The translations under genes were made by a program, and so were the position numbers. Source: Pseudomonas fluorescens (GTDB lineage Bacteria > Pseudomonadota > Gammaproteobacteria > Pseudomonadales > Pseudomonadaceae). Taken from it: 64,000 nucleotides of DNA. The notes beneath the pieces were generated by a model. That model saw only the letters and a list, made by a program, of their open reading frames with translations. It did not search any database and was not told the origin of the DNA. The DNA lies in assembly GCF_000730425.1 (NCBI RefSeq), contig NZ_CP008896.1, positions 744,001 through 808,000 on the forward strand, in the 5' to 3' direction. Below, piece after piece: positions 1 to 64,000 of this stretch. Numbering within the stretch: the stretch's first letter is position 1; every line of letters starts with the position of its first letter.

Positions 1-1313
1 GGCCGAGCTGAAACAGCTTCTTCCCGCTGCGCCACAGGTCGAACCACGGCAATCGCCGAAACGTGCGCCATTGCCGCCACAGTTTCCACGCACGGTGATT
101 CGTCACGAACCCGAAAACACCCAGTGCGCCTGTGGCTGTCAACTTCAACGCATCGGCGAAGACGTCAGCGAGAAGCTGGATTACACGCCGGGCGTGTTTA
201 CCGTCGAGCAACATGTGCGGGGCAAATGGGCCTGTCGCCAGTGCGAAACCCTGATCCAGGCGCCGGTGCCGGCGCAGGTTATCGACAAAGGTATACCGAC
301 CGCAGGCCTACTGGCCCACGTGATGGTGGCCAAGTTTGCCGATCACTTGCCGCTGTACCGGCAGGAGAAAATCTTTGGTCGCGCCGGACTGGCAATTGCG
401 CGCTCGACCTTGGCGCAATGGGTCGGAGAAACTGGCGTGAGACTTCAACCGCTAGTTGATGCTCTGCGTGAGGCGGTGTTGAACCAGCGTGTGATTCACG
501 CCGATGAAACACCGGTGCAAATGCTTGCGCCAGGCGAGAAGAAAACCCACCGGGCCTACGTCTGGGCCTACAGCACGACGCCGTTTTCGGCGCTCAACGC
601 GGTGGTTTACGACTTCAGCCCAAGCCGTGCCGGACAACATGCACGCAACTTCCTGGGCGACTGGAACGGTAAGCTGGTTTGCGATGACTTCGCTGGCTAC
701 AAGGCCGGATTTGAGCAAGGCATCACTGAAATCGGCTGCATGGCTCACGCCCGTCGCAAGTTTTTCGATCTGCACGTGGCGAACAAAAGTCAGCTGGCCG
801 AACAAGCGCTGCACTCGATCAGCGGCTTGTACGAAGTCGAACGCCAAGCGCGGGAAATGAGTGATGAAGATCGGTGGCGAATACGTCAGGAACTGGCGGT
901 ACCGATCCTCAAAAAACTGCATGACTGGATGTTGGCCCAGCGCGACCTGGTGCCCAACGGATCAGCCACGGCCAAAGCCCTCGACTACAGCCTGAAACGC
1001 TGGGTAGCGCTGACGCGCTACCTGGACGATGGAGCTGTGCCGATCGACAACAATCAAGTCGAGAACCAGATACGGCCCTGGGCACTCGGGCGCTCGAACT
1101 GGCTGTTTGCCGGGTCGCTACGCAGTGGTAAACGGGCTGCGGCAATCATGAGCCTGATCCAGTCGGCGCGTATGAATGGGCATGATCCGTATGCCTATCT
1201 CAAAGATGTGCTGACTCGGTTGCCAACACAGAGGGCCAGTGAGATCGGGCAGCTGCTGCCACATCAGTGGGTGCCTGCCTAACTTACGCAAGGTGAGTTG
1301 GGCGGACGCTTAC
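1..1313 (+). mobile_element. IS66-family insertion sequence, right part
   Basis: The element enters from the left edge of the window and ends in a terminal inverted repeat. Read on the minus strand from position 1313 inward, the end begins GTAAGCGTCCGCCC, and GTAAGCG is the hallmark start of IS66-family ends. The sequence beyond 1313 is coding sequence of an interrupted operon, so the boundary is well placed. The left end, and the tnpA/tnpB accessory genes if present, lie outside the window. Confidence 0.88.
2..1282 (+). CDS. tnpC: IS66-family transposase (TnpC), 5' end cut by window edge
   Basis: DDE transposase of the IS66 family. The reading frame is open from the second base of the window, so the start codon lies outside; about 426 residues are visible of the roughly 510 usual for this family. 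Visible parts are a cysteine-rich zinc-finger segment (CACGC then CRQC), the leucine-rich IS66 core, an Asp in HADETP, a second Asp in VCDDFAGYKA and the Glu in IDNNQVENQIRP, which together make the DDE triad. The C-terminus ends normally in a short tail ending LLPHQW. No internal stop or frameshift is seen, so this copy may be active. Confidence 0.93.
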   Translation, partial: AELKQLLPAAPQVEPRQSPKRAPLPPQFPRTVIRHEPENTQCACGCQLQRIGEDVSEKLDYTPGVFTVEQHVRGKWACRQCETLIQAPVPAQVIDKGIPTAGLLAHVMVAKFADHLPLYRQEKIFGRAGLAIARSTLAQWVGETGVRLQPLVDALREAVLNQRVIHADETPVQMLAPGEKKTHRAYVWAYSTTPFSALNAVVYDFSPSRAGQHARNFLGDWNGKLVCDDFAGYKAGFEQGITEIGCMAHARRKFFDLHVANKSQLAEQALHSISGLYEVERQAREMSDEDRWRIRQELAVPILKKLHDWMLAQRDLVPNGSATAKALDYSLKRWVALTRYLDDGAVPIDNNQVENQIRPWALGRSNWLFAGSLRSGKRAAAIMSLIQSARMNGHDPYAYLKDVLTRLPTQRASEIGQLLPHQWVPA

Positions 1314-1314
1314 G

Positions 1315-1362
1315 GTTGAGGTCGCGGACCGGACTCGCATCGGTGGGGTGGCCTATGAGTAA
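1315..1362 (+). pseudogene. C-terminal remnant of a gene cut by the IS66 element
   Basis: Fifteen codons ending VEVADRTRIGGVAYE and a TAA remain directly after the IS66 inverted repeat. The stop overlaps the start of the next gene (ATG at 1355), the typical layout of translationally coupled genes. In pseudomonads the gene before a DUF3325 gene is often a PepSY-domain membrane protein of an iron-uptake cluster, so this is probably its tail. That identity is inferred from gene order only. Confidence 0.55.
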
Positions 1363-1672
1363 TGCAGGTCTGTGGTTGCTGGGTGCCGCCGCCAGCATGG
1401 GCTTGGCGACCAGTTGGTTGGCGTTGTCCCTGCCGGCGCACTGGCGCCAGGTGTTCAGCGCCGACGAGGTTGCGCCGGACTATCTACGCAGCCTGGGCTG
1501 GCTGGCGCTGATGGTATCGGCTGTGTGCTGCTTCAAGGCTGACCATCCGTCGATGGCGGTGCTGGTCTGGCTCACCCTGTTGCCGGTCGCCGCCGTAGCA
1601 ACGGCCATAACGCTGAGCTACCGGCTGGGGCTGCTGCGCCTGTTTTGCCCGTTATTTCTGCGCACTCGATAA
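1355..1672 (+). CDS. DUF3325 family small membrane protein
   Basis: A 105-residue hydrophobic protein with about three transmembrane segments (near residues 1-20, 45-60 and 65-90). It matches my memory of DUF3325 proteins, which in Pseudomonas sit at the end of operons with DUF3649 and PepSY-domain proteins near TonB siderophore receptors. The ATG at 1355 overlaps the stop of the upstream remnant and is preferred over a start at 1298 that would lie inside the IS66 end. Because the IS66 element removed the upstream operon, the gene has probably lost its promoter. Its biochemical role is unknown. Confidence 0.7.
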   Translation: MSNAGLWLLGAAASMGLATSWLALSLPAHWRQVFSADEVAPDYLRSLGWLALMVSAVCCFKADHPSMAVLVWLTLLPVAAVATAITLSYRLGLLRLFCPLFLRTR

Positions 1673-1680
1673 GAGTGCGC
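1660..1680 (+). terminator. Hairpin at end of DUF3325 gene
   Basis: Arms GCGCACTC and GAGTGCGC pair around a 5-nt loop and overlap the stop codon. No T-run follows, so termination would be weak or Rho-assisted. Confidence 0.4.
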
Positions 1681-2569
1681 GGCTTCTGTATCTGCAACAT
1701 TGTGGTTGATCCGATCGTACTGCTCACCTCAAACCGGGCGAGCTTGTTCACACTGGATACGCCGACCATCCCATGTCACCTCGTTGTGGGATGCTTGCAG
1801 GATCGAGCGACGCGAACTCTTACCAACGTATTTGCGCTCTAGCGTCGGCAACAGTTGGCTGACCTCGGTTCGTTTCCGGCTAACACCCGCCCCCAACGTT
1901 TAAAGGCGCTAGACGCGATGCAGGTCGAGCCGAACGACATTCTGGCAGGAACTGTGTTGAAGTCGCAATCCGGGTTGTACCGTCCGCTTCTGGCCGTTTG
2001 CGGAAGCTAGAGGTATTTAGCCCGACAGTAGGATCACTGTTACGGTGAAAAGTGTTCGTAGGCGTCAGAGCGTCCCTTGGGCAGATCTGCCTGCTGGAGC
2101 ACCCGCCGCAATCGGGAAAGAATGTTCCGTTCAATACCCTGTTCCCTGCGGCAAAATGGCCGACATCACACCTTACCATTCAGAACGGCGGTACCGAACA
2201 CTTCCCATATCAAGAGCAGATGGTCGGCGTGTCGCTATCTCAGGCGCCCTCGAAGGGTTAGACATCGCATGTGCACAGGCCCTCCGGAACAGCATGGAAC
2301 GCCTGCCGAAGGTCCCTTGGGGAGTAGCCTTGCCGGATCAGTGGAGGCGTGACTCTTCAAGGCTTGCGTCACGCTAAGCACGTGTCATCGATGTTTGTTG
2401 CGATGGGCGAGGTCTATCACTCGAATTCATGCAGTGGCTATTCGCGACTGAATTCATGCTCGCTGTTGATTGCGAGCAAGAAAGCCCGCGCGCCGGGCAG
2501 CAGAGCAACTGGCGACGTTGCGATCAAATGCTTTTTGGGATCGGTTGCCGATTCGATTCCATGTCGAAC
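1681..2569. other. Stretch without recognisable gene
   Basis: About 0.9 kb with only short, poorly coding frames. I recognise no protein family, RNA or insertion-sequence end in it. It is probably decayed sequence between the broken iron-uptake operon and the Xre regulator. Confidence 0.5.
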
Positions 2570-2860
2570 CTACTCAAGTCTCAGGCAACCCTTCAAGCTC
2601 GTGATTTCTCGATGGATTTTTTTCAGTAAGTCTTCGGGTTTTAGTTCGGGTGTTTGCCTTTGATAAGCCAGGAACAGAAGCGTTAGGGGATGAATGCCAA
2701 TGATCTCAGCAATCTGCTCAACCTTTTCAATCGATGGTTTCCATTTGCCGCGCTCGATCGCACTGATATAGCTCTGACTAGGCCCAAGCCCTTCCTGAGG
2801 CATATCCTTCGAAATACGTAGATTCCTGATCACCAAACCAAGCGCTTCATTCAGTTCCAT
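2570..2860 (-). CDS. Xre-family helix-turn-helix regulator
   Basis: A 96-residue single-domain DNA-binding protein. Residues about 6-60 form the Cro/C1-type HTH: an N-terminal helix (ALGLVIRNLRISKDMPQEGLG), the recognition-helix segment SQSYISAIERGKWKPSIEKV and the closing helix IAEIIGIHPLTLLFLAY. No sensor or protease domain is present. It is transcribed away from a hypothetical gene with an 80-bp shared intergenic region, a common arrangement for a repressor and its target or a prophage-type switch. The target is unknown. Confidence 0.85.
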   Translation of the reverse strand: MELNEALGLVIRNLRISKDMPQEGLGPSQSYISAIERGKWKPSIEKVEQIAEIIGIHPLTLLFLAYQRQTPELKPEDLLKKIHREITSLKGCLRLE

Positions 2861-2906
2861 TTGCTGTCTCGCAAAAGGAACGATGAAGCCTTTTTAGTGC
2901 TTCTGG

Positions 2907-2925
2907 AGCTATGCTATATACAGCT
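2907..2925. promoter_or_regulatory. Possible promoter/operator between the Xre gene and hypothetical gene
   Basis: An imperfect inverted repeat with AGCT at both ends surrounds the AT-rich core ATGCTATATAC, which contains plausible -10 hexamers. It lies 18-36 bp before the forward gene, where an Xre repressor could control both directions. Inference from position and symmetry only. Confidence 0.35.
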
Positions 2926-2942
2926 TAAAAGAGGGTGTGCTG

Positions 2943-3380
2943 ATGTTTATTACGTACAAGCGCGCTGAAATCATGTATCCAGCGCTGTTTGGAGACGACT
3001 CCCAGATGTGGCGATTCGTCGAGCTCGATGATCATCGCCCTTGGTTTTACGTGATGATTAACCGCCGCCAGAAGGCAGCCGCATGGAGGACGATGCTCTT
3101 GATTCCAACGGAGGATGAGTTCGAGCAGATGCTAGTGAAACGCGCTGAAGGAACACTGATTGAGGCAGTTCAGGTGGTGTTGCCATCGCGGCTGAATGGA
3201 TCCGGTAATTGGACGATGGAGATGCTCATAGAGCTCGTTAGGGTCTATGATCAGGACGAGCGAGTCATGGGTTACGACTTTAAGACGGCCTCGGGCCATA
3301 CCTACTCTCAAAGAGACTGCCGCCACACCTTGGCTGCAGCAAAGCAACAAATTTACTGCTCTTCGATGCGTCTTGTTTGA
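2943..3380 (+). CDS. Hypothetical protein, 145 residues
   Basis: I do not recognise the family. The product is a mixed alpha/beta soluble protein without signal peptide or transmembrane segment. Notable segments are a basic, Trp-rich part (RRQKAAAWRTMLLIP) and an acidic C-terminal half with a Cys-rich tail. The ATG at 2943 is chosen because GAGGG lies 7 nt upstream; a GTG two codons earlier is also possible. It is divergent from the Xre regulator and likely shares its control region. Coding is supported by length and a good ribosome site only. Confidence 0.55.
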   Translation: MFITYKRAEIMYPALFGDDSQMWRFVELDDHRPWFYVMINRRQKAAAWRTMLLIPTEDEFEQMLVKRAEGTLIEAVQVVLPSRLNGSGNWTMEMLIELVRVYDQDERVMGYDFKTASGHTYSQRDCRHTLAAAKQQIYCSSMRLV

Positions 3381-3781
3381 AGGAGGGGTCGCTGACTGGA
3401 GCAAGCCTTGAAGGAGTGCTAAAGACGCCCACGTCAGCGCCATGGCATCAGTGGCGCGCATCGCGCACATGCAATTTGCTAGTTCGTCCAGAACGGATAG
3501 CTTGGATCGTCTGTCGCCGATCAGCACTGCCCCAAGTGCGGTCTTATCTGCGCCGCAAATGCTGCACAAAATGGCGTCCGCCATTAACTCGATCTGCCGA
3601 CCGTACAACAGGCCATGCCGAAAGGTACGCATGGCGAGATAGGGCGGGATCCGGGCTCATTGTGGTCCGCCTGTGCCAGGCGTTGGCGACGCCTGACCGT
3701 ACAGGCGGTTACCGGAGTGATGCTGGCGGGTCGCAGGCTCGCTGCAGCAAGCTGATTCACTGGACCCAAAGGAGCCTCTCA

Positions 3782-4074
3782 ATGAAAATCACAGCGGCGG
3801 AACAGTTCGAATGCGTCAGTGACGTCCTTTGTGATGTTTGCGGCGATAGTACGCGTGTTGAAGGATATGGGTTGCAATTTGGGACCCTTCAGGGCAGTTG
3901 GGGATTCGGCTCGGTTCATGATGGTGAGCGTTATGAGGTCCATCTCTGCGAACCCTTTTTTTCAGAACAATGGCCGACCTGAAGAGCGCGCGGATGGTGA
4001 ATACCATGTTCATCGACGTCGACGAAGACTTAGGCAATTTCGGACGGGTCGCTCGCGATGATTTTTTTCAATGA
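3782..4074 (+). pseudogene. Small conserved hypothetical gene with a frameshift
   Basis: Frame 1 gives MKITAAEQFECVSDVLCDVC and continues with a CxxC pair, ending early after residue 66 at a TGA. The reading frame resumes one base over as TMADLKSARMVNTMFIDVDE and ends GRVARDDFFQ. The break is at a run of seven T (3956-3962), a typical slippage site. The joined product would be about 97 residues. An AAAGGAG ribosome site precedes the ATG. I recall proteins of this type as common Pseudomonas hypotheticals with a possible zinc knuckle, but their function is unknown. A related 3' fragment occurs near 58.26 kb. Confidence 0.6.
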
Positions 4075-4222
4075 CGGAGGCAGCTTGGCTTGATAGGTAA
4101 CTCCAGCTGGACCAACATTTGCCGAGTCTCGGGTATGCAGGTGATGGCGGGGTGAAAAGCTTGGATTTAGCTGTTTATCGGCCCATTCCCGCTGTTCGCT
4201 ATTCCTATTAACGCGGGTGCAT

Positions 4223-5467
4223 ATGGACCCCGTCTGCAATCCGTACTCCCCTGGCGCTGGTACGCCTCCACCTGAGCTGGCAGGTCGCGATCAACTGCGC
4301 GAGCGGGTCCGTCAGTCGATCGGGGGAATTCGCGTGGGCCGACCTGCCAAAAGCGTAATCCTGGTTGGGGTGCGGGGTGTCGGCAAAACAGTACTGTTGA
4401 ACCAGATGCTGCGAGATGCCGAAGCCTCGGGCAATCTCGCCGTCTACGTTGAGTCATCCGAGTATCGCTCTCTGCCAGCGATACTCGCGCCACAGCTCCG
4501 TCTCGCCTTGCTGCGGCTGAGCTGTATCGTACCTGCCAAGAACGCAGCGATAACTGGACTGCGAGCCTTAGCCGGTTTTGCCAAGGCTTTGGAGCCGAAG
4601 TTCAGCGATCTCAAGGTCGGTATTGACTACGAAGCCGAGGCAGCTCTGGCGGGCAAAGGTGATCTCGAGGAGGAATTTACAACCCTGCTGACTAAACTCG
4701 GTGAAGCCGCCAAAGCAGCTCACACCGTCCTTGTTATTTTCGTGGATGAGCTGCAAAACGTAGCAGAAGAACAGCTCGCCGCGCTTATCGCAGCGCTGCA
4801 TCGCGTCTCGCGATTGATCTTGCCGGTTGCCCTCGTCGGTGCAGGCCTCCCACAACTCCGACACCCTGCTGGACATGTGAAAAACCACGCGAAGCGCCTC
4901 TTCGACTACCTAGAGGTCGGTTCGCTGGAGCCACACCAGACGCGTCTGGCCTTTGTAAAACCAGCGGAGGCCGAGGGCGTGACTGTAGACTCAGAAGCGG
5001 CCGACATGGTTGCTCACCTCACACGCGGCTACCCTTATTTCATTCAAGAGTGGGGCAGTCATGTCTGGGACGCAGGGCAGAATAACCACATCACGCTTGC
5101 AGACGTCCAGAAGGCGTCCGGGCACGTTATTGCTGCTCTGGACGAAGGTTTTTTTAGGGTAAGACTCGACCGAATGACCGTGGCAGAACACATTTATTTG
5201 CGCGCCATGGCTTCGCTTGGGGAGGGGCCTCATCGTTCGGGCGACATTGCGGCATCCCTGGGCCGTACAAGCCGATCTCTCACCTCAATTCGCAACTCCC
5301 TGATTAGCAAAGGGATGATCTGGTCGCCGCCCCACAACGGCGCCGCTTTTACCGCGCCGCTGTTCGATCTGTACATGTGCCGGATCATGCCCGGTGACAG
5401 CTGGCGGTCTAGCCTTCCAAGGGCTGACGGCATTTTTTGTCCACCTGAAGAGGGCTCAGATGCTTAG
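4223..5467 (+). CDS. AAA-type ATP-binding protein (orphan NTPase)
   Basis: A 414-residue P-loop ATPase. A Walker A motif GVRGVGKT lies near residues 49-56 and a Walker B motif VLVIFVDELQN near 169-179, followed by a sensor-like segment (LPVALVGAGLPQL). After an alpha-helical lid comes a C-terminal winged-helix-like part (GDIAASLGRTSRSLTSIRNSLISKGMI). This resembles the AAA_16/ORC-like orphan ATPases scattered in accessory regions. ATG 4223 is preferred to GTG 4217; neither has a clear ribosome site. A small unknown gene follows 230 bp later. No nuclease or protease domain is fused, so the role is undetermined. Confidence 0.8.
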   Translation: MDPVCNPYSPGAGTPPPELAGRDQLRERVRQSIGGIRVGRPAKSVILVGVRGVGKTVLLNQMLRDAEASGNLAVYVESSEYRSLPAILAPQLRLALLRLSCIVPAKNAAITGLRALAGFAKALEPKFSDLKVGIDYEAEAALAGKGDLEEEFTTLLTKLGEAAKAAHTVLVIFVDELQNVAEEQLAALIAALHRVSRLILPVALVGAGLPQLRHPAGHVKNHAKRLFDYLEVGSLEPHQTRLAFVKPAEAEGVTVDSEAADMVAHLTRGYPYFIQEWGSHVWDAGQNNHITLADVQKASGHVIAALDEGFFRVRLDRMTVAEHIYLRAMASLGEGPHRSGDIAASLGRTSRSLTSIRNSLISKGMIWSPPHNGAAFTAPLFDLYMCRIMPGDSWRSSLPRADGIFCPPEEGSDA

Positions 5468-5699
5468 AAGCGAATGCACTCATCTTGCTACGGCTACGAT
5501 GGTTTGTTCACATCAAGGCTGCTGTCACATCGACTCGAATTTGCACGTACGCTGTGGAGTGCTGAGCGGCTAAGTCGAGGCTTCACTGTGTGCGTCAAAA
5601 ATGGGATCGACTTACCTGTGATCGGGGCGTAGGGTCGCTCATGGATATCTTTTCTACGGGCAGCATCGACATCAGGCTGGCAGGAGCAGAGAACAGAGC

Positions 5700-5933
5700 A
5701 TGAGCGAACTCAGTGATGATGAAATAGACCGACTAGAGGCAATGATTCCTAAGCTGGCCGCCGTCGCCACTAATGCTGCGTATCTGCGTGCGGTTGCCGC
5801 AGGGCATTCACTGATAATGGCGAAGGATGGCGTGCTCGTACAAATTCATCCTGACGGTTCGGAAAAAAAGCTTCGCGACTTGTGCAGCAAGCACAGGGTC
5901 GAGTCTGGTAAGACTTTCAGTGTGGGTATTTGA
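5700..5933 (+). CDS. Small hypothetical protein, 77 residues
   Basis: A soluble acidic-to-neutral protein with an N-terminal helical part (DEIDRLEAMIPKLAAVATNAAYLRAV) and a C-terminal beta-hairpin-like part (DGVLVQIHPDGSEKKLRDL). An AGGAG lies about 15 nt before the ATG. Similar short proteins with the DGV...PDG pattern are familiar to me from Pseudomonas accessory DNA, but I cannot name a function. It follows the ATPase gene in the same direction and may be its partner; that is speculation. Confidence 0.55.
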   Translation: MSELSDDEIDRLEAMIPKLAAVATNAAYLRAVAAGHSLIMAKDGVLVQIHPDGSEKKLRDLCSKHRVESGKTFSVGI

Positions 5934-6262
5934 AGCGCACCTGCCGACCAGGCGTATTCATAAGGCGAGCGCAGGCCACAGCGACTGGTAAGCACTTGAC
6001 TATCTTGCCCCTGCGACGGAGCCTTCGCTGTCTAGCGCAGGGCCGCCAGCTGTTTGCTTAACTACCCGAGTAGACGAAGCATGCTGAGATGCTGGCTGCT
6101 TGGGCGTCGCCATGCGGTCATGTATTGGTTACACCCGGAGTTGCGAGTGCCCAGCTGGGGTTGCGCATCAATTCCGCTACCGTGCAATGGACTCATAACC
6201 AGGAGCTCCACCTCTCAATAGGACACGCGTGCGCGGCATTTTCCGACGCGGTGCGTCGACCG
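5934..6262. other. Intergenic stretch without recognisable gene
   Basis: No recognisable protein or RNA was found between the small hypothetical gene and the stop of the converging recombinase gene. Confidence 0.45.
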
Positions 6263-7354
6263 CTAGTCAGGCTGGTTGGTTGGGCCTGATGGGGCGGGCA
6301 GGGGTTGAAGCAACATCGAGGCGCGGCTGCTCAGCAGCACTCCGGCTTGGAAGTAGCCCATAACGGTTTCGACACTGCGATGTTCAGTCATGGCCATCAC
6401 TTCACCCAATGGGGCCCCCTGGCGACCCGCTTCCGTTACAAAGCCCGAGCGTAAGCTGTGCGCGGCCCAGTCGCCGTCGAGGCCAGCCAATTTGGCGCGG
6501 CGCTGAACGATCCGTGCTACCTGATCAGACGATAGTCCGAACGGGCTGACTTTGCCGCCCTTGTAGAGGCGCCGAAAAAGCGGACCGGTATCGGCGGGCG
6601 CGGCGATGAGCCAAGCCGTCAACGCGTGTGCAGCGCGACCCAGCAGAGGTTTTTCGCGACGGGATCCCGTGGTGTCTGTTTTGGTGACGCCCAGCGTATA
6701 GAGCCAAGTGTCTTCATCCAGTTTGCGCACATCGTCGACCTGCAGGCCGGTCACCTCGGATCGACGACGCCCGCCGCCACTCCACGCCATCAGGAGGAGG
6801 GCGCTATCACGAGTACCGCGAATGCCATCCGTACAGGTCGCCAACATGGCCTCCAGAGCCTCCACCACAGCTGCCGTCTTTTTGCGGACAACTACCCCCT
6901 GGCGCGCCTGGGCTTTTCGCGCATCTCGCAGCAGCGTTTTCACTGCCAGTGCTTCAGTTGGGCTTTCCCAGTTGTTGAAGCGATGCCACCTGCCCAGTGC
7001 CGAAAGCCGATGACATACCGTGTTGTAGCTCAGAGGTCCCGGCTTTGCCTTCACACGTGCCGCGACTAACGCGGCATCGATGGTCGGCGGTAGCAGATAG
7101 GTCCATGCACCATTTGCCAGTGGGCGCGCCAGGTGATCCACCACGAACTGAATGACTACAGTCGACTGTACAGGCGCATCGCCCATCGCAACGCCGTAGC
7201 GCAGGTGCAGCCAAGCCGACCAGTAGGCGAGGGCGCTGCGATAGCTCCGTACCGTGTTTTCGGCGGTGCCGCTGGCAACAAAGCCTGCGGCCGCCTCCTG
7301 AGCCTTCAACGCCAATCTACTGGGGTCTAGGGTGGGCTCGTCGATCAACGGCAT
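6263..7354 (-). CDS. Tyrosine recombinase / site-specific integrase
   Basis: A 363-residue tyrosine recombinase. The N-terminal SAM-like core-binding domain (residues about 15-145) contains SGTAENTVRSYRSALAYW. The catalytic domain shows Arg in GGGRRRSEV (about 197), the Lys-bearing beta-hairpin (LGVTKTDTTGS), His-x-x-Arg in AHSLRSGF (299-302), His in MTEHRS (325) and the nucleophile Tyr in MGYFQAG (334), so all active residues are present. ATG 7354 is chosen; a TTG at 7381 is an alternative. It is divergent from a second recombinase, with palindromes in the gap. Confidence 0.88.
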   Translation of the reverse strand: MPLIDEPTLDPSRLALKAQEAAAGFVASGTAENTVRSYRSALAYWSAWLHLRYGVAMGDAPVQSTVVIQFVVDHLARPLANGAWTYLLPPTIDAALVAARVKAKPGPLSYNTVCHRLSALGRWHRFNNWESPTEALAVKTLLRDARKAQARQGVVVRKKTAAVVEALEAMLATCTDGIRGTRDSALLLMAWSGGGRRRSEVTGLQVDDVRKLDEDTWLYTLGVTKTDTTGSRREKPLLGRAAHALTAWLIAAPADTGPLFRRLYKGGKVSPFGLSSDQVARIVQRRAKLAGLDGDWAAHSLRSGFVTEAGRQGAPLGEVMAMTEHRSVETVMGYFQAGVLLSSRASMLLQPLPAPSGPTNQPD

Positions 7355-7366
7355 CTGATCAGTAAT

Positions 7367-7391
7367 ATATGATACGTCCAACGTATTATAT
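7367..7391. repeat. Inverted repeat upstream of recombinase
   Basis: Arms ATATGATACGT and ACGTATTATAT, with one mismatch and a 3-nt centre, lie just before the preferred ATG of the minus-strand recombinase. This size and symmetry fits a tyrosine recombinase core site or an operator. Confidence 0.55.
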
Positions 7392-7415
7392 TTCCACTAT
7401 CCAATAAATAAGGTC

Positions 7416-7434
7416 GGATAATCTTTAATTATCC
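7416..7434. repeat. Second palindrome between divergent recombinases
   Basis: Perfect 7-bp arms GGATAAT and ATTATCC flank CTTTA. A further ATCC half-site lies at about 7399. It could be an accessory binding site or operator for the flanking recombinases. Confidence 0.5.
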
Positions 7435-7498
7435 AAGGTGAGGCGATTTTTTCGTCGTTTGGCAGTCGCTCACCAGTACATCAAGGGGATGTGCGTCG

Positions 7499-8488
7499 AT
7501 GAGCCACGAGATCGAGCGGTACCTGCAGGCCGGTACCCGCCCCAACACCCGGCGCAGCTACCGGCAAGCGCTCGAGCACTTCGAGGTCGCCTGGGGCGGC
7601 TTTCTGCCGGCGACCAGCGATGCCATCGTGCGTTACTTGGTCGATCACGCCGCCACGTTGTCCAGCAACACCCTCAAGCTGCGCCTGGCGGCCTTGGCGC
7701 AGTGGCATGTCAGCCAGGGCTTCCCGGATCCGACCAAGACCCCGCTGGTTCGTCAGATCCTCAAGGGCATTCGTACCTTGCACCCGAAGCCGGAGAAGCA
7801 GGCCGAACCGCTGCAGCTGCGCGAACTGGAGCAGTGCGTGGCGTGGCTGGAGCGGGCGGGCGAGAAAGCACTGGACGAGGGCGACCTGCCGCAGCTGTTG
7901 CGCTGCTGGCGTAATCGCGCATTGCTGCTGATCGGCTTCTGGCGCGCCTTTCGCAGCGACGAACTGTGCCGCCTGCAGGTCGAGCACATCCAGGTACGGC
8001 CGGGGGAGGGCATGCAGCTGTTCCTGCCGTGGAGCAAGGGCGACCGTGACAACCAGGGACAGACCTACAGTGCGCCGGCGCTGGCCCGCCTCTGCCCGGT
8101 GCAGGCCTACAACGACTGGATCTGTGTCGCCGGCATCGCCCGCGGTCCGGTGTTCCGCGGCATTGACCGCTGGGGTCACCTGCGCGAGCAGGGCCTGCAC
8201 CCGCACAGCGTCATCCCGCTGCTGCGGGCGGTACTGAAAGCGGCCGGATTGCCCGCCGAGTTGTATAGCAGCCACTCCCTACGCCGTGGCTTTGCCACCT
8301 GGGCCACGCGCAGTGGCTGGGACCAGAAGGCGTTGATGGGCTATGTCGGTTGGCGCGATGCCAAGTCGGTACTGCTCTATGTGGACAGCACCGGCTTTTT
8401 CCCCGGGCAACTGCGGCCGATGGTGCCAGGCCTGGAGGCGGAGGCTTTGTCGAGTTTGCCTCGTCCAATTGCACTGCCGGGCAGTTGA
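7499..8488 (+). CDS. Tyrosine recombinase (site-specific integrase)
   Basis: A 329-residue tyrosine recombinase of the short XerC/D-like kind. The core-binding domain spans residues about 5-95 (PNTRRSYRQALEHF). Catalytic positions are Arg152 in FRSDEL, His259 and Arg262 in SHSLRRGF, and Tyr294 in SVLLYVD. The second catalytic His is replaced by Trp285 (GYVGWRD), a substitution tolerated in part of the family. The gene is much more GC-rich than its surroundings, suggesting separate origin. Divergent from the other recombinase; the two do not look like close paralogues. Confidence 0.9.
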   Translation: MSHEIERYLQAGTRPNTRRSYRQALEHFEVAWGGFLPATSDAIVRYLVDHAATLSSNTLKLRLAALAQWHVSQGFPDPTKTPLVRQILKGIRTLHPKPEKQAEPLQLRELEQCVAWLERAGEKALDEGDLPQLLRCWRNRALLLIGFWRAFRSDELCRLQVEHIQVRPGEGMQLFLPWSKGDRDNQGQTYSAPALARLCPVQAYNDWICVAGIARGPVFRGIDRWGHLREQGLHPHSVIPLLRAVLKAAGLPAELYSSHSLRRGFATWATRSGWDQKALMGYVGWRDAKSVLLYVDSTGFFPGQLRPMVPGLEAEALSSLPRPIALPGS

Positions 8489-8786
8489 CCGCCTCAAGCC
8501 ATTCAGCACTTCCGGTGATGGCTGCTTTGTTTCCGCGGAGCAATTACACCCAATGCTGGGCTTTGGCCTTGATGTGGCTGGTGTTATTGATACGTATCGA
8601 AAGGGCGACGGTAAACCATGAGAGTTCGCCATCAGATGATTGCTCAATTACAGACAGGAATGTTCAGCTTGCGTCGGCATAACATGATGCCACCAGCGAC
8701 ATAGACTCCAGTCATCTGTCAGTCCACCTGACACCGCCAGTCATGAGAGGTTAGAGCAGGCCAATAGTGCTCTGCTGCAAAGAGGA
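8489..8786. other. Gap after recombinase, no gene seen
   Basis: About 300 bp with no supported gene. It contains the first copy of an 18-bp direct repeat. Confidence 0.4.
8726..8743 (+). repeat. Direct repeat, copy 1 of 2
   Basis: ACCTGACACCGCCAGTCA occurs exactly here and again at 12783-12800. The two copies bracket a 4-kb block of regulator and oxidoreductase genes. Confidence 0.7.
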
Positions 8787-9071
8787 TTATCTAAAGTTCG
8801 ATGCTAGTGTGGCTGTAATCAGTCTCATCGCTGGACATAATTCAGAAGCAATTTTTTTCGCTTTCGGTGTTGCCACAATACCCCTGCCCGAACGAGTAAA
8901 GAGCGGATCATTAAATTTGTCACGTAGCTTGACCAGCGAATTGCTTACGGCTGGCTGTGTTACGCCAAGACTCTTGGCTGCTAACGTTATACTTTGTTCC
9001 TTGTAAATACACATAAAAACCACCAATAAATTGAGATCGATGGATGCAAATGTGTCCTCGCGAATAGTCAT
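8787..9071 (-). pseudogene. LysR-type regulator, N-terminal DNA-binding part only
   Basis: A 94-residue frame with an intact LysR HTH: DLNLLVVFMCIYKEQSITLA, then LGVTQPAVSNSLVKLRDKFNDPLF. LysR proteins are about 300 residues; here the frame stops right after the linker helix and the effector domain is missing. The family start resembles the NodD/NahR subgroup (DLNLLVVF). It is either a truncated gene or, less likely, a free-standing HTH protein. It follows the ArsR gene by 10 bp on the same strand and could be co-transcribed with it. Confidence 0.65.
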
Positions 9072-9081
9072 GGCAGAGCTC

Positions 9082-9417
9082 TCAAATCCCCTTTACAGCA
9101 TCGCTTTCAATGTTTTCACCAGCATTTCGATGGTGTATTCGCAGCGTTTGAAAAAAATGGATCGGGCCGAGCTTTTGGCAAGTAATCAATCCTGTGCGAT
9201 GCAGCGTGCGCAAGTGATCGGACACGGTCGATTGGGCCAACTTGCACTTGCGCTCAATCTGGCCGGCACACACACCGAGCAGGAATGCATGTTCCTGCTG
9301 CGGAAAGTGTTTCTCTGGGTCACGGAGCCACTCAAGGATCAACCGGCGCTGGGGGCTGGCTAACGCTTTAAGAAGTAGATCCACTTCCGTAAGTTTACTG
9401 CGGGAGTTCACCATCAA
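9082..9417 (-). CDS. ArsR-family transcriptional regulator
   Basis: A 111-residue winged-helix regulator. Residues about 10-90 carry the ArsR fold: LKALASPQRRLILEWLRDPE, then the recognition helix AQSTVSDHLRTLHRTGLI and the wing up to HFFQTLRIH. It has a central insertion with two Cys (GVCAGQIERKCKL) at the start of the recognition region. A metal or thiol-redox sensor is possible, but the classic CVC metal box is absent. It is encoded 6 bp after the hydrolase gene, so it is the last intact gene of a dioxygenase-hydrolase-arsR operon and probably autoregulates it. Confidence 0.85.
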   Translation of the reverse strand: MMVNSRSKLTEVDLLLKALASPQRRLILEWLRDPEKHFPQQEHAFLLGVCAGQIERKCKLAQSTVSDHLRTLHRTGLITCQKLGPIHFFQTLRIHHRNAGENIESDAVKGI

Positions 9418-9423
9418 GGTCGC

Positions 9424-10095
9424 TCAGGCGATGTTCAATACAGGCTTCAGCCACTGAATGAAATCTTCCACTTCTTCATTGGTGATTTCGTGGCCCATGT
9501 CGTACAGGTATGTTTCATGATGCACGTTCAGTTGGTGCAACCAGGCATCCGCTTTTTGTGCCCAAGACACGGGGAGCTTGTTATCACCATAGCCATGAGC
9601 AATAAACGCCGATAGCGAACTCAATGCTTGAGCGCTGGCAATGTGTGGTGCCAGCTCAGGGAGAATTCTGCCGCTGAACAAGCCAAAGCCTAGCACGCAA
9701 TGAGGGGCGCTAAGCCCGACGCTTGCACTGAGAATACCGCCCTGGCTAAAGCCAGCTATCACTGTAGGCATTTGTGGTAAGGCAGTTACAAGCTCCACTA
9801 GTTTCTGGCGGCTGGTTTCCGCTTGCTCTTCAACGATCACCGGGCCTTCGTTGGTGAAATTTACCTGAAACCAGGCAAAGCCCTCAGCTGCGATTTGCAG
9901 GCGGCTGCGTACCAGCAATATTTCAATTCCTTCTGGGATAAAGCCGGAAAGGCCTGCCAGATTGGTTTCATTACCGCCTACACCATGCAATAGCAGGAGA
10001 CGTGCACGAGGGGCAGCAGCACGGATTACCCGACGATAGACAAGGCCGGATTGCGGTTCTTGCTGCAGTTCTGAAATGGCTAGTGGCAGGTTCAT
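9424..10095 (-). CDS. Phospholipase/carboxylesterase-family alpha/beta hydrolase
   Basis: A 223-residue cytoplasmic serine hydrolase. The nucleophile elbow GFSQGG puts Ser at 117; Asp171 (HGYGDNKLPV) and His202 (DMGHE) complete the triad; the oxyanion segment is LLLHGVGGNETN. This is the MhqD/YpfH-like group. The start overlaps the dioxygenase stop by 4 bp (ATGA), so they are translationally coupled. Gene order dioxygenase-hydrolase resembles electrophile/quinone-response operons in which the dioxygenase opens a hydroquinone ring and the esterase acts on the product. That role is inferred. Confidence 0.85.
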   Translation of the reverse strand: MNLPLAISELQQEPQSGLVYRRVIRAAAPRARLLLLHGVGGNETNLAGLSGFIPEGIEILLVRSRLQIAAEGFAWFQVNFTNEGPVIVEEQAETSRQKLVELVTALPQMPTVIAGFSQGGILSASVGLSAPHCVLGFGLFSGRILPELAPHIASAQALSSLSAFIAHGYGDNKLPVSWAQKADAWLHQLNVHHETYLYDMGHEITNEEVEDFIQWLKPVLNIA

Positions 10096-10907
10096 GCTTG
10101 AGTAATCTCCTGAGTGGCGGTTGGGCTTTTGAACAGGTAGCTGTCCATAGCCAGTACGCCGTCGGCGACACCGCCCTCTAGCACATCCACGGCGTAGTGC
10201 TCGCCTGCGGCACCGAGCGCCAGAAATAGCGGCAACAAATGTTCTTCACTGGGGTGCGCACGCTCGGCCTCCGGGGCATTGCGGCGGTAGGCGAGCAGCG
10301 CTGGCAGGTCACCGGCTTGCAGGGCGTCACGGATCCAGTCGGAAAAACGCGCTACGTACTCAGCCGGGTCGCCGTAGTTGCTACGGAACTCATAAAGGTT
10401 ATGGGTCAGACTGCCGGAGCCAATGATCAGCACGCCCTGATCGCGCAGCGGCTTGAGTGCCTGGCCAAGCTGCCAGGCACCCAATGGATTGAGCGGGTGG
10501 GGCATGGACACTTGGACCACCGGGATATCCGCAGTGGGCAATAGGTGCAGCAACGGCACCCAGGCGCCGTGGTCCAGGCCTCGATTCGATTCGGTAGTTG
10601 CGGCAATCCCATTGCGGGAAAGCAGGTTGCAGATTTGCTCGGCCAATGCAGGATTGCCGGTTGCAGGGTATTGCAGGCGATACAGTGCTTGCGGAAAGCC
10701 TCCGAAGTCGTGAATGGTTTCCGGCGCCTTGCTGCTGCCTACACGCACGCTCCCACGGGTCATCCAGTGAGGAGAGACGATTACGATGGCGCTAGGCCGT
10801 GGCAGCGCTCGGCCTAGCTCAGCCAGGCGTGCCCCGGCCTGGCCGGGTTCGATGGCAAAGGTTGGTGCTCCGTGGGACACGAACAACACTGGATAGGCCA
10901 GACTCAT
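10092..10907 (-). CDS. Class III extradiol dioxygenase, DODA/YgiD type
   Basis: A 271-residue non-haem metal-dependent ring-cleaving dioxygenase of the LigB fold. Conserved parts are FVSHGAPTFAIEPG (His near residue 11), SPHWMTRG (His about 47), the loop GLDHGAWVPL (His about 122) and GSGSLTHNLYEF. His residues of these segments bind the metal and act as base. The ATG at 10907 starts the conserved MSLAYPVLFVSHG; a start at 11033 would add 42 unconserved residues. It is the first gene of the operon with the hydrolase and ArsR. The substrate is probably a catechol or hydroquinone-like compound. Confidence 0.86.
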   Translation of the reverse strand: MSLAYPVLFVSHGAPTFAIEPGQAGARLAELGRALPRPSAIVIVSPHWMTRGSVRVGSSKAPETIHDFGGFPQALYRLQYPATGNPALAEQICNLLSRNGIAATTESNRGLDHGAWVPLLHLLPTADIPVVQVSMPHPLNPLGAWQLGQALKPLRDQGVLIIGSGSLTHNLYEFRSNYGDPAEYVARFSDWIRDALQAGDLPALLAYRRNAPEAERAHPSEEHLLPLFLALGAAGEHYAVDVLEGGVADGVLAMDSYLFKSPTATQEITQA

Positions 10908-11033
10908 GGTTGAAATCCTGCTTAGATATTGGGGCCGCAGCAGCAAGAGGTGGACTGATCGGCGTTGCAAAGCGTGTGCGCCGCTCACTGACCTGCCTAC
11001 CCACAGCGCACTGATTGGCTGGGGATGGCTCAA

Positions 11034-11369
11034 AGTTTATAGATTCGATTTTGGAGATAAACTCAGATATTGGTGAATAACTATCTCGAAAACCGGGATA
11101 ATTGGCGGTCACTTGTCGACTCTTCAGGCCGCTGCCAGCCGGAGCGCTGAGCTACACATCAAGGTGCCAATATTGCCCCCTGCGCCTGGCCAGAACGCAG
11201 GTTGGTGAGTAGATCCCTGGTCGGCGGGCTCTAGTATTTGGGGGCTCCCTGGCTTTGTTACAGATCAGTCCGCGCTCATCGCTATGGCTGCTGAGTGGCA
11301 CCCTGAGTTAATGGGGCTGGCGTTGATCAACCCCGCGCCAAGGTCGCGCAGTAGCTGTCCGTTCTGCCG
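11034..11369. other. Intergenic stretch; possible hydrolase debris
   Basis: No intact gene. The plus frame from 11251 reads DQSALIAMAAEWHPELMGLA followed by LINPAP, which resembles the segment after the nucleophile of alpha/beta hydrolases, then stops at 11373. It may be a small fossil fragment; this is weak. Confidence 0.3.
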
Positions 11370-12269
11370 TTAGCTGTGGCCATACAGCTTCAATAACTCG
11401 TCGACCAGGTAACGAATTTTGGGCCGCAGATGATTGCTCTTCGACCATAGTGCGTGGACCTCGACAGGCGCCGGTTCAAAGGGCTCGAGTACCGTAACAA
11501 CAACCTGCTGGGCGATGTCCTTTTCAAATAGACAGAGCGGCATCTGGCAAATACCGAGGCCGGCTCGCGTGGCTTCAATCATCGCTTCGGCATCGTCAAA
11601 CTGATAGGTCGGTGGTGGCGAGAACTTCAAGGATTGCCCGGCCTGGGCCATTTTCCAGGGCATTAGGCTGCCGCGGCGATAGCCGACGATGCTGCGGTGC
11701 TGGCCCATGTCCTCGAGCGTCAACGGCGTACCATATTCTTCCAGATAACCCGGCGCTGCACAGGTTACCCAGCGGTGTGACGTCAGGCGTCTGGCCACCA
11801 GGCCGGGGACGTTGTCGACGCTGCCAAAACGAATGGCCAGGTCGATACCTTCTTCCGTCAGGTCCACCAGTTGGTCGCTAAAGGTCAAGGTCAGTTGCAA
11901 CTGCGGGAAGCGTTTGCTCATCTCCAGTAGCACCGGCAGTACCACCTGTTTACCGAACGCGACCGGCATGTCCACCCGCAAGCGCCCTGTGGGCACGCCT
12001 AACTTGTTGCCGAGGTTGCTCTCGGTGGCCTTGATCTCCTCCAGCGCATTGGACCACACGGTGAAGTAGGCCTCGCCATCCGGAGACAGGGACAAGCGGC
12101 GGGTCGAGCGATAAAACAGGCTGGTACCCACCCGTGCCTCCAGCCGTGCAATCGCCTTACCTACGGCCGACTTGGACAGCCCCAGGCGCTCGGCTGCCTC
12201 TGTGAAGGTCGCAGAGCGGGCGGTGGCGAGAAAAATATGGATGCCGCTGAAGGAATCTTCGGAGGTCAT
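11370..12269 (-). CDS. LysR-family transcriptional regulator
   Basis: A 299-residue regulator. The HTH lies in residues about 6-65 (FTEAAERLGLSKSAVGKAIARLE, then LFYRSTRRLSLSPDGEAYF). The effector-binding domain spans about 90-295 (LRVDMPVAFGKQVVLPVL, DLAIRFG, GLGICQMP). It belongs to the CrgA/YafC-like subgroup. ATG 12269 is preferred; the upstream ATG at 12302 gives 11 extra residues. It is divergent from the ABM-family gene at 12432 with about 160 bp between, and so likely regulates that gene and perhaps the SDR after it. Confidence 0.9.
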   Translation of the reverse strand: MTSEDSFSGIHIFLATARSATFTEAAERLGLSKSAVGKAIARLEARVGTSLFYRSTRRLSLSPDGEAYFTVWSNALEEIKATESNLGNKLGVPTGRLRVDMPVAFGKQVVLPVLLEMSKRFPQLQLTLTFSDQLVDLTEEGIDLAIRFGSVDNVPGLVARRLTSHRWVTCAAPGYLEEYGTPLTLEDMGQHRSIVGYRRGSLMPWKMAQAGQSLKFSPPPTYQFDDAEAMIEATRAGLGICQMPLCLFEKDIAQQVVVTVLEPFEPAPVEVHALWSKSNHLRPKIRYLVDELLKLYGHS

Positions 12270-12431
12270 TGCCGTTTTCCTAGGCGCAAGAGTTGGTAGC
12301 AAATTACGCTACCTATCTGTGATTTCAAGGTTGTTTATCAGCTTGCTGCTCTACCTTAGCATGGCTGCTGACTCAGCAACCCTCTGCATCTATCGCATGG
12401 GGTTGGTCATTTACTTCTGTGAGGACGCCCC

Positions 12432-12788
12432 ATGAAAGACGAAGTCATCAGCATTTTTACCCTAAGCCTGGCTCCGGAAGACTTCCCTGAATTTAAAACG
12501 CTGGTTGCCAAGATTGTCGCCGCTACGAGCGAAGAGCCTGGCACCTTGATGTACGAATACAGCGTCAACGAGGCTCGCACTGAGGTGCACATTATCGAGC
12601 GTTACCGTGCCGATGCTGTCGTTAACCATATTGAAGAAACCTTCGCGCCGTTCGGCGAAAAGTTTCTCGAGCTGGTGAAAATCACCAGCCTGCTAGTTTA
12701 TGGCAACCCAGACGCGCCGACGCGCAAGCACCTGGATGCCTTTGGCGCGGTGTACATGAATCCGTTTGATGGGTTTACCCGGACCTGA
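12432..12788 (+). CDS. Antibiotic-biosynthesis-monooxygenase (ABM) domain protein
   Basis: A 118-residue protein of the dimeric alpha/beta-barrel ABM family (YgiN-like quinol monooxygenases). Residues about 5-95 show the pattern ISIFTLSLAPEDFPEFKTLV, EEPGTLMYEYSVNE, EVHIIERYRA. A C-terminal tail of about 25 residues is added. Such proteins oxidise or bind quinols without cofactor, which fits the neighbouring quinone-response-like genes. The stop codon overlaps the second copy of the 18-bp direct repeat. Divergent from the LysR regulator. Confidence 0.82.
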   Translation: MKDEVISIFTLSLAPEDFPEFKTLVAKIVAATSEEPGTLMYEYSVNEARTEVHIIERYRADAVVNHIEETFAPFGEKFLELVKITSLLVYGNPDAPTRKHLDAFGAVYMNPFDGFTRT

Positions 12789-12800
12789 CACCGCCAGTCA
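12783..12800 (+). repeat. Direct repeat, copy 2 of 2
   Basis: Exact copy of the 18-bp sequence at 8726-8743; here it includes the stop codon of the ABM gene. Confidence 0.7.
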
Positions 12801-12882
12801 GTAGCCGGCGGACAAGACCGCTGACTATTCAGCAACCGATCTAACCTGCCGGGTACTACCTGGCGCTAGAGGGTCAATACGC

Positions 12883-13677
12883 ATGCACATCAATCTTGCC
12901 GGCAAGACCGCTTTGGTTACTGCCTCCACAGGCGGCATCGGCTTCGCCATTGCCCATGGCCTGGCGCTCACCGGCGCTATCGTGATCATCAACGGGCGGA
13001 GTGACAGCTCGGTCGAAAAAGCCCTGGCACGTTTGAGCGAAGCGGTACCGCAGGCCACCTTCAGCGGAGTCGCGGCTGATCTGGGCAATGCCGACGGCGT
13101 TGGCGTTCTTACAGCTGCGCTTCCCACCATCGACATTCTGGTCAACAACGCCGGCATCTATGGTTTGGCCGATTTCTTCGAGGCCGATGACGACTGCTGG
13201 GAAGACTATTGGCAAACTAACGTAATGTCCGGTGTTCGCCTGAGCCGCGCGTTGGTTCCAGCCATGGTCCAACGAGGTTGGGGTAGGGTGGTGTTTATCT
13301 CCTCGGAGTCAGCCCGAAATATCCCGGCCGATATGGTTCATTACGGCGTAACCAAGACGGCGCAACTGGCGTTGTCGCGTGGCTTGGCCAAACGTGTGGC
13401 CGGCAGCGGCGTAACCGTTAACAGCGTGCTGCCAGGCCCGACACTGTCTGATGGCTTGGCTGAGCTGCTCAAAGGAGAGTCTGCCCGCTCCGGCAAATCC
13501 TTGGAGGCCGTCGCTGCCGAATTCGTCATGACCCACCGTCCCACCTCGTTGATTCAACGTGCGGCCACGGTCGATGAGGTCGCCAATATGGTCGTCTATA
13601 TCTGCTCCACCCAGGCGTCAGCCACCAGCGGCGCTGCGCTGCGGGTCGATGGCGGCGTGGTGGACGATATCCTCTGA
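12883..13677 (+). CDS. SDR-family NAD(P)-dependent oxidoreductase
   Basis: A 264-residue classical short-chain dehydrogenase. The nucleotide-binding motif TASTGGIG is at residues 13-20, NNAG at 88-91, the catalytic Ser at about 140, and YGVTK places Tyr154 and Lys158. The C-terminal ALRVDGGVVDDIL is typical of FabG-like members. The substrate cannot be told from sequence. It is co-directional with the ABM gene, 94 bp downstream. The last gene before the IS200 debris. Confidence 0.9.
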   Translation: MHINLAGKTALVTASTGGIGFAIAHGLALTGAIVIINGRSDSSVEKALARLSEAVPQATFSGVAADLGNADGVGVLTAALPTIDILVNNAGIYGLADFFEADDDCWEDYWQTNVMSGVRLSRALVPAMVQRGWGRVVFISSESARNIPADMVHYGVTKTAQLALSRGLAKRVAGSGVTVNSVLPGPTLSDGLAELLKGESARSGKSLEAVAAEFVMTHRPTSLIQRAATVDEVANMVVYICSTQASATSGAALRVDGGVVDDIL

Positions 13678-13861
13678 ACCCTTGACTACCTGGCACGTGT
13701 GTTCCGCACGGGTGACCTGAAGGTCACCGGCGCGCACGCTGTCAGTGAGTGAGCAGATCTCCAATCGATTCCGCTGCCAGTTGATACGAACGGCAACGCG
13801 CCGTCGGGTCGTAGATGCGCGCATCAATCATCAGTTCGTCTACGCCGGTGGTAGCACTAAA

Positions 13862-14260
13862 CAACCACCGACTGAAGTCGGTGGGTTAGTGAATTACGGA
13901 TTGAAAGTCCGGATACGCGTCGGCTGAACGACGCGTCGCATTAGTCCGGCTCCATCTTGAAATTATCGTTCGGGCTCGGCTCTGGCATCAAGTGACCCTC
14001 CACGATCCGGCACTCACGCTGCCTCGCCAACTCATGTAGCACCTCCCCCCAGGTGCTTGCGGATCGCTCCGAAGATCGCCTTCTTACGCCTCTTCGGGAT
14101 GAATACAACGTGGTACTTACAGTCCCACTTCGTGTGAGCAAGGCTTTGGTAATCTCTCATTGGGTACCCCTATCTCTTGGTCGAGATAGAAGGTTCCTGA
14201 TGACCGCATCACACGGTCAACCTCAAGGAGTCCCTCGGCTAAGCCGGGGGATTACCTTGT
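13862..14260 (-). mobile_element. Decayed IS200/IS605-type element
   Basis: Subterminal hairpins typical of IS200/IS605 elements lie at both sides: ACCGACT/AGTCGGTGG at 13865-13884 and CCCTCGGCT/AGCCGGGGG at 14232-14250. Between them is a broken tnpA. At about 400 bp the element is much shorter than the roughly 700 bp of a full IS200. Exact ends cannot be fixed because these elements have no terminal repeats. Confidence 0.75.
13941..14160 (-). pseudogene. tnpA: IS200-type tnpA (Y1 transposase) remnant
   Basis: From ATG at 14160 the frame reads MRDYQSLAHTKWDCKYHVVF then IPKRRKKAIFGAIRKHLG, the standard IS200 TnpA start. A run of six C at 14045-14050 shifts the frame by one; the new frame continues EVLHELARQRECRIVEGHLMP and then jumps to an unrelated short tail. 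The HUH metal motif that normally follows LMP (DHVH) and the catalytic Tyr are missing, so this protein cannot be active. Confidence 0.8.
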
Positions 14261-14290
14261 TTATTTAAGACTTGAAAGCCAAGCGGATAG

Positions 14291-14455
14291 ATCGTCCAAC
14301 TGCCTCGATATCCCATGCCCACTCGACCCTTTCATGTGCTGCGTACGCCGGACCGGGGCATGACACCAAGGCTGAAAAGCTTTCTGGATTTTACCCTTGC
14401 CAAGTTTGGCGAGAACCCGGCAAAGGCAACCTGGCCGAAAGCAGCGAGCGGTTAG
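14291..14455 (+). pseudogene. C-terminal fragment of a LysR-family regulator
   Basis: The plus frame reads IVQLPRYPMPTRPFHVLRTP and continues DRGMTPRLKSFLDFTLAKFG before a stop. This is the usual C-terminal end of LysR effector domains (surface strand, then P-K-L-R-x-F-I-D-F helix). The rest of the gene is absent; upstream lies the IS200 debris, so insertion and deletion probably destroyed it. Its stop overlaps the end of the DoxX gene on the other strand. Confidence 0.6.
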
Positions 14456-14856
14456 TTACGTGCTGAACGTTTCAAGGCGAAGGCTCCGTCATCCAGCAGC
14501 GCCAAGGCCAGTGCAGTGAATGCCAGAAAGACCGGGTATTCCCAGCCACCATTGGCGTTGGTGAAGCTCCAGCCATTACCGAAGTGCACGCTTGCTGCCA
14601 CCAGCAGTTGCACGGTGGCTAGGGCCGCTACCCAGCGAGCGAGTACACCAAGGATCAGGAACAGGCCGCCGACCACTTCAAAGGCAATGACCGGATAGGC
14701 AAGAAAGCCGGAGAAGCCAACGGACTCAAAGAAACCTGCTGTGCCGGCCGGGGTGAACACCAGCAGCTTGGTCAGGCCATGAGCGAGAAACATCACGCCA
14801 AGGATTAGGCGTAGTACCAGGGCGGCATAGGGGAGGGTGCGGCTAGCGGCGGTCAT
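14452..14856 (-). CDS. DoxX-family membrane protein
   Basis: A 134-residue integral membrane protein with four transmembrane helices (about 8-28, 45-70, 73-92, 100-125) and the DoxX signature LRLILGVMFLAHGLTKL with GFFESVGF. The ATG at 14856 gives the normal family length; the longer frame to 15069 adds 71 unconserved residues. DoxX/MhqP proteins are often induced with dioxygenase MhqO and esterase MhqD by electrophiles and quinones, matching the neighbouring genes. It follows the F420-type reductase on the same strand (83 bp gap), probably in one operon. Confidence 0.87.
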   Translation of the reverse strand: MTAASRTLPYAALVLRLILGVMFLAHGLTKLLVFTPAGTAGFFESVGFSGFLAYPVIAFEVVGGLFLILGVLARWVAALATVQLLVAASVHFGNGWSFTNANGGWEYPVFLAFTALALALLDDGAFALKRSARN

Positions 14857-14939
14857 GGGTGTTTTCCAATACGGGGAGTGTGGGTTGCCCGGGGCCACAG
14901 CTGTTTCGGCCGTGGCGCCAGGCATTGGGTAAGTGGGAA

Positions 14940-15569
14940 TTAACGATTGAGCCAGACCGGCGCGATCTGCGTGCCGAGCCCTGCGCCATAGCCGAGGTAG
15001 ATGTTCAACCCGGCCAACGCTTCCAGATAACGCGCGTTTACCAAACCGCCGGCATCCACGGTTTTCCAACCCAGGCTTTGCGCAAGAGCAACGGCGGTTT
15101 GTTTGGCTCGTGCGCTATCGCTGGCCAGGAACACGCTGCCTTGCTGCTCGTTGGCAAATGTGGGACCGCTGGCCAGCACTTGGGCGAACAGGGTGTTGAA
15201 GCCCTTGACCAGCTCCACACCTGGCAGCGCCTTGGCGATTTCCTCCGCTGCACTGGTGCTGTGGCCGATGGTCAGACCCATGTAGTCGGCTGTCAGCGGG
15301 TTGGTGATGTCGATGACCACTTTGCCTTCGAGACTGCCCAGACTTTTCAGCGCGGTTAAGGCGTCCTGGTAAGCAGTGGCGACGATCACCACTTCGTTCT
15401 GGCCAAGGGCCTGATCAGCGGCGAATGCTTCGACGTTTTGATGCTGCGCGGCGAGGGCGTGCGCCTTGTCCAGATCACGGCCGGTGATACGAACATGGTG
15501 TCCAAACTGGGACAACTGTTGAGCGAAAGCCGAGCCCATGTTGCCGGTACCGATAAGGGTAATGTTCAT
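14940..15569 (-). CDS. NADPH-dependent F420-reductase-like oxidoreductase
   Basis: A 209-residue Rossmann-fold protein. It begins with the dinucleotide motif MNITLIGTGNMGSAFAQQL and has RITGRDLDKA after the second strand, where Arg suits NADP. Then come the NADP-oxidoreductase/F420-dependent family segments VVIVATAYQD, DITNPLTADYMG and LVKGFNTLFA. Pseudomonads do not normally make F420, so it likely uses another electron acceptor. Divergent from a LysR regulator with 103 bp between; probably its target together with doxX. Confidence 0.82.
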   Translation of the reverse strand: MNITLIGTGNMGSAFAQQLSQFGHHVRITGRDLDKAHALAAQHQNVEAFAADQALGQNEVVIVATAYQDALTALKSLGSLEGKVVIDITNPLTADYMGLTIGHSTSAAEEIAKALPGVELVKGFNTLFAQVLASGPTFANEQQGSVFLASDSARAKQTAVALAQSLGWKTVDAGGLVNARYLEALAGLNIYLGYGAGLGTQIAPVWLNR

Positions 15570-15672
15570 GTCTTTTGCCTCGTGCTGTGTGTGATGGGAT
15601 CCAGTTTAAAGATTCGATTTACGAGATAAACATGATTTAATGTGACTTATAGTTCCGATAAGTGAGGCAATA

Positions 15673-16617
15673 ATGGATCGCGCGTTGGAGATGCAGGTGT
15701 TTTGCGCCGTGGTCGACAAGGGCAGCTTTGTCGGTGCCGTCGATGCGCTGGAAATGTCCAAGGCCGCCGTTTCCAGGCATGTAAATGCGCTGGAGGAACG
15801 CCTGGGCGTACGCCTGCTGCAACGCACCACGCGACGCTTATCACTGACCGAAGAAGGACGGGTTTTCTACCAGCAAGCGCGGGAAGTGCTGGCGTTGATG
15901 GGGGAGGCGGAAAGCGCTGTTTCTTCGGGCAACCATGAGCCTGCCGGCGTGCTGCGGGTCAATGCGCCGGTGAGTTTTGGTGTGTTGCACCTGGCGCCGC
16001 TGTGGACTGCCTTTTTGGAGCAAAACCCGAAGATTGAGCTGGATATCAGCCTGAACGATCGCCAGGTCGATTTGGTGGAGGAGGGGTATGACGTCGCGGT
16101 GCGCATCGCCCGGTTGGAAAGCTCTTCACTGGTGGGGCGCCGGTTTGCCAGCACGCGGATGCGCCTGTGTGCAGCCCCGAGCTACATCAAAAGCCATGCA
16201 CCAGTAGAAGTGCCGCAAGACCTGGCCGAGCACCGGGTGATTGCCTATAGCAACTTTTCCAGTGGGAACGAATGGAGTTTTACCGGGCCCGATGGCGAGC
16301 ATAAGGTCAACACGCGTTCGGTCATTCGCTGCAATAACGGTGATACATGCCGATCTATTGCGTTGACTGCTGGCGGCATTTTGCTGCAGCCAAGCTTTAT
16401 GGTAAGTGAGGATCTTCGGCGGGGTGATCTGGTGGAGTTGCTACCGGAGTATCGCTCGGTAGAACTGGGTATTTATGCCGTCTACCCAACCCGCAAACAC
16501 CTGGCATCCAAGGTGCGGGCATTTATCAATTTTCTGGTCGAACAGTTTGAGCAGGTCGACTGGGAGTCCGGCTACCCAGCACAAAAGAGCCAAGCCCGGG
16601 CTGCAAAGAAGATGTAA
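15673..16617 (+). CDS. LysR-family transcriptional regulator
   Basis: A 314-residue LysR protein with HTH in residues about 1-60 (GSFVGAVDALEMSKAAVSRH, then RLLQRTTRRLSLTEEGRVF) and effector domain about 90-300 (VNAPVSFGVLHLAPLW, GYDVAVRIARLESSSLVGRR, AVYPTRKHLASKVRAFINFL). It belongs to the same CrgA-like subgroup as the regulator at 11.4-12.3 kb. It is divergent from the reductase-doxX pair and is the natural candidate to regulate it. The tautomerase gene converges on its 3' end. Confidence 0.9.
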   Translation: MDRALEMQVFCAVVDKGSFVGAVDALEMSKAAVSRHVNALEERLGVRLLQRTTRRLSLTEEGRVFYQQAREVLALMGEAESAVSSGNHEPAGVLRVNAPVSFGVLHLAPLWTAFLEQNPKIELDISLNDRQVDLVEEGYDVAVRIARLESSSLVGRRFASTRMRLCAAPSYIKSHAPVEVPQDLAEHRVIAYSNFSSGNEWSFTGPDGEHKVNTRSVIRCNNGDTCRSIALTAGGILLQPSFMVSEDLRRGDLVELLPEYRSVELGIYAVYPTRKHLASKVRAFINFLVEQFEQVDWESGYPAQKSQARAAKKM

Positions 16618-16656
16618 CACTCCTTGCAGCCCACTGGCCATTAACGCCGAATGACC

Positions 16657-16854
16657 TTAGGTCTTCTTCGGATCGTCGCCGAACAGCTTGCCTGCACCGG
16701 CCCAATCCGATGGCGCCACGTCTTCAAAAATGACGTAGATGTAATTGGCATCGGTACCGGTGTTTTTCACGATGCTCTGGGTGATTTCTGCAGCGACAGC
16801 TTCCTTCGCGGCGTGGTCTTTTCCTTCGAACCAGCTGACTCGTACAACGGGCAT
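16657..16854 (-). CDS. 4-oxalocrotonate tautomerase family protein
   Basis: A 65-residue tautomerase-superfamily subunit. After removal of Met, Pro1 would be the catalytic base (MPVVRVSWFEG). The family pattern continues with AVAAEITQSIVKNTGTDANYI and YVIFEDVAPSDWAGAGKLF. Members isomerise 2-hydroxymuconate or related dienols, or detoxify small electrophiles. It is the last gene of the putative quinone/aromatic stress set and stands alone on the minus strand. Confidence 0.85.
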   Translation of the reverse strand: MPVVRVSWFEGKDHAAKEAVAAEITQSIVKNTGTDANYIYVIFEDVAPSDWAGAGKLFGDDPKKT

Positions 16855-17087
16855 GGAGTGATCCTCTATTCAGGTTGGGTTTAGCGCGATTAGGGCTAAC
16901 CATGCGGTCAGTCCGGGCTCAGCCAATCAATGCAGCAGAGCAGTCGAGAGAGAATAGGAGAGATACAGAAGGCGATAAACACGCTGTAAATCGCCTATAT
17001 GTAGAAATTATTTCTCCAATCAGCCCGCCATTTACCGGCGCACCGGCGATCAACAGTTGCTAAGTACCGCTAGGGGCTGTTGCCATT

Positions 17088-17549
17088 TCACATGGGTAGC
17101 CATAGGAAGGCACAGGCCATGGCCACCACGCTCTCGTAATTTCTCTTGAGCTTGTCGAATCGAGATGCCACCGCCCGGTAATGCTTCAGCCGGGCAAAGG
17201 CGTTTTCCACCAGGTGCCGATTGCGGTAAAGACCTCTGTCCAGATCCGCGTTGCCTTTCACGGAGTTACGCTTTCTCGGGATCACGGCCTTGGCCCCTTG
17301 TAGCTCAACCTGCTCCCGGATTCTCTCGCTGTCATAGCCCTTATCCGCGACGATGGTTTCTGCCGCCGGGAGCTTGGAAATCAACGCGGGTGCCTGAGTG
17401 CAGTCATTGATTTGGCCACCTGTGATTTCAAACTCGATGGGCAAGCCGTGGGCGTCCACCGCCAGGTGAATCTTGCTGGTATTGCCAGCTCGACTTTTCC
17501 CTATAGCCTCATCGTTGCCGCTGGCAGCGCCTGCACTGTGCTGTGCGAC
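17088..17549 (-). pseudogene. IS5-family transposase remnant (C-terminal part)
   Basis: The frame covers the second half of an IS5-type DDE transposase: HSAGAASGNDEAIGKSRAGN, then TSKIHLAVDAHGLPIEFEIT, an Asp in VADKGYDSERI and the final Glu in RHLVENAFARLKHYRAVASR. The N-terminal half with the first Asp is absent, so it is not functional. The stop lies beside GGGCTGTTGCC at about 17073, which looks like the IS end. The 5' side is cut at about 17.55 kb. Confidence 0.8.
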
Positions 17550-17757
17550 CTACTGTGGCGTAGTTGGAATTCCAGTTTCGTGCAGCTACCCCGCAGTTCA
17601 TCTGGGGGTAGGTTGACGGGAAGCTCGCAGGCTGAGGCTTTCGGGACCACACCAGTGGAACACGCACTCATGTCGAACAACTACCTTGAAGCCAGGATGT
17701 GGCGCTATTGAGTCTCGGCGCGACTGGAGCCCAACTGGTGTCAGAGCAGGTGCCGTG

Positions 17758-18912
17758 TCACCGCTGCGCTTCGCGGATCATGTTACGGGCGATAACCACC
17801 TGCTGAATCTGTGTGGTGCCTTCGTAGATACGGAACAGCCGCACGTCACGGTAGAAGCGCTCAATGGCGTACTCGCTGACGTAGCCGGCGCCACCGTGGA
17901 TCTGCACGCAGCGGTCGGCGACACGACCGCACATCTCGGTGGAGAACATCTTCGCGCAGGAGGCTTCGGTACTGACGTTCTTGCCCTCGTCGCGCTTGCG
18001 CGCGGCATCCAGCACCATGCAGCGGGCCGCGTAGATTTCGGCTTTGCTATCAGCCAGCATCGCCTGGATCAGTTGGAACTCCGCGATGGGCTGGCCGAAC
18101 TGTTTGCGGTCCAGCGCATAGTGCAGGGCATCGTCCAGCATGCGTTCGGCTGCGCCGACACTCAGTGCAGCGATATGCAGGCGGCCCTTATCCAGCACCT
18201 TCATCGCGGTCTTGAAACCAACGCCTTCGACGCCGCCTATCAACTGGCTGGCGGGCACTCGCGCATTTTCAAAGATCACGTCGCAGGTATGGGCGCCTTT
18301 GTGGCCCATCTTGTGGTCCGTCTTGCCCAGCGACACGCCGGGTGTGCCGCGCTCAACGATAAAGGCGCTGATACCGGAGGCGCCTTTGATTTCCGGGTTG
18401 GTACGGGCCATCACCGTGTAAATGCCCGCGTGTGGCGCGTTGGTGATGTAACGTTTGGTACCGTTGAGGATGTAGCTGTCAGCGTCACGCACAGCATTGG
18501 TTTTCAACGAGCCCGCATCGGAGCCGGCATCTGGCTCGGTCAGGCAGAACGAGCTGAGCAGCTCGCCGCTTGCCAGTTGCGGCAGGTACTGGTTGCGCTG
18601 CTCCTCTGTACCGTCAAGCAAAATGCCGATTGAGCCAATGCCGTTGTTGGTGCCGATGTAGGAACGGAAAGCCGGTGAGGTGCGACCCAACTCGAAGGCG
18701 ATGTTTACCTCTTCCTCCATAGTCACGCCCAGGCCGCCATAGGCTTCCGGAATCGTTAACCCGAACAGGCCCATCTCGCGCATCTGATCGACGATGTCCT
18801 TAGGGATCGCATCCGTTTCAGCCACCTCGTTTTCCCGAGGAATCAGTACCTCACCGACGAACTGGCGAAGAGAATCCAGCAGAATCTGCAGGGTTTCGGT
18901 ATCACGGATCAT
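17758..18912 (-). CDS. Acyl-CoA dehydrogenase (DcaA-like)
   Basis: A 384-residue FAD enzyme that makes the trans-2-enoyl-CoA. Typical segments are FCLTEPDAGSDAGSLKT (FAD/substrate loop), GTKRYITNA, RKQFGQPIAEFQ, QIHGGAGYVSEYAIERFYRD and the catalytic base Glu364 in RIYEGTTQIQ. By memory it resembles the DcaA adipyl-CoA dehydrogenase group; the substrate is inferred. It has its own transcription unit behind the IclR gene on the minus strand, while the other beta-oxidation enzymes lie on the plus strand. EtfBA encoded downstream would take its electrons. Confidence 0.92.
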   Translation of the reverse strand: MIRDTETLQILLDSLRQFVGEVLIPRENEVAETDAIPKDIVDQMREMGLFGLTIPEAYGGLGVTMEEEVNIAFELGRTSPAFRSYIGTNNGIGSIGILLDGTEEQRNQYLPQLASGELLSSFCLTEPDAGSDAGSLKTNAVRDADSYILNGTKRYITNAPHAGIYTVMARTNPEIKGASGISAFIVERGTPGVSLGKTDHKMGHKGAHTCDVIFENARVPASQLIGGVEGVGFKTAMKVLDKGRLHIAALSVGAAERMLDDALHYALDRKQFGQPIAEFQLIQAMLADSKAEIYAARCMVLDAARKRDEGKNVSTEASCAKMFSTEMCGRVADRCVQIHGGAGYVSEYAIERFYRDVRLFRIYEGTTQIQQVVIARNMIREAQR

Positions 18913-18973
18913 GTGCGCTCCTCTGGGCCCGGAAGTGGGCCGATGTAGTACGGTGCACCGTCACCCTGAAGGG

Positions 18974-19840
18974 TTACCGAGCGGCGGCGCCGATGTTGTT
19001 AACCATGTTGATCAGGCGAGGCCCGATATCGTCAGTGAGCTTGTCCCGTGGAAGCTGGAAGCTCGGTCCACCGCAGTTGAAGGTCAGTAACCCGAACTGC
19101 GGGTGTAACAGCGGCACGGCGACTGAGTTGACGTCGCGGTGCCACTCGCCGATCGATAGGCAAAAGCCGTAATCGGTGTAATCGCGAAACGCGCGATCCA
19201 GGCCCTTGCGGATCACCGGCCACTGTGCTGCTTCGCGTTGGCGCATGTGGTCGAGGAGAAACTCTCGCTCGCTCTCTGGCATCGCCGCCAGGCATGCGCG
19301 TCCCGCCGAGCTTTGCGCCAGTGGCAAGTAGCTGCCGATCTGCCGCCGCATCGTGGTATTGCCTTGGCCCTGAACGACGTCCAGGTAAACCATCTGCAGG
19401 CGATCCCGGGCCGCCATTGCCACTGCGGCTTGAGCGTGATTGGCCAGCTCTTCCATCAGCGGGTGCGCCACCGAGCGAATCGACAGATTCGACAGCATGG
19501 CGTAGCCGAACCCCAGCACACCGACATCCAGCTGGTACTTGCCCGAGTGCACCTCACGCTTGAGGCAGCCAAGGCGCATCAGGGTGTTGGTCAAGCGCGT
19601 CACGGTCGGCTTGGGTAGCCCGGTCATCCGCGCCAGTTCCTGATTGCCCAGCACGTTGTCGCGCGGGGTAAAGCACCGCATCAGCTCCAGCCCACGTGCC
19701 AGCGCAGTCACGAACTGGCCGCTGGTTTCGTCCTCACTCGACGCACTGGCCGGGTCGAGCATGCCCATCTTCAGTAAAGCGATTTCATCCGCTCCAGTGC
19801 TGCTCTCAGCCTTCTGCTGATCCGCTTTGTTGCGTGCCAT
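18974..19840 (-). CDS. IclR-family transcriptional regulator
   Basis: A 288-residue regulator. After a non-conserved, acidic 40-residue N-terminus comes the winged helix (ALARGLELMRCFTPRDNVLG, then ARMTGLPKPTVTRLTNTLMR) and the IclR effector domain (RSVAHPLMEELANHAQAAVA, SSAGRACLAAM, NSVAVPLL). It is divergent from the enoyl-CoA hydratase operon and precedes the acyl-CoA dehydrogenase on its own strand, so it can control both. The matching TTTCG-N5-CGAAA palindromes in the shared intergenic region are the likely operators. Effector probably a dicarboxylate or its CoA ester. Confidence 0.9.
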   Translation of the reverse strand: MARNKADQQKAESSTGADEIALLKMGMLDPASASSEDETSGQFVTALARGLELMRCFTPRDNVLGNQELARMTGLPKPTVTRLTNTLMRLGCLKREVHSGKYQLDVGVLGFGYAMLSNLSIRSVAHPLMEELANHAQAAVAMAARDRLQMVYLDVVQGQGNTTMRRQIGSYLPLAQSSAGRACLAAMPESEREFLLDHMRQREAAQWPVIRKGLDRAFRDYTDYGFCLSIGEWHRDVNSVAVPLLHPQFGLLTFNCGGPSFQLPRDKLTDDIGPRLINMVNNIGAAAR

Positions 19841-19883
19841 GGTAGAACCTCATTTTTGGAAATTGCAAGCAAATAAAAGTACG

Positions 19884-19898
19884 TTTCGTCAGGCGAAA
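19884..19898. promoter_or_regulatory. IclR operator candidate 1
   Basis: Palindrome TTTCG-TCAGG-CGAAA, 44 bp upstream of the iclR start. Same arms and spacing as the site at 20045. IclR-family operators are often palindromes of this size. Confidence 0.65.
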
Positions 19899-20021
19899 TT
19901 ATATTTGAGCCGAGATGAAATGCAAAACGCTCATTTTTAGATAGATAATATATTGATTAATAAAGAAATAATAAAATAGTTCAGATTTCTGATTTACATG
20001 AATTCGCGACCCTACCTATGA

Positions 20022-20059
20022 TATCTCGTAAATACGAAATGCAATTTCGTATAGCGAAA
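20022..20059. promoter_or_regulatory. IclR operator candidate 2 with extra half-sites
   Basis: Palindrome TTTCG-TATAG-CGAAA at 20045-20059, 18 bp before the hydratase ATG. Directly upstream CTCG-TAAATA-CGAAA (20026-20039) offers a degenerate additional site. Binding here would block or position RNA polymerase on the beta-oxidation operon. Confidence 0.65.
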
Positions 20060-20076
20060 CGTGTTTAGAGGTGGGT

Positions 20077-20862
20077 ATGAGTCACGAACCTGAATCTGTA
20101 GTGAACCTGGAAATTCGAGAAGACGGCGTTGCCGTCGTACGCATCGACCGGCCAGAAGCCAAGAACGCGCTCAATAGCGCGGTGCGTGAACAACTCGCCG
20201 AGCACTTTCGGGCACTGGCTCGCAATGGGCAGGTGCGGGCGATTGTACTTACCGGCGGTGACACCTGTTTTGTGGCCGGAGCCGATATCCGCGAGTTTGC
20301 CCAAGCGCGCCCGATTGAAATGTACCTGCGCCATACCGAGCTGCTGTGGGAAGCCATCTCCCGCTGCCCCAAGCCGGTCATCGCTGCAGTGAATGGTTTC
20401 GCCCTTGGCGGCGGCTGTGAGCTGGCCATGCACTGCGACATCATCGTCGCCGGCGAGTCGGCGCGCTTTGGCCAGCCAGAAGTCAAACTCGGCCTGATGC
20501 CGGGCGCCGGCGGTACTCAGCGTCTGATCCGCGCGGTCGGCAAGTTCCAGGCAATGCGCATTGCCCTTACCGGGTGCTTGGTCTCGGCCCAGCAAGCCTT
20601 GGCCATGGGCATGCTGAGTGAAGTGGTGGGCGACGAGCAGACCATTGTCCGTGCACTAGAGCTGGCCACTGAAATCGCCGCCTTGCCGCCGCTAGCCGTC
20701 GCGCAGATCAAAGAAGTGATGCTGGCCGGTGCTGACCTGCCGCTGGAGAGCGCGCTGGTGTTGGAGCGCAAGGCCTTCCAATTGCTATTCGATTCGAGCG
20801 ACCAGAAAGAGGGCGCTCAAGCCTTCCTGGAAAAACGCAAAGCGATCTTCTCAGGAGAATGA
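20077..20862 (+). CDS. Enoyl-CoA hydratase/isomerase family protein
   Basis: A 261-residue crotonase. It hydrates 2-enoyl-CoA to 3-hydroxyacyl-CoA. Seen are the oxyanion segment CFVAGADIREFAQA and the second one, AVNGFALGGGCELAMHCDII. The catalytic Glu region is FGQPEVKLGLMPGAGGTQRL, and the C-terminal helix ends DQKEGAQAFLEKRKAIF. Both crotonase Glu positions (in GGGCELA and PEVKLG) are present. ATG 20077 follows an AGAGGTGGG ribosome site; GTG 20071 is less likely. First gene of a tightly packed plus-strand operon (3-bp gap to next). Confidence 0.93.
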   Translation: MSHEPESVVNLEIREDGVAVVRIDRPEAKNALNSAVREQLAEHFRALARNGQVRAIVLTGGDTCFVAGADIREFAQARPIEMYLRHTELLWEAISRCPKPVIAAVNGFALGGGCELAMHCDIIVAGESARFGQPEVKLGLMPGAGGTQRLIRAVGKFQAMRIALTGCLVSAQQALAMGMLSEVVGDEQTIVRALELATEIAALPPLAVAQIKEVMLAGADLPLESALVLERKAFQLLFDSSDQKEGAQAFLEKRKAIFSGE

Positions 20863-20865
20863 GCG

Positions 20866-22407
20866 ATGACACGTGAAATTAACCGGATGGCGGTTGTTGG
20901 CGCCGGAGTCATGGGTACAGGTATTGCTCAGATCGCCGCTCAGGCGGGCATTCGCGTCACGCTGTTTGATAGTCGCGAAGGCGCTGCGCAGGGCGCCCGC
21001 GAAAGCTTGAAAGGCACGTTGGACAAGCTGGTCGACAAAGGCAAGATTGCCAACGCCGATGCGCTGGCCACGCTCTCCCGCGTGCAAGTGGCGAGCGCCC
21101 TTACGGAACTGAGCGACGTCGACCTGGTAGTGGAAGCCATTATCGAGCGCCTCGACGCCAAGCAGGGCTTGCTCGCCGAGTTGGAAGCCGTGGTTGCCGA
21201 TGACTGCATTCTGGCTACCAACACCTCATCGCTCTCCGTCACCAGCATTGCTCGCAATTGCCGACTTCCCCAACGCATCGCTGGCTTTCATTTTTTTAAC
21301 CCTGTGCCGCTGATGAAAGTGGTGGAAGTCATCGATGGTCTGGCGACTGACCCGCAGGTAGGCGACAGCCTCCGAGCCCTGGCTGCCCGCATGGGGCATA
21401 GGGGTATTCGGGCGAAGGACACACCAGGGTTCATCATCAATCACGCCGGCCGTGCATATAGCACTGAGGCTTTGCAAATTCTCAAGGAAGGCGTAGCCGA
21501 ACCCGCCGAGGTAGACCGTATCCTGCGCGAGGGTCTGGGTTTTCGCATGGGGCCCTTGGAGCTGTTTGATCTGACGGCTCTTGATGTTTCCCATCCAGTC
21601 ATTGAGTCGATCTACAACCAGTTCTACCAGGAACCGCGGTATCGGCCTGCAGCGCTAACACGCCAGATGCTGGATGCCGGCTACGTCGGGCGCAAGGTCG
21701 GGCGTGGGTTTTACCGATACGCCGACGGCCAGATGATCGATCCACCCGCCGCACAGGCAGTACCTGCGCTGGAAGCATTTCCGCCGGTTTGGCTTGGCAC
21801 TGAAAACCCCGAGGATCGTGCACGTTTCACCGAGCTTCTTCAGCAGGTGGGCGCGCGGGTCGAAGAGGGCACGGTCCCAAGCAGCGAGGCCCTGTGTTTG
21901 CTGGCACCTTACGGTCTGGATGCCACCGGCGCCGTCGGCCTGTTTGGCACCGATCCTGAGCGCACGGTGTGCATCGACCCGCTGCTGGATATCGCCCGCT
22001 ACCGCACGCTGATGCTAAATCCCGCTACCCATGCCGACATGCGCGATGCCGCCCATGCGCTGTTGGGCCGCGATGGCGTGGGCGTCAGTGTGATCAATGA
22101 CAGTGTCGGCTTTGTGGCCCAAAGGGTACTGGCCATGATCGTCAACCTGGCGGGCGATATCGTTCAGCAGCGTATCGCCAGTGTCGATGACCTGGATGAA
22201 GGCGTGCGCCGTGGTCTTGGTTATCCGCAAGGTCCGCTGGCCTGGGGCGATAGTGTCGGGCCCAAGCGTTTGCTCACCACTCTTGAACGCATGACCGAAC
22301 TGACGGGCGATCCCCGTTATCGGCCGGGTCCCTGGCTGCGGCGACGGGCCGCCTTGGGCCTTTCATTGCGTCACAACGAACCACTCCCGACTGAACCTCA
22401 ACGCTAG
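20866..22407 (+). CDS. 3-hydroxyacyl-CoA dehydrogenase, two 3HCDH domains (PaaH-like)
   Basis: A 513-residue NAD-dependent enzyme oxidising 3-hydroxyacyl-CoA to 3-oxoacyl-CoA. The Rossmann motif is VVGAGVMGTGIAQIAAQAG (residues about 9-27). The catalytic His-Glu pair lies in GFHFFNPVPLMKVVEVI, followed by the first C-terminal domain (GFIINHAGRAYSTEALQI). A second 3HCDH domain follows (GFVAQRVLAMIVNLAGDIVQ). This length and double domain are typical of PaaH/PaaC and DcaH-type 3-hydroxyadipyl-CoA dehydrogenases, which fits a dicarboxylyl-CoA route. Start codon 3 bp after the hydratase stop. Confidence 0.92.
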   Translation: MTREINRMAVVGAGVMGTGIAQIAAQAGIRVTLFDSREGAAQGARESLKGTLDKLVDKGKIANADALATLSRVQVASALTELSDVDLVVEAIIERLDAKQGLLAELEAVVADDCILATNTSSLSVTSIARNCRLPQRIAGFHFFNPVPLMKVVEVIDGLATDPQVGDSLRALAARMGHRGIRAKDTPGFIINHAGRAYSTEALQILKEGVAEPAEVDRILREGLGFRMGPLELFDLTALDVSHPVIESIYNQFYQEPRYRPAALTRQMLDAGYVGRKVGRGFYRYADGQMIDPPAAQAVPALEAFPPVWLGTENPEDRARFTELLQQVGARVEEGTVPSSEALCLLAPYGLDATGAVGLFGTDPERTVCIDPLLDIARYRTLMLNPATHADMRDAAHALLGRDGVGVSVINDSVGFVAQRVLAMIVNLAGDIVQQRIASVDDLDEGVRRGLGYPQGPLAWGDSVGPKRLLTTLERMTELTGDPRYRPGPWLRRRAALGLSLRHNEPLPTEPQR

Positions 22408-22416
22408 GATTTTCCC

Positions 22417-23619
22417 ATGCTCGACGCCTACATCTTCGCGGGACTGCGCACGCCATTTGGCCGCCACGGCGGCGCACTCGCTTCGGTACGCCCAGACGAC
22501 CTCGCCGCCCATGTGATCCACGAATTGCTCGCTCGCCACGCCATCCCTGGCGAAGCCATCGAGGACGTGATTCTGGGCAATACCAACCAGGCAGGGGAGG
22601 ACAGCCGCAACATCGCGCGTCACGCCGCACTGCTTGCAGGCTTGCCCGTGACCGTACCTGGGCAGACAGTTAACCGCCTGTGCGCCAGTGGTCTGGCGGC
22701 GGTGATCGATGCCGCCCGCGCAGTGACCTGTAACGAAGGCGAACTGTTTGTCGCCGGCGGGGTGGAGAGTATGTCCCGTGCACCCTTTGTCATGGCTAAA
22801 GCAGAAGCGGCCTATAGCCGCGAACTGACGGTGTTCGACAGTACCATTGGCGCCCGTTTTCCCAACCCGAAGATCGTCGCCGAGTTTGGCAACGACAGCA
22901 TGCCGCAAACGGGCGATAACGTGGCTCAGGAGTACGGCATCTCCCGTGCTGAGGCCGACGTCTTTGCTGCCGGCTCTCAGGCCCGTTATGAAGCCGCACG
23001 TAGCGCAGGTTTCTTTCAGGAAGAACTGCTCGCGGTCAGCGTGCCCACCGGGCGCAAGACGCCACCCAATGTGGTGGAGCAGGACGAGCACCCGCGCCCG
23101 CAATCGGACCTGATCGCTTTGGCTCGCCTGAATCCTCTCTCCGAAGGTGGTGTGGTTACCGCCGGCAACGCATCAGGCGTCAACGATGGCGCGGCGGCAT
23201 TGCTGATTGGCTCGGCCGCGGCGGGCGAACGGCACGGCTTGGTTCCGATGGCGCGCATTCTGTCGGCCGCCGCCGTGGGTGTGGCCCCGCGCATTATGGG
23301 CGTCGGCCCGGTGGAGGCTATTCATAAGGCATTGGCTCGCGCGCAGCTCAGCCTGGCGGATATGGACATTATCGAGATCAACGAAGCGTTCGCCAGCCAG
23401 GTGCTGGGCTGCCTGAAAGGTCTGGGTGTTGCGTTCAACGACCCGCGGGTAAACCCACACGGTGGCGCCATCGCCGTCGGCCACCCATTAGGTGCATCCG
23501 GTGCGCGCCTGGCCCTGAGCACCGCTCGCGCGCTGCAACAGAGCGGCAAACGCTACGCTGTGGTGAGCCTATGCATCGGCGTGGGCCAAGGCCTCGCCAT
23601 GGTGATGGAGCGTGTGTAA
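22417..23619 (+). CDS. Thiolase, 3-oxoadipyl-CoA thiolase-like (PcaF/DcaF group)
   Basis: A 400-residue thiolase that would split the 3-oxoacyl-CoA to acetyl-CoA and a CoA ester two carbons shorter. The acyl-accepting Cys89 is in VNRLCASGL, His356 in GGAIAVGHPLGASGAR and the second Cys386 in LCIGVGQG; NEAFA is also present. Length and the segments GESM-like VESMSRAPFVMAKAEAAYSR and NQAGEDSRNIAR match PcaF/PaaJ thiolases rather than FadA. With adipate-derived substrate the products would be acetyl-CoA and succinyl-CoA. Nine bp after the dehydrogenase gene. Confidence 0.92.
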   Translation: MLDAYIFAGLRTPFGRHGGALASVRPDDLAAHVIHELLARHAIPGEAIEDVILGNTNQAGEDSRNIARHAALLAGLPVTVPGQTVNRLCASGLAAVIDAARAVTCNEGELFVAGGVESMSRAPFVMAKAEAAYSRELTVFDSTIGARFPNPKIVAEFGNDSMPQTGDNVAQEYGISRAEADVFAAGSQARYEAARSAGFFQEELLAVSVPTGRKTPPNVVEQDEHPRPQSDLIALARLNPLSEGGVVTAGNASGVNDGAAALLIGSAAAGERHGLVPMARILSAAAVGVAPRIMGVGPVEAIHKALARAQLSLADMDIIEINEAFASQVLGCLKGLGVAFNDPRVNPHGGAIAVGHPLGASGARLALSTARALQQSGKRYAVVSLCIGVGQGLAMVMERV

Positions 23620-23645
23620 GTGCGCGCAAGCAAAGGTGAAATGAA

Positions 23646-24884
23646 ATGGGTGCTTTGACTGGGTATCGCGTGCTCGACTTGAGCCGCATTCTGGCTGGTC
23701 CCTGGTGCGGCCAAACTCTGGCCGATCTGGGTGCCGAAGTGATCAAAATCGAACGGCCGGGCGCGGGTGATGACACCCGTGGCTGGGGGCCGCCATGGAT
23801 GAAGGGGCAGAACGCCGAGTCCACCGGCGAGGCTTCTTATTACCAGTCCACCAATCGCGGCAAGTTGTCGGTGGCGCTAAACATCGCCAGCCCCGAGGGG
23901 CAGGAAATGGTGCGGGCCCTGGCTACCAGTTGCGACGTACTGATCGAGAACTACAAGGCCGGTTCCTTGGCCAAGTACGGGCTGGATTACGCTAGCCTCG
24001 CTGCGCTCAATCCACGCCTGGTGTATTGCTCGGTGACGGGTTTCGGCCAGACCGGGCCGCGCGCCGCAGAACCGGGTTACGACTTCATCATTCAGGGTAT
24101 GGGTGGAATGATGAGCATCACCGGCGAGCGCGACGATCTGCCCGGTGGCGGCCCGCAAAAGGTAGGCGTTGCCTTCGCGGACCTGATGACCGGCCTGTAC
24201 TCGACGGTGGCTATCCAAGCTGCGCTGCTCAGCCGAGAAAAGACCGGGCTTGGTCAACATATCGATATGGCGTTGCTGGATGTTCAGGTCGCCACACTGT
24301 GCAACCAGAGCCAGAACTATCTGGCTTCCGGCAAGCCGCCCGGGCGTTATGGCAACGCCCACGCCAACATTGTGCCGTACCAGGTGTTTCGCGCCAGTGA
24401 TCGCGACTTCATCATTGCCTGCGGCAACGACTCACAGTTCGTCGCACTGTGCGACGCCATCGGCCTGCCAGAGCTGCCGAAAGATCCGCGTTTCGCGCGC
24501 AACGCCGACCGAGTCAGCAACCGCGAGGAGATCGTTGCCATCCTGTCGCGTCACTTTCTCGGAGGGCTCGCCGATGAGTGGGTAGGGCGCATTCACCCGC
24601 AGGGCGTACCGGTAGGGGCCATCAACAGCATTGCCCAGGCGCTGGACGAACCACAGATACTGGCGCGCAACATGCTGGTCAACATTCCCCATCCCTTGAA
24701 AGCCGACTTCGTCACGGTCGGCAGTCCGATCAAGTTGTCTCGCACACCGGTCGAGTACCTGCGCCCCGCGCCGATGCTGGGTGAGCATACCGATGAGGTG
24801 CTCAAGCGCCAGTTGGGTCTCGATGATGAGCGCCTGGCCGAGTTGAAGGCACAAGGCATCATCGAACAGCTTGGTGAACGCTGA
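23646..24884 (+). CDS. CoA transferase, CaiB/BaiF family (family III)
   Basis: A 412-residue family III CoA transferase. Signature parts are [20 protein letters not shown] at the N-terminus, [10 protein letters not shown], the catalytic Asp region [20 protein letters not shown] then TGFGQTGP, and the C-terminal small domain [18 protein letters not shown]. It would activate a carboxylate with CoA from a donor such as succinyl-CoA. Placed last among the beta-oxidation genes, it is the likely entry enzyme for the dicarboxylate. Identity of the acid (adipate proposed) is inference. Confidence 0.9.
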
Positions 24885-24940
24885 ACCTGCCATGCCCCGG
24901 CCAGCCAGCTTGCCGGGGCAATTTTTCCCATGGAGCCTTT

Positions 24941-25705
24941 ATGAAAGTCCTCGTAGCGATCAAGCGTGTGGTCGATTACAACGTCAAGGTTCGCGTCAAG
25001 GCGGACAACAGCGGCGTCGATCTCGCCAACGTTAAGATGTCGATGAACCCCTTCTGCGAAATCGCCGTGGAAGAAGCCGTACGCCTGAAAGAGAAGGGCG
25101 TTGCCAGTGAAATCGTCGTGGTGTCGATCGGCCCGACGGCGGCGCAAGAGCAGCTGCGTACTGCTTTGGCCCTCGGTGCCGACCGCGCCATCCTGGTCGA
25201 GGCTGTCAAGGAAGAGGGTGCTGACGAGCTGAACTCCCTGGCCGTGGCCAAGCTGCTCAAGGCCGTGGTCGACAAGGAGCAGCCGCAGCTGGTGATCCTC
25301 GGCAAGCAGGCCATCGACAGCGACAACAACCAGACCGGCCAGATGCTCGGCGCGCTGACCGGCTTCGGCCAAGGCACCTTCGCCTCCAAGGTCGAAGTGG
25401 CGGGCGACAAGGTCAACGTGACCCGCGAGATCGACGGCGGCCTGCAGACCGTGGCGTTGAACCTGCCGGCGATCGTCACCACCGACCTGCGTCTGAACGA
25501 GCCGCGCTACGCCTCCTTGCCGAACATCATGAAGGCCAAGAAGAAGCCGCTGGAGGTGCTCACCCCGGACGCCCTGGGCGTTGCCACCGCGTCCACCGTG
25601 AAGACCCTGAAAGTCGAAGCGCCGGCTGCCCGCCAGGCCGGCATCAAGGTCAAGTCGGTGGCGGAACTGGTCGAGAAACTGAAGAACGAGGCGAAGGTAA
25701 TCTAA
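24941..25705 (+). CDS. etfB: Electron transfer flavoprotein beta subunit
   Basis: A 254-residue EtfB binding AMP and accepting electrons from acyl-CoA dehydrogenases. It begins [20 protein letters not shown] and has [11 protein letters not shown], the conserved [20 protein letters not shown] loop and [20 protein letters not shown], the recognition-loop region with the methylated Lys pair. The gene stop directly abuts the etfA ATG. Codons are far more GC-biased than in the genes on both sides, suggesting that etfBA came from a core-genome copy. Confidence 0.96.
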
Positions 25706-26650
25706 ATGACTATCCTGGTTATCGCTGAACACACCAATGCCGCCCTGGCGCCGGCCACTCTCAACACCGTGGCCGCTGCGCAGAAGATCGGTGGCGACAT
25801 CCACCTCCTGGTTGCCGGTGCCGCCTGTGGCGCCGCCGCCGAAGCGGCTGCCAAGCTCGCCGGCGTGGCCAAGGTGCTGGTGGCCGACAACGCCGCCTTC
25901 GCCCATCAGCTGCCGGAAAACGTTGCGCCGCTGGTAGCTGCTCTTGTTCAAGAAGCAGGGGGCAAGGGTTACAGCCACATCCTCGCCGCCGCCACCAGCA
26001 ACGGCAAGAACATCCTGCCGCGCGTCGCCGCCCAGCTGGACGTCGACCAGATCTCCGAAATCATCGCCGTGGAAAGCGCCGACACTTTCAAGCGGCCGAT
26101 CTACGCCGGTAACGCCATCGCCACCGTGCAGTCTTCGGCGGCGGTGAAGGTGATCACCGTGCGTGCCACCGGTTTCGATCCGGTGGCCGGCGAAGGCGGC
26201 AGTGCTGTCGTGGAAGCCGTGGCCGTTGGCGGCGACGCCGGCATCTCGGCCTTCGTCTTTGAGGCGCTGGCCAAGTCCGATCGTCCGGAACTGACCGCGG
26301 CCAAGATCGTCGTCTCCGGCGGTCGCGGCATGCAGAACGGCGACAACTTCAAGCACCTGTATGCCCTGGCCGACAAGCTCGGCGCCGCCGTCGGTGCTTC
26401 GCGCGCTGCGGTCGACGCCGGTTTCGTGCCCAACGACATGCAGGTTGGCCAGACCGGCAAGATCGTCGCGCCGCAGCTGTACATCGCCGTCGGCATCAGC
26501 GGTGCCATCCAGCACCTGGCCGGGATGAAAGACTCCAAGGTCATCGTGGCAATCAACAAGGACGAAGAGGCGCCGATTTTTCAGGTGGCGGATTACGGTC
26601 TAGTGGGTGACTTGTTCGAGGTCGTGCCGCAGTTGCAGCAAGTGATCTGA
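25706..26650 (+). CDS. etfA: Electron transfer flavoprotein alpha subunit
   Basis: A 314-residue EtfA. Domain I occupies about residues 1-190. The FAD domain II shows [60 protein letters not shown], and the C-terminal end [17 protein letters not shown]. The holoflavoprotein passes electrons from the acyl-CoA dehydrogenase to ETF-quinone oxidoreductase, which is not encoded in the window. The last gene of the operon; I see no terminator immediately after it. Confidence 0.96.
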
Positions 26651-27296
26651 AGCCCTAAAGGAATGTGTTGCAATACCTATAGAATTGTGCTATGCGTGCA
26701 TACTCAAGTGGCGTGCGGGTTTCAGGGCTAATGCATTTGAAACATAGAGTTGACGTGCGGGAAAGACAATTTTTTGACTTACACGTTATGCGGTAAGTCT
26801 GATGCTTGAGCGTTTGAGCTTAGGCATTCTGGTTGTTTTCGTTATTCTTTGTACCCGGTTTTGTACCCGGTTTTGACTTCTTGTAGCATGTAGTGCTGGT
26901 TGCTGGCTTAGGGTGGTTGTGCCGAGATTGAATCGGCCTCGAGCCCGTCATTGAGTGCTTTGCTTGTAGTCCTACTGGCTTGAAACGTTTAAGCGCTATG
27001 TTGTCTGTCTGGCTATCACGCTGAGTGTAGGTGTTGTTAGGTGACTCGCTCGCTAATAACGCTCTCTCGGAAAGAGATGTAAGCCATAGCGTCATTGAGG
27101 TCTTTTATTCTGACTTGGACAGCCTGAGAGATTTTCTCATCGCTTTCCGCTGGAGGAGTTTCGTCTGGGTGGGCCATCTTCCAGAGAGCAAGAAGCTTCA
27201 GGTATGACAAAAGAGAGTGCGCTCAGCAGCAAGTGGTCGCCCGCCTGAAGTACTTATGATCATGACTCCACTCATTACAAAAACAAGAGAAGAGCC
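26651..27296. other. Gap before permease, no gene supported
   Basis: About 650 bp, AT-richer than its neighbours. It holds a perfect 12-bp tandem repeat (GTACCCGGTTTT twice at 26851-26874) of unknown meaning. It must also contain the permease promoter, which I cannot place. Confidence 0.45.
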
Positions 27297-28658
27297 ATGG
27301 CCGGAAACATCAAAAAACAGGTCGATAGTATCGACTACAGCACCGTCGCGGTTCCGGAAGAACACCGCATGAGCAAAGGCTCACTGACGATGGCTTGGTG
27401 GGCCATCTGCAGTGCTATGTTTTGGCTGGTGGTGTCCGCCACCCTGGCAATGAGCTTTGGTACGATGAATGCCATAATCGGCTTACTCTTGTCGGTCGTA
27501 ACTTATGCGGCCATCAACGGGGTCATTGCCCGCTACGCCATTAAGACCGGATTATCGGTCGCACTCTTCTCCCGGGTGCTATTCGGACGCGCCGGCGCAG
27601 CACTGGCCACCCTGATTTTCTTCGCCACGGCGATCTACTACAGCGTGTTTGAAGGCTCGGTGATCGCCATTGCTATCCAACACTACGTGTCCGACATCAC
27701 GCTCAATCAAGCCTACCTAATAGTGGTGCTATACAGCGTGCCACTGGTGTTCGGTAGCGTGCAGACCTGGCTGGATAAGTTCAATGGCGTGCTGCTGCCG
27801 CTCTACCTGATTGGTCTGATTGCCGTAGTAGCGATGGCCGTCGGTGAATACGGCTACAGTTCTGCCTGGTTGGAAATGGGGCCTGAGAGCGGGCCAGTAA
27901 GTAATGGCTGGTGGGACTGTTTCACCTATTTCATGGGAGTGTGGATTCTCATGATGTACACCTGGGACTACGCACGCTTCGGTCGTAAGCAGGACGCCAG
28001 CTACCACGCTAAATTTAACTTCGGCCTACCATTCTATATCTTCACCTTTCTTATTAACGGTCTGGTCGGCATCTTTCTCGCCGCCACCATTCCCGCAGAG
28101 GGCGGCCTGTCTGAGGTCTCGGTGGTGCTGGCCATTGTCGAGCTGATGGGTATCTGGGGGTTGTTGTTCGTTTGGGTCAGCCAGACCCGTATCAATACCG
28201 CAAATTTCTTCATGGCCGCTAGCAACATGCATGCGTTCTTCGGCCGTTTTGGCTTGGCGGCTGTGCCTTATATGGCATGGGCCGTAGTAGTTGGCATCGT
28301 GGTCTACACAATGATGTTGCTCAATGTGTTCAGCTACATTCTGCAAGCCCTGGCATACCAGAGCATCTTTGTAGTGGCTTGGGTAGCGATCGCTTTGGCG
28401 CATATTTTCTCGCCGAAATATACCCAGCTGTTCGAGGGCAATATTGAATTCGCTCTCGAACGAGTCAACGCCTTCAACCCGTGCGGCTTGATCGCCTGGT
28501 TCTTTGCCGCTGGCCTGGGGATAGTGCTGCTGAATTTCGGCGGAGCAACGCTGGCGACCTTCTCAGCGCCGGTGACCTTTGTCTGCGCGTTCGCCAGCTA
28601 CTGGCTGCTACTCAACAGCGCCAAACGCAGCTGGTTTGTCCGCACCAGCTGCAGCTGA
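27297..28658 (+). CDS. NCS1-family permease (cytosine/purine/hydantoin type)
   Basis: A 453-residue inner-membrane transporter of the NCS1 family with about 12 transmembrane helices. Typical parts are EEHRMSKGSLTMAWWAICSA, GTMNAIIGLLLSVVTYAAIN, GLSVALFSRVLFGRAGAALA and WDYARFGRKQDASYHAKFNF. NCS1 proteins carry nucleobases, hydantoins, allantoin and other small N-heterocycles by H+ or Na+ symport. Placed upstream of a porin and an OplBA-type lactamase, it probably imports the lactam. The substrate is inferred from context. Confidence 0.88.
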   Translation: MAGNIKKQVDSIDYSTVAVPEEHRMSKGSLTMAWWAICSAMFWLVVSATLAMSFGTMNAIIGLLLSVVTYAAINGVIARYAIKTGLSVALFSRVLFGRAGAALATLIFFATAIYYSVFEGSVIAIAIQHYVSDITLNQAYLIVVLYSVPLVFGSVQTWLDKFNGVLLPLYLIGLIAVVAMAVGEYGYSSAWLEMGPESGPVSNGWWDCFTYFMGVWILMMYTWDYARFGRKQDASYHAKFNFGLPFYIFTFLINGLVGIFLAATIPAEGGLSEVSVVLAIVELMGIWGLLFVWVSQTRINTANFFMAASNMHAFFGRFGLAAVPYMAWAVVVGIVVYTMMLLNVFSYILQALAYQSIFVVAWVAIALAHIFSPKYTQLFEGNIEFALERVNAFNPCGLIAWFFAAGLGIVLLNFGGATLATFSAPVTFVCAFASYWLLLNSAKRSWFVRTSCS

Positions 28659-28805
28659 AACCAATATCGGCGCCCACCGGGCCGATGTATTCGGCTCCGG
28701 CAACTTGCTGCAGCTACCAAACCCGATCCAAAACTAAGCCGCAACACCGCAGCGGCTTAGTGCTGCGTAGCTGAAAAAAAGACTAACAATGCTAAGAGCC
28801 AATTC

Positions 28806-29984
28806 ATGAAAATGATCAACCTGCACCCACAAGCAACTCTCATATTACTTCCATTGTTGGCATCGCTCGCGCTACCCGCAGGTGCGGTGGCTATCAATGA
28901 CAACTTGGACATTGGCGGCGCCGTGCGTGCGCGTATCGACTACGACCCCGACCGGGATATCGAGAAGCTGAGTTTCGATACTGCCTTTCTCACCGCTACC
29001 TACAACTCCGATAGTTGGATCGGCGCGGCTAAATACCGTTTCTATGGCGACGCTTACCCTTTCGACTATACCGACAAGATCGGTGACATCGCCTTCGCCG
29101 AATATGCATGGATCGGCTACAAGTTCGATGAGTCGCGTCAGATTCAGGTGGGACTAAACAAGATTCCGTTCGGCCTGCTGCCCTATGCCGGCAGCACTTT
29201 CTTCTTGACCTTGGGCAGCGTGATCGGCCTGGAAGACATTGCGAACCTTGGTGTTAAATACATCCAGCAGCAGGATGACTGGAACTTCCAACTCGCTTAC
29301 TACCTAAGCCCGGCTGATCAGGGTCAAGGTACAAGCCGCGGCGGGCGGACCTATGCAACCAGTGTTGCTACGGCAGATGACTACGTCGTCGACGGCAGCG
29401 ATAACCACGAGCGCGACATCTTAGTCGGGCGTCTGGCCCGCAACCTAAAGCTTGGGAGCTGGCAGTCGGAGATCGGCGCCTCGGCATTGACCTCGACGCT
29501 GCAGAACCAGGACAGTCGTGATAGCGGCCGCCGAAATGCCCTAGCAGTCCACTACTCGGGCAAGAATGGCCCCTGGGGCGTGCAACTGCAAGCCACTCGC
29601 CAGGACATGAGCCCGGAGAATCCCGGCAGAGACAAGCTGGTTAGCTTCGGCAGCTTCGACGGCACCTTTAACGTTGCCGCCAAGGGTAACCTCTATGTAG
29701 CCGACCTCAGCTATGACATTCCTGGCTCACTCGGGTGGCTCTCTGGTGTCAAGGTTTACGGTAACTACAGCCTGTTCGACAAGGATGAGTCCAGCTTCGA
29801 GGATTCCCAGCGCTTCATCCTTGGCACATCTTTCTCGCTGAAAGACCTATGGATCGCCGTCGAGTGGTTGCACGGCAAGCACGATCCCTACATCGGTGGC
29901 GGTAGCTACACCCAGAGCCTGGGCGCCGGCGGTAGCGAACGCTGGGAAAACCAGTTGTATACCAATATCGGTTACTACTTCTGA
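28806..29984 (+). CDS. Outer-membrane porin
   Basis: A 392-residue beta-barrel porin. A signal peptide with a hydrophobic core (ILLPLLASLALPAGAVA, cleavage after about residue 28) is followed by alternating beta-strand pattern with many Tyr/Trp, e.g. AEYAWIGYKFDESRQIQVGL and NIGYYF with the terminal Phe needed for outer-membrane assembly. It resembles the phosphate-selective porin-like/OprB-like families that have only moderate similarity to one another. It follows the permease gene and most likely supplies the periplasm with the same small solute. A strong terminator follows. Confidence 0.83.
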   Translation: MKMINLHPQATLILLPLLASLALPAGAVAINDNLDIGGAVRARIDYDPDRDIEKLSFDTAFLTATYNSDSWIGAAKYRFYGDAYPFDYTDKIGDIAFAEYAWIGYKFDESRQIQVGLNKIPFGLLPYAGSTFFLTLGSVIGLEDIANLGVKYIQQQDDWNFQLAYYLSPADQGQGTSRGGRTYATSVATADDYVVDGSDNHERDILVGRLARNLKLGSWQSEIGASALTSTLQNQDSRDSGRRNALAVHYSGKNGPWGVQLQATRQDMSPENPGRDKLVSFGSFDGTFNVAAKGNLYVADLSYDIPGSLGWLSGVKVYGNYSLFDKDESSFEDSQRFILGTSFSLKDLWIAVEWLHGKHDPYIGGGSYTQSLGAGGSERWENQLYTNIGYYF

Positions 29985-30024
29985 GGCAATAAGCGCCCCT
30001 AGCAACCACTCACGCTCCTATTTT

Positions 30025-30050
30025 CGCCAGCCATGTGCTGGCGTTTTTTT
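30025..30050 (+). terminator. Rho-independent terminator of the permease-porin operon
   Basis: Perfect 7-bp stem CGCCAGC/GCTGGCG with loop CATGT and seven T. Three bases after the T-run a group II intron begins. Confidence 0.9.
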
Positions 30051-30053
30051 ATG

Positions 30054-31976
30054 GTGCGCCAGGCATGGCGCGTAGCGCCGTGACTGGCGCTGTCGGGTTC
30101 ACTGTGGTGGTGAGCCTGGCGACTTGGAGGTGAAAGTCCTCTACACACCCGGCAAGGGGAAGTGTTAGCTGAAGGCAAGGGTGTCGCGGGCGACTGCGAA
30201 TCTGAAGGAAGCCCGAGACAAAATGCTGGCCTGACGAACAGGAAGCGGATGAGGCGGCGCAGCGGGGTGAGGTGGCCATAATCGCCAAAGCCCGATACTT
30301 GCACGGAACGCTGCGACGTAGATCCGACAGGCATAAGCAGGAAGGTCGCGCGAATTACCCTGGGAGATCTGTACGCTTGCCATTGTGCTACCGATTGTCG
30401 AGAGGCGACGGGATGGGCGTGCAGAAGTCAGCCGAGGCCGTAGTAAGTGGCGGTCAACCACGCCATCAAGGGCCGAACAGGTCATGCCGCCAGTAGGCGT
30501 CAGCGTCTCGTCGATAACCGAAATGCAGAAATTTCTCCAAGAGAAGACTGTCACCCCGAGTCCCGGCCAGAGGCCGAGGATGACGCCTGACAGCGCAGAG
30601 GTATCGGCGGCGTCGGTGACGTGGATGAACGCGGAGCCGGACACGCTGATGGAGCGGGTGCTTGCGCCGCTCAATCTCAAGCGTGCGTATCAGCGCGTGG
30701 TCAGCAACAAGGGGGCGCCGGGTGCCGATGGCATGACGGTCGCCGACTTGGCAGGCTACGTGAAACAGTATTGGCCCATCCTGAAGGTCAGGCTGCTGGC
30801 AGGTGAATACCATCCCCAGGCAGTGCGGGCGGTCGAAATTCCCAAACCGCAGGGCGGTATGCGGCAACTGGGCATTCCCAGTGTCGTGGATCGCCTGATC
30901 CAGCAAGCCCTGCTGCAACAGCTCACGCCGATCTTCGATCCGCTGTTCTCGGACTATAGCTACGGCTTCCGTCCGGGCAGAAGCGCTCACCAGGCTGTCG
31001 AGATGGCCCGCACCCATGTGGCGGCGGGTCATAGGTGTTGCGTGGAACTCGATCTGGAGAAGTTCTTTGATCGGGTCAACCACGACATCCTGATGTTCTG
31101 TGTTGAGCGCCATGTCGAAGACAAACAGGTGCTCAGACTCATCCGCCGTTACCTCGAAGCGGGCGTCATGTCGGGCGGGGTTGTCAGCCATCGGCAGGAG
31201 GGGGCGCCGCAAGGCGGCCCGCTTTCGCCGCTGCTGTCGAACATCCTGCTCGATGAACTCGACCGTGAGTTGGAGCGGCGAGGCCATCGCTTCGTGCGCT
31301 ATGCCGATGACGCGAACATTTATGTCCGTAGTCCGCGTGCTGGCGAACGAGTGCTGGCCAGTGTCGAGCGGTTCCTGAATCACCGTCTGAAACTGAGACT
31401 GAATCGGGACAAGAGTCGCGTGGCTGGGTCGTGGAAATGCGACTACCTGGGGTATGGGATGAGTTGGCACTCGCAGCCTAGACTGCGAGTGGCAACCATG
31501 AGCCTGCGCCGTGTGCGCGACCGTCTCAGGGAACTGCTGCGAGGGGTGCGGGGCCACAAGATGGCGAATGTCATCGAGCGGGTAAACCCGGTGCTGCGAG
31601 GCTGGGCAGGCTACTTCAAGCTCAGCCAGAGCAAGCGTCCACTGGAAGAGCTGGATGGCTGGGTCAGGCACAAACTTCGCTGTGTCATCTGGCGGCAATG
31701 GAAGCAGCCCTCTACGAGGGCGCGCAACCTGATGCGCCTGGGATTGAGCGAGGAGCGTGCCTGCAAGTCGGCCTTCAATGGCCGAGGCCCGTGGTGGAAC
31801 TCAGGAGCGCCGCATATGAATCAGGCGCTGCCGAAGAAGCTATGGGACAGACTTTGACTGGTCTCGATACTGGATACGATCAATCGGCTTAACCGCATGG
31901 CCTGAACCGCCGTGTACGGAACCGTACGCACGGTGGTGTGGGAGGACGGCGGCCGTGAGGCCGCCTCCTACCCGAT
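30054..31976 (+). mobile_element. Group II intron, bacterial class C type, with maturase gene
   Basis: The 5' end is GTGCGCC, the group II consensus GTGYG. The 3' end shows domain V/VI-like structure: GTACGGAACCGTAC stem near 31915-31928, then the long stem GGCGGCC-GTGA-GGCCGCC at 31948-31964, and the usual ending CCTACCCGAT at 31967-31976. The intron lies directly behind a terminator hairpin and T-run, the known target preference of class C introns. The internal ORF is intact, so splicing and mobility are plausible. It does not interrupt a coding gene, but separates the porin from the lactamase genes. Confidence 0.87.
30484..31857 (+). CDS. ltrA: Group II intron reverse transcriptase/maturase
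   Basis: A 457-residue intron-encoded protein. The RT domain runs from LNLKRAYQRVVSNKGAPGAD to FVRYADDANIYVRS, with the YADD catalytic motif and QEGAPQGGPLSPLLSN as RT block 4. The maturase domain X follows (RLRELLRGVRGHKMANVIER, NPVLRGWAGYFKLSQSKRPL). There is no C-terminal HNH endonuclease, as usual in class C introns. The start is uncertain: ATG 30484, 30523 or 30580 are all in frame. It helps the intron fold, splice and retrotranspose. Confidence 0.92.
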   Translation: MPPVGVSVSSITEMQKFLQEKTVTPSPGQRPRMTPDSAEVSAASVTWMNAEPDTLMERVLAPLNLKRAYQRVVSNKGAPGADGMTVADLAGYVKQYWPILKVRLLAGEYHPQAVRAVEIPKPQGGMRQLGIPSVVDRLIQQALLQQLTPIFDPLFSDYSYGFRPGRSAHQAVEMARTHVAAGHRCCVELDLEKFFDRVNHDILMFCVERHVEDKQVLRLIRRYLEAGVMSGGVVSHRQEGAPQGGPLSPLLSNILLDELDRELERRGHRFVRYADDANIYVRSPRAGERVLASVERFLNHRLKLRLNRDKSRVAGSWKCDYLGYGMSWHSQPRLRVATMSLRRVRDRLRELLRGVRGHKMANVIERVNPVLRGWAGYFKLSQSKRPLEELDGWVRHKLRCVIWRQWKQPSTRARNLMRLGLSEERACKSAFNGRGPWWNSGAPHMNQALPKKLWDRL

Positions 31977-32157
31977 CGCAGCGTTCCGGCCTCCCGGCAT
32001 TAGATCTTGAGTAGATGCACCAGTAGAAACAGTTCACTTCAGGCCAAAAAACGGTGCGCTTGAAGACAAGCCAGCCGCTAGGCCCGCGCGTAGCTTAGCG
32101 ATGTGGGCAAGACATCCGTCACGCCTCCCCAGACAAAAACAAGATTTGTGGTGACCC

Positions 32158-33903
32158 ATGAACATAGTAGACCCGATCACCCTGGCAGTCGTGCGCGGTG
32201 CGCTCGAAACAGCCCAGCGAGAAATGACCCTGACGCTGGAAAAGACCAGTCGCTCGAGCGTGTTCAACCTCGCCCACGACTATTCCAACGCACTCTTCGA
32301 TCACCTCCCGGAAATGATCCTGCAAGGCCAGGACCTTCCTATTCATCTCGGTTCGCTTATCCCAGCGATGAAATGCGTTGCTGGCTTCTTCGGTGATGAG
32401 ATTGCCGAGGGCGATGTTATTTATCATAACGATCCAGCCTACATGGGCAGTCATATCCTCGACTGCTGCATGTACAAACCGGTGTTCTATAAGGGCGAGC
32501 TGGTGTTCTGGACGGTCTGCAAGGGCCACCTGACCGATATTGGCGGCCCGGTACCGGCCGGCTACAACCCGGACGCAAAAGAAATCTACGCAGAGGGCCT
32601 GCGCATCCCGCCTGTCAAGTTGTGGGCCCAGGGCCAGCGCCGGGAAGACGTAATCAACCTGCTGCTGACCAACATGCGCGCCCGCGCCTATCAAGAAGGC
32701 GATCTGAATGCCCAGTACGGTGCTTGCAGCGTGGGCGAGCGTCACCTGATCGAGTTGCTCGATCGCTATGGCGTCGACCAGGTCCGAGCGTGCATTACCG
32801 AGCTGAAAGATATGGCAGACCGTCATATGCGCGCATTGTTGCGTGATGTGCCAGACGGTTTCTACAGCGGCACTGCCATTCTCGAAGACTCCGGTCATGG
32901 TCTGGGAGAATTGTCGATCACTGCCCAGGTGGAAATTCGCGGCGACGAGGCGCACGTTCTGATAGAGAGCCCGCCGCAGGTGCCTTACTTCATCAACTCC
33001 TACGCGGGCAATTCGATCTCCGGGGTTTACCTCGGACTGATGATGTTCGCCCAGGTGCCACCGCCCTACAATGAAGGCCTCTATCGCTGCGTGAGTGTAG
33101 ACCTTGGCCCGTCCGGTACTCTGTGCAACGCCCAGGAGCCGGCACCGCACGTCAACTGCACCACTACTCCGATGGAAACCCTCGCCGATGCCGTGCGTCT
33201 GGCCCTTGAACAGGCGGCTCCGGAGCGTGTGACCGCCTCCTGGGGGCATGCCAGCGGGATCAATATCGCTGGGCACGACCCACGCAACAACAACGATGAA
33301 TATGTGACCATGGTGCTGGCCTCGGTCATCTCCGGCGCTGGCGCTAACAAGGCTATGGATGGTTGGCCTGCTTGCGGCCCGCTGTGCTGCTTCGGCGCGC
33401 TGACGTCCGGCGATATCGAACTGCTTGAGTACTCCTATCCGGTACTGATACACCGCTACAGCCTGATGACCGACAGTGGTGGCGCCGGTGAATTCCGCGG
33501 TGGCTCTGGTACTCGCCTGGAGCTCGAGCCGCTGAAGCACGCCATGACCGTGGTCGGTTTCGGTGAGGGCCGGCAGCTGCCTACCGCCGGTGCGGCAGGG
33601 GCGAAGAATGTTCTGCTCGAGCCCAAGCTCGGCCGCTTGATCCATAGACATGTCGACGGTGAGGAAGACCATTACATCCAGAACACTCTGCTGACCGCAC
33701 AACCAGGTGAGCGCGTAATCAACGTCAACCCGGGCGGTGGTGGCTATGGCGACCCACTACGTCGTCCGCTGGCCACGGTTCTAGCCGATGTGCGCAACGG
33801 CTTGGTCTCGATTGACGGCGCGCGCCTTGAATACGGCGTAGTGATTGACGGCAACGGCCAACTCGATGAAGCCGCAACCCACGCACACCGAGCCGCGCAC
33901 TGA
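32158..33903 (+). CDS. oplB: Lactamase/hydantoinase B subunit (OplB/CapB-type)
   Basis: A 581-residue HyuB/oxoprolinase-B protein. Family segments are DPITLAVVRGALETAQREMT at the start, FNLAHDYSNALFDHLPEMIL, DPAYMGSHILDCCMYKPVF, TDIGGPVPAGYNPDAKEIY, GVYLGLMMFAQVPPPYNEGL, DSGGAGEFRGGSGTRLELEP and the closing VNPGGGGYGDP. Such B subunits work with an HyuA/OplA partner in ATP-dependent ring opening of lactams, hydantoins or 5-oxoproline. With the AraC gene next door, the closest known systems are OplBA of P. putida and caprolactamase CapAB of P. jessenii. Substrate preference is inferred. Confidence 0.88.
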   Translation: MNIVDPITLAVVRGALETAQREMTLTLEKTSRSSVFNLAHDYSNALFDHLPEMILQGQDLPIHLGSLIPAMKCVAGFFGDEIAEGDVIYHNDPAYMGSHILDCCMYKPVFYKGELVFWTVCKGHLTDIGGPVPAGYNPDAKEIYAEGLRIPPVKLWAQGQRREDVINLLLTNMRARAYQEGDLNAQYGACSVGERHLIELLDRYGVDQVRACITELKDMADRHMRALLRDVPDGFYSGTAILEDSGHGLGELSITAQVEIRGDEAHVLIESPPQVPYFINSYAGNSISGVYLGLMMFAQVPPPYNEGLYRCVSVDLGPSGTLCNAQEPAPHVNCTTTPMETLADAVRLALEQAAPERVTASWGHASGINIAGHDPRNNNDEYVTMVLASVISGAGANKAMDGWPACGPLCCFGALTSGDIELLEYSYPVLIHRYSLMTDSGGAGEFRGGSGTRLELEPLKHAMTVVGFGEGRQLPTAGAAGAKNVLLEPKLGRLIHRHVDGEEDHYIQNTLLTAQPGERVINVNPGGGGYGDPLRRPLATVLADVRNGLVSIDGARLEYGVVIDGNGQLDEAATHAHRAAH

Positions 33904-33938
33904 GCACAGCCCCTTTGAGCAATGCAGAGAATTCGAAA

Positions 33939-36029
33939 ATGAGCAAACAACAATATCGCCTGGGCATCGATGCCGGCGGCACCTTCACTGATTTCATCCT
34001 CGCCGACCATCAGGGCAACGTGCAGTTGTTCAAGGCGCCGTCCACCCCACATGACGGCACCCTGGCCATACGCAACGGTCTGGCGCAAATCGCCGATGCC
34101 CTCGGCCGTACACCAGCCGAGATCATTGCCGACTGCGATCTGTGCATCAACGGGACGACTGTGGCGCTCAACGCACTGATCGAAAAGACCGGGGTCAAGG
34201 TGGGCCTGCTGTGTACCGATGGCCATGAAGACAGCCTGGAAATTCGCCTTGGCCACAAAGAAGATGGCCATCGCTATGACGCCACTTATCCACCGGCGCA
34301 TATGTTAGTGCCGCGCCACCTGCGCCGTCCAATCGGCGGGCGTATTATCAGTGACGGCAGCGAGTTCAGCCCGCTAGACGAGGCGGCGATTCATGCCGCC
34401 ATCGACTACTTCCGCGAACAACAGGTGCAGGCGGTGGCGATCTCCTTCGTCTGGTCGGTGCGCAACCCTAGTCACGAGCAGCGCGCTATGGCTATGGTGC
34501 GTGCGGCTTTACCTGACGTATTTGTCTGCAGCGGCCACGAGGTGTTCCCGCAGATTCGCGAATACACACGCACCTCGACAACCGTGGTCAACGCCTACCT
34601 TAGCCCAGTGATGGGTCGTTATATCGAACGCATCGACGCGCTGTTCGAGGAGCTGGGCGCGCAGCAGCCTACCCGCTATTTCCAGTCCAACGGAGGTCTG
34701 GCTCCTGGCGTGGTAATGCGTGAGCGGGCGGTCAACGCGATCAACTCCGGTCCGGCATCTGCCCCGCAAGCCGGCTTGTGCGTGGCCCAGCCATTCGGTA
34801 TCGACAACGTAATCACCGTCGATATGGGTGGTACCTCGTTCGACATCACTCTTAGCAAAGGCGGTCGCACCAACTTCAGCAAAGACAGCGACTTCCTCCG
34901 TTACCGTATCGGCGTGCCAATGATTCAGGTGGAATCCCTTGGCGCCGGCGGTGGCTCGATCGCCCACCTTGACGACTTCGGCATGCTCCAGGTCGGTCCA
35001 CGCAGTGCCGGGGCTAACCCCGGGCCTGTGTGTTATGGAAAGGGTGGGGTCGAGCCGACTGTAACCGATGCTAACCTGGCGCTCGGTTATCTGGCTGATG
35101 GTGCACTGCTCGGTGGCAGCATCCGTCTAAATCGACAAGCCGCGATCGATGCGATCCGCAGTAAAATTGCCGAACCGCTGGGTATCAGTGTCGAGCGCGC
35201 GGCCGTCGGTATCATTACCCTGGTTAACCTGAGCATGGTTAGTGGTATCCGCCGCGTGTCCATTGAGCGTGGTTATGATCCCCGTGACTTCGCCCTGATC
35301 GGTGCCGGTGGTGCAGCGGGCATGCACGTGATGCGACTAGCTGAGGAAATCGGCAGCAAGGTTGTGCTGATTCCCAAGGTGGCTTCGGGGCTGTGCGCCT
35401 TCGGCCAGATTCTCTCTGACATCCGCTATGATCAGCTGACTACTTTGCCGATGCGTTTGGATGACGAGTTCGTCGATTTGGAGCAACTAAACCAGGCCCT
35501 GCAGCAGTTACGCGAGCGTGGTATGACGAACCTGCGAGACGATGGTTTCGGTGGTGACAATCGTATTGAATGCCAGTACAGCCTGGAGATTCGTTACCTC
35601 GGACAGATCCACGAGTGCAGCGTCGAACTGAGCTGCGACCGGCTCGACCGTAGCAGCCTGGCGGCCCTGCGCGAATCCTTCCACCAGCGGCACAAGGCGC
35701 TGTTTTCCTTCAGTGAGCCTAACAGCCCGGTCGAACTAGTTAATCTAGAGTGCTCGGTGATCGCGCGGTTACAGCGTCCACCAATGCCTGAACTTGCAAC
35801 CCCGCTCAAGGCAACGGCCGCGATTCCGGCTGGTCATCGTCCGATGCTGTTCAATGCGCAAGACGATTGGCAGGACACGCCTGTGTACAACGGCGACCGC
35901 ATAGAAGTAGGGCAGATTATTCAAGGTCCCTGTGTGATTGAGGAAGCGACCACAAACATCGTTGTTCCACCGGGCTGGCGGGTCAGTCTGGATCCCTCGG
36001 CCACATATGAACTGACTCCCGGTCATTGA
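33939..36029 (+). CDS. oplA: ATP-dependent lactamase/hydantoinase A subunit (OplA/CapA-type)
   Basis: A 696-residue HyuA/oxoprolinase-A subunit with actin-like ATP-binding fold. The first phosphate loop is RLGIDAGGTFTDFILADHQG; others are CINGTTVALNALIEKTG, VDMGGTSFDITLSKGG and ESLGAGGGSIAHLD, with GPRSAGANPGPVCYGKGG and IGAGGAAGMHVMRLAEEIG. It would phosphorylate the amide so that subunit B can finish hydrolysis. ATG 33939 is chosen over an in-frame TTG at 33915. The gap to oplB is 35 bp, one operon. An AraC regulator follows, as in the OplR systems. Confidence 0.88.
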   Translation: MSKQQYRLGIDAGGTFTDFILADHQGNVQLFKAPSTPHDGTLAIRNGLAQIADALGRTPAEIIADCDLCINGTTVALNALIEKTGVKVGLLCTDGHEDSLEIRLGHKEDGHRYDATYPPAHMLVPRHLRRPIGGRIISDGSEFSPLDEAAIHAAIDYFREQQVQAVAISFVWSVRNPSHEQRAMAMVRAALPDVFVCSGHEVFPQIREYTRTSTTVVNAYLSPVMGRYIERIDALFEELGAQQPTRYFQSNGGLAPGVVMRERAVNAINSGPASAPQAGLCVAQPFGIDNVITVDMGGTSFDITLSKGGRTNFSKDSDFLRYRIGVPMIQVESLGAGGGSIAHLDDFGMLQVGPRSAGANPGPVCYGKGGVEPTVTDANLALGYLADGALLGGSIRLNRQAAIDAIRSKIAEPLGISVERAAVGIITLVNLSMVSGIRRVSIERGYDPRDFALIGAGGAAGMHVMRLAEEIGSKVVLIPKVASGLCAFGQILSDIRYDQLTTLPMRLDDEFVDLEQLNQALQQLRERGMTNLRDDGFGGDNRIECQYSLEIRYLGQIHECSVELSCDRLDRSSLAALRESFHQRHKALFSFSEPNSPVELVNLECSVIARLQRPPMPELATPLKATAAIPAGHRPMLFNAQDDWQDTPVYNGDRIEVGQIIQGPCVIEEATTNIVVPPGWRVSLDPSATYELTPGH

Positions 36030-36126
36030 CCGTCAGGGATTTTTAACAAAGGATTGTGTAACAACGGCACCGACGGCATTCACCGTTGGTGCCGCCCTCA
36101 TAATAACTACAAATTGAGGACCTTTC

Positions 36127-37086
36127 ATGACAGATCAATTGTCTACGCGGTATTGGCCTGAGGGAGAAAGGCAATCGCGTTGGGCCGAAGCCATCGGCAA
36201 TACATATTTTCCATTGTCGTTGGAGTTCAATTCCAGCGCCATTTTCCAAGGCAGCCTGAAAATTTGGAAAACGGGCAGTACGCCGTTGGCGTTATCGCGC
36301 CTGCGCTCCAGTCAGCTAGGCTATTCGCGCAGCGAGAGCCAGGTTAGCGAAGATACTGAACCCTGTTACCTTGTAACAGTGCCGCGCCTTACCGAAGTAC
36401 ACTTCGAGCAAGACGGTCGTGAGCTCCATTGTAAGCCAGGTGGGTTCATCTTCGAGCGAGGCGATGCGCCTTATCGTTTTCACTACTCCTGCGACAACGA
36501 CCTTTGGGTATTCAAGCTGCCTGAGCGCGCGCTACATGGACAGATACGTGGAGCCGAGCGCTACACCCGTTTCTGTTTCGAGGCTCGGCGTGGATTGGGA
36601 CGAATTTTTGTTGATCAACTGGCGATGTGTGCCGCGCGCTTCGACGAATGCGATGCGGATGCCCGTCATATGCTGCTGGAACAGGTGCTTTCGACGTTGT
36701 TAATGGCTCTGCGCCAAGATGAGCGCGTCCTTAATAGTGAGAGTTCGAGTCTAGCTGCCCTGCATTTGCAGCGTATCGAGCACTACATCGACCGAAACTT
36801 GTGTTCAGCTGAACTAAACCCGCAGCATATTGCTCAGGCCTGCGGCTTATCGGTTCGCTATTTGCATAAATTATTTTTCAGTACGCCCTACAGTCTCGGT
36901 GAATGGATTCGCCTGAAACGATTGGAGGCTGTATATCAACGCCTACGTGATCCCCACTGCCACCTATCAATCGGTGAGCTGGCATATCGTTGGGGGTTCA
37001 GTGATCAGGCACAATTTTCCCGGCATTTTCGCCAGCACTTTAGTTGTACTGCCAGTGAAGCCCGAGCCGTTTCGTTAAAGCCGTAG
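36127..37086 (+). CDS. AraC-family activator, OplR-like
   Basis: A 319-residue AraC/XylS-type regulator. The N-terminal cupin-like effector part (residues about 20-180, with LSLEFNSSAIFQGSLKIWKT and YLVTVPRLTEVHFEQDGREL) belongs to the AraC_binding_2/FeaR-like group. The C-terminal double HTH spans about 215-315: HIAQACGLSVRYLHKLFF, then IGELAYRWGFSDQAQFSRHF. Its place right after the lactamase genes matches the lactam-responsive AraC regulator OplR described for P. putida, so it probably activates oplBA and perhaps the permease operon. That role is inferred. Confidence 0.88.
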   Translation: MTDQLSTRYWPEGERQSRWAEAIGNTYFPLSLEFNSSAIFQGSLKIWKTGSTPLALSRLRSSQLGYSRSESQVSEDTEPCYLVTVPRLTEVHFEQDGRELHCKPGGFIFERGDAPYRFHYSCDNDLWVFKLPERALHGQIRGAERYTRFCFEARRGLGRIFVDQLAMCAARFDECDADARHMLLEQVLSTLLMALRQDERVLNSESSSLAALHLQRIEHYIDRNLCSAELNPQHIAQACGLSVRYLHKLFFSTPYSLGEWIRLKRLEAVYQRLRDPHCHLSIGELAYRWGFSDQAQFSRHFRQHFSCTASEARAVSLKP

Positions 37087-37463
37087 CCGGTTACTTTATT
37101 GTCAATGTGCTCTGGGGGATTAGAAGTCACTCGGCGTAGCTCCCCATAAAGGCTCCACGCCTTTTCACCGTTGCGGGAGTACCAGTTATATATCGGCGTC
37201 TGATATTCCATACGGGCGCTAACTTGGGTAAGCCTTTGTCGTCTGCATTGGCAAACTCATGCGTAGCTGGTGTTGCTGATCAAGCCAAGCTTATTGTTTT
37301 AGGTTCACGCGAGCGGGCTGAGAGCGGCGCAGGCTTCACAAGCGTAAGACGGAACCATGCTAGGTGCAAAGCTATGGTGTTGGGTAGTAATTGCTTCAGG
37401 TCTGTCCTGCAAAAAACATGCTGAAATTCCGCAGGCACCCCCTCTAAGGGCGAGACACGGTAA
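37087..37463. other. Gap between converging regulator genes
   Basis: No supported gene. A minus-strand frame (MEYQTPIYNWYSRNGEKAWS and a few more residues) overlaps the araC 3' end; it could be debris but I cannot assign it. Confidence 0.35.
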
Positions 37464-38183
37464 CTATCCCATGATTTCAGGGGCGGACTGGGATGCTCTC
37501 AGGTTGCTGTTGCGCATGATCCCTTCGATGATCGGTACTGGTGTCATCAGATGAGCCTGCATCATGGCGCTTGCTCGCGTTGCGTCACGGGCAAGGATAG
37601 CTTCTACCAGTTCGCTGTGCTCTTGACGTTTCAGGGACAAGGCCTCCTCGGATAGCACCGTGCGCCGCAGCCACAGCTGGCGATAGCGCTCGGCCTGATC
37701 GAACAGATAGGCGCGCGCCTGCAGCAGGTGTCTAGACCCACAGCCGGAGGCTATAGCTGTATGGAAGGCCTTGTGTCGGGCATCCCATATTTCCAGCATC
37801 TGCTCCTGGGTCTTGACCTCCATTACCTTGGCCAATGTATGCGAATAGGCCAACACCTGGGCCTCCCAGGCGTCATCGCCGCGTTCGATGGCGAGCTTAA
37901 GTACCAGCGCTTCGAGATTGGCCCGTGCGTCATAGATGTCCTGCATTTCGCTCAGCGACATAGGAGCGACGCGGTAGCCACGCTGACTGATAGCTACTAC
38001 CAGATTTTCCGCAATCAGATGCGATAGCGCTTCACGCAGAGGGCCTACGCCTAGGTCGTAGCGCTCCTTAAGCGCAGTCATTCGCAGTTTTTCTCCGGGC
38101 TTGAACATGCCCTGAATTATGTCCCGCTTGAGCCACTCATAGCCGCTGACTGCTGAGTTTTGGCGGGGGGCGAGCGTATCCAT
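37464..38183 (-). CDS. csiR: GntR/FCD-family regulator, CsiR-type
   Basis: A 239-residue GntR regulator. The winged helix (residues about 10-75) has WLKRDIIQGMFKPGEKLRMT and GVGPLREALSHLIAENLVVA; the FCD effector domain (about 85-220) has DARANLEALVLKLAIERGDD and HKAFHTAIASGCGSRHLLQA, with His residues that often bind a metal. It is divergent from csiD, as in the known csiR-csiD-lhgO arrangement where CsiR represses glutarate catabolism and glutarate relieves it. Two TTTTATAAAA boxes lie between the genes. Confidence 0.9.
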   Translation of the reverse strand: MDTLAPRQNSAVSGYEWLKRDIIQGMFKPGEKLRMTALKERYDLGVGPLREALSHLIAENLVVAISQRGYRVAPMSLSEMQDIYDARANLEALVLKLAIERGDDAWEAQVLAYSHTLAKVMEVKTQEQMLEIWDARHKAFHTAIASGCGSRHLLQARAYLFDQAERYRQLWLRRTVLSEEALSLKRQEHSELVEAILARDATRASAMMQAHLMTPVPIIEGIMRNSNLRASQSAPEIMG

Positions 38184-38269
38184 AAACCATGCTCCTCAAC
38201 GGGTTTTATCCATCATACGCAACTGCAGAAATATTTACTAAGTGGAGATGCAGTTGCCGAGTGTCGCTA

Positions 38270-38299
38270 TTTTATAAAAGCGTAGACATTTTTATAAAA
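38270..38299. promoter_or_regulatory. CsiR operator candidate: two TTTTATAAAA palindromes
   Basis: TTTTATAAAA occurs at 38270-38279 and 38290-38299, start-to-start 20 bp or about two helical turns, so dimers would bind on the same DNA face. The pair lies 77 bp before csiD and 87 bp before csiR, in a position to control both. Confidence 0.72.
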
Positions 38300-38375
38300 T
38301 AGCTATATTTTTAGTCCGGCTGTTCTGGTAAATCTCGGGGCGGCGTACAGACAATTTTTTCGTCAGGACTCTGCC

Positions 38376-39353
38376 ATGAATGCCTTTACCCAGCTCAAAG
38401 ATCTTGTGATGCCGCTACCGACCGCCGTTAAGGGGTTTTCTCTTTCACCCTCCGCTCAGTCGCCCCGTTTGTTCGAGCTGACCTTCACTAAGGCGACGAT
38501 AGAGGCTTTCTGTGTAGCAGTGGCCGAGTGGCCGGTGCAGGCGCTGGAATACAAGTCCTTCTTGCGATTTCGCTTCGCCAAAATTCTTGACGATCTCTGC
38601 GGTAACAGCCTGCGCCCGGTGCTACTCAACGCCCTAATGGATCGTGCCACCGGAGGGCTGTTAATCAAGCAGGAGGCCCTGAATGATGTGGCACAAGCTG
38701 ATGATATGGTCAAATTCTCGACTGCTGTGGCCCACCTGCTGGGGCGGTCGAACTTTGATGCGATGAGCGGCCAGTTCTACGCACGCTTCGTGGTCGAGAA
38801 CGTCGATAATTCGGACAGCTACCTGCGCCAACCTCACCGGGTAATGGAGTTGCACAACGATGGTACTTTCGTCGATCAGATCACCGACTACGTGCTGATG
38901 ATGAAGATCGATGAGCAGAATATCGAAGGTGGCAACTCGCTGATCCTGCATCTGGACGACTGGGAGGATCGCCATGCTTTCTTCCATCATCCGCTAGCAC
39001 GGCGCGTCATGCGCTGGACCGCGCCGCCGAGTAAAAGGGTCGATACGGACGTGTTCCATTCGATCTTTGATGTCGACGCCGAAGGGCGGCCGACTATTCG
39101 CTATATCGATCAATTTGTTCAGCCCAAAGACTTCGACGAGGGCAACTGGCTGACCGACCTGTCTATCTCCCTGGAGGGCAGTAAACAGAAGCTTTCCGTG
39201 CCGGTGCCAGTTGGCTGCTTCCTGCTGATTAATAACCTGTATTGGCTGCATGGCCGCGATCGTTTCACCCCTCACCCTGGGCTGCGCCGTGAACTGATGC
39301 GCCAGCGCGGTTACTTCAGTTACCCCAAACTCGGCCATCAGCAAGGCCAATAA
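38376..39353 (+). CDS. csiD: Glutarate 2-hydroxylase CsiD (GlaH)
   Basis: A 325-residue Fe(II)/2-oxoglutarate-dependent dioxygenase that turns glutarate into L-2-hydroxyglutarate while 2-oxoglutarate becomes succinate. The iron ligands are His160 and Asp162 (MELHNDGTF) and His292 (YWLHGRDRF); Arg near 304-309 ([12 protein letters not shown]) binds 2-oxoglutarate. Family segments [20 protein letters not shown] and [20 protein letters not shown] are present. Length matches CsiD. First gene of the csiD-lhgO operon; cytoplasmic tetramer in known homologues. Confidence 0.95.
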
Positions 39354-39437
39354 TTGCCATTAATTGAACAGGGGCTGCGCGGTTTAGCCCTTGTCGTTTG
39401 TCCACGGGGCAAAACAGATCGAGTAGAGGTGATAGCG

Positions 39438-40667
39438 GTGTACGATTTTGTGATCATCGGGGGCGGCATTATCGGCATGTCGACTGCCATGCAATTAATC
39501 AAGGCCTACCCAGAGTCGAAAATCTTGTTGCTCGAGAAAGAGTCCGGGCCAGCTAAGCATCAGACGGGGCACAATAGCGGGGTCATCCACGCCGGCGTCT
39601 ACTACACGCCGGGTAGCTTGAAGGCGAAGTTCTGCCTGGAAGGCAACCGTGCTACCAAATCGTTCTGTAACGAGCACGGCATTATCTACGATGAGTGCGG
39701 TAAGTTGCTGGTCGCCACCAATGAGGTGGAAATGCAGCGCATGCGCGCGCTTTGGGAGCGCACTGCAGCCAATGGTCTGGAGCGCGAGTGGCTGTCTGCG
39801 GAGCAACTGAAGGAACGCGAACCGAACATCACCGGAATCGGCGGGATCTTCGTGCCCTCCAGTGGTATCGTTAACTATGCCGAGGTCACCGCTGCCATGG
39901 CTCGCGAGTTCCAGAGGCACGGTGGCGAGATTCGCTACGACAGCGAAGTCATCGGCCTGGAAGAGCGCGCCACGGAGATGCGGGTTAAAACCCAGCATGA
40001 AGAAGTCATTGCACGCTTTTTGGTGACCTGCTCGGGTCTGATGGCCGACCGCATTGTATGTCTACTGGGCTTAGATCCTGGCTTTAGCATTTGCCCGTTC
40101 CGTGGCGAATACTATTTGCTGCCTGAGCAGCACAACCGGATCGTCAATCACCTGATCTACCCGATTCCCGATCCCTCCATGCCGTTCCTCGGCGTGCACC
40201 TGACGCGAATGATCGACGGCAGTGTGACAGTCGGTCCCAATGCTGTGCTGGCACTCAAGCGTGAGGGCTATCGCAAGCGTGACATATCTTTGTCCGACAC
40301 GTTCGCAATGCTCACCAATCCGGGCATTCTTAAAGTGCTCAAGGACAATCTGCGGCCCGGCCTGATCGAGATGAAAAACTCGCTGTTCAAGCGTGGTTAT
40401 CTACAGCAAGTACGCAAGTACTGCCCCAGCTTAACGCTGCAGGATCTCAAGCCTTACCCGGCCGGCGTCCGCGCCCAAGCGGTTTCAGCGGACGGCAAGT
40501 TGATCGAGGACTTCCTGTTCCGCAATACCCGCCGTAGCGTCAACGTCTGCAATGCACCATCGCCGGCGGCTACCTCTGCAATTCCCATAGGCGCCTACAT
40601 CATCAAGCAGATTGATGCACAGCTGCAGGGGCTACCCAGGTTTGTAAAAAACCAACATCCCGCATGA
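39438..40667 (+). CDS. lhgO: L-2-hydroxyglutarate dehydrogenase/oxidase
   Basis: A 409-residue FAD enzyme of the DAO family. It oxidises L-2-hydroxyglutarate to 2-oxoglutarate and passes electrons to the membrane quinone pool. Seen are the FAD motif YDFVIIGGGIIGMSTAMQL, the family-typical HQTGHNSGVIHAGVYYTPGS, and FRGEYYLLPEQHNRIVNHLI with YPIPDP. The GTG at 39438 starts MYDFVIIGG with GAGG 8 nt upstream and gives the normal length; the frame open to 39354 adds an unconserved 28 residues. 84 bp after csiD. Confidence 0.93.
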   Translation: MYDFVIIGGGIIGMSTAMQLIKAYPESKILLLEKESGPAKHQTGHNSGVIHAGVYYTPGSLKAKFCLEGNRATKSFCNEHGIIYDECGKLLVATNEVEMQRMRALWERTAANGLEREWLSAEQLKEREPNITGIGGIFVPSSGIVNYAEVTAAMAREFQRHGGEIRYDSEVIGLEERATEMRVKTQHEEVIARFLVTCSGLMADRIVCLLGLDPGFSICPFRGEYYLLPEQHNRIVNHLIYPIPDPSMPFLGVHLTRMIDGSVTVGPNAVLALKREGYRKRDISLSDTFAMLTNPGILKVLKDNLRPGLIEMKNSLFKRGYLQQVRKYCPSLTLQDLKPYPAGVRAQAVSADGKLIEDFLFRNTRRSVNVCNAPSPAATSAIPIGAYIIKQIDAQLQGLPRFVKNQHPA

Positions 40668-40905
40668 GGCAGTGCGGGGCGAATTCGGCAGTGCACTGGA
40701 ACGAACAAGACTGTGCGCAAGACGACAAGCCCCGCACCGGCTCAGTCTAATAGGCTATCGGCTAGTGCACTTAACGTCCCCGAGCCAAGTCATCGTTACT
40801 GAACTCGTTACCGAATTGAAGTGTGTGATTGTGATCAAAAGCCGGATGCCTACTTATAAGGCTACTCCCAGAAACCATGCTTGTTAGTCATATTGAGAGC
40901 GCCCC

Positions 40906-42273
40906 ATGAACCAGTCAGTATCCTCGCTGCCAGAAAAAGACATTCAGTATCAACTGCACCCCTACACCAATGCTCGCCTTCATCAGGAGCTTGGCCCGCT
41001 GATCATCGAGCGCGGGGAGGGTATCTATGTTTATGACGATCAGGGCAAGGGTTATATCGAGGCGATGGCTGGGTTGTGGAGCGCCGCGCTTGGCTTTAGC
41101 AATCAACGTCTGATCAAGGCAGCTGAGCAGCAATTCAACACCCTGCCGTTTTATCACCTGTTCAGTCACAAATCGCATCGCCCGAGTATCGAGTTAGCCG
41201 AAAAGCTGATCGAGATGGCGCCGGTGCCTATGAGTAAGGTGTTCTTCACCAACTCCGGTTCCGAGGCTAACGATACTGTAGTGAAGATGGTCTGGTACCT
41301 CAATAACGCTCTAGGCAAACCAGCCAAGAAGAAGTTCATCAGTCGGGTCAACGGCTACCACGGCATCACCGTCGCCAGCGCAAGCTTGACTGGCCTTCCA
41401 GGCAACCAGCGCGGTTTCGACCTGCCGCTTCCAGGCTTCCTGCATGTCGGCTGCCCGCACCATTATCGTTTCGCCCTTGCCGGTGAAAGTGAAGAGCATT
41501 TCGCTGACCGCCTTGCCGTCGAGCTCGAGCAGAAGATTCTCGCCGAAGGCCCGGAGACTATCGCAGCGTTCATTGGCGAGCCATTGATGGGCGCTGGCGG
41601 TGTCATAGTGCCGCCTCGTACCTACTGGGAGAAGATCCAGAAAGTTTGCCGTAAGTACGACATCCTGGTTATCGCCGATGAGGTAATCTGTGGATTTGGG
41701 CGTACCGGGCAGATGTTTGGCAGCCAGACCTTTGGTATCCAGCCGGACATCATGGTGTTATCCAAGCAACTGTCATCTTCTTATCAGCCGATAGCGGCGA
41801 TTCTGATCAATGCCCCAGTATTTGAGGGCATCGCTGATCAGAGCCAAGCGCTTGGCGCGCTTGGGCATGGGTTCACCGGCAGCGGTCATCCGGTAGCTAC
41901 TGCCGTGGCCTTGGAGAACCTGAAGATTATTGAAGAGGAGAGCCTGGTCGAGCATGCGGCGCAAATGGGCCAGTTGTTGCGCAGCGGCCTACAGCATTTC
42001 ATCGATCATCCCTTGGTGGGCGAAATTCGCGGTTGTGGACTGATCGCTGCGGTAGAACTAGTTGGCGATCGCGTGAGCAAGGCGCCGTATCAGGCGCTAG
42101 GCACCCTCGGACGCTACATGGCCGGCAGAGCCCAGGAACACGGCATGATTACTCGCGCCATGGGTGATGCCGTGGCCTTCTGCCCGCCGTTAATCGTCAA
42201 CGAACAGGAAGTCGGAATGATTGTAGAGCGCTTTGCCAGGGCGCTGGACGACACCACTCAGTGGGTTGGTTAG
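40906..42273 (+). CDS. Omega-amino acid aminotransferase (class III, PLP)
   Basis: A 455-residue class III aminotransferase of the omega-transaminase group. The PLP Lys287 is in LSKQLSSSYQP, Asp258 in VIADEVICGFGRTG, and the phosphate-binding loop is FTNSGSEANDTVVKMVWY. It is not the short DavT/GabT type; it resembles omega-aminotransferases such as the P. jessenii 6-aminohexanoate transaminase. Here it would turn 5-aminovalerate or 6-aminohexanoate into the semialdehyde. An own promoter is possible in the 238-bp gap before it. The exact substrate is inferred. Confidence 0.9.
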   Translation: MNQSVSSLPEKDIQYQLHPYTNARLHQELGPLIIERGEGIYVYDDQGKGYIEAMAGLWSAALGFSNQRLIKAAEQQFNTLPFYHLFSHKSHRPSIELAEKLIEMAPVPMSKVFFTNSGSEANDTVVKMVWYLNNALGKPAKKKFISRVNGYHGITVASASLTGLPGNQRGFDLPLPGFLHVGCPHHYRFALAGESEEHFADRLAVELEQKILAEGPETIAAFIGEPLMGAGGVIVPPRTYWEKIQKVCRKYDILVIADEVICGFGRTGQMFGSQTFGIQPDIMVLSKQLSSSYQPIAAILINAPVFEGIADQSQALGALGHGFTGSGHPVATAVALENLKIIEEESLVEHAAQMGQLLRSGLQHFIDHPLVGEIRGCGLIAAVELVGDRVSKAPYQALGTLGRYMAGRAQEHGMITRAMGDAVAFCPPLIVNEQEVGMIVERFARALDDTTQWVG

Positions 42274-42382
42274 ATCAATCCGGGGGAGGAGAGAATTGCT
42301 TTTATGTGGCTCTCCTCGGCTTAAATTCATAGCTTGGAAAATAGCTGAGCAGCACTGAATGCAGTCTGCGAAGGAGCACGCC

Positions 42383-43834
42383 ATGCAACTCAAAGATACC
42401 CAATTGTTCCGCCAACAGGCTTATATCGACGGAACCTGGTTGGACGCGGACAGCGGCCAGACCATTCAGGTCACCAATCCGGCCACCAACGAAGTTATGG
42501 GTAGTGTGCCGAAGATGGGGGCAGCGGAAACCCGTCGAGCCATCGAAGCAGCAGATCATGCCCTGCCAGCCTGGCGTGCACTGACAGCTAAAGACCGCGC
42601 CAACAAACTGCGCCGCTGGTTTGAACTGATGATTGAAAACCAGGACGACCTGGGTCGTCTCATGACCATGGAGCAAGGTAAGCCACTTGCCGAAGCCAAG
42701 GGCGAAATTGCTTTCGCGGCGTCCTTCCTTGAGTGGTTCGCCGAAGAAGCCAAGCGCGTGTATGGCGACGTAATTCCCGGCCACCAACCGGACAAACGCC
42801 TGATCGTGATCAAACAGCCCATCGGCGTAACGGCAGCGATTACACCCTGGAACTTCCCGGCAGCCATGATCACCCGTAAAGCCGGCCCGGCCCTGGCCGC
42901 CGGTTGTACCATGGTGCTCAAGCCAGCGTCGCAAACGCCTTATTCGGCGCTGGCGTTGGCAGTGCTGGCCGAGCGTGCCGGGATCCCCAAAGGCGTGTTC
43001 AGTGTAATCACTGGCAGTGCTGGCGAAGTCGGCAGCGAACTGACTAGCAACCCGATCGTGCGCAAGTTGAGCTTTACTGGCTCCACCGAAATTGGTCGCC
43101 AGCTAATGGCCGAATGTGCCAAGGACATTAAAAAGGTGTCGCTAGAACTGGGCGGAAACGCGCCGTTCATCGTATTCGATGATGCCGACCTTGATAAGGC
43201 AGTGGAAGGCGCACTGATCTCCAAATACCGCAACAATGGCCAGACCTGCGTGTGCGCCAACCGCCTGTATATCCAAGACGGCGTATACGATGCCTTCGCC
43301 GAGAAGCTGAAAATCGCGGTAGCTAAGTTGCAGATTGGTAACGGTTTGGACGAAGGTATCACCACCGGCCCTCTGATCGATGCCAAGGCGGTGGCCAAGG
43401 TCCAGGAGCACATTGCCGACGCCATTAGCAAGGGTGCCAAGCTACTCGCTGGTGGTAAGCCGCACGCCCTCGGTGGCACTTTCTTCGAGCCGAGCATCCT
43501 CATTGACGTACCGAATAACGCCGCCGTAGCCAAGGAAGAAACCTTCGGTCCGCTGGCGCCGCTGTTCCGTTTTAAGGACGAGGCCGACGTGATCGCGATG
43601 TCCAATGACACCGAGTTCGGCCTGGCCTCGTACTTCTATGCCCGCGATATGGGGCGCGTGTTCCGTGTGGCCGAAGCCCTAGAATACGGTATGGTCGGCG
43701 TCAATACTGGGCTGATCTCCAATGAAGTTGCGCCTTTCGGTGGTATCAAGGCATCCGGCCTGGGTCGCGAAGGATCCAAGTACGGCATTGAGGATTACCT
43801 GGAGATCAAGTACCTCTGCCTGGGTGGTATCTAA
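42383..43834 (+). CDS. davD: Glutarate/succinate semialdehyde dehydrogenase (DavD/GabD)
   Basis: A 483-residue NAD(P)-dependent aldehyde dehydrogenase. The catalytic Cys289 is in NNGQTCVCANR and Glu255 in SLELGGNAPF, with PWNFPAAMITRKAGPALAAG and FTGSTEIGRQLM. It is nearly the same length as, and by memory very close to, P. putida DavD, which oxidises glutarate semialdehyde; C6 semialdehyde is also possible. AAGGAG lies 7 nt before ATG 42383. Last gene of the lactam/glutarate block; a terminator-like hairpin lies 250 bp on. Confidence 0.93.
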   Translation: MQLKDTQLFRQQAYIDGTWLDADSGQTIQVTNPATNEVMGSVPKMGAAETRRAIEAADHALPAWRALTAKDRANKLRRWFELMIENQDDLGRLMTMEQGKPLAEAKGEIAFAASFLEWFAEEAKRVYGDVIPGHQPDKRLIVIKQPIGVTAAITPWNFPAAMITRKAGPALAAGCTMVLKPASQTPYSALALAVLAERAGIPKGVFSVITGSAGEVGSELTSNPIVRKLSFTGSTEIGRQLMAECAKDIKKVSLELGGNAPFIVFDDADLDKAVEGALISKYRNNGQTCVCANRLYIQDGVYDAFAEKLKIAVAKLQIGNGLDEGITTGPLIDAKAVAKVQEHIADAISKGAKLLAGGKPHALGGTFFEPSILIDVPNNAAVAKEETFGPLAPLFRFKDEADVIAMSNDTEFGLASYFYARDMGRVFRVAEALEYGMVGVNTGLISNEVAPFGGIKASGLGREGSKYGIEDYLEIKYLCLGGI

Positions 43835-44235
43835 GAGCCCGGCGAATAGGCACGTGATTCTCGCTCAGGCCCCACTTGGCGAGCATCATTAATCTTGGCC
43901 CGGTCTATAAAACCCGGGCATGCTACATCGGTTGTGGCGCAGACAAAGATTGACGCGGGCTATTTCTACGTCACCGTCTACTTCTCACGGCTGTTGCCGC
44001 GCAACCAGAGTCTGGAGGCCTGTATCCGCGTCGACAGCGCCCCCTGTTCGAGCTAGGTGCCTAACATTTCTAACGATTGAGCGTTGCGCGGAGTCCTACA
44101 CCTAGGCTCTGCGCCTTTTTAATCCCGCCGCGCTAGATTAGGCGAAGTAATGCTGCCTTCACAGCCAGTCCTGCTGGTATGGATAAAGGTGATATCCATC
44201 ACCTATGCCATGTTAGGGGCGACGGTGAACTCTCT
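43835..44235. other. Gap after davD with weak hairpins
   Basis: No gene is seen. A short GC-rich stem (GCCCGG/CCGGGC, 43898-43919) without T-run and the hairpin at 44086 may end transcription of the csiD-davD block. Confidence 0.4.
44086..44120 (+). terminator. Hairpin plus T-run, possible terminator
   Basis: An imperfect 12-bp stem GCGCGGAGTCCTA/TAGGCTCTGCGC is followed by CTTTTT. It may serve davD or an erased gene. Confidence 0.5.
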
Positions 44236-44538
44236 CTAAGATGGTTTGGTGCGATGATTTAAGGCGCCCCAGCGACCGTTGATTGCATCCAATGTGCTCA
44301 TTAGCTTTTCTGTTCGAGCTGGCTGTTCCTGTGCGAATAGATCCTGTGTGTACTCATCACGCTTACACAGGTCTAGCAGCAACACTTGGGCTTTGGCATA
44401 GCTGAAACCCTCTCGTTACAGCCTTTTGATTCCCTCCTGTGCCGCTGCAATGATCAAACGCGTGTCATCGGTCGGGTAGGGCAGTTGGCAAAGCAGGCCG
44501 TTGGCGTACTTACCATCATTGAATTCGCTCGGTCGCAA
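44236..44538 (-). pseudogene. umuC: UmuC/RulB-type DNA polymerase V fragment
   Basis: The minus strand encodes FNDGKYANGLLCQLPYPTDD, TRLIIAAAQEGIKRL, a stop, then in the same frame REGFSYAKAQVLLLDLCKRD and EKLMSTLDAINGRWG before its end. This is the C-terminal part of UmuC-like Y-family polymerases (little-finger and tail region, where TPLMxxLDxINxRWG is typical). The N-terminal catalytic part is absent and an internal stop is present. umuC/rulB genes are known targets for mobile-element insertion in pseudomonads. Confidence 0.72.
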
Positions 44539-44823
44539 TCAGGCGAGCATTCGGGGCTTGGATCACGATCCCTCCAGTCGTAATAGCCACTGGCAGAAAT
44601 CTTCAAGCAGAGGCACATAAGGTCGTAAGAACTGCGTAGCTGGTGACCCCGTCTTCCGTGCCATGAAAGTTGACCTGACCAACCGCTATCCGTCAGTCGG
44701 TGAGGCGAAGCAACTTCCTTTATGGCATGGTGCCACAGTCCCTTATTACGGAACGTGTAGTACCCGCATTGATTTCGTAGGGCGAGCAGCAGTGCCGCGT
44801 GATGAAGTGAAAGGCTTGGTCGC
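44539..44823. other. Unassigned sequence between umuC debris and livM
   Basis: No recognised gene. The 60-codon frame at 44663-44845 has no known homology that I can see. Confidence 0.35.
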
Positions 44824-45867
44824 TTGCCCGACCTTCTACACGTAGGATCGCTATGGCATGTCCATGTCCTGTCAGCAACAGCAACAGCAACAGCAACAGC
44901 AATTGCTTATGGCTTGGGATCGACAGTATCCTTCCACCTGCAGCAACTGACCCACATCATGATTCTCGCCCTGGTCGCTCTCAGCCTCGACCTGTTGGTG
45001 GGCGTGACCGGCATGGTCAGCCTGGCCCAGGCGGCCTTCTTCGGCATCGCCGGCTACAGCCTGGTGTTGTTCGCCCCGGAGTTCGAGGCGGTGAACTTCT
45101 GGCTGGCGCTGCTGCTGTGCCTGGGCGTCAGCGCCGCAGCTGCGCTGCTGATGGGCCTGCTGATCATCCGCACCTCGGGCATCTTCTTCATCATGGCGAC
45201 CATCGCCTTCTCGCAGATGCTCTATTACCTGTTCCACGACTCGGCCTTCGCCGGCGGCTCGGACGGCATCTACCTGTTCCTCAAGCCCGAGGTGGCCATC
45301 GCCGGGGTGCATCTGCTCGACCTGGAGAACCCGCGCAGCCTGTTCTACCTGGTGCTCGGCTCCCTGGTGCTGGTCTATCTGCTGCTGCGCACCTTCCTGC
45401 GCGCGCCGTTCGGCCGGGTGCTGCTGGGCATCAAGCACAACGAGGAACGGGTCCGTTCCATGGGCTACAACCCGCTGTTCTACAAGCTGGCGGCCTTCGT
45501 CATTGCCGGCACCATCGCCGGCTACGCCGGCATGCTCTCGGCCACCCAATACGGTTTCGTCAGCCCCGACCAGGTCGGCTGGCAGCTCTCGGCCCACGCC
45601 CTGGTGATGGTCATCCTCGGTGGCATGGGCAGCCTGTTCGGCGCCATCTTCGGCGCCTTCGCCTTCGAGGGCCTGCACCATCTGTTCGCCGGCCTGACCC
45701 CGCACTGGGAGCTGCCCATGGGGCTGGTGGTCATCGCCATGGTTCTGTTGCTGCCGCGCGGTCTCGCCGGGTTGCTGCTGCAGCTCTGCGACCGGCGCAC
45801 AGCCACGGCCTGCGACGCAAGTACGGTATCCACCCCCGACGCGATGAAGAAGGAGGCCGGCGTATGA
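44824..45867 (+). CDS. livM: Branched-chain amino acid-type ABC permease LivM, altered N-terminus
   Basis: Inner-membrane permease of a LivFGHM-type importer. Homology starts at FHLQQLTHIMILALVALSLD (from about 44930) and runs through the conserved GMVSLAQAAFFGIAGY, LLLRTFLRAPFGRVLLGIKH and VMVILGGMGSLFGAIFGAF to the end. The first 35 codons are not LivM-like. They include a (CAGCAA)5 repeat read as Ala-Thr, and the frame can only start at TTG 44824 or at an internal codon. So the true start and first helix were probably lost when upstream DNA was replaced. livH and the binding protein gene are missing. It overlaps livG by 4 bp. Confidence 0.75.
   Translation: MPDLLHVGSLWHVHVLSATATATATAIAYGLGSTVSFHLQQLTHIMILALVALSLDLLVGVTGMVSLAQAAFFGIAGYSLVLFAPEFEAVNFWLALLLCLGVSAAAALLMGLLIIRTSGIFFIMATIAFSQMLYYLFHDSAFAGGSDGIYLFLKPEVAIAGVHLLDLENPRSLFYLVLGSLVLVYLLLRTFLRAPFGRVLLGIKHNEERVRSMGYNPLFYKLAAFVIAGTIAGYAGMLSATQYGFVSPDQVGWQLSAHALVMVILGGMGSLFGAIFGAFAFEGLHHLFAGLTPHWELPMGLVVIAMVLLLPRGLAGLLLQLCDRRTATACDASTVSTPDAMKKEAGV
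44873..44902 (+). repeat. Hexanucleotide tandem repeat (CAGCAA)5
   Basis: Five perfect CAGCAA units lie at the junction between AT-richer debris and the GC-rich liv operon. In-frame length changes of 6 bp would keep the livM frame open. Confidence 0.9.
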
Positions 45868-46622
45868 CCGCCCATGTTCTAGAAACCCGCGGACTGAGCA
45901 AGGCCTTCGGCGGCCTGCGTGCGGTCAACGACATTTCCCTGAGCGTGGCGCCCTGCGAGGTACACGCGATCATCGGCCCCAACGGCGCCGGCAAGAGCAC
46001 CATGGTCAATCTGCTGTCCGGCCATCTTCAGCCCAGCGCCGGGCAGATCCTCTTTCACGGCCGCGACATCACCGGCTTGGCGCCCAACCGGGTGTCGCAC
46101 CTGGGCATCGGCCGCAGCTTCCAGCGCACCAACATCTTTCCCAGCTTCACCTGCCTGGAAAACTGCTGGCTGGCGGCGCAGTCGCGGCTGAAGAACTCCT
46201 TTCGTTTCTTCCGCCGCTGCGAGGCCTATGTCGAGGTACGCGAGCGCGCCGAACGGGCGCTGGAGCTTTGCGGCCTGGCCGCCCACCGCGACACCCTGGC
46301 CGATGCCCTGAGTTATGGCGAGCAACGCCAACTGGAGATCGGCATGGTACTGGCCACCGAGCCGAGCTTCCTGCTGCTCGACGAACCCATGGCCGGCATG
46401 GGCAAGGACGAATCGGCGCGGGTGGTCGAACTGCTCGCCAGACTGTCGCAGCAGTACGCCATGGTCCTGGTCGAGCACGACATGGATGCGGTGTTCAGCA
46501 TCGCCCACCGTCTCACCGTGATGGTCAACGGCGAGCTGCTGGCCAGTGGCCCGCTGGACCAGGTGCGCAACGATCCGGCGGTACAGCAGGCCTATCTGGG
46601 CGACGGCGAGGAGCAATTCTGA
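45864..46622 (+). CDS. livG: ABC transporter ATP-binding protein LivG
   Basis: A 252-residue ATPase. Walker A is GPNGAGKST, the LivG-typical second segment is [20 protein letters not shown], the signature is [15 protein letters not shown] and Walker B is [11 protein letters not shown], with the H-loop in [20 protein letters not shown]. LivG subunits pair with LivF to energise import. ATG 45864 overlaps the livM stop and follows AAGGAGG. The signature LSYGEQR is normal for this subfamily. The substrate may be a branched amino acid or another carboxylate. Confidence 0.94.
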
Positions 46623-47338
46623 TGAGCGCACAAGCCCTGGTGCAGGCCACCGGCCTGCACACCTATTACGGCAACAGTCATGTGCTGCATGGCGTCGACC
46701 TGCAGATCCAGCCGGGCGAGACCCTGGCGCTGATGGGCCGCAACGGCATGGGCAAGAGCACCACCATTCGCTCGTTGCTCGGCCTGACGCCGGCGCGCCG
46801 CGGCGAGGTGCTGATCCGCGGCGAGCGCTGCAGCGGCCGCGCCACCCACCAGATCATCCGCCGCGGTATCGGCTATGTGCCAGAGGGCCGCGGCATGTTC
46901 CCCAACCTGAGCGTGCGCGAGAGCCTGATCATGGCCGCCCGCCCGGGCCTGGACGGGCGCCGCGACTGGAACCTGGAGCGGGTGCTGGCGACCTTCCCGC
47001 GCCTGGCCGAGCGCTTCTCCCACCTGAGCGGCAACCTTTCCGGCGGCGAGCAGCAGATGGTCGCCATCGGCCGCGCGTTGCTGACCAACCCCGAACTGAT
47101 GATCCTCGACGAGGCCACCGAGGGCCTGGCGCCCTTGATCCGCAAGGAGATCTGGGACGTGATCCGCCTGATCAAGGCCAGCGGTATCGCCACTCTGGTG
47201 GTGGACAAGAACGTCAACGTGCTGCTCGACCTGACCGACCGCAGCATGATCATGGTCAAGGGACGGGTGGTGTTCGACGGGCCCAGCGTCGAGCTGAAGT
47301 GCCAGCCGCAGATCCTCCAGGAACATATTGGCCTGTGA
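46622..47338 (+). CDS. livF: ABC transporter ATP-binding protein LivF
   Basis: A 238-residue ATPase, partner of LivG. Walker A is GRNGMGKST, LivF signature segments are [40 protein letters not shown] and the Walker [14 protein letters not shown]; the H-loop has Asn-rich [10 protein letters not shown] in place of the more usual His (VEQN/VDKN variants are typical of LivF). ATG overlaps the livG stop (TGATG). The operon goes on into the chemotaxis gene after 17 bp. Confidence 0.94.
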
Positions 47339-47355
47339 CGCCGGGGAGACTGACG

Positions 47356-48270
47356 ATGAACGAGAAGACCGACGCCCCTGCCCGAAACTGGCAGAAGCCG
47401 CTGGCGGCGTTGCTGCAAGCGACGGCGGCGCTGGCCGCAGCCGGCCTGCTGCTGTTGGACAGCGGCCTGCACGGCCCACTGGCGGCCCTGGCGCTGGCCG
47501 GCGTCGCCCTGGCCGGCCTGCTCTACCACAGGTTGCCGCCGATCCTGGTCGAGTTGCCGCCACCAGCGCCAGCGCCAGCGCCGCCACCGGCGCCTGAGCC
47601 TGAACCGCCGGTGCTGCTGGCGGCGCCTGCTCCCGAGCCGCCTTCCGACCCTGGCCTGCCGCTACGCGCACCCCTGGCGAAGTTGCTCGAGAGCATCCTG
47701 CGCACCGAGCAGGACATGCTCTTCGCCACTGAACTGGCGCGCGCGGGCGGAGAAAAGGTGCAGTTCAGCGCCGCCAGCATCCAGGCCTGCGAGGCGGCGA
47801 TCCGCGAGCTGGCCGGCTACATGGGCACCATCGATCAGGTATTCGACGAACTGTCGCAACAGTCGATGCGCATCGGCGCCATCGTCGGCAGCATCCAGGA
47901 CATCGCCAAGCAGACCAACCTGCTGGCGCTCAACGCGGCCATCGAGGCGGCCCGCGCCGGTGAGCATGGCCGCGGCTTCGCCGTAGTCGCCGACGAAGTG
48001 CGTCACCTGGCCCAGCGCGCCAACGAGTCCAGCGGCGAGATCCAGCAGATCGCCGGCAGCCTGCAGAAGTCGGCGCAGGAGGCGCGGACGGGAGTCGAAC
48101 ACATCGGCCAGTCCACCAGCACCGGCCTGGAGAAGTCCGCCGCGGCCCTGGGCGCCATGGCAGAGATGCGTGCCGGCGCCGCGGTGCGGCTGGAGACGGT
48201 CGAGCGCATCGTTCGGCGCCTGAATGAGCAGCGCACCTTGACCCAGGACATGGTCGAGCTGCTGGGTTAG
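47356..48270 (+). CDS. Small methyl-accepting chemotaxis-like transducer
   Basis: A 304-residue protein. Two close hydrophobic segments (residues about 18-38 and 41-58) form a membrane hairpin without a periplasmic ligand domain. A Pro/Ala-rich linker (about 65-105) follows, then a shortened MCP signalling domain whose tip reads [20 protein letters not shown] and continues [20 protein letters not shown]. There is no HAMP domain. Co-transcribed with livMGF (17-bp gap), so it may sense the transported substrate through the transporter or an absent binding protein. CheA/CheW docking should be possible since the tip is intact. Confidence 0.88.
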
Positions 48271-48309
48271 CGGGCTATCGCTGAAGTGGGCACCTTGCGA
48301 CCCCATCGT

Positions 48310-48420
48310 TGTGACGCAGTCTTCGTCAGCCGATTCGACTGGCTGTGGAATCACGATCTGCAGCAAGACCTGAACTTGGCCTACAGCCGTTTAGGCTGGA
48401 AAGCGGCCCTGGCCGCATGA
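48310..48420 (+). pseudogene. C-terminal relic of a second salicylate hydroxylase (nahG-like)
   Basis: Thirty-six codons and a stop read VFVSRFDWLWNHDLQQDLNL, then AYSRLGWKAALAA. The intact nahG at 55.0-56.3 kb ends with the clearly related SRFDWLWNHDLDADVRDARA and RLGWTALSHCA. The relic is diverged, so it is not a fresh duplicate. It lies between the liv/MCP operon and the salicylaldehyde dehydrogenase gene, suggesting that an older sal/nah operon was broken here. Confidence 0.75.
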
Positions 48421-48638
48421 CTCCGCCATTGCCGTGGACGTGATGCCTTCTCGCCTGGAGTTGGCTCGCAGGGTGGGCACAACGCCCATCTTCAATAGCC
48501 GGGTAGCAGATCCGGCTACGCGTAGTCGCGCAATCACTGACGCAGCTGCGCAGCGCAGTCCCATTCTGCGTATGCCCGGAGCTGCCGACTGAATGCGGTC
48601 GCGTCACACAATTTTCCTACTGTCTAAAAGGTCTAGAA

Positions 48639-50090
48639 ATGAGTGCACAACTGGTAATCGACAATATCAAGCTGGACGCTACCGGAGGCAAGACGATCCA
48701 ACGGCTTGACCCTGTGTCCGCCAAACTGGTCAGCACTGCGGCTGCCTGCACCCTGGAAGACGCAAAACGGCTCGCGGCCTCATCCGAGCGAGCATTCCGC
48801 AAATGGTCCAAGACCGGACCGACCGAGCGGCGTCGTCTCCTGCTCGCAGCAGCGGATGTCCTCGAGGCCAAGATGTCGGAATTCTGCCGGATCATGGCTG
48901 AGGAAATTGGCGCATCGCAGCTCTGGGCGCAGTTCAACGTAGGTGCATCGGCGAATCTGCTGCGCGAGGCTGCAGCGCTCACTACTCAAATCAAGGGTGA
49001 GACGATTCCAACCGATAAGCTTGGCGCTTTCTCGTTGACGCTTCGCCAGCCGGTGGGCACCGTGCTGAGCATTGTGCCGTGGAATGGGCCGGTGATCCTG
49101 GGGGCTCGCGCTATCGCGTATCCGCTGGCGTGCGGCAATACCGTGATCTTCAAAGGCTCGGAAAACAGTCCTCGCACTCATGCCCTTGTGGCCGATGCCT
49201 TCATTGAGGCAGGCCTGCCGGCGGGTGTGCTCAATTTCCTGATTACCGCGCCCGAAGACGCATCGGCTGTCACCGAAGCGTTGGTGGCCCACGATACCGT
49301 GCGCCGGGTCAACTTCACGGGCTCCACCAAGGTCGGCCGCATGATCGCCGAAACCTGTGCGTCCCATCTCAAGCGCTGTTTGTTGGAGTTGGGTGGCAAG
49401 GCTCCTTTCGTAGTGCTGGAGGATGCCGATATCGACGGCGCAGTGAATGCCGCAGTATTCGGCTCGTTCCTGTATCAAGGGCAAATCTGCATGTCGACCG
49501 AGCGTTTCGTGGTCGATCAGCGTGTTGCCGACGAATTCGTGAGTAAGTTTTCCGAGCGAATCGGCAAACTGGAGCTTGGCGACCCCACCGCATCTCCGAC
49601 CTGCGTAGTCGGACCGGTCATCGCCCAGGGCTCGGTAAAGCGGATCAACCATCTGATCGAAGATGCGCTCGGCAAAGGGGCTGTCATCGCCGCGGGCGGT
49701 ATCGCCGACAGTGCCTTGATGCAGCCCACGCTAGTCGACCGCGTGACCAAGGACATGGAAATCTACGACGAGGAAACCTTTGGTCCTATTACCACGATCG
49801 TTCGTGTCGACGGGGCAGAGGAGGCGTTGGAAGTGGCCAATGACACGGCTTATGGCCTCTCATCTGCAATTTTCAGCGCCAATGTCTCCAAAGCGCTTGA
49901 GCTGGCAAGTCGGTTGGATGCAGGTTGTGTCCACATCAACGGCGCCACCGTACAAAACGAAGCGCAGGCCCCCTATGGTGGTATGAAGCAGAGTGGATAC
50001 GGCCGTTTCGATGGAAGCGCTGTGATTGACGAGTTCACAGAAATCAAGTGGGTCACTGTTGAGCCATCTGATCAGCCTTATCCCTTCTGA
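48639..50090 (+). CDS. nahF: Salicylaldehyde dehydrogenase-like aldehyde dehydrogenase
   Basis: A 483-residue NAD-dependent aromatic aldehyde dehydrogenase. Catalytic Cys284 is in LYQGQICMSTER, Glu250 in LLELGGKAPF and Asn149 in IVPWNGPVILGARAIAYPL. Characteristic NahF-like parts are VGASANLLREAAALTTQIKG, the C-terminal VHINGATVQNEAQAPYGGMK and GYGRFDGSAVIDEFTEIKW. It would turn salicylaldehyde (or benzaldehyde/vanillin-like aldehydes) into the acid, feeding NahG. It stands alone; its promoter would be in the 220 bp after the nahG relic. Confidence 0.85.
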   Translation: MSAQLVIDNIKLDATGGKTIQRLDPVSAKLVSTAAACTLEDAKRLAASSERAFRKWSKTGPTERRRLLLAAADVLEAKMSEFCRIMAEEIGASQLWAQFNVGASANLLREAAALTTQIKGETIPTDKLGAFSLTLRQPVGTVLSIVPWNGPVILGARAIAYPLACGNTVIFKGSENSPRTHALVADAFIEAGLPAGVLNFLITAPEDASAVTEALVAHDTVRRVNFTGSTKVGRMIAETCASHLKRCLLELGGKAPFVVLEDADIDGAVNAAVFGSFLYQGQICMSTERFVVDQRVADEFVSKFSERIGKLELGDPTASPTCVVGPVIAQGSVKRINHLIEDALGKGAVIAAGGIADSALMQPTLVDRVTKDMEIYDEETFGPITTIVRVDGAEEALEVANDTAYGLSSAIFSANVSKALELASRLDAGCVHINGATVQNEAQAPYGGMKQSGYGRFDGSAVIDEFTEIKWVTVEPSDQPYPF

Positions 50091-50312
50091 TGTTTCGGGG
50101 CCGGCGGAGCAAGTGGATTCGCCGGTTCACGCGCGTTCGCATCATTTCTCCCAGATGATCGTAAAACGCTCGGATCCACGGCCAAGCGCGTCTTGCCGCG
50201 AAAGTGTTGCACGCGTGATAACAAATTGTAGCGGTGCGCGGTCGCCGGCTTTGTGTACGAGCAGGAAAAACGCGCGCTGATCTGACAATCGCCGTGGCCG
50301 CAGCTGTTGGCT

Positions 50313-51389
50313 TCAATGGCTGCTGTGGCGAGTAGTGACAAAGCGGTTGAGCAAGCGGTGCACCATGAACACGACGAACAGGGTCAACAGCACCGAGACA
50401 CACACCGAACTCAGCCGGTAGAGGGTCGCAAATATGATGTCGTGGCTGGGCGTAAGCGACTGGCCGAACAGGATGGCCAGGGTGGTCAAAGCGCCGAAGC
50501 CGACGCCGGGCACCCCCTTTTCCAGCATGTGCCAGCGCGCGCAGACCATGGCGGCGATCCATAGCAGCAGGGCGACCAGCGGCAGTAGGTCGTGGTGATC
50601 ATAGAGCAGCAGCATGATCAGCAGGGCAATCACGCAGCCGAGCAGGGTGCCATGCGCACGGGTACGGCCGGCGAAGCGTGAGCCGTTCCAGTGCATGGGA
50701 AACAACAGCAGGATGCTGGCGACCTGAGCCGACAGCGAGTCCTGCAGATCCAGGCACTGGAATACGCTGAACGACAGCGTCGCCACCGTTGCCCCGAGCA
50801 GTGCCTCGTGGCGCCGACTGGCGCGGTCTTTGGGCGGCGGCGTGCGTGCGGGGCGCGGCTCGCAGTCGGGAAACAGGTAGAACATCAGCACGGCGATCGC
50901 TGCGGCCAGCACGATGGCCAGGCCATTGCTCCCAAGCATGGCGATGACGTCGGTGTGCGGGTAGCTGGCGAAGTTCAGCTGGATCGACAGAAATACTGCG
51001 CCGAGGGCGCCGAACAGGAAGTTCGGGCCGCTGGCCATCAGCGCGAAACGGTAGAGAAACAGCAAGAACACCAGCGGAATCATCAGCAGCGGTCGGCCGC
51101 CGAACAGACCGTAGAGCAACGCGACCTCCAGGCTGACGACCAGTCCCTGGGTGAAGAACTGGCGCATCAGGTGGGCAGTCAGGCGCGGCACCAGGCCGAG
51201 CAGTAGCATCGGATAGACGCAGAAGAAGGCACCGTACTGCAGGTCGAACAGCTTGCACAGGACAAAGGCCAGACTGCCGCCAGTGGCGATGCGCAGACAC
51301 TGGCGCAGGTCGTTCTTGCCCAGTGACAAACGGGGCGCTGTGGCCCTTTCGGCAAGTGTGTGTGCCGCCGCGGAGGGTTCAGTAGACAT
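50313..51389 (-). CDS. DUF2955/FUSC-type inner-membrane exporter component
   Basis: A 358-residue membrane protein with about ten transmembrane helices in two halves separated by a cytoplasmic basic linker (FPDCEPRPARTPPPKDRASR). It resembles DUF2955/FUSC proteins of the aromatic acid exporter type, which work with a periplasmic adaptor. It overlaps the preceding HlyD-type gene by 11 bp, so both are translated together. With salicylate genes on both sides, it may export salicylate or related acids when they reach toxic levels. Substrate inferred. Confidence 0.82.
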   Translation of the reverse strand: MSTEPSAAAHTLAERATAPRLSLGKNDLRQCLRIATGGSLAFVLCKLFDLQYGAFFCVYPMLLLGLVPRLTAHLMRQFFTQGLVVSLEVALLYGLFGGRPLLMIPLVFLLFLYRFALMASGPNFLFGALGAVFLSIQLNFASYPHTDVIAMLGSNGLAIVLAAAIAVLMFYLFPDCEPRPARTPPPKDRASRRHEALLGATVATLSFSVFQCLDLQDSLSAQVASILLLFPMHWNGSRFAGRTRAHGTLLGCVIALLIMLLLYDHHDLLPLVALLLWIAAMVCARWHMLEKGVPGVGFGALTTLAILFGQSLTPSHDIIFATLYRLSSVCVSVLLTLFVVFMVHRLLNRFVTTRHSSH

Positions 51390-52440
51390 AGTGCAACCAA
51401 CTGATCAGGCGGATCTGCAGCGTAGCGGCGAGGTTCACCAGCGGGTTGTCGAAGGGCTTCAGCTGAACCGTGGCCTTAGCCCCGGTGGGCAGCAGGAACG
51501 GCAGCTCTTCATCGAGTGCCAGGTGCACGCGTTGTCGTTGCGCGTCGCGAACCCAGCGCTCGGATTGCGCGGGCGTTGCCAGCTCGCCGTTGGCATCGAT
51601 CTGGCCTTCCCGGACTCCGGCGTCGAAATGACTGACCCGGGCGCTGAACAGCTCGCCTGGACGGGCGTCGAATACGACCACGGCTGGGGTGTCGACGCCG
51701 ATGTAGCGCAGGGACTTCTCGCGGAAGTCGGCGATGATGTCCAGGCGGTCCTCGACCAGAGCGGCCACCGGCGTTCCTGCCGCGACGAAGGTGCCGGGGG
51801 TGAGCTGCAGGTTGCTGAGCACGCCGCCACGTTCGGCGCGAACCTCGCTGTAGTCCCGCTGCAGGTGCGCCCGGAGCAGTGCATTGCGGGCTTGGCGTAG
51901 CCGTAGATTGGCACCGTCGGCGCCGCCGCGACGGGCCTGCAGTTCACGGACTCTGGCCTGCGCCGTACGCAGTTGGGCCTGGGCCATCAGATGCTGCGCT
52001 TCGGCCGCATCGTAGGCCTGGCGCGAGACATGCTGGCGTTCGAGCAGGCGCGACAGGCGTAGGGCCTGAGCGCCCGACTCGTTCGACTTGGCTTGGGCCG
52101 CGCTGACCTCGGCACGGGCGGCGGCCAGCAGGGCATCGAGTTCAGTGTTGTCCTGGTGTGCCTGTTCGAGCGCCAACTCGGCCCGCTGCACCTCCAGCTC
52201 GAATGGCTGCGGATCGAGGCGAAACAGTAACTGGCCAGGTTGTACGTACTGGTTATTGCTCACCGCCAGCTCACTGACCTGGCCTGCGACCCGCGGCGCG
52301 ACCTTCAGTACCGGTCGGGTCAACTGCGCCTGTGGTGTCAACGGCATGCTCAGGTCGGCGGTTAGGAAGTAGATGAAGCAACAGGCTAGGGCCGAGATAG
52401 CGATTTGAACCCAGCGGGCAAATCGTTGATCGGGAGTCAT
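51379..52440 (-). CDS. HlyD/EmrA-type periplasmic adaptor (membrane fusion protein)
   Basis: A 353-residue membrane fusion protein. One N-terminal transmembrane helix (residues about 8-28) is followed by the lipoyl half-motif APRVAGQVSELAVSNNQYVQ, PGQLLFRLDPQPFELEVQRA, a long coiled coil (about 80-185, Ala/Gln/Glu-rich) and the second lipoyl half and beta-barrel (VRAERGGVLSNLQLTPGTFV). ATG 52440 gives a normal start; upstream 92 codons of the open frame are not conserved. First gene of an exporter operon with the DUF2955 protein, divergent from a LysR gene. Confidence 0.88.
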   Translation of the reverse strand: MTPDQRFARWVQIAISALACCFIYFLTADLSMPLTPQAQLTRPVLKVAPRVAGQVSELAVSNNQYVQPGQLLFRLDPQPFELEVQRAELALEQAHQDNTELDALLAAARAEVSAAQAKSNESGAQALRLSRLLERQHVSRQAYDAAEAQHLMAQAQLRTAQARVRELQARRGGADGANLRLRQARNALLRAHLQRDYSEVRAERGGVLSNLQLTPGTFVAAGTPVAALVEDRLDIIADFREKSLRYIGVDTPAVVVFDARPGELFSARVSHFDAGVREGQIDANGELATPAQSERWVRDAQRQRVHLALDEELPFLLPTGAKATVQLKPFDNPLVNLAATLQIRLISWLHYVY

Positions 52441-52587
52441 GAATACCTCGGTTAAGCAAAGCGTCGGGGGACGGGCGCACGCTGGAAAGTCCGGGCCGGC
52501 CCGCGAAGGCGGCAGTATATTTCCCATGCTTTCATGCAAAAATAGCCGTCTTATGCAAAGAACACTTACTAAATAGGTAACAGTCAG

Positions 52588-53523
52588 ATGGATGTTTTTC
52601 AGGCAATGCGGGTGTTTACTCGCGTGGTGGACGCGGGCACCTTCACGGCTGCTGCACAGACGCTGGGCTTGTCCACCGCGCAGGTGTCGCGGCAGGTGTC
52701 CGAACTCGAAAGTCATCTGCAGGCACGCCTACTGCAACGTACCACCCGCCGGCTGGGGCTGACCGAGGTAGGCAGCCGTTACCTGGAGCGCTGTCGGCAT
52801 ATTCTCAGCGAGCTGGAAGACGCTGGCGCCGAGGCCGGTGGTGCCTACCTGATGCCCAGGGGGCGCCTGCGGGTGCACGCGATCACCGGTTTGGGCACCC
52901 ATCTACTTGCACCCTTGGCCGCCCGCTATAGCGAGCTCTACCCGGAAGTGAACCTTGAGCTGACGCTCTCCCAGCGCCACCCTGACCTGCTCGAGGAGGG
53001 GCAGGATGTGGTCATTACTCTGGCCCGGGAGTTGCCCGACTCCGAACTGGTCGCTCAACTGCTCGGCACTACCTACAGCGTGGTCTGTGCGGCGCCGAGC
53101 TACCTGGGGCAGCACGGTATTCCGATGACTCTCGACGAGCTGAGCCAGCATCGCTGCCTGCGCCTGCTCGACCCGGTTTTTGGCGACAGCTGGACCTTTA
53201 CCGACAACGGCGTCGAGCGGGCGATCCGTCTGGGAGAAACATTTCAGGTCAACGTCGCCGAGGCGATGGCCCAGGCGGCAGGAGAGGGTATGGGTATTTG
53301 CGTACTGCCGGACCTGATAGCGGCCAAGGCCTTCGCACAGGGCCGACTGGTACGCCTGCTGGCCGAACATCGCCTGCACGAGCGGGGTATCTATGCGCTG
53401 TACCCGTCGCGGCGCTTTCTCGATGCCAAGGTGAGAACCTGGGTGGAGTTCCTCAAGGAGCAATTACCCCTGGTATTCCGCGGTAATCGAACCCTGGTGG
53501 AAAACCCCACCTATTGGGCGTGA
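52588..53523 (+). CDS. LysR-family regulator of the exporter operon
   Basis: A 311-residue LysR protein: HTH in residues about 1-60 (GTFTAAAQTLGLSTAQVSRQ, RLLQRTTRRLGLTEVGSRYL), effector domain about 90-295 (VHAITGLGTHLLAPLAARYS, AAPSYLGQHGIPMTL, GIYALYPSRRFLDAKVRTWV). This is the AaeR/CrgA-like subgroup often divergent from aromatic acid efflux genes. The 147-bp gap to the HlyD gene contains no obvious other gene; this regulator probably controls the exporter and itself. Confidence 0.9.
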   Translation: MDVFQAMRVFTRVVDAGTFTAAAQTLGLSTAQVSRQVSELESHLQARLLQRTTRRLGLTEVGSRYLERCRHILSELEDAGAEAGGAYLMPRGRLRVHAITGLGTHLLAPLAARYSELYPEVNLELTLSQRHPDLLEEGQDVVITLARELPDSELVAQLLGTTYSVVCAAPSYLGQHGIPMTLDELSQHRCLRLLDPVFGDSWTFTDNGVERAIRLGETFQVNVAEAMAQAAGEGMGICVLPDLIAAKAFAQGRLVRLLAEHRLHERGIYALYPSRRFLDAKVRTWVEFLKEQLPLVFRGNRTLVENPTYWA

Positions 53524-53679
53524 CCCTGGGAGCAAACCGGTGTGGCCAGGGTTGATGCCCTGTCGCTTAGCGCTCTTCGATTATTACGCTAAAGGCAAAA
53601 CTACCTTGCCTGGAGTTCGCTGTTTCTTGCCGGAACCACTCCTTAAGCTGATGCTCATCGAGTCATTACGAGGTGCAGC

Positions 53680-53907
53680 ATGAAAGCAAGATACTGGATG
53701 ATCGGCGTGACACTTGTCGCTCAGTGGGCAGTCGCCGACGATGCGCAGCCATACCATTATGGCCAGGCCATGGATGTCGCCAGGGTCATTTCGATCGAGA
53801 TGCCTCAGGGCTGTGAGGTGGGCGAGGCGACCATGGTCTATGAGGATTCACACGGCGAGATCCATACCCTGGTGTATCTGCGCCAGGGCGAGAGCTGCGT
53901 GTATTGA
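53680..53907 (+). CDS. DUF2790 periplasmic protein
   Basis: A 75-residue protein with a cleavable signal (MKARYWMIGVTLVAQWAVA, cleavage near residue 19) and a short conserved region: YHYGQAMDVARVISIEMPQG then CEVGEATMVYEDSHGEIHTL and VYLRQGESC. Two Cys may form a disulfide. DUF2790 proteins are small, abundant in Pseudomonas, and of unknown function; some are metal or stress induced. GAGGTGC precedes the ATG. It stands alone between two regulator genes. Confidence 0.88.
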   Translation: MKARYWMIGVTLVAQWAVADDAQPYHYGQAMDVARVISIEMPQGCEVGEATMVYEDSHGEIHTLVYLRQGESCVY

Positions 53908-53980
53908 GTCCGTCGCAGGACTCGGCAGTCAGCCCGATCCCTCATGGCAGGCAATGGGCTGTCAGGCACTTCGGGCGCCG

Positions 53981-54883
53981 TCAGTCCGCAAATAGCTCGA
54001 ACATCAGTTGCCTGAGCCAGCGGTTGGCGGAGTCTCGGTGATACTTGGCGTGCCAGAACAGGTTGATATCGATTTCCGGTAGCTGCACGGGGTGGGGCAG
54101 GGCCACCAAACCGAAGGGCTGGACGCAGCACTCGGCAAAGCGCTCGGGTACCGTGGCCAGCAGATCGGTGCGCTGGAGAATATGGCCCACAGCGACGAAG
54201 TGCGGCACTTCGAGACGGATGTCCCGCTCTATCCCCAGACGCGCCATGTGTGCGTCCACTTCGCCGTGGCCGGTGGTGGCGGCGATGACCCGCACATGAC
54301 CGTGAGCGCAGAAGCGCTCCAGCGTGAGCGGCTCGCTGGTGACGGGGTGGTCCTTGCGACACATGCATACGTAACGATGATGGAACAGACGGCGAGTGAA
54401 GAAGCCTGCCTGCAGGTGTGGCAGCAGGCCTACGGCGAGGTCGACGGTGCCGCTCTGCAGCGCCTCGATCAGGGATACGGAGGTGTTGCGCACGGTACTG
54501 ATGCGGCAGCCTGGTGCCAGGCGGGAGAGGGCATCCATCAGGCGCGGGGTGAAGTAGATTTCACCGATATCGGTCATCGCGATGGTGAAGGTGCGTTCGC
54601 TGGTTAGCGGGTCGAAACTGTCTTGGCGACTCAGCGCCTCGCGCAGGGTATGGATGGCCAGCGACACTGGCTCAGCAAGTTGCTGGGCGTAGGGGGTAGG
54701 CTCCATACCCTGATAGGTACGCACGAACAGGTCGTCCTGCAGGGCTGTACGCAGGCGCCTGAGGGCGTTGCTCACGGTGGGCTGGGTCAGACCCAGGCTT
54801 TCCGCGGCGGTGGAGACGCGGCGGTCGATCAGCAACTGGTTGAACACCACTAGCAGGTTCAGATCCAGGTCGCGCAGGTCCAT
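53981..54883 (-). CDS. nahR: Salicylate-responsive LysR regulator NahR/NagR
   Basis: A 300-residue LysR activator. It begins MDLRDLDLNLLVVFNQLLID, and shares with NahR the stretches RVSTAAESLGLTQPTVSNAL, LFVRTYQGMEPTPYAQQLAE, SFDPLTSERTFTIAMTDIGE and VPHFVAVGHILQRTDLLATV. NahR activates nah/sal promoters when salicylate is bound. The ATG at 54883 matches the family start (MELRDL); four more codons upstream are optional. Divergent from nahG with 115 bp between, the classic arrangement. Confidence 0.95.
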   Translation of the reverse strand: MDLRDLDLNLLVVFNQLLIDRRVSTAAESLGLTQPTVSNALRRLRTALQDDLFVRTYQGMEPTPYAQQLAEPVSLAIHTLREALSRQDSFDPLTSERTFTIAMTDIGEIYFTPRLMDALSRLAPGCRISTVRNTSVSLIEALQSGTVDLAVGLLPHLQAGFFTRRLFHHRYVCMCRKDHPVTSEPLTLERFCAHGHVRVIAATTGHGEVDAHMARLGIERDIRLEVPHFVAVGHILQRTDLLATVPERFAECCVQPFGLVALPHPVQLPEIDINLFWHAKYHRDSANRWLRQLMFELFAD

Positions 54884-54998
54884 GGTCTGCCTCATAGGTT
54901 GGTAGGAATATTCAGGTTTGAAATAGTTTGTATGCAGGCTGCGGTATTTATCAATATTTCTCGTGCGCCCATGATGACTTCACTCCAACAACAACATC

Positions 54999-56300
54999 AT
55001 GGGTACAAACATGATCACCAAGCCTGCCCTGCGTATCGGCATCATCGGCGGCGGTATTTCCGGCGTCGCCCTGGCACTGGATCTGTGCCGCCATTCCCAT
55101 CTCGACGTCCAGCTCTTCGAATCCGCACCGGCCTTCGGTGAGGTGGGAGCGGGCGTTTCCTTCGGTGCTAACGCGGTGCGAGCCATTGCCGGTCTCGGCA
55201 TTGCAGAGCCTTACGCCCAGGTTGCCGATCGCACCCCCGAGCCCTGGCAGGACGTGTGGTTCGAATGGCGCCGCAGCGTCGACGCCGGTTACATTGGCGC
55301 GAGCGTGGCTCCTGGCGTGGGGCAGTCTTCGGTGCACCGGGCGGATTTCCTCGACGTGCTCGCCAGCCGACTGCCGGAGGGCATTGCCCGATTCAATAAG
55401 CGCGCCGTGGGCGTGGAGCAGCACGGCGATGAGGCCTGTGTGCGCTTTACCGACGGTAGTGAATATCGCGGTGACTTGCTGATCGCCGCCGATGGCATCA
55501 AATCGGCTATTCGTGGCCATGTCCTCGAGGGTATCGGGGCCCCGCCCGCCGTGCCGCGCTTCAGTGGTACCTGCGCCTACCGTGGCATGATCGATAGCCT
55601 GCACCTGCGCGAGGCCTACCGTGCCGCTGGCGTTGACGAGCACTTGGTGGACGTGCCGCAGATGTACCTGGGCCTGGATGGCCACATCCTTACCTTTCCG
55701 GTTAAGCGGGGGCGCATCATCAACGTGGTGGCCTTCGTATCTGACCGCAGTCAGCCCGCGCCCACCTGGCCCGAGAATTCGCCCTGGGTTCGTCAGGCCA
55801 GCCAGCGTGAGATGCTCGACGCCTTCGTCGGCTGGGGCGATGCTGCGCGAATCCTGCTGGAGTGCATTCCCTCGCCAACCTACTGGGCTCTGCACGACCT
55901 CGCCGAGCTACCTGGTTATGTCCACGGCCGTGTGGCGCTGATCGGCGATGCCGCCCACGCGATGCTGCCGCACCAGGGCGCCGGGGCAGGGCAGGGGCTC
56001 GAGGACGCCTACTTCCTCGCCCGCCTGCTGGGAGATGTTCAGGTGAGTCGCGGCAACCTCGATGAGTTGCTGGCTGCCTACGACGCCTTGCGCCGCCCGC
56101 GTGCCTGCCGCGTGCAGCGTACCTCCTGGGAAGCCGGTGAACTTTACGAACTGCGTGACCCGGCAGTGGGTGATGACAAACAGGCGCTGGGAGCTACCTT
56201 GGCTAGCCGCTTCGACTGGTTGTGGAACCACGACCTCGACGCTGACGTGCGAGATGCCCGCGCTCGACTAGGTTGGACAGCCCTGAGCCACTGCGCCTAG
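54999..56300 (+). CDS. nahG: Salicylate hydroxylase (salicylate 1-monooxygenase)
   Basis: A 433-residue FAD-dependent monooxygenase turning salicylate into catechol plus CO2 with NADH and O2. The FAD motif RIGIIGGGISGVALALDL is near residues 12-29, the DG motif in LLIAADGIKSAIR, and the second FAD motif is ALIGDAAHAMLPHQGAGAGQ. NahG-specific parts are APAFGEVGAGVSFGANAVRA, APGVGQSSVHRADFLDVL and SRFDWLWNHDLDAD at the end. Start either ATG 54999 or ATG 55011; neither has a strong ribosome site. No catechol dioxygenase is encoded in the window, so catechol must be handled elsewhere. Confidence 0.95.
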   Translation: MGTNMITKPALRIGIIGGGISGVALALDLCRHSHLDVQLFESAPAFGEVGAGVSFGANAVRAIAGLGIAEPYAQVADRTPEPWQDVWFEWRRSVDAGYIGASVAPGVGQSSVHRADFLDVLASRLPEGIARFNKRAVGVEQHGDEACVRFTDGSEYRGDLLIAADGIKSAIRGHVLEGIGAPPAVPRFSGTCAYRGMIDSLHLREAYRAAGVDEHLVDVPQMYLGLDGHILTFPVKRGRIINVVAFVSDRSQPAPTWPENSPWVRQASQREMLDAFVGWGDAARILLECIPSPTYWALHDLAELPGYVHGRVALIGDAAHAMLPHQGAGAGQGLEDAYFLARLLGDVQVSRGNLDELLAAYDALRRPRACRVQRTSWEAGELYELRDPAVGDDKQALGATLASRFDWLWNHDLDADVRDARARLGWTALSHCA

Positions 56301-56373
56301 TTGCGCGTCGTTCTACCGGAATCGGCCTCGATGCCGGTTCCGGCTCTATAACAATGACAAGAAGAGCTATGCC

Positions 56374-57720
56374 ATGCGTGATATCGACGTTTCCGCCCTG
56401 CTTGACGGGGCCCGCTTCAATACCTTTCACGGGCGCGTGCTGTTCTGGTGCGCGCTGATCATTATCTTCGATGGCTATGATCTGGTTATCTACGGCGTGG
56501 TGCTGCCGTCGCTGATGCAAGCCTGGAACCTCTCTGCGCTGCAGGCCGGTCTGCTAGGCAGCTGCGCATTGGTGGGCATGATGCTCGGTGCACTGTTCTT
56601 CGGCCCACTGTCGGACCGGATCGGGCGCCGCAAGACCATCATGACCTGTGTGGTCCTGTTCAGCGGTTTTACCGTGATCAACGGATTCGCGCGCACTCCC
56701 GAGGAGTTTGCCATTTGCCGCTTTTTCGCCGGGCTTGGTATCGGTGGGGTGATGCCCAATGTGGTGGCGCTGATGAACGAGTACGCGCCGAAGAAAATCC
56801 GCAGCACCCTGGTGGCGATCATGTTCAGCGGTTACTCGGTGGGGGGCATGCTCTCTGCGGGTCTGGGCATGGCGTTGATGCCCAGCTGGGGCTGGCAATC
56901 GGTGTTCTTCGTGGCGGTTGTACCGCTGCTGGTGCTGCCGTTGCTGGTGCGCCAGCTGCCGGAGTCGTTGAACTTCCTGCTGCGCCAGGGGGAGGTCGAA
57001 CGCGCCAAAGAGCTGCTGGCCAGGGCAGAGCCCGACTACGTGCCCAAAATGCACGACCGGCTCAATCTGGCAAAGGGGCAGGCGGGCAAGGTGGCCATCT
57101 CCCAGTTGTTCCAGGATGGTCGCGCACTGAAAACGCTGATGCTCTGGGTGGCCTTCTTCTGCTGCCTGCTGATGGTCTACGCCCTGAGTTCCTGGCTGCC
57201 GAAGCTTATGAACGCTGCCGGCTACGGCCTCAACTCCAGCCTGGCGTTCCTGCTGGTGCTGAACTTCGGCGCCATCTTCGGGGCAATCGGCGGCGGCTGG
57301 CTGGGAGATCGCATAGGCCTGGGTCGGGTACTCCTGGCGTTCTTCGCCACCGGTGCGCTGTCGCTGAGTCTATTGGCGCTGAAGTCACCGCTGCCGGTGC
57401 TCTACCTGCTGATCGGCGTGGCCGGGGCCTGCACTATCGGTACGCAGATCCTCGCCAATGCCTGCGCCGTGCAATTTTACCCCGCGCATATCCGCTCCAC
57501 TGGTCTGGGCTGGGCGATGGGAATTGGCCGTATTGGCGCCATCATCGGCCCGTTGCTGGGCGGAGCTTTGCACGCCGCGCAACTGCCGTTGCAGGCGAGC
57601 TTTCTGGCGTTCGCGCTGCCGGGGCTGGTGGGCGCCGCCGCCATTATGGGTTTTCTCTGGCACCGGCCGGGTCAGGTCTGCACGCTGATGGAGAAACCTC
57701 TGGAATCGACTGCCGGCTGA
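56374..57720 (+). CDS. MFS aromatic acid:H+ symporter (PcaK/BenK family)
   Basis: A 448-residue 12-helix transporter of the AAHS family. The hallmark Asp motif in helix 1 is ALIIIFDGYDLVIYGVVLPS; the loop 2-3 motif is GPLSDRIGRRKTIM; GLGIGGVMPNVVALMNEYAP and RRSTLVAIMFSGYSVGG-like IRSTLVAIMFSGYSVGGML follow. Located 73 bp behind nahG in the same direction, it most likely imports salicylate in the same NahR-controlled operon. An inverted repeat after the gene may end the transcript. Confidence 0.92.
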   Translation: MRDIDVSALLDGARFNTFHGRVLFWCALIIIFDGYDLVIYGVVLPSLMQAWNLSALQAGLLGSCALVGMMLGALFFGPLSDRIGRRKTIMTCVVLFSGFTVINGFARTPEEFAICRFFAGLGIGGVMPNVVALMNEYAPKKIRSTLVAIMFSGYSVGGMLSAGLGMALMPSWGWQSVFFVAVVPLLVLPLLVRQLPESLNFLLRQGEVERAKELLARAEPDYVPKMHDRLNLAKGQAGKVAISQLFQDGRALKTLMLWVAFFCCLLMVYALSSWLPKLMNAAGYGLNSSLAFLLVLNFGAIFGAIGGGWLGDRIGLGRVLLAFFATGALSLSLLALKSPLPVLYLLIGVAGACTIGTQILANACAVQFYPAHIRSTGLGWAMGIGRIGAIIGPLLGGALHAAQLPLQASFLAFALPGLVGAAAIMGFLWHRPGQVCTLMEKPLESTAG

Positions 57721-57739
57721 TCCACTGCTATCAGGAACT

Positions 57740-57770
57740 GAGCACCGCACCCATGTCGGGTGTGGTGCTC
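57740..57770 (+). terminator. Hairpin after the nahG-MFS operon
   Basis: Stem GAGCACCGCACCC/GGGTGTGGTGCTC (one mismatched pair) with a 5-nt loop. There is no T-run, so it may act as a Rho-assisted or mRNA-stabilising structure. Confidence 0.5.
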
Positions 57771-57953
57771 TGGTTGACCGCTCGCAACCGGCATATGGAA
57801 CCACCATGGTCTCGGCTGCTATAGATGCCGATCCGCTGTGCGTAGTCGGATCCTAGGCTAGGCGTTGGATCATGAGAAAGCCTTGAGACTCGAAGCGGCT
57901 GCCAACTCGATGGTTAGCAGGTGCTGAGGCGCCGGTCATCACATCCATACTTT

Positions 57954-58205
57954 TCAATGAACGTGACGGTTGCGCTGCACGTAGCCGTACTGACAGATCT
58001 TGAGCAGATTAGCCGGATCATAATCAGGACGCCCCGTACGATGAGACCGGGCCTTGTCGAACCCCAACGCCTGAAGATCGCAGCCTGCGAAATGGGTGGG
58101 TGAAGTCCTGCACGGGATTATCAAAGCACAGAGAGTCATCGCTGCCGGCCACCAGTTCTTCACTGCCGCGAACATCGAGAGGCTGGTACATCTCGGAGCC
58201 AAGTA
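57954..58205 (-). pseudogene. IS1182-type transposase N-terminal fragment
   Basis: The minus strand reads DLQALGFDKARSHRTGRPDY then DPANLLKICQYGYVQRNRHV before a stop. This matches the start region of IS1182-family transposases (DLxxLGF...GRPxYxPxxLLKLYxYGYLNRI). Upstream in a shifted frame is GSDDSLCFDNPVQDF, resembling the first conserved block. The DDE domain is absent, so the fragment is dead. Confidence 0.65.
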
Positions 58206-58261
58206 CAGCACGAAGGCTGCAATGATCGACGATCTTCGAGACGGTCGCTGAAGACCAGTAA

Positions 58262-58314
58262 GACCAAGACCTCAGCGATTTCGGACGCATCTCCCGTGAT
58301 GACTTTTTCAATGA
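58262..58314 (+). pseudogene. 3' fragment related to the small gene at 3.8 kb
   Basis: The plus frame gives DQDLSDFGRISRDDFFNDDG. The frameshifted gene at 3782-4074 ends VDEDLGNFGRVARDDFFQ. DNA similarity over about 50 bp is obvious (GATTTCGGACG, GATGACTTTTTCAATGACG). Only this tail is left here. Confidence 0.55.
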
Positions 58315-58498
58315 CGACGGAAGCGCGACCTCCTGATTTCTTGCTGGCGCAGAAACGCGCCAGCAAGCAGATGGCATGTCCGCGAGTCGAGGTCGAGCAT
58401 GCGCTGGTTGCATAACTCACCCATCACCTGAGCCAAGGAAAATTTTCTCGTTCTCAAGCTATGCGCGATGGCTAAACAAGTGTGTGTTTAATGGGCGT

Positions 58499-59791
58499 CT
58501 AACGTCTGATTGGAAGGCTTTTCACCGAGTGTGCCCGTTGTTCGTCCAGCGAGTTGTAGTACGTATTTTGGGTAGTGCTGAGACTATTGTGACGAAGGTC
58601 AGCCTGGAGGTCCTTCATCTCTCGATATGGTGCATCAAAGGTTGCGGAGGTGTGGCGTAACCAATGCAGTGAAGCTGAACGCAACTGGTCTATTTCGTCA
58701 TCGCTCCAGCCTTCCTCAGCCATACGCCCCATAGCGCGATCAAATAGCCCTTGGAGCAGCAGGCGAATATGTCGATCAGATAGCCCACCACGCCCCTTCA
58801 GGGAACTGATCAACGGTGTTTTCTCGTGGGCAGATGGCTGGGGGGAGAGCTGTAAATGCTGGCGATAGCGTATCAGGTAGTTCTGGATGTATTCGTCGCG
58901 GATGCTGATCTTGGCGGCCTTGTTGCCTTTGCCCACCACATGAAACCACCAGTTGCCCATGCTATCGCGGCGGATGTCGCCCATGGTAGGCGTCCAGTTG
59001 TCACGCCCGACCAGATCGGAGACTCGCAGGTACATGGAGAACAGAGTCGCAACGATGAACAGAGTGCGTTCGTGTGTCGGGTCGGTCGCGGCCATCTGCT
59101 CGGCAGTCTCGATCACGTAGCTCCACTGCAGCGGAGTCAGGGAACGTGACGCCACATCCAAGGTGTTGCGTTGCTTGTAGATGGATTTCTGTTTTACCGC
59201 CCGGAAGGGGTTCACCTCGGTGAGACCCTCATCAATCGCGTGTTGGAAGAAGCTGCCGCAGACTGCGAATACCTGAGCCACCGATCCCTGGGACAAGCGG
59301 TAGGGACGGGAGGGAAGGGCGGCAACGGCCTCTTCGGCAATCTTGCGTTCGCGCTTGGCCACAGTGTGACTGAAAGGTCGCCATTGCAAATTGACGATGT
59401 AGGTGTCCGTGTCGAGCTTCTTGCGACCACCCACGCGCAGGAAGCGGGACTTTACGACCGGACCTATCCAGTCGGCGGGCGGGTTGAGGCAGAACTCCAT
59501 GAAGGCCTCGGCGTCCCGGCGACGCAGTTCAACAAGGGGCTTGACAGCCACCAGTAGGGACCAGAGCAGCAGCCGCTCGACGTGGGTTCGATAGGAGTTG
59601 AACGTGGCTTCGTTGCCGGCGTAGGACTTCAGAAATCCCCGAACGGCGCGATAGCCCTCGACGGCCTGGAGCTCATCGGCACAACCATGGAGGAAGTCCC
59701 GAACCGCTGGAAGCTCGCCATTGAGGTGAAGAAAGTTGAGTTCGTGGAAGCGATCAAAGGTCTCGAAAAGCGGCTGGGGATGCTGCGACAT
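58499..59791 (-). CDS. Tyrosine recombinase, catalytically complete
   Basis: A 430-residue tyrosine recombinase with a long N-terminal domain. The core-binding region contains GNEATFNSYRTHVERLLLWS. Catalytic residues are Arg256 in MYLRVSDL, Lys in VVGKGNKAAKI (about 288-292), His376 and Arg379 in LHWLRHTSAT, His400 in ADLRHNSLSTT and Tyr411/412 in NTYYNSLD. ATG 59791 is used; a TTG four codons upstream is open. The gene just upstream on the same strand is a degenerate paralogue. Confidence 0.9.
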   Translation of the reverse strand: MSQHPQPLFETFDRFHELNFLHLNGELPAVRDFLHGCADELQAVEGYRAVRGFLKSYAGNEATFNSYRTHVERLLLWSLLVAVKPLVELRRRDAEAFMEFCLNPPADWIGPVVKSRFLRVGGRKKLDTDTYIVNLQWRPFSHTVAKRERKIAEEAVAALPSRPYRLSQGSVAQVFAVCGSFFQHAIDEGLTEVNPFRAVKQKSIYKQRNTLDVASRSLTPLQWSYVIETAEQMAATDPTHERTLFIVATLFSMYLRVSDLVGRDNWTPTMGDIRRDSMGNWWFHVVGKGNKAAKISIRDEYIQNYLIRYRQHLQLSPQPSAHEKTPLISSLKGRGGLSDRHIRLLLQGLFDRAMGRMAEEGWSDDEIDQLRSASLHWLRHTSATFDAPYREMKDLQADLRHNSLSTTQNTYYNSLDEQRAHSVKSLPIRR

Positions 59792-60068
59792 GAAGTGGTT
59801 CAACCTGGGCGAATGCGTCTATATCGGTCTTTCAGCGTAGTATAGAGCAATATCCGGGTCTGGTGATTATCGGATATTGCTTAGATTTCTCCGATCAATC
59901 CTCGCTGTCCTTCTTAAAATCTGTAACCCCATGATCCTTACAAATAATACGTTTAATAACATGCAGTTACGATTGGAGTCGGATTTTTAAATGGGAGAAA
60001 TGAGTCTGCCGGGCGTCCCGCCAGAGAAGCTTATAGGCCAGGAATTTAAGCTAGCGGGGAACGCTCTA

Positions 60069-61256
60069 TCAACCATAATACCTTCCATAGGTATAAGCCA
60101 AGCTGAAAATGCCTAGATATTTCTGCAACTCGGCAGGGCGGAAGCTTTGCGCACGAATCTTTGCGCCGCTTTCTTTCAAAAAACGCATACTGCCACCAAG
60201 CAGGATATTCCAGTGCTCACCGCCTTTGTCTGTAGAAGTAATGCTTGCATGAGCTTTCATAAGCGCTTCTTTAACAATGCTTCGTATTTGTCGCACGGAA
60301 AGACCGGGGCGCCCGTGACTAGCCTCCAAGATAGGGATTTCTTCGTTCTGCTCTGGGAACGGGGGTAGTCCTCGGCTTTTTCGATAGCGTCTCAAGTAGG
60401 GCAGGAACTCTGGAGTGACTTCAACTTTCCTTAGCAGCCGACCTGGCGCCTCTAGTATCAACCACCATCTGGCATCGTCTAGAACAAAGCAATTCATGCA
60501 TGGGCAGTAGTTATCAGCATTTGCAAGGTCTGCAGCATGCAAACACATAAGAGTCGTTGCTGCTATTATAAAAAGAGCACGCTCACCAGCAGGATCACCC
60601 AGCGCATGAAATTCTAGCGCTTGCAGAACCTGACCTAATTGCTCGGAAGTTAAATATCGTTCCACAGGGTAAGTAGCGCGCATTCCTCTTCCATAGAAAG
60701 TTCGTGATGATATAGCTGGATTTATCGCTATCACATCTTCCTCGCAGAGAAAACCATAAAATGAACTACAAACGCTACGAATGAAACGCAAGGTTTCCAC
60801 TTTAGGGCTGCGCGCCCCTACATCTTTAGATGCTCGAATATTGAAAGGCCGCCATGATTCATTGAAAACCGAATTACCATCGACTTGAGCGAATCTAGCG
60901 GTTGTAGAAAATCCAACCCAATTTGAAGGTGGCATCTTGCAAAAAGTAATAAAATTCGTAAACGTCTCTTTATCTAGTGTCAGTACAGTTTTTTCGGCGA
61001 CAATCCAGCTCCATAGGAGCAAACGTTCAACGAATGTTCGGTAATTATTAAAGGTTCCAAGCGGGTGACTATGATATGCAAGAAAGCGGATAGCGCATTT
61101 TAAGTCCGTTTCTACATCAAGATTAGCGGAGAGACTACTGAGGAAGGCTTCGATGCAGGGGTAGCGAGCGTAGTACAGCCCGAGATCGAGAGACATACTT
61201 TCGGGACCAGCAAGGACAGGCCGAGGGTCTATGACTTTTGACATTGACGATCCCAT
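60069..61256 (-). CDS. Degenerate paralogue of the neighbouring tyrosine recombinase
   Basis: A 395-residue protein aligned over its length with the recombinase at 58.5-59.8 kb: LGTFNNYRTFVERLLLWSWI against ATFNSYRTHVERLLLWSLLV, then WRPFNI against WRPFSH and GRPGLSVRQIRSIV against GRGGLSDRHIRLLL. The catalytic Arg is His240 (MCLHAADL), the HxxR box is GSMRFLKES (His lost, Arg358 kept), and the second His is Ile/Phe; a Tyr pair (393-394) remains. It should be unable to recombine DNA by itself. No stop or frameshift breaks it, so it may be kept as a DNA-binding partner. AT-rich relative to its neighbour. Confidence 0.8.
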   Translation of the reverse strand: MGSSMSKVIDPRPVLAGPESMSLDLGLYYARYPCIEAFLSSLSANLDVETDLKCAIRFLAYHSHPLGTFNNYRTFVERLLLWSWIVAEKTVLTLDKETFTNFITFCKMPPSNWVGFSTTARFAQVDGNSVFNESWRPFNIRASKDVGARSPKVETLRFIRSVCSSFYGFLCEEDVIAINPAISSRTFYGRGMRATYPVERYLTSEQLGQVLQALEFHALGDPAGERALFIIAATTLMCLHAADLANADNYCPCMNCFVLDDARWWLILEAPGRLLRKVEVTPEFLPYLRRYRKSRGLPPFPEQNEEIPILEASHGRPGLSVRQIRSIVKEALMKAHASITSTDKGGEHWNILLGGSMRFLKESGAKIRAQSFRPAELQKYLGIFSLAYTYGRYYG

Positions 61257-61602
61257 TGGTCTAAAAGGAAGTCACGAGTACTCTTGAAAAATAGCACAGT
61301 ATTTAGTCTTCTTTTTAGGCTTTTTAAACAGGCAAAAGCCTCATCAGGATTCTCCTTTTTTAACCGTTAACGAGGGGGGGCAAGGGAAACCTTGACAGCG
61401 GAGAATGCTGCATCTCACTGATATCTTGGTATTTTTTTTAATCAGTCATTTTCTACTTTTTCATCAGGCGTCACAACTGAGCAAGCGCACGGGGGGGTCA
61501 GTTGTGTAATACGATATTTAACATAATATACATTATGCGAACCAATCTATGCAGGCTTGGGGGCCGGTGGCGGTCAGATTTGGAGCTAGGCCCAGGCCTC
61601 GA
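61257..61602. other. AT-rich gap, no gene seen
   Basis: Holds homopolymer runs (two G7 tracts, T8) and the AT-rich segment ATTTAACATAATATACATTATG near 61516. No gene or IS end is recognised. Confidence 0.4.
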
Positions 61603-61850
61603 TCACTCTCCTGCAACTCGTGCCTGCGCCTCAGCGAGGTAATCCAGGACGAACGGATCCTGAGAACCTCGCTCCTTGTAATAGCCAACCACGTAGGCTC
61701 GCGTCCAACGCAGCAACCTTATTGAGCACCAGGTCGAAAAACTTCCAACGGCTCGACTCATATGGATACCGGCTGTTGGTGAACACGTCGCGCTATCTCT
61801 CGAAGAAATCTTCCTGGCTGCCCAGGACCAGCTACTACGAATCGCTTTGG
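61603..61850 (-). pseudogene. Decayed gene of unknown family
   Basis: Two overlapping minus-strand frames carry protein-like stretches that appear to continue one another: YPYESSRWKFFDLVLNKVAA then LDASLR in one frame, and AYVVGYYKERGSQDPFVLDY, LAEAQARVAGE and a stop in the next. A frameshift near 61705 and further stops upstream suggest a broken gene. I cannot name the family. Confidence 0.4.
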
Positions 61851-62043
61851 GCATCTCATGGAGCAACGCCAACAGATCGTGTTCATCAGGTGTTTGACGG
61901 CTGGTTTTGCCGACGTTTTTCATCAGAAGCTTTCAGGTAATGATGAGTGCTTTGAAGCATCCAGCTTGGAAAATGCCCCATTGCATACGCCTTTGACTGG
62001 CCGCCGCAGATGGCTAGAGATCTTGATTACTGATAACCACAAG

Positions 62044-62081
62044 ATATAACTAAACTAAAGAAGTATTTAGTTTAGTTATAT
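62044..62081. repeat. Perfect 16-bp inverted repeat
   Basis: Arms ATATAACTAAACTAAA and TTTAGTTTAGTTATAT are perfectly complementary around GAAGTA. No gene directly precedes it on either strand. It could be a bidirectional terminator (T-rich on both sides), a protein-binding site or a recombination site. Confidence 0.8.
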
Positions 62082-62340
62082 ATGAGCCGAAACCCAATCG
62101 ATAACATGCTCTGATTCTCACAGTGAAAAGCAGGCTGAACGCCGGAGAAACCGGTCTCAAATTTAGCCGCTAAATCAATAAGGTGTCATAACAGCGCCCC
62201 ACTCCACCGCTTCGCTGCGAAAACCGAATCGAGCCGTCGCCTAAGACCGCTCAAAAATCACCTCGGTCGGGCACATCCCTGTGCGGCCCCGCTGAAGGCT
62301 GCCTTCGGCAGAAGCCTCGTCAATGGCGGAATTTTTAGTA
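62082..62340. other. Gap upstream of focA promoter
   Basis: No gene. A short hairpin GGCTGCCTTCGGCAG sits near 62306-62321. Confidence 0.35.
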
Positions 62341-62341
62341 G

Positions 62342-62399
62342 CGAATCGAAATCACATTGACAAAAAAACCGTTATGCTAAATATAATATCGAATCGAAA
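62342..62399 (+). promoter_or_regulatory. focA promoter region with flanking direct repeats
   Basis: TTGACA (62357-62362) and TATAAT (62382-62387) have both consensus hexamers with a long 19-bp spacer. The 10-mer CGAATCGAAA occurs at 62342-62351 and 62390-62399, just outside the two hexamers. A regulator binding both copies would embrace the promoter; the long spacer suggests a need for an activator. Confidence 0.6.
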
Positions 62400-62466
62400 C
62401 CAATAGCCATTCGTCACGGCGCTGGATCCCTATCGCTATCGGCTAACGTCAAGAGTGACCGTTAAC

Positions 62467-63327
62467 ATGAAAACAGACAGTCCCTTCGCCCTGCTTCTAC
62501 CTCCTGCAATGGCACAGTTCGCTGAAGATGCGGGCGTGTACAAAGCCACCAAGCAACCGTTGAAAACCTTTTACCTGGCCATCATCGCGGGTGTGTTCAT
62601 TTCCATCGGGTTTGTGTTCTACATCACCGCCACCACCGGCATGGCCGGCAGTTCTTGGGGCCTTGTAAAGCTGGTCGGTGGTATCTGTTTTTCCATGGGG
62701 CTGATGCTCGTCGTTGTTTGTGGTGCGGACCTGTTCACGTCCAATATTCTGAACGTGATAGCAAAAGCCAGTGGGCGCATCACCTGGGCTCAACTGGCTA
62801 AGAACTGGCTGAATGTCTATGTCGGAAACTTGATTGGGGCCCTGTTTTTCGTTGCATTGATTTGGTTCTCCGGGCAATACATGGCCGCCAATGGCTTGTG
62901 GGGGCTGAATGTGCTGCAAGTCACCGAACACAAGTTACACCACTCTTTTATTGAAGCTGTCTGTCTTGGCATCCTGGCGAATTTAATGGTCTGCATGGCT
63001 GTCTGGATGAGTTATTCCGGGCGCAGCCTGACCGATAAAATGCTCGCAATTATTTTACCGGTGGCTATGTTTGTCGCCAGCGGCTTCGAACACTGCATTG
63101 CCAATATGTTCATGATCCCCATGGGGATTGTTATCAAGCACTTCGCCACGGCTGAATTCTGGAGCATCGTCGGCGCAACACCCGAACAATTTGCAAACTT
63201 GACTGTCAGTAACTTTGTTTTCGACAACCTGATCCCCGTCACCCTGGGCAATATTATCGGAGGAGGATTGTTGGTCGGCTTAACATATTGGGTAATTTAC
63301 CTGCGAGCGCCTGAAGGGCAGCGTTAA
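62467..63327 (+). CDS. focA: Formate channel/transporter FocA
   Basis: A 286-residue FNT-family protein with six transmembrane helices plus two re-entrant loops. It reads MKTDSPFALLLPPAMAQFAE, then KATKQPLKTFYLAIIAGVFI, FTSNILNVIAKASGRITWAQ, LAKNWLNVYVGNLIGALFF, the gating His in VASGFEHCIANMFMIPMGIV and NIIGGGLLVGLTYWVIYLR. By memory it is very close to enterobacterial FocA, unusual in a Pseudomonas setting. ATG 62467 is preferred over GTG 62455. No pflB is linked; catalase follows 99 bp later. Confidence 0.94.
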   Translation: MKTDSPFALLLPPAMAQFAEDAGVYKATKQPLKTFYLAIIAGVFISIGFVFYITATTGMAGSSWGLVKLVGGICFSMGLMLVVVCGADLFTSNILNVIAKASGRITWAQLAKNWLNVYVGNLIGALFFVALIWFSGQYMAANGLWGLNVLQVTEHKLHHSFIEAVCLGILANLMVCMAVWMSYSGRSLTDKMLAIILPVAMFVASGFEHCIANMFMIPMGIVIKHFATAEFWSIVGATPEQFANLTVSNFVFDNLIPVTLGNIIGGGLLVGLTYWVIYLRAPEGQR

Positions 63328-63426
63328 TTACCACAGTACGATGGGCAACGGTTTTCACTGAGTACTGCCCCATCCACTTTAATTTCTGTTCTGTCCACGC
63401 TATACCCAAACCGATGAGGAATAGAT

Positions 63427-64000
63427 ATGAAAAAACTAACCACGGCTTTTGGCGCTCCAGTCGTCGATAATCAAAATATTCAAACCGCCGGTCCTCGTGG
63501 CCCCGCGTTATTGCAAGACATATGGCTGCTGGAGAAGCTGGCCCACTTTGACCGAGAAGTCATTCCCGAGCGCCGCATGCATGCCAAAGGCTCAGGAGCA
63601 TTCGGCACCTTTACCGTGACCCACGACATCACACAGTACACACGGGCAAAGATCTTTTCCGAGATCGGCAAACAAACCGAAATGTTCACCCGCTTTTCCA
63701 CCGTGGCCGGTGAGCGCGGCGCCGCCGATGCGGAGCGCGACATCCGTGGCTTTGCCATGAAGTTCTATACCGAAGAAGGTAATTGGGACCTGGTGGGCAA
63801 CAACACACCGGTGTTCTTCCTGCGTGACCCGCTCAAATTTCCCGACCTGAACCATGCGGTCAAACGTGACCCGCGGACCGGTATGCGCAGCGCCGAGAAC
63901 CAATGGGATTTCTGGACCCAACTGCCCGAAACCCTGCATCAGGTCACGATCATCATGAGTGACCGTGGCCTGCCCCGGACCTGGCGGCATATGCATGGTT
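63427..64000 (+). CDS. katA: Monofunctional haem catalase (clade 3 type), 3' end outside window
   Basis: The first 191 codons of a haem catalase. [20 protein letters not shown] is followed by the strongly conserved [20 protein letters not shown] with the distal catalytic His, [20 protein letters not shown], and the distal Asn in [20 protein letters not shown]. No signal peptide, so cytoplasmic. The gene runs off the window at HMHG; the proximal Tyr lies beyond. It decomposes hydrogen peroxide. Same direction as focA, possibly a shared transcript. Confidence 0.95.

Follow-up and report, generated by a model that had tools for sequence, protein, structure and literature searches.

How the genes for breaking down a synthetic lactam come to stand together in one block, and what carries such a block between Pseudomonas species, is the question raised by a 64,000-nucleotide stretch of the Pseudomonas fluorescens chromosome (positions 744,001 to 808,000 of NZ_CP008896.1; hereafter the window, in whose numbering coordinates are given). 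A first-pass annotation made from the sequence described a transferable lactam-utilisation island here, leading from valerolactam to 2-oxoglutarate. Its gene calls, from a permease at 27297 through a dehydrogenase ending at 43834, are confirmed, and one block does hold the genes for opening the ring, for transamination and for oxidising the aldehyde, together with csiD-lhgO and local regulators, but a group II intron and an upstream adipate cluster had been overlooked. We consider it very likely that the locus is a P. jessenii-type caprolactam pathway carried as cargo by a Tn7-like transposon adjacent to the chromosomal dif site.

The capBA and aminotransferase genes are caprolactam-utilisation genes known from Pseudomonas, caprolactam being the building block of nylon-6. 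The caprolactamase β subunit CapB (32158–33903, + strand) differs from 6yra_B at 3 of 581 residues (578 identical) and the α subunit CapA (33939–36029, +, starting with ATG) differs from 6yra_A at 3 of 696 (693 identical), and CapA and CapB score 1188 and 1148.5 bits against the NCBI caprolactamase equivalogs NF050156 and NF050157 respectively, above the cut-off of 1000. Because the pair is more than 99% identical to the crystallised caprolactamase, it is not of the 5-oxoprolinase or hydantoinase type. The 6-aminohexanoate (ω-) aminotransferase (40906–42273, +) is identical to P. jessenii PjAT (PDB 6g4b) at 455 of 455 residues.

An AraC-family regulator (36127–37086, +), which we take to be OplR-like from its position, follows capA; of the 80 related loci in which CapA neighbourhoods were counted, 74 have an AraC relative no more than 3 kb from capA. 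Between it and the aminotransferase gene are the csiR repressor (37464–38183, −; NF008576, 380.9 bits, cut-off 218), the glutarate 2-hydroxylase gene csiD/glaH (38376–39353, +; CsiD equivalog) and the L-2-hydroxyglutarate oxidase gene lhgO (39354–40667, +; NF008726, 604 bits, cut-off 299), all three products scoring above their own NCBI equivalog cut-offs, so that the linkage of glutarate hydroxylase and L-2-hydroxyglutarate oxidase to the lactamase holds. The block ends with a semialdehyde dehydrogenase gene (42359–43834, +) that has an 89% identical paralogue elsewhere in the same genome. DavD and GabD form one family; the gene, labelled DavD earlier, matches NF008415, the GabD/SSADH equivalog, and its product is a putative 6-oxohexanoate dehydrogenase.

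The functional block reaches further upstream, as far as 17758, taking in an adipate β-oxidation cluster (17758–26650), the counterparts and order of which are those of the P. jessenii GO3 cluster (PMC6061476). It comprises an acyl-CoA dehydrogenase, putatively acting on adipyl-CoA (17758–18912, −; ORF4282 in GO3), an IclR/PcaR-type regulator (18974–19840, −; ORF4281), an enoyl-CoA hydratase (20071–20862, +; ORF4280), a 3-hydroxyacyl-CoA dehydrogenase (20866–22407, +; ORF4279), a 3-oxoadipyl-CoA thiolase (22417–23619, +; ORF4278; NF006001 equivalog, 739.7 bits, cut-off 622) and a CaiB-type CoA-transferase that may activate adipate (23646–24884, +; ORF4277), followed on the + strand (24941–26650) by EtfB (24941–25705) and EtfA (25706–26650), the pair that putatively takes up electrons from the acyl-CoA dehydrogenase. 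Among the genomes searched, the CoA-transferase occurs at 100% identity only in the four carriers of the transposon described below; in the 14 others with a lactam locus, identity does not exceed 58%. This host also has a second CoA-transferase, at 78%.

In the pathway proposed, CapBA would open the lactam ring at the expense of ATP, as shown in the literature for the GO3 enzyme, from which the present one differs at 6 of 1277 residues, and PjAT would transaminate 6-aminohexanoate, a reaction shown for the identical enzyme. The GabD-family dehydrogenase would then yield adipate, 6-oxohexanoate having been proposed as the substrate of its GO3 counterpart (Otzen 2018, PMC6061476). Through CoA transfer and β-oxidation the upstream cluster would convert adipate to acetyl-CoA and succinyl-CoA; four of the six adipate-cluster counterparts are induced by caprolactam in GO3. 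Since this cluster lies directly upstream, we regard the route by which caprolactam passes through adipate into acetyl-CoA and succinyl-CoA as the main exit, with csiR-csiD-lhgO offering a plausible side branch for C5 lactams, via glutarate and L-2-hydroxyglutarate to 2-oxoglutarate.

The alternative that survives best reverses this weighting and takes the block as mainly a C5 route, from valerolactam through 5-aminovalerate, glutarate and L-2-hydroxyglutarate to 2-oxoglutarate, with CsiD and LhgO central. The CsiD encoded here is the only one in the genome, and 18 of the 80 related loci have csiD, together with lhgO, no further than about 10 kb from capA; these 18 are spread over separate parts of the CapA tree (from which one short CapA sequence, L071, was dropped) and differ in gene order, which suggests a functional link. 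Three close relatives (L005-L007) have the same capBA-csiD-lhgO-aminotransferase-aldehyde dehydrogenase order with no adipate genes within 5.2 kb upstream of the permease. Against this stand the near-identity of the enzymes to characterised caprolactam enzymes, the attached adipate cluster and the drawing of csiR, csiD and lhgO as not significantly upregulated on caprolactam in GO3 (PMC6061476). The valerolactam route read from the block at first is thus doubtful as the main one and plausible as a C5 side route, and we hold a mainly C5 function to be possible but rather unlikely.

Two candidate uptake genes precede capB. The first encodes an NCS1-like permease and candidate lactam importer (27297–28658, +), whose gene stands and whose NCS1 label is weak (TIGR00800, 21 bits against a cut-off of 353; no Pfam match); 42 of the 80 loci have a relative no more than 6 kb from capA. 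The second encodes a Porin_O_P-like outer-membrane porin (28806–29984, +), with a relative inside the same 6-kb distance in 21 of 80. An intrinsic terminator 3′ of the porin gene (30025–30050, +; fold −12.5 kcal/mol, z −3.5) is directly followed by the group II intron (30054–31971, +), recognised by Rfam (matches at 30184, 30389 and 31905) and Pfam, with its reverse transcriptase/maturase at 30385–31857 and ends set by eye that are good to a few bases. It sits between the porin gene and capB, a site that is empty in L005-L007.

The joining of oplBA to csiD-lhgO, first taken as undescribed, had already been drawn in 2018 for the caprolactam cluster of P. jessenii GO3, where csiR-csiD-lhgO lies between capBA and the aminotransferase gene (Otzen 2018, PMC6061476). 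CapB, CapA, csiR, csiD, lhgO, aminotransferase and SSADH-type dehydrogenase follow in the same order there, CapA, CapB and the aminotransferase are near-identical to those here, the adipate β-oxidation cluster is likewise on the same contig (contig 5), and near-identical genes occur in P. mosselii too (PMC6061476). Five unlisted GO3 ORFs (4272-4276) match the number of etfB, etfA, permease, porin and intron reverse transcriptase genes here. The available part of that paper, which proposes uptake through ABC transporters, makes no mention of a transposon, an intron, an NCS1 permease, a porin or an AraC gene; between capA and csiR, where an AraC gene is present here, its gene count includes none (PMC6061476). 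Gene order and ORF count fit, but collinearity gene for gene is unproven. P. putida KT2440 has OplBA and the regulator OplR. Its OplBA are homologues of CapAB at 80-86% identity (PMC8453981; see also PMC11879879 on OplBA). Loci labelled P. putida have an AraC gene after capA as here, but the flanks examined for these loci (L033, L036, L078) lack csiD, a PjAT-like aminotransferase (at least 60%) and adipate genes. The lactam gene arrangement is thus not new; the new part is the vehicle.

The physical unit is a tniABQ transposon of 68,768 bp including an IS66 insertion, or about 66 kb without it. The transferable island proposed earlier is supported, the vehicle being a transposon that lies mostly inside the window (1–61475) with its left end outside. 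That end lies about 7.3 kb before the window (G000:C1:736708) and the right end is at 61475 (G000:C1:805475); near-identical DNA shared with other genomes stops at both ends. The termini are inverted TGTGAyGCC repeats, flanked on both sides by the target site duplication ACTGA (right copy, 61476–61480). Parts of the element are seen in three other Pseudomonas genomes at 99.8-100% DNA identity with differing flanks, and complete 5-bp duplication pairs are present in three hosts, G000 (ACTGA), G398 and G400, the last two accounting for GCGTA and ATGCT. The IS66-family insertion is about 2.4 kb long, begins about 1.07 kb before the window, where its TnpB lies, and continues to 1312 (1–1312, +; transposase 71–1282); it is absent from the three other copies.

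Domain searches place the transposition genes TniA, TniB and TniQ at the left end, before the window. The DDE transposase TniA (TnsB-type) and the AAA+ protein TniB match PF09299 (Mu-transpos_C) and PF05621 above cut-off, with PF00665 at 27.2 bits against 32.6; the TniQ match to PF06527 (E 4.5e-5, 24.5 bits) is below the Pfam cut-off of 27, with position and size that fit, and no PDB relative of TniQ was found by sequence. TniA, TniB and TniQ would together carry out transposition, producing the 5-bp duplication seen in the three hosts. Further cargo includes salicylate 1-monooxygenase (54999–56300, +; TIGR03219, 759 bits, cut-off 446) and an aromatic-acid MFS transporter (56374–57720, +; TIGR00895, 391 bits, below the cut-off of 419). 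Anti-phage defence cargo was considered and rejected, PADLOC giving no match among the nine proteins screened.

Other forms of carriage were considered. A tRNA-targeted island was rejected, since neither the window nor any of eight flank loci contains a tRNA. Plasmid carriage was also rejected: every CapA match in the plasmid collection is below 60% identity (912 records; best 57.8% among the matches listed), and none of the plasmids spans as much as 80% of the block, the best 20 of 314 matching records all covering the intron interval.

The transposon end and the 22-base dif core (61518–61539, +) are 42 bp apart, and searching the whole 6.06 Mb genome with as many as 2 mismatches allowed gives no other match. 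Across the four carriers, this genome included, 33-42 bp separate the right end from the core, and the element would insert tens of base pairs from dif, as its position in these hosts suggests. The pattern extends to related transposons of other Pseudomonas genomes: among 24 genomes tested that have a related TniA near dif (this one included), 17 have an element with an exact target site duplication ending 28-127 bp from dif and seven are without an end pair, while none of 552 mismatched pairings gives an end pair near dif. In all 17, tniA is at the left end, so that the dif-side end is always opposite tniA. Among TniA hits of at least 245 bits on the same contig as dif, 22 of 23 have dif downstream of tniA within 200 kb. 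The hits on a contig other than that of dif (26 of 62) are unplaced, in one genome no dif was found, and the distance table omits the second TniA hits G084:C76 and G269:C19, both on a contig other than that of dif. Thirteen TniA genomes speak neither for nor against the association, dif being found in 12 and each time on a contig other than that of TniA.

Mobile elements that use Xer at dif are known from the literature, and the island could instead move as an integrative conjugative element or through tyrosine recombinases, by Xer-type integration at dif, with the tni genes as passengers. The adjoining dif, an Xer-like gene at the right end and two Phage_integrase genes at 6.2-8.5 kb fit such a reading; of the latter, one (6263–7381, −; Pfam; NCBIfam XerC/D models far below cut-off) is cargo or a resolvase, and the second (7499–8488, +; Pfam) has relatives in some related elements by tblastn. 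Xer integration would, however, recombine within dif, whereas the right ends in the four hosts lie outside the core, and the TGT...ACA inverted-repeat ends, the paired duplications in three hosts, the constant left-end position of tniA in 17 elements and the lack of conjugation genes among the ORFs scanned likewise argue against it, making it very improbable. Slightly less credible still is passive accumulation, in which an insertion-tolerant terminus collects tni transposons without target choice: the terminus is a frequent site of accessory DNA, and nine TniA hits lying over 1 Mb away from dif indicate that distant tni transposons insert elsewhere too, but the precision of the right ends in the 17 genomes, against the mismatched pairings, is not expected from a tolerant region spanning many kilobases.

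For a Tn7-like transposon that chooses dif, the genes at its right end offer candidate selectors. XerL, an Xer-like tyrosine recombinase (58499–59803, −), has what we take to be the catalytic R, HxxR and Y. Beside it a degenerate paralogue (60069–61256, −), recognised by homology to XerL, lacks the first arginine and HxxR and has no Pfam match whatsoever; its relatives in G063 and G372 keep the arginine but not HxxR. As no tnsA was seen, XerL may resolve cointegrates, although the two copies at the right end in G063 both seem catalytically inactive, an argument against that role in that genome. Target choice is probably made by TniQ and the right-end Xer-like proteins reading dif or Xer-bound dif. 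At 16 right ends, Xer-like genes are strong matches in nine, weak in three and absent in four (G350, G395, G011, G050), and thus cannot be a universal selector. A dif target is normally present once per chromosome.

Known systems share parts of this arrangement. Tn5053 likewise makes 5-bp duplications. The Tn5053/Tn402 'res site hunters' also have tniA, tniB, tniQ, inverted ends of related architecture and no tnsA, but target plasmid and transposon res sites, whereas the element here stands beside chromosomal dif in all four carriers, is about 66 kb with catabolic cargo and shows no serine recombinase of the kind of the TniR resolvase among the ORFs scanned (PMC11406308, PMC8649781). The IS1202-family (ISAjo2 type) 'dif site hunters' of Acinetobacter have in common with it a TnsB-like transposase, TGT/ACA ends, 5-bp duplications and dif-side insertion, but are single-gene elements of 1.5 kb without TniB or TniQ, against 68.8 kb with tniABQ, and insert 5 bp from the XerC site, against 28-127 bp on either side of dif (PMC10132070). 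The degenerate XerL paralogue resembles TnsF of Tn6022, an inactivated, tyrosine-recombinase-derived target selector of a Tn7-like element; the target of Tn6022 is comM, tnsA is present in it, and its TnsF gene adjoins that of TniQ (PMC10293859). The protein here is instead encoded at the end opposite tniQ, has a paralogue with intact motifs and lacks the N-terminal zinc fingers and tniQ-operon position of TnsF. We found no report in the literature of a Tn7-like family at dif.

On balance we favour a Pseudomonas lineage of large Tn7-like transposons, with tens of kilobases of cargo, that home to dif through TniQ and Xer-like proteins encoded by the transposon (an active one and a degenerate, TnsF-like one) and leave dif intact; in one of them a C5 lactam locus would have been joined to an adipate cluster, giving a mobile pathway for the nylon-6 monomer whose spread between species is recent. 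The idea of separate loci joined then gives way to a defined mobile unit, the ends of which are known, and this unit offers an explanation for a near-identical pathway for a synthetic chemical in different Pseudomonas species. Since dif is single-copy, conserved and intact after insertion, a Tn7-like system able to find it would represent a new way of choosing targets and might serve as a tool for the site-specific insertion of large DNA, and where mobile catabolic genes land becomes a directly testable question.

All genes that the first-pass annotation had assigned to a module leading from valerolactam to 2-oxoglutarate (27297-43834) were found where it had placed them, but a group II intron and a further, adipate-type cluster at 17758-26650 had been overlooked. 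This cluster encodes an acyl-CoA dehydrogenase, an IclR regulator, an enoyl-CoA hydratase, a hydroxyacyl-CoA dehydrogenase, a 3-oxoadipyl-CoA thiolase (which scores over the equivalog cut-off), a CoA-transferase and an ETF pair. The caprolactamase subunits CapB and CapA differ from PDB chains 6yra_B and 6yra_A at 3 of 581 and 3 of 696 residues respectively, and the block aminotransferase is identical to 6g4b (455/455); we take these entries to be the caprolactamase and the aminotransferase PjAT of Pseudomonas jessenii, the PDB listing itself giving family names only. The host has one CsiD gene and one hydantoinase-B-family gene. Another GabD-type gene, sharing 89% identity with that of the block, lies elsewhere, ~250 bp from an aminotransferase gene.

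In the published caprolactam cluster of P. jessenii GO3 (Otzen 2018, PMC6061476), ORF4265-4271 are described as a dehydrogenase, aminotransferase, LhgO, CsiD, CsiR, CapA and CapB, and ORF4277-4282 as a CoA-transferase, thiolase, hydroxyacyl-CoA dehydrogenase, hydratase, IclR and acyl-CoA dehydrogenase. As far as the paper's description allows the comparison, the gene order is identical in the window, and the five ORFs 4272-4276 match in number the window's etfB, etfA, permease, porin and intron reverse transcriptase. Collinearity may be less than full, however, because the AraC gene of the window goes uncounted in that paper. The earlier statement that these loci have been described only as separate units is nonetheless wrong, since the same source already describes the joined cluster in GO3 and also mentions near-identical genes for P. 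mosselii.

The C6 exit is the main one, because caprolactam induces four of the six adipate-cluster ORFs in GO3, whereas lhgO, csiD and csiR are counted in the text among the blue genes of Fig. 4, which show no significant upregulation (PMC6061476); 5-oxoproline is reported there to be no substrate of the GO3 caprolactamase. The C5 exit via glutarate is probably real as well, since csiD recurs in at least 18 of 80 CapA loci (the best 80 of 89; a lower bound, as contig ends cut some flanks), including at least 16 of the 59 having at least 20 kb of DNA, and these loci differ in gene order and fall in distinct regions of a midpoint-rooted CapA tree, built by a quick method from the window and 79 of the 80 loci. 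Among the same best 80 of 89 loci, an AraC gene lies within 3 kb of capA in 74 and a relative of the permease within 6 kb in 42, which makes the permease the best candidate for uptake; for GO3, ABC transporters were proposed (PMC6061476). The genes that follow the lactam genes at 44853-48270, a urea/branched-chain-type ABC ATP-binding protein and a chemotaxis-receptor-like ORF, possibly serve lactam sensing or uptake.

The group II intron, with its reverse transcriptase, lies between the porin gene and capB, directly behind the hairpin terminator of the former. Its site is empty in three closely related lactam loci (L005-L007), where only 1 to 3 bases separate the end of one match to the window, at 30048-30050, from the start of the next, at 31977. 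The intron region (30043-31977) is 99.5% identical to one on P. aeruginosa plasmid record H1 (NZ_ON248939), which is without the lactam block, and the intron therefore moves independently of the transposon. The three intron-less loci have the block in common with the window, and the adipate genes have no match in the 5.2 kb upstream of their permease. A CoA-transferase identical to that of the window occurred only in the four transposon carriers among 19 genome entries searched (P. marincola entered twice, locus L012 left out), with 58% identity at most in the 14 other lactam-locus genomes; a second copy elsewhere in the host genome has 78%. We infer that an older lactam locus and an adipate cluster were joined by the mobile element.

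This element, a Tn7-like transposon, spans 68,768 bp, of which ~2.4 kb is an IS66 insert absent from the other three copies. Over the DNA first compared, loci from a MAG labelled ALOHA (L002), P. marincola (L003) and P. chengduensis 402 (L004) are 99.96-99.99% identical to the window. P. chengduensis (G400) carries the entire element at 99.985-100%, the MAG G398 carries it at 99.97-100% (with 52332-59803 outside the contigs compared) and in P. marincola (G041) pieces at 99.8-100% cover everything but roughly the initial 0.3 kb. Essentially identical capA/capBA genes were confined to the host and G041 in a genus sample of 398 genomes, and to the host and G621 in a family sample of 398; G621 is from a different genus, and its coordinates identify it as the MAG of L002. 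The left end was observed in the host, G398 and G400 and the right end in all four carriers, with flanks unlike each other. The left terminus is TGTGATGCC and the right terminus GGCGTCACA; the left end and the inverted right end agree at 16 of the first 20 positions. Target duplications are ACTGA/ACTGA in the host, ATGCT/ATGCT in P. chengduensis and GCGTA/GCGTA, across two contigs, in the G398 MAG; P. marincola shows the right-side copy only (GCTGA).

The left-end genes encode TniA (Mu-transpos_C over cut-off, rve under), TniB and TniQ (under cut-off), and no tnsA was seen among the subset of element ORFs scanned. In the P. marincola copy L128 (G041:C27), ~1.1 kb of extra DNA close to the right end, near window position 60944, with three repeated flanking bases, is probably an insertion sequence. 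At G041:C22 ~27510 the element stops inside the porin gene with unrelated DNA beyond, and resumes on another contig with a 95-base overlap, reflecting a rearrangement or an assembly error. A salicylate 1-monooxygenase (far over cut-off), with aromatic-acid transporter and LysR genes close by, forms a second catabolic module within the same transposon (54999-57720).

Outside the right end lies the dif core in reverse complement, TTAACATAATATACATTATGCG (the PAO1 dif sequence is given in PMC2731167). Allowing up to two mismatches, the core has a single match in the host and one each in 56 of 57 genomes (44/44 and 12/13), and was not found in G271. In the four carriers, the distance between right end and core is 42, 42, 41 and 33 bp. 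TniA relatives gave 62 matches in 55 of 398 genus genomes: dif lay within 200 kb downstream for 25, within 200 kb upstream for one and more than 1 Mb away for nine (none over 242.5 bits), while 26 were on a contig other than that of dif and one was in a genome where dif was not found. For matches of at least 245 bits sharing a contig with dif, it lay downstream in 22 of 23. A second, distant tniA homologue in the host (G000:C1:4759765-4761198; 33%) lies ~4 Mb from dif and thus probably belongs to another transposon type.

The search for end pairs covered 24 genomes, the host among them, in which TniA and dif share a contig (G162, where 183 kb separate the two on a single contig, stood outside the test). 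A pair had to consist of TG...CA ends flanked by an exact 5-bp duplication, with agreement at 13 or more of the 20 end bases and no more than 150 bp between right end and dif. Such pairs occurred in 17, 28-127 bp from dif, and in none of 552 mismatched left-right pairings; the opposite side of dif, with the entire flank scanned, gave weak matches (13 and 14 of 20) in two of the 24. By these measures no end pair was found in G218, G201, G277 (whose TniA is oriented away from dif), G281, G343, G099 or G311. Which side of dif the element occupies, that of XerD or that of XerC, varies between genomes. The closest relative (L144/L189, in G063; TniA 69%, ~48 kb) is at dif with the duplication TGAGA.

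Taking R, HxxR and Y as the motifs, the Xer-like tyrosine recombinase XerL (58499-59803) has all of them, and its paralogue (60069-61256) is missing the first R and HxxR. In the last ~8 kb adjoining dif of the 16 other end-paired elements, a strong relative was present in nine (G287, G372, G022, G181, G206, G276, G299, G240 and G063), a weak one in three (G292, G249 and G048) and none was found in four (G350, G395, G011 and G050). An active XerL is not general, because the motifs are broken in both G063 copies. By analogy with TnsF, an inactivated tyrosine recombinase shown to choose the Tn6022 target (Faure 2023, PMC10293859), a target-selecting role for the right-end Xer-like protein is plausible; the four elements without such a gene need a different explanation.

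Among the matches listed from the main texts of open-access papers there was neither a Tn7-like family at dif nor a transposon carrying caprolactam genes. The word dif is absent from the available text of two Tn7 surveys (PMC10293859, PMC8649781) and a review (PMC11406308), and the nearest known elements appear to be the dif hunters of the IS1202 family (PMC10132070). The lactam block itself has been described before; what looks new is the element carrying it, together with the wider family of that element.
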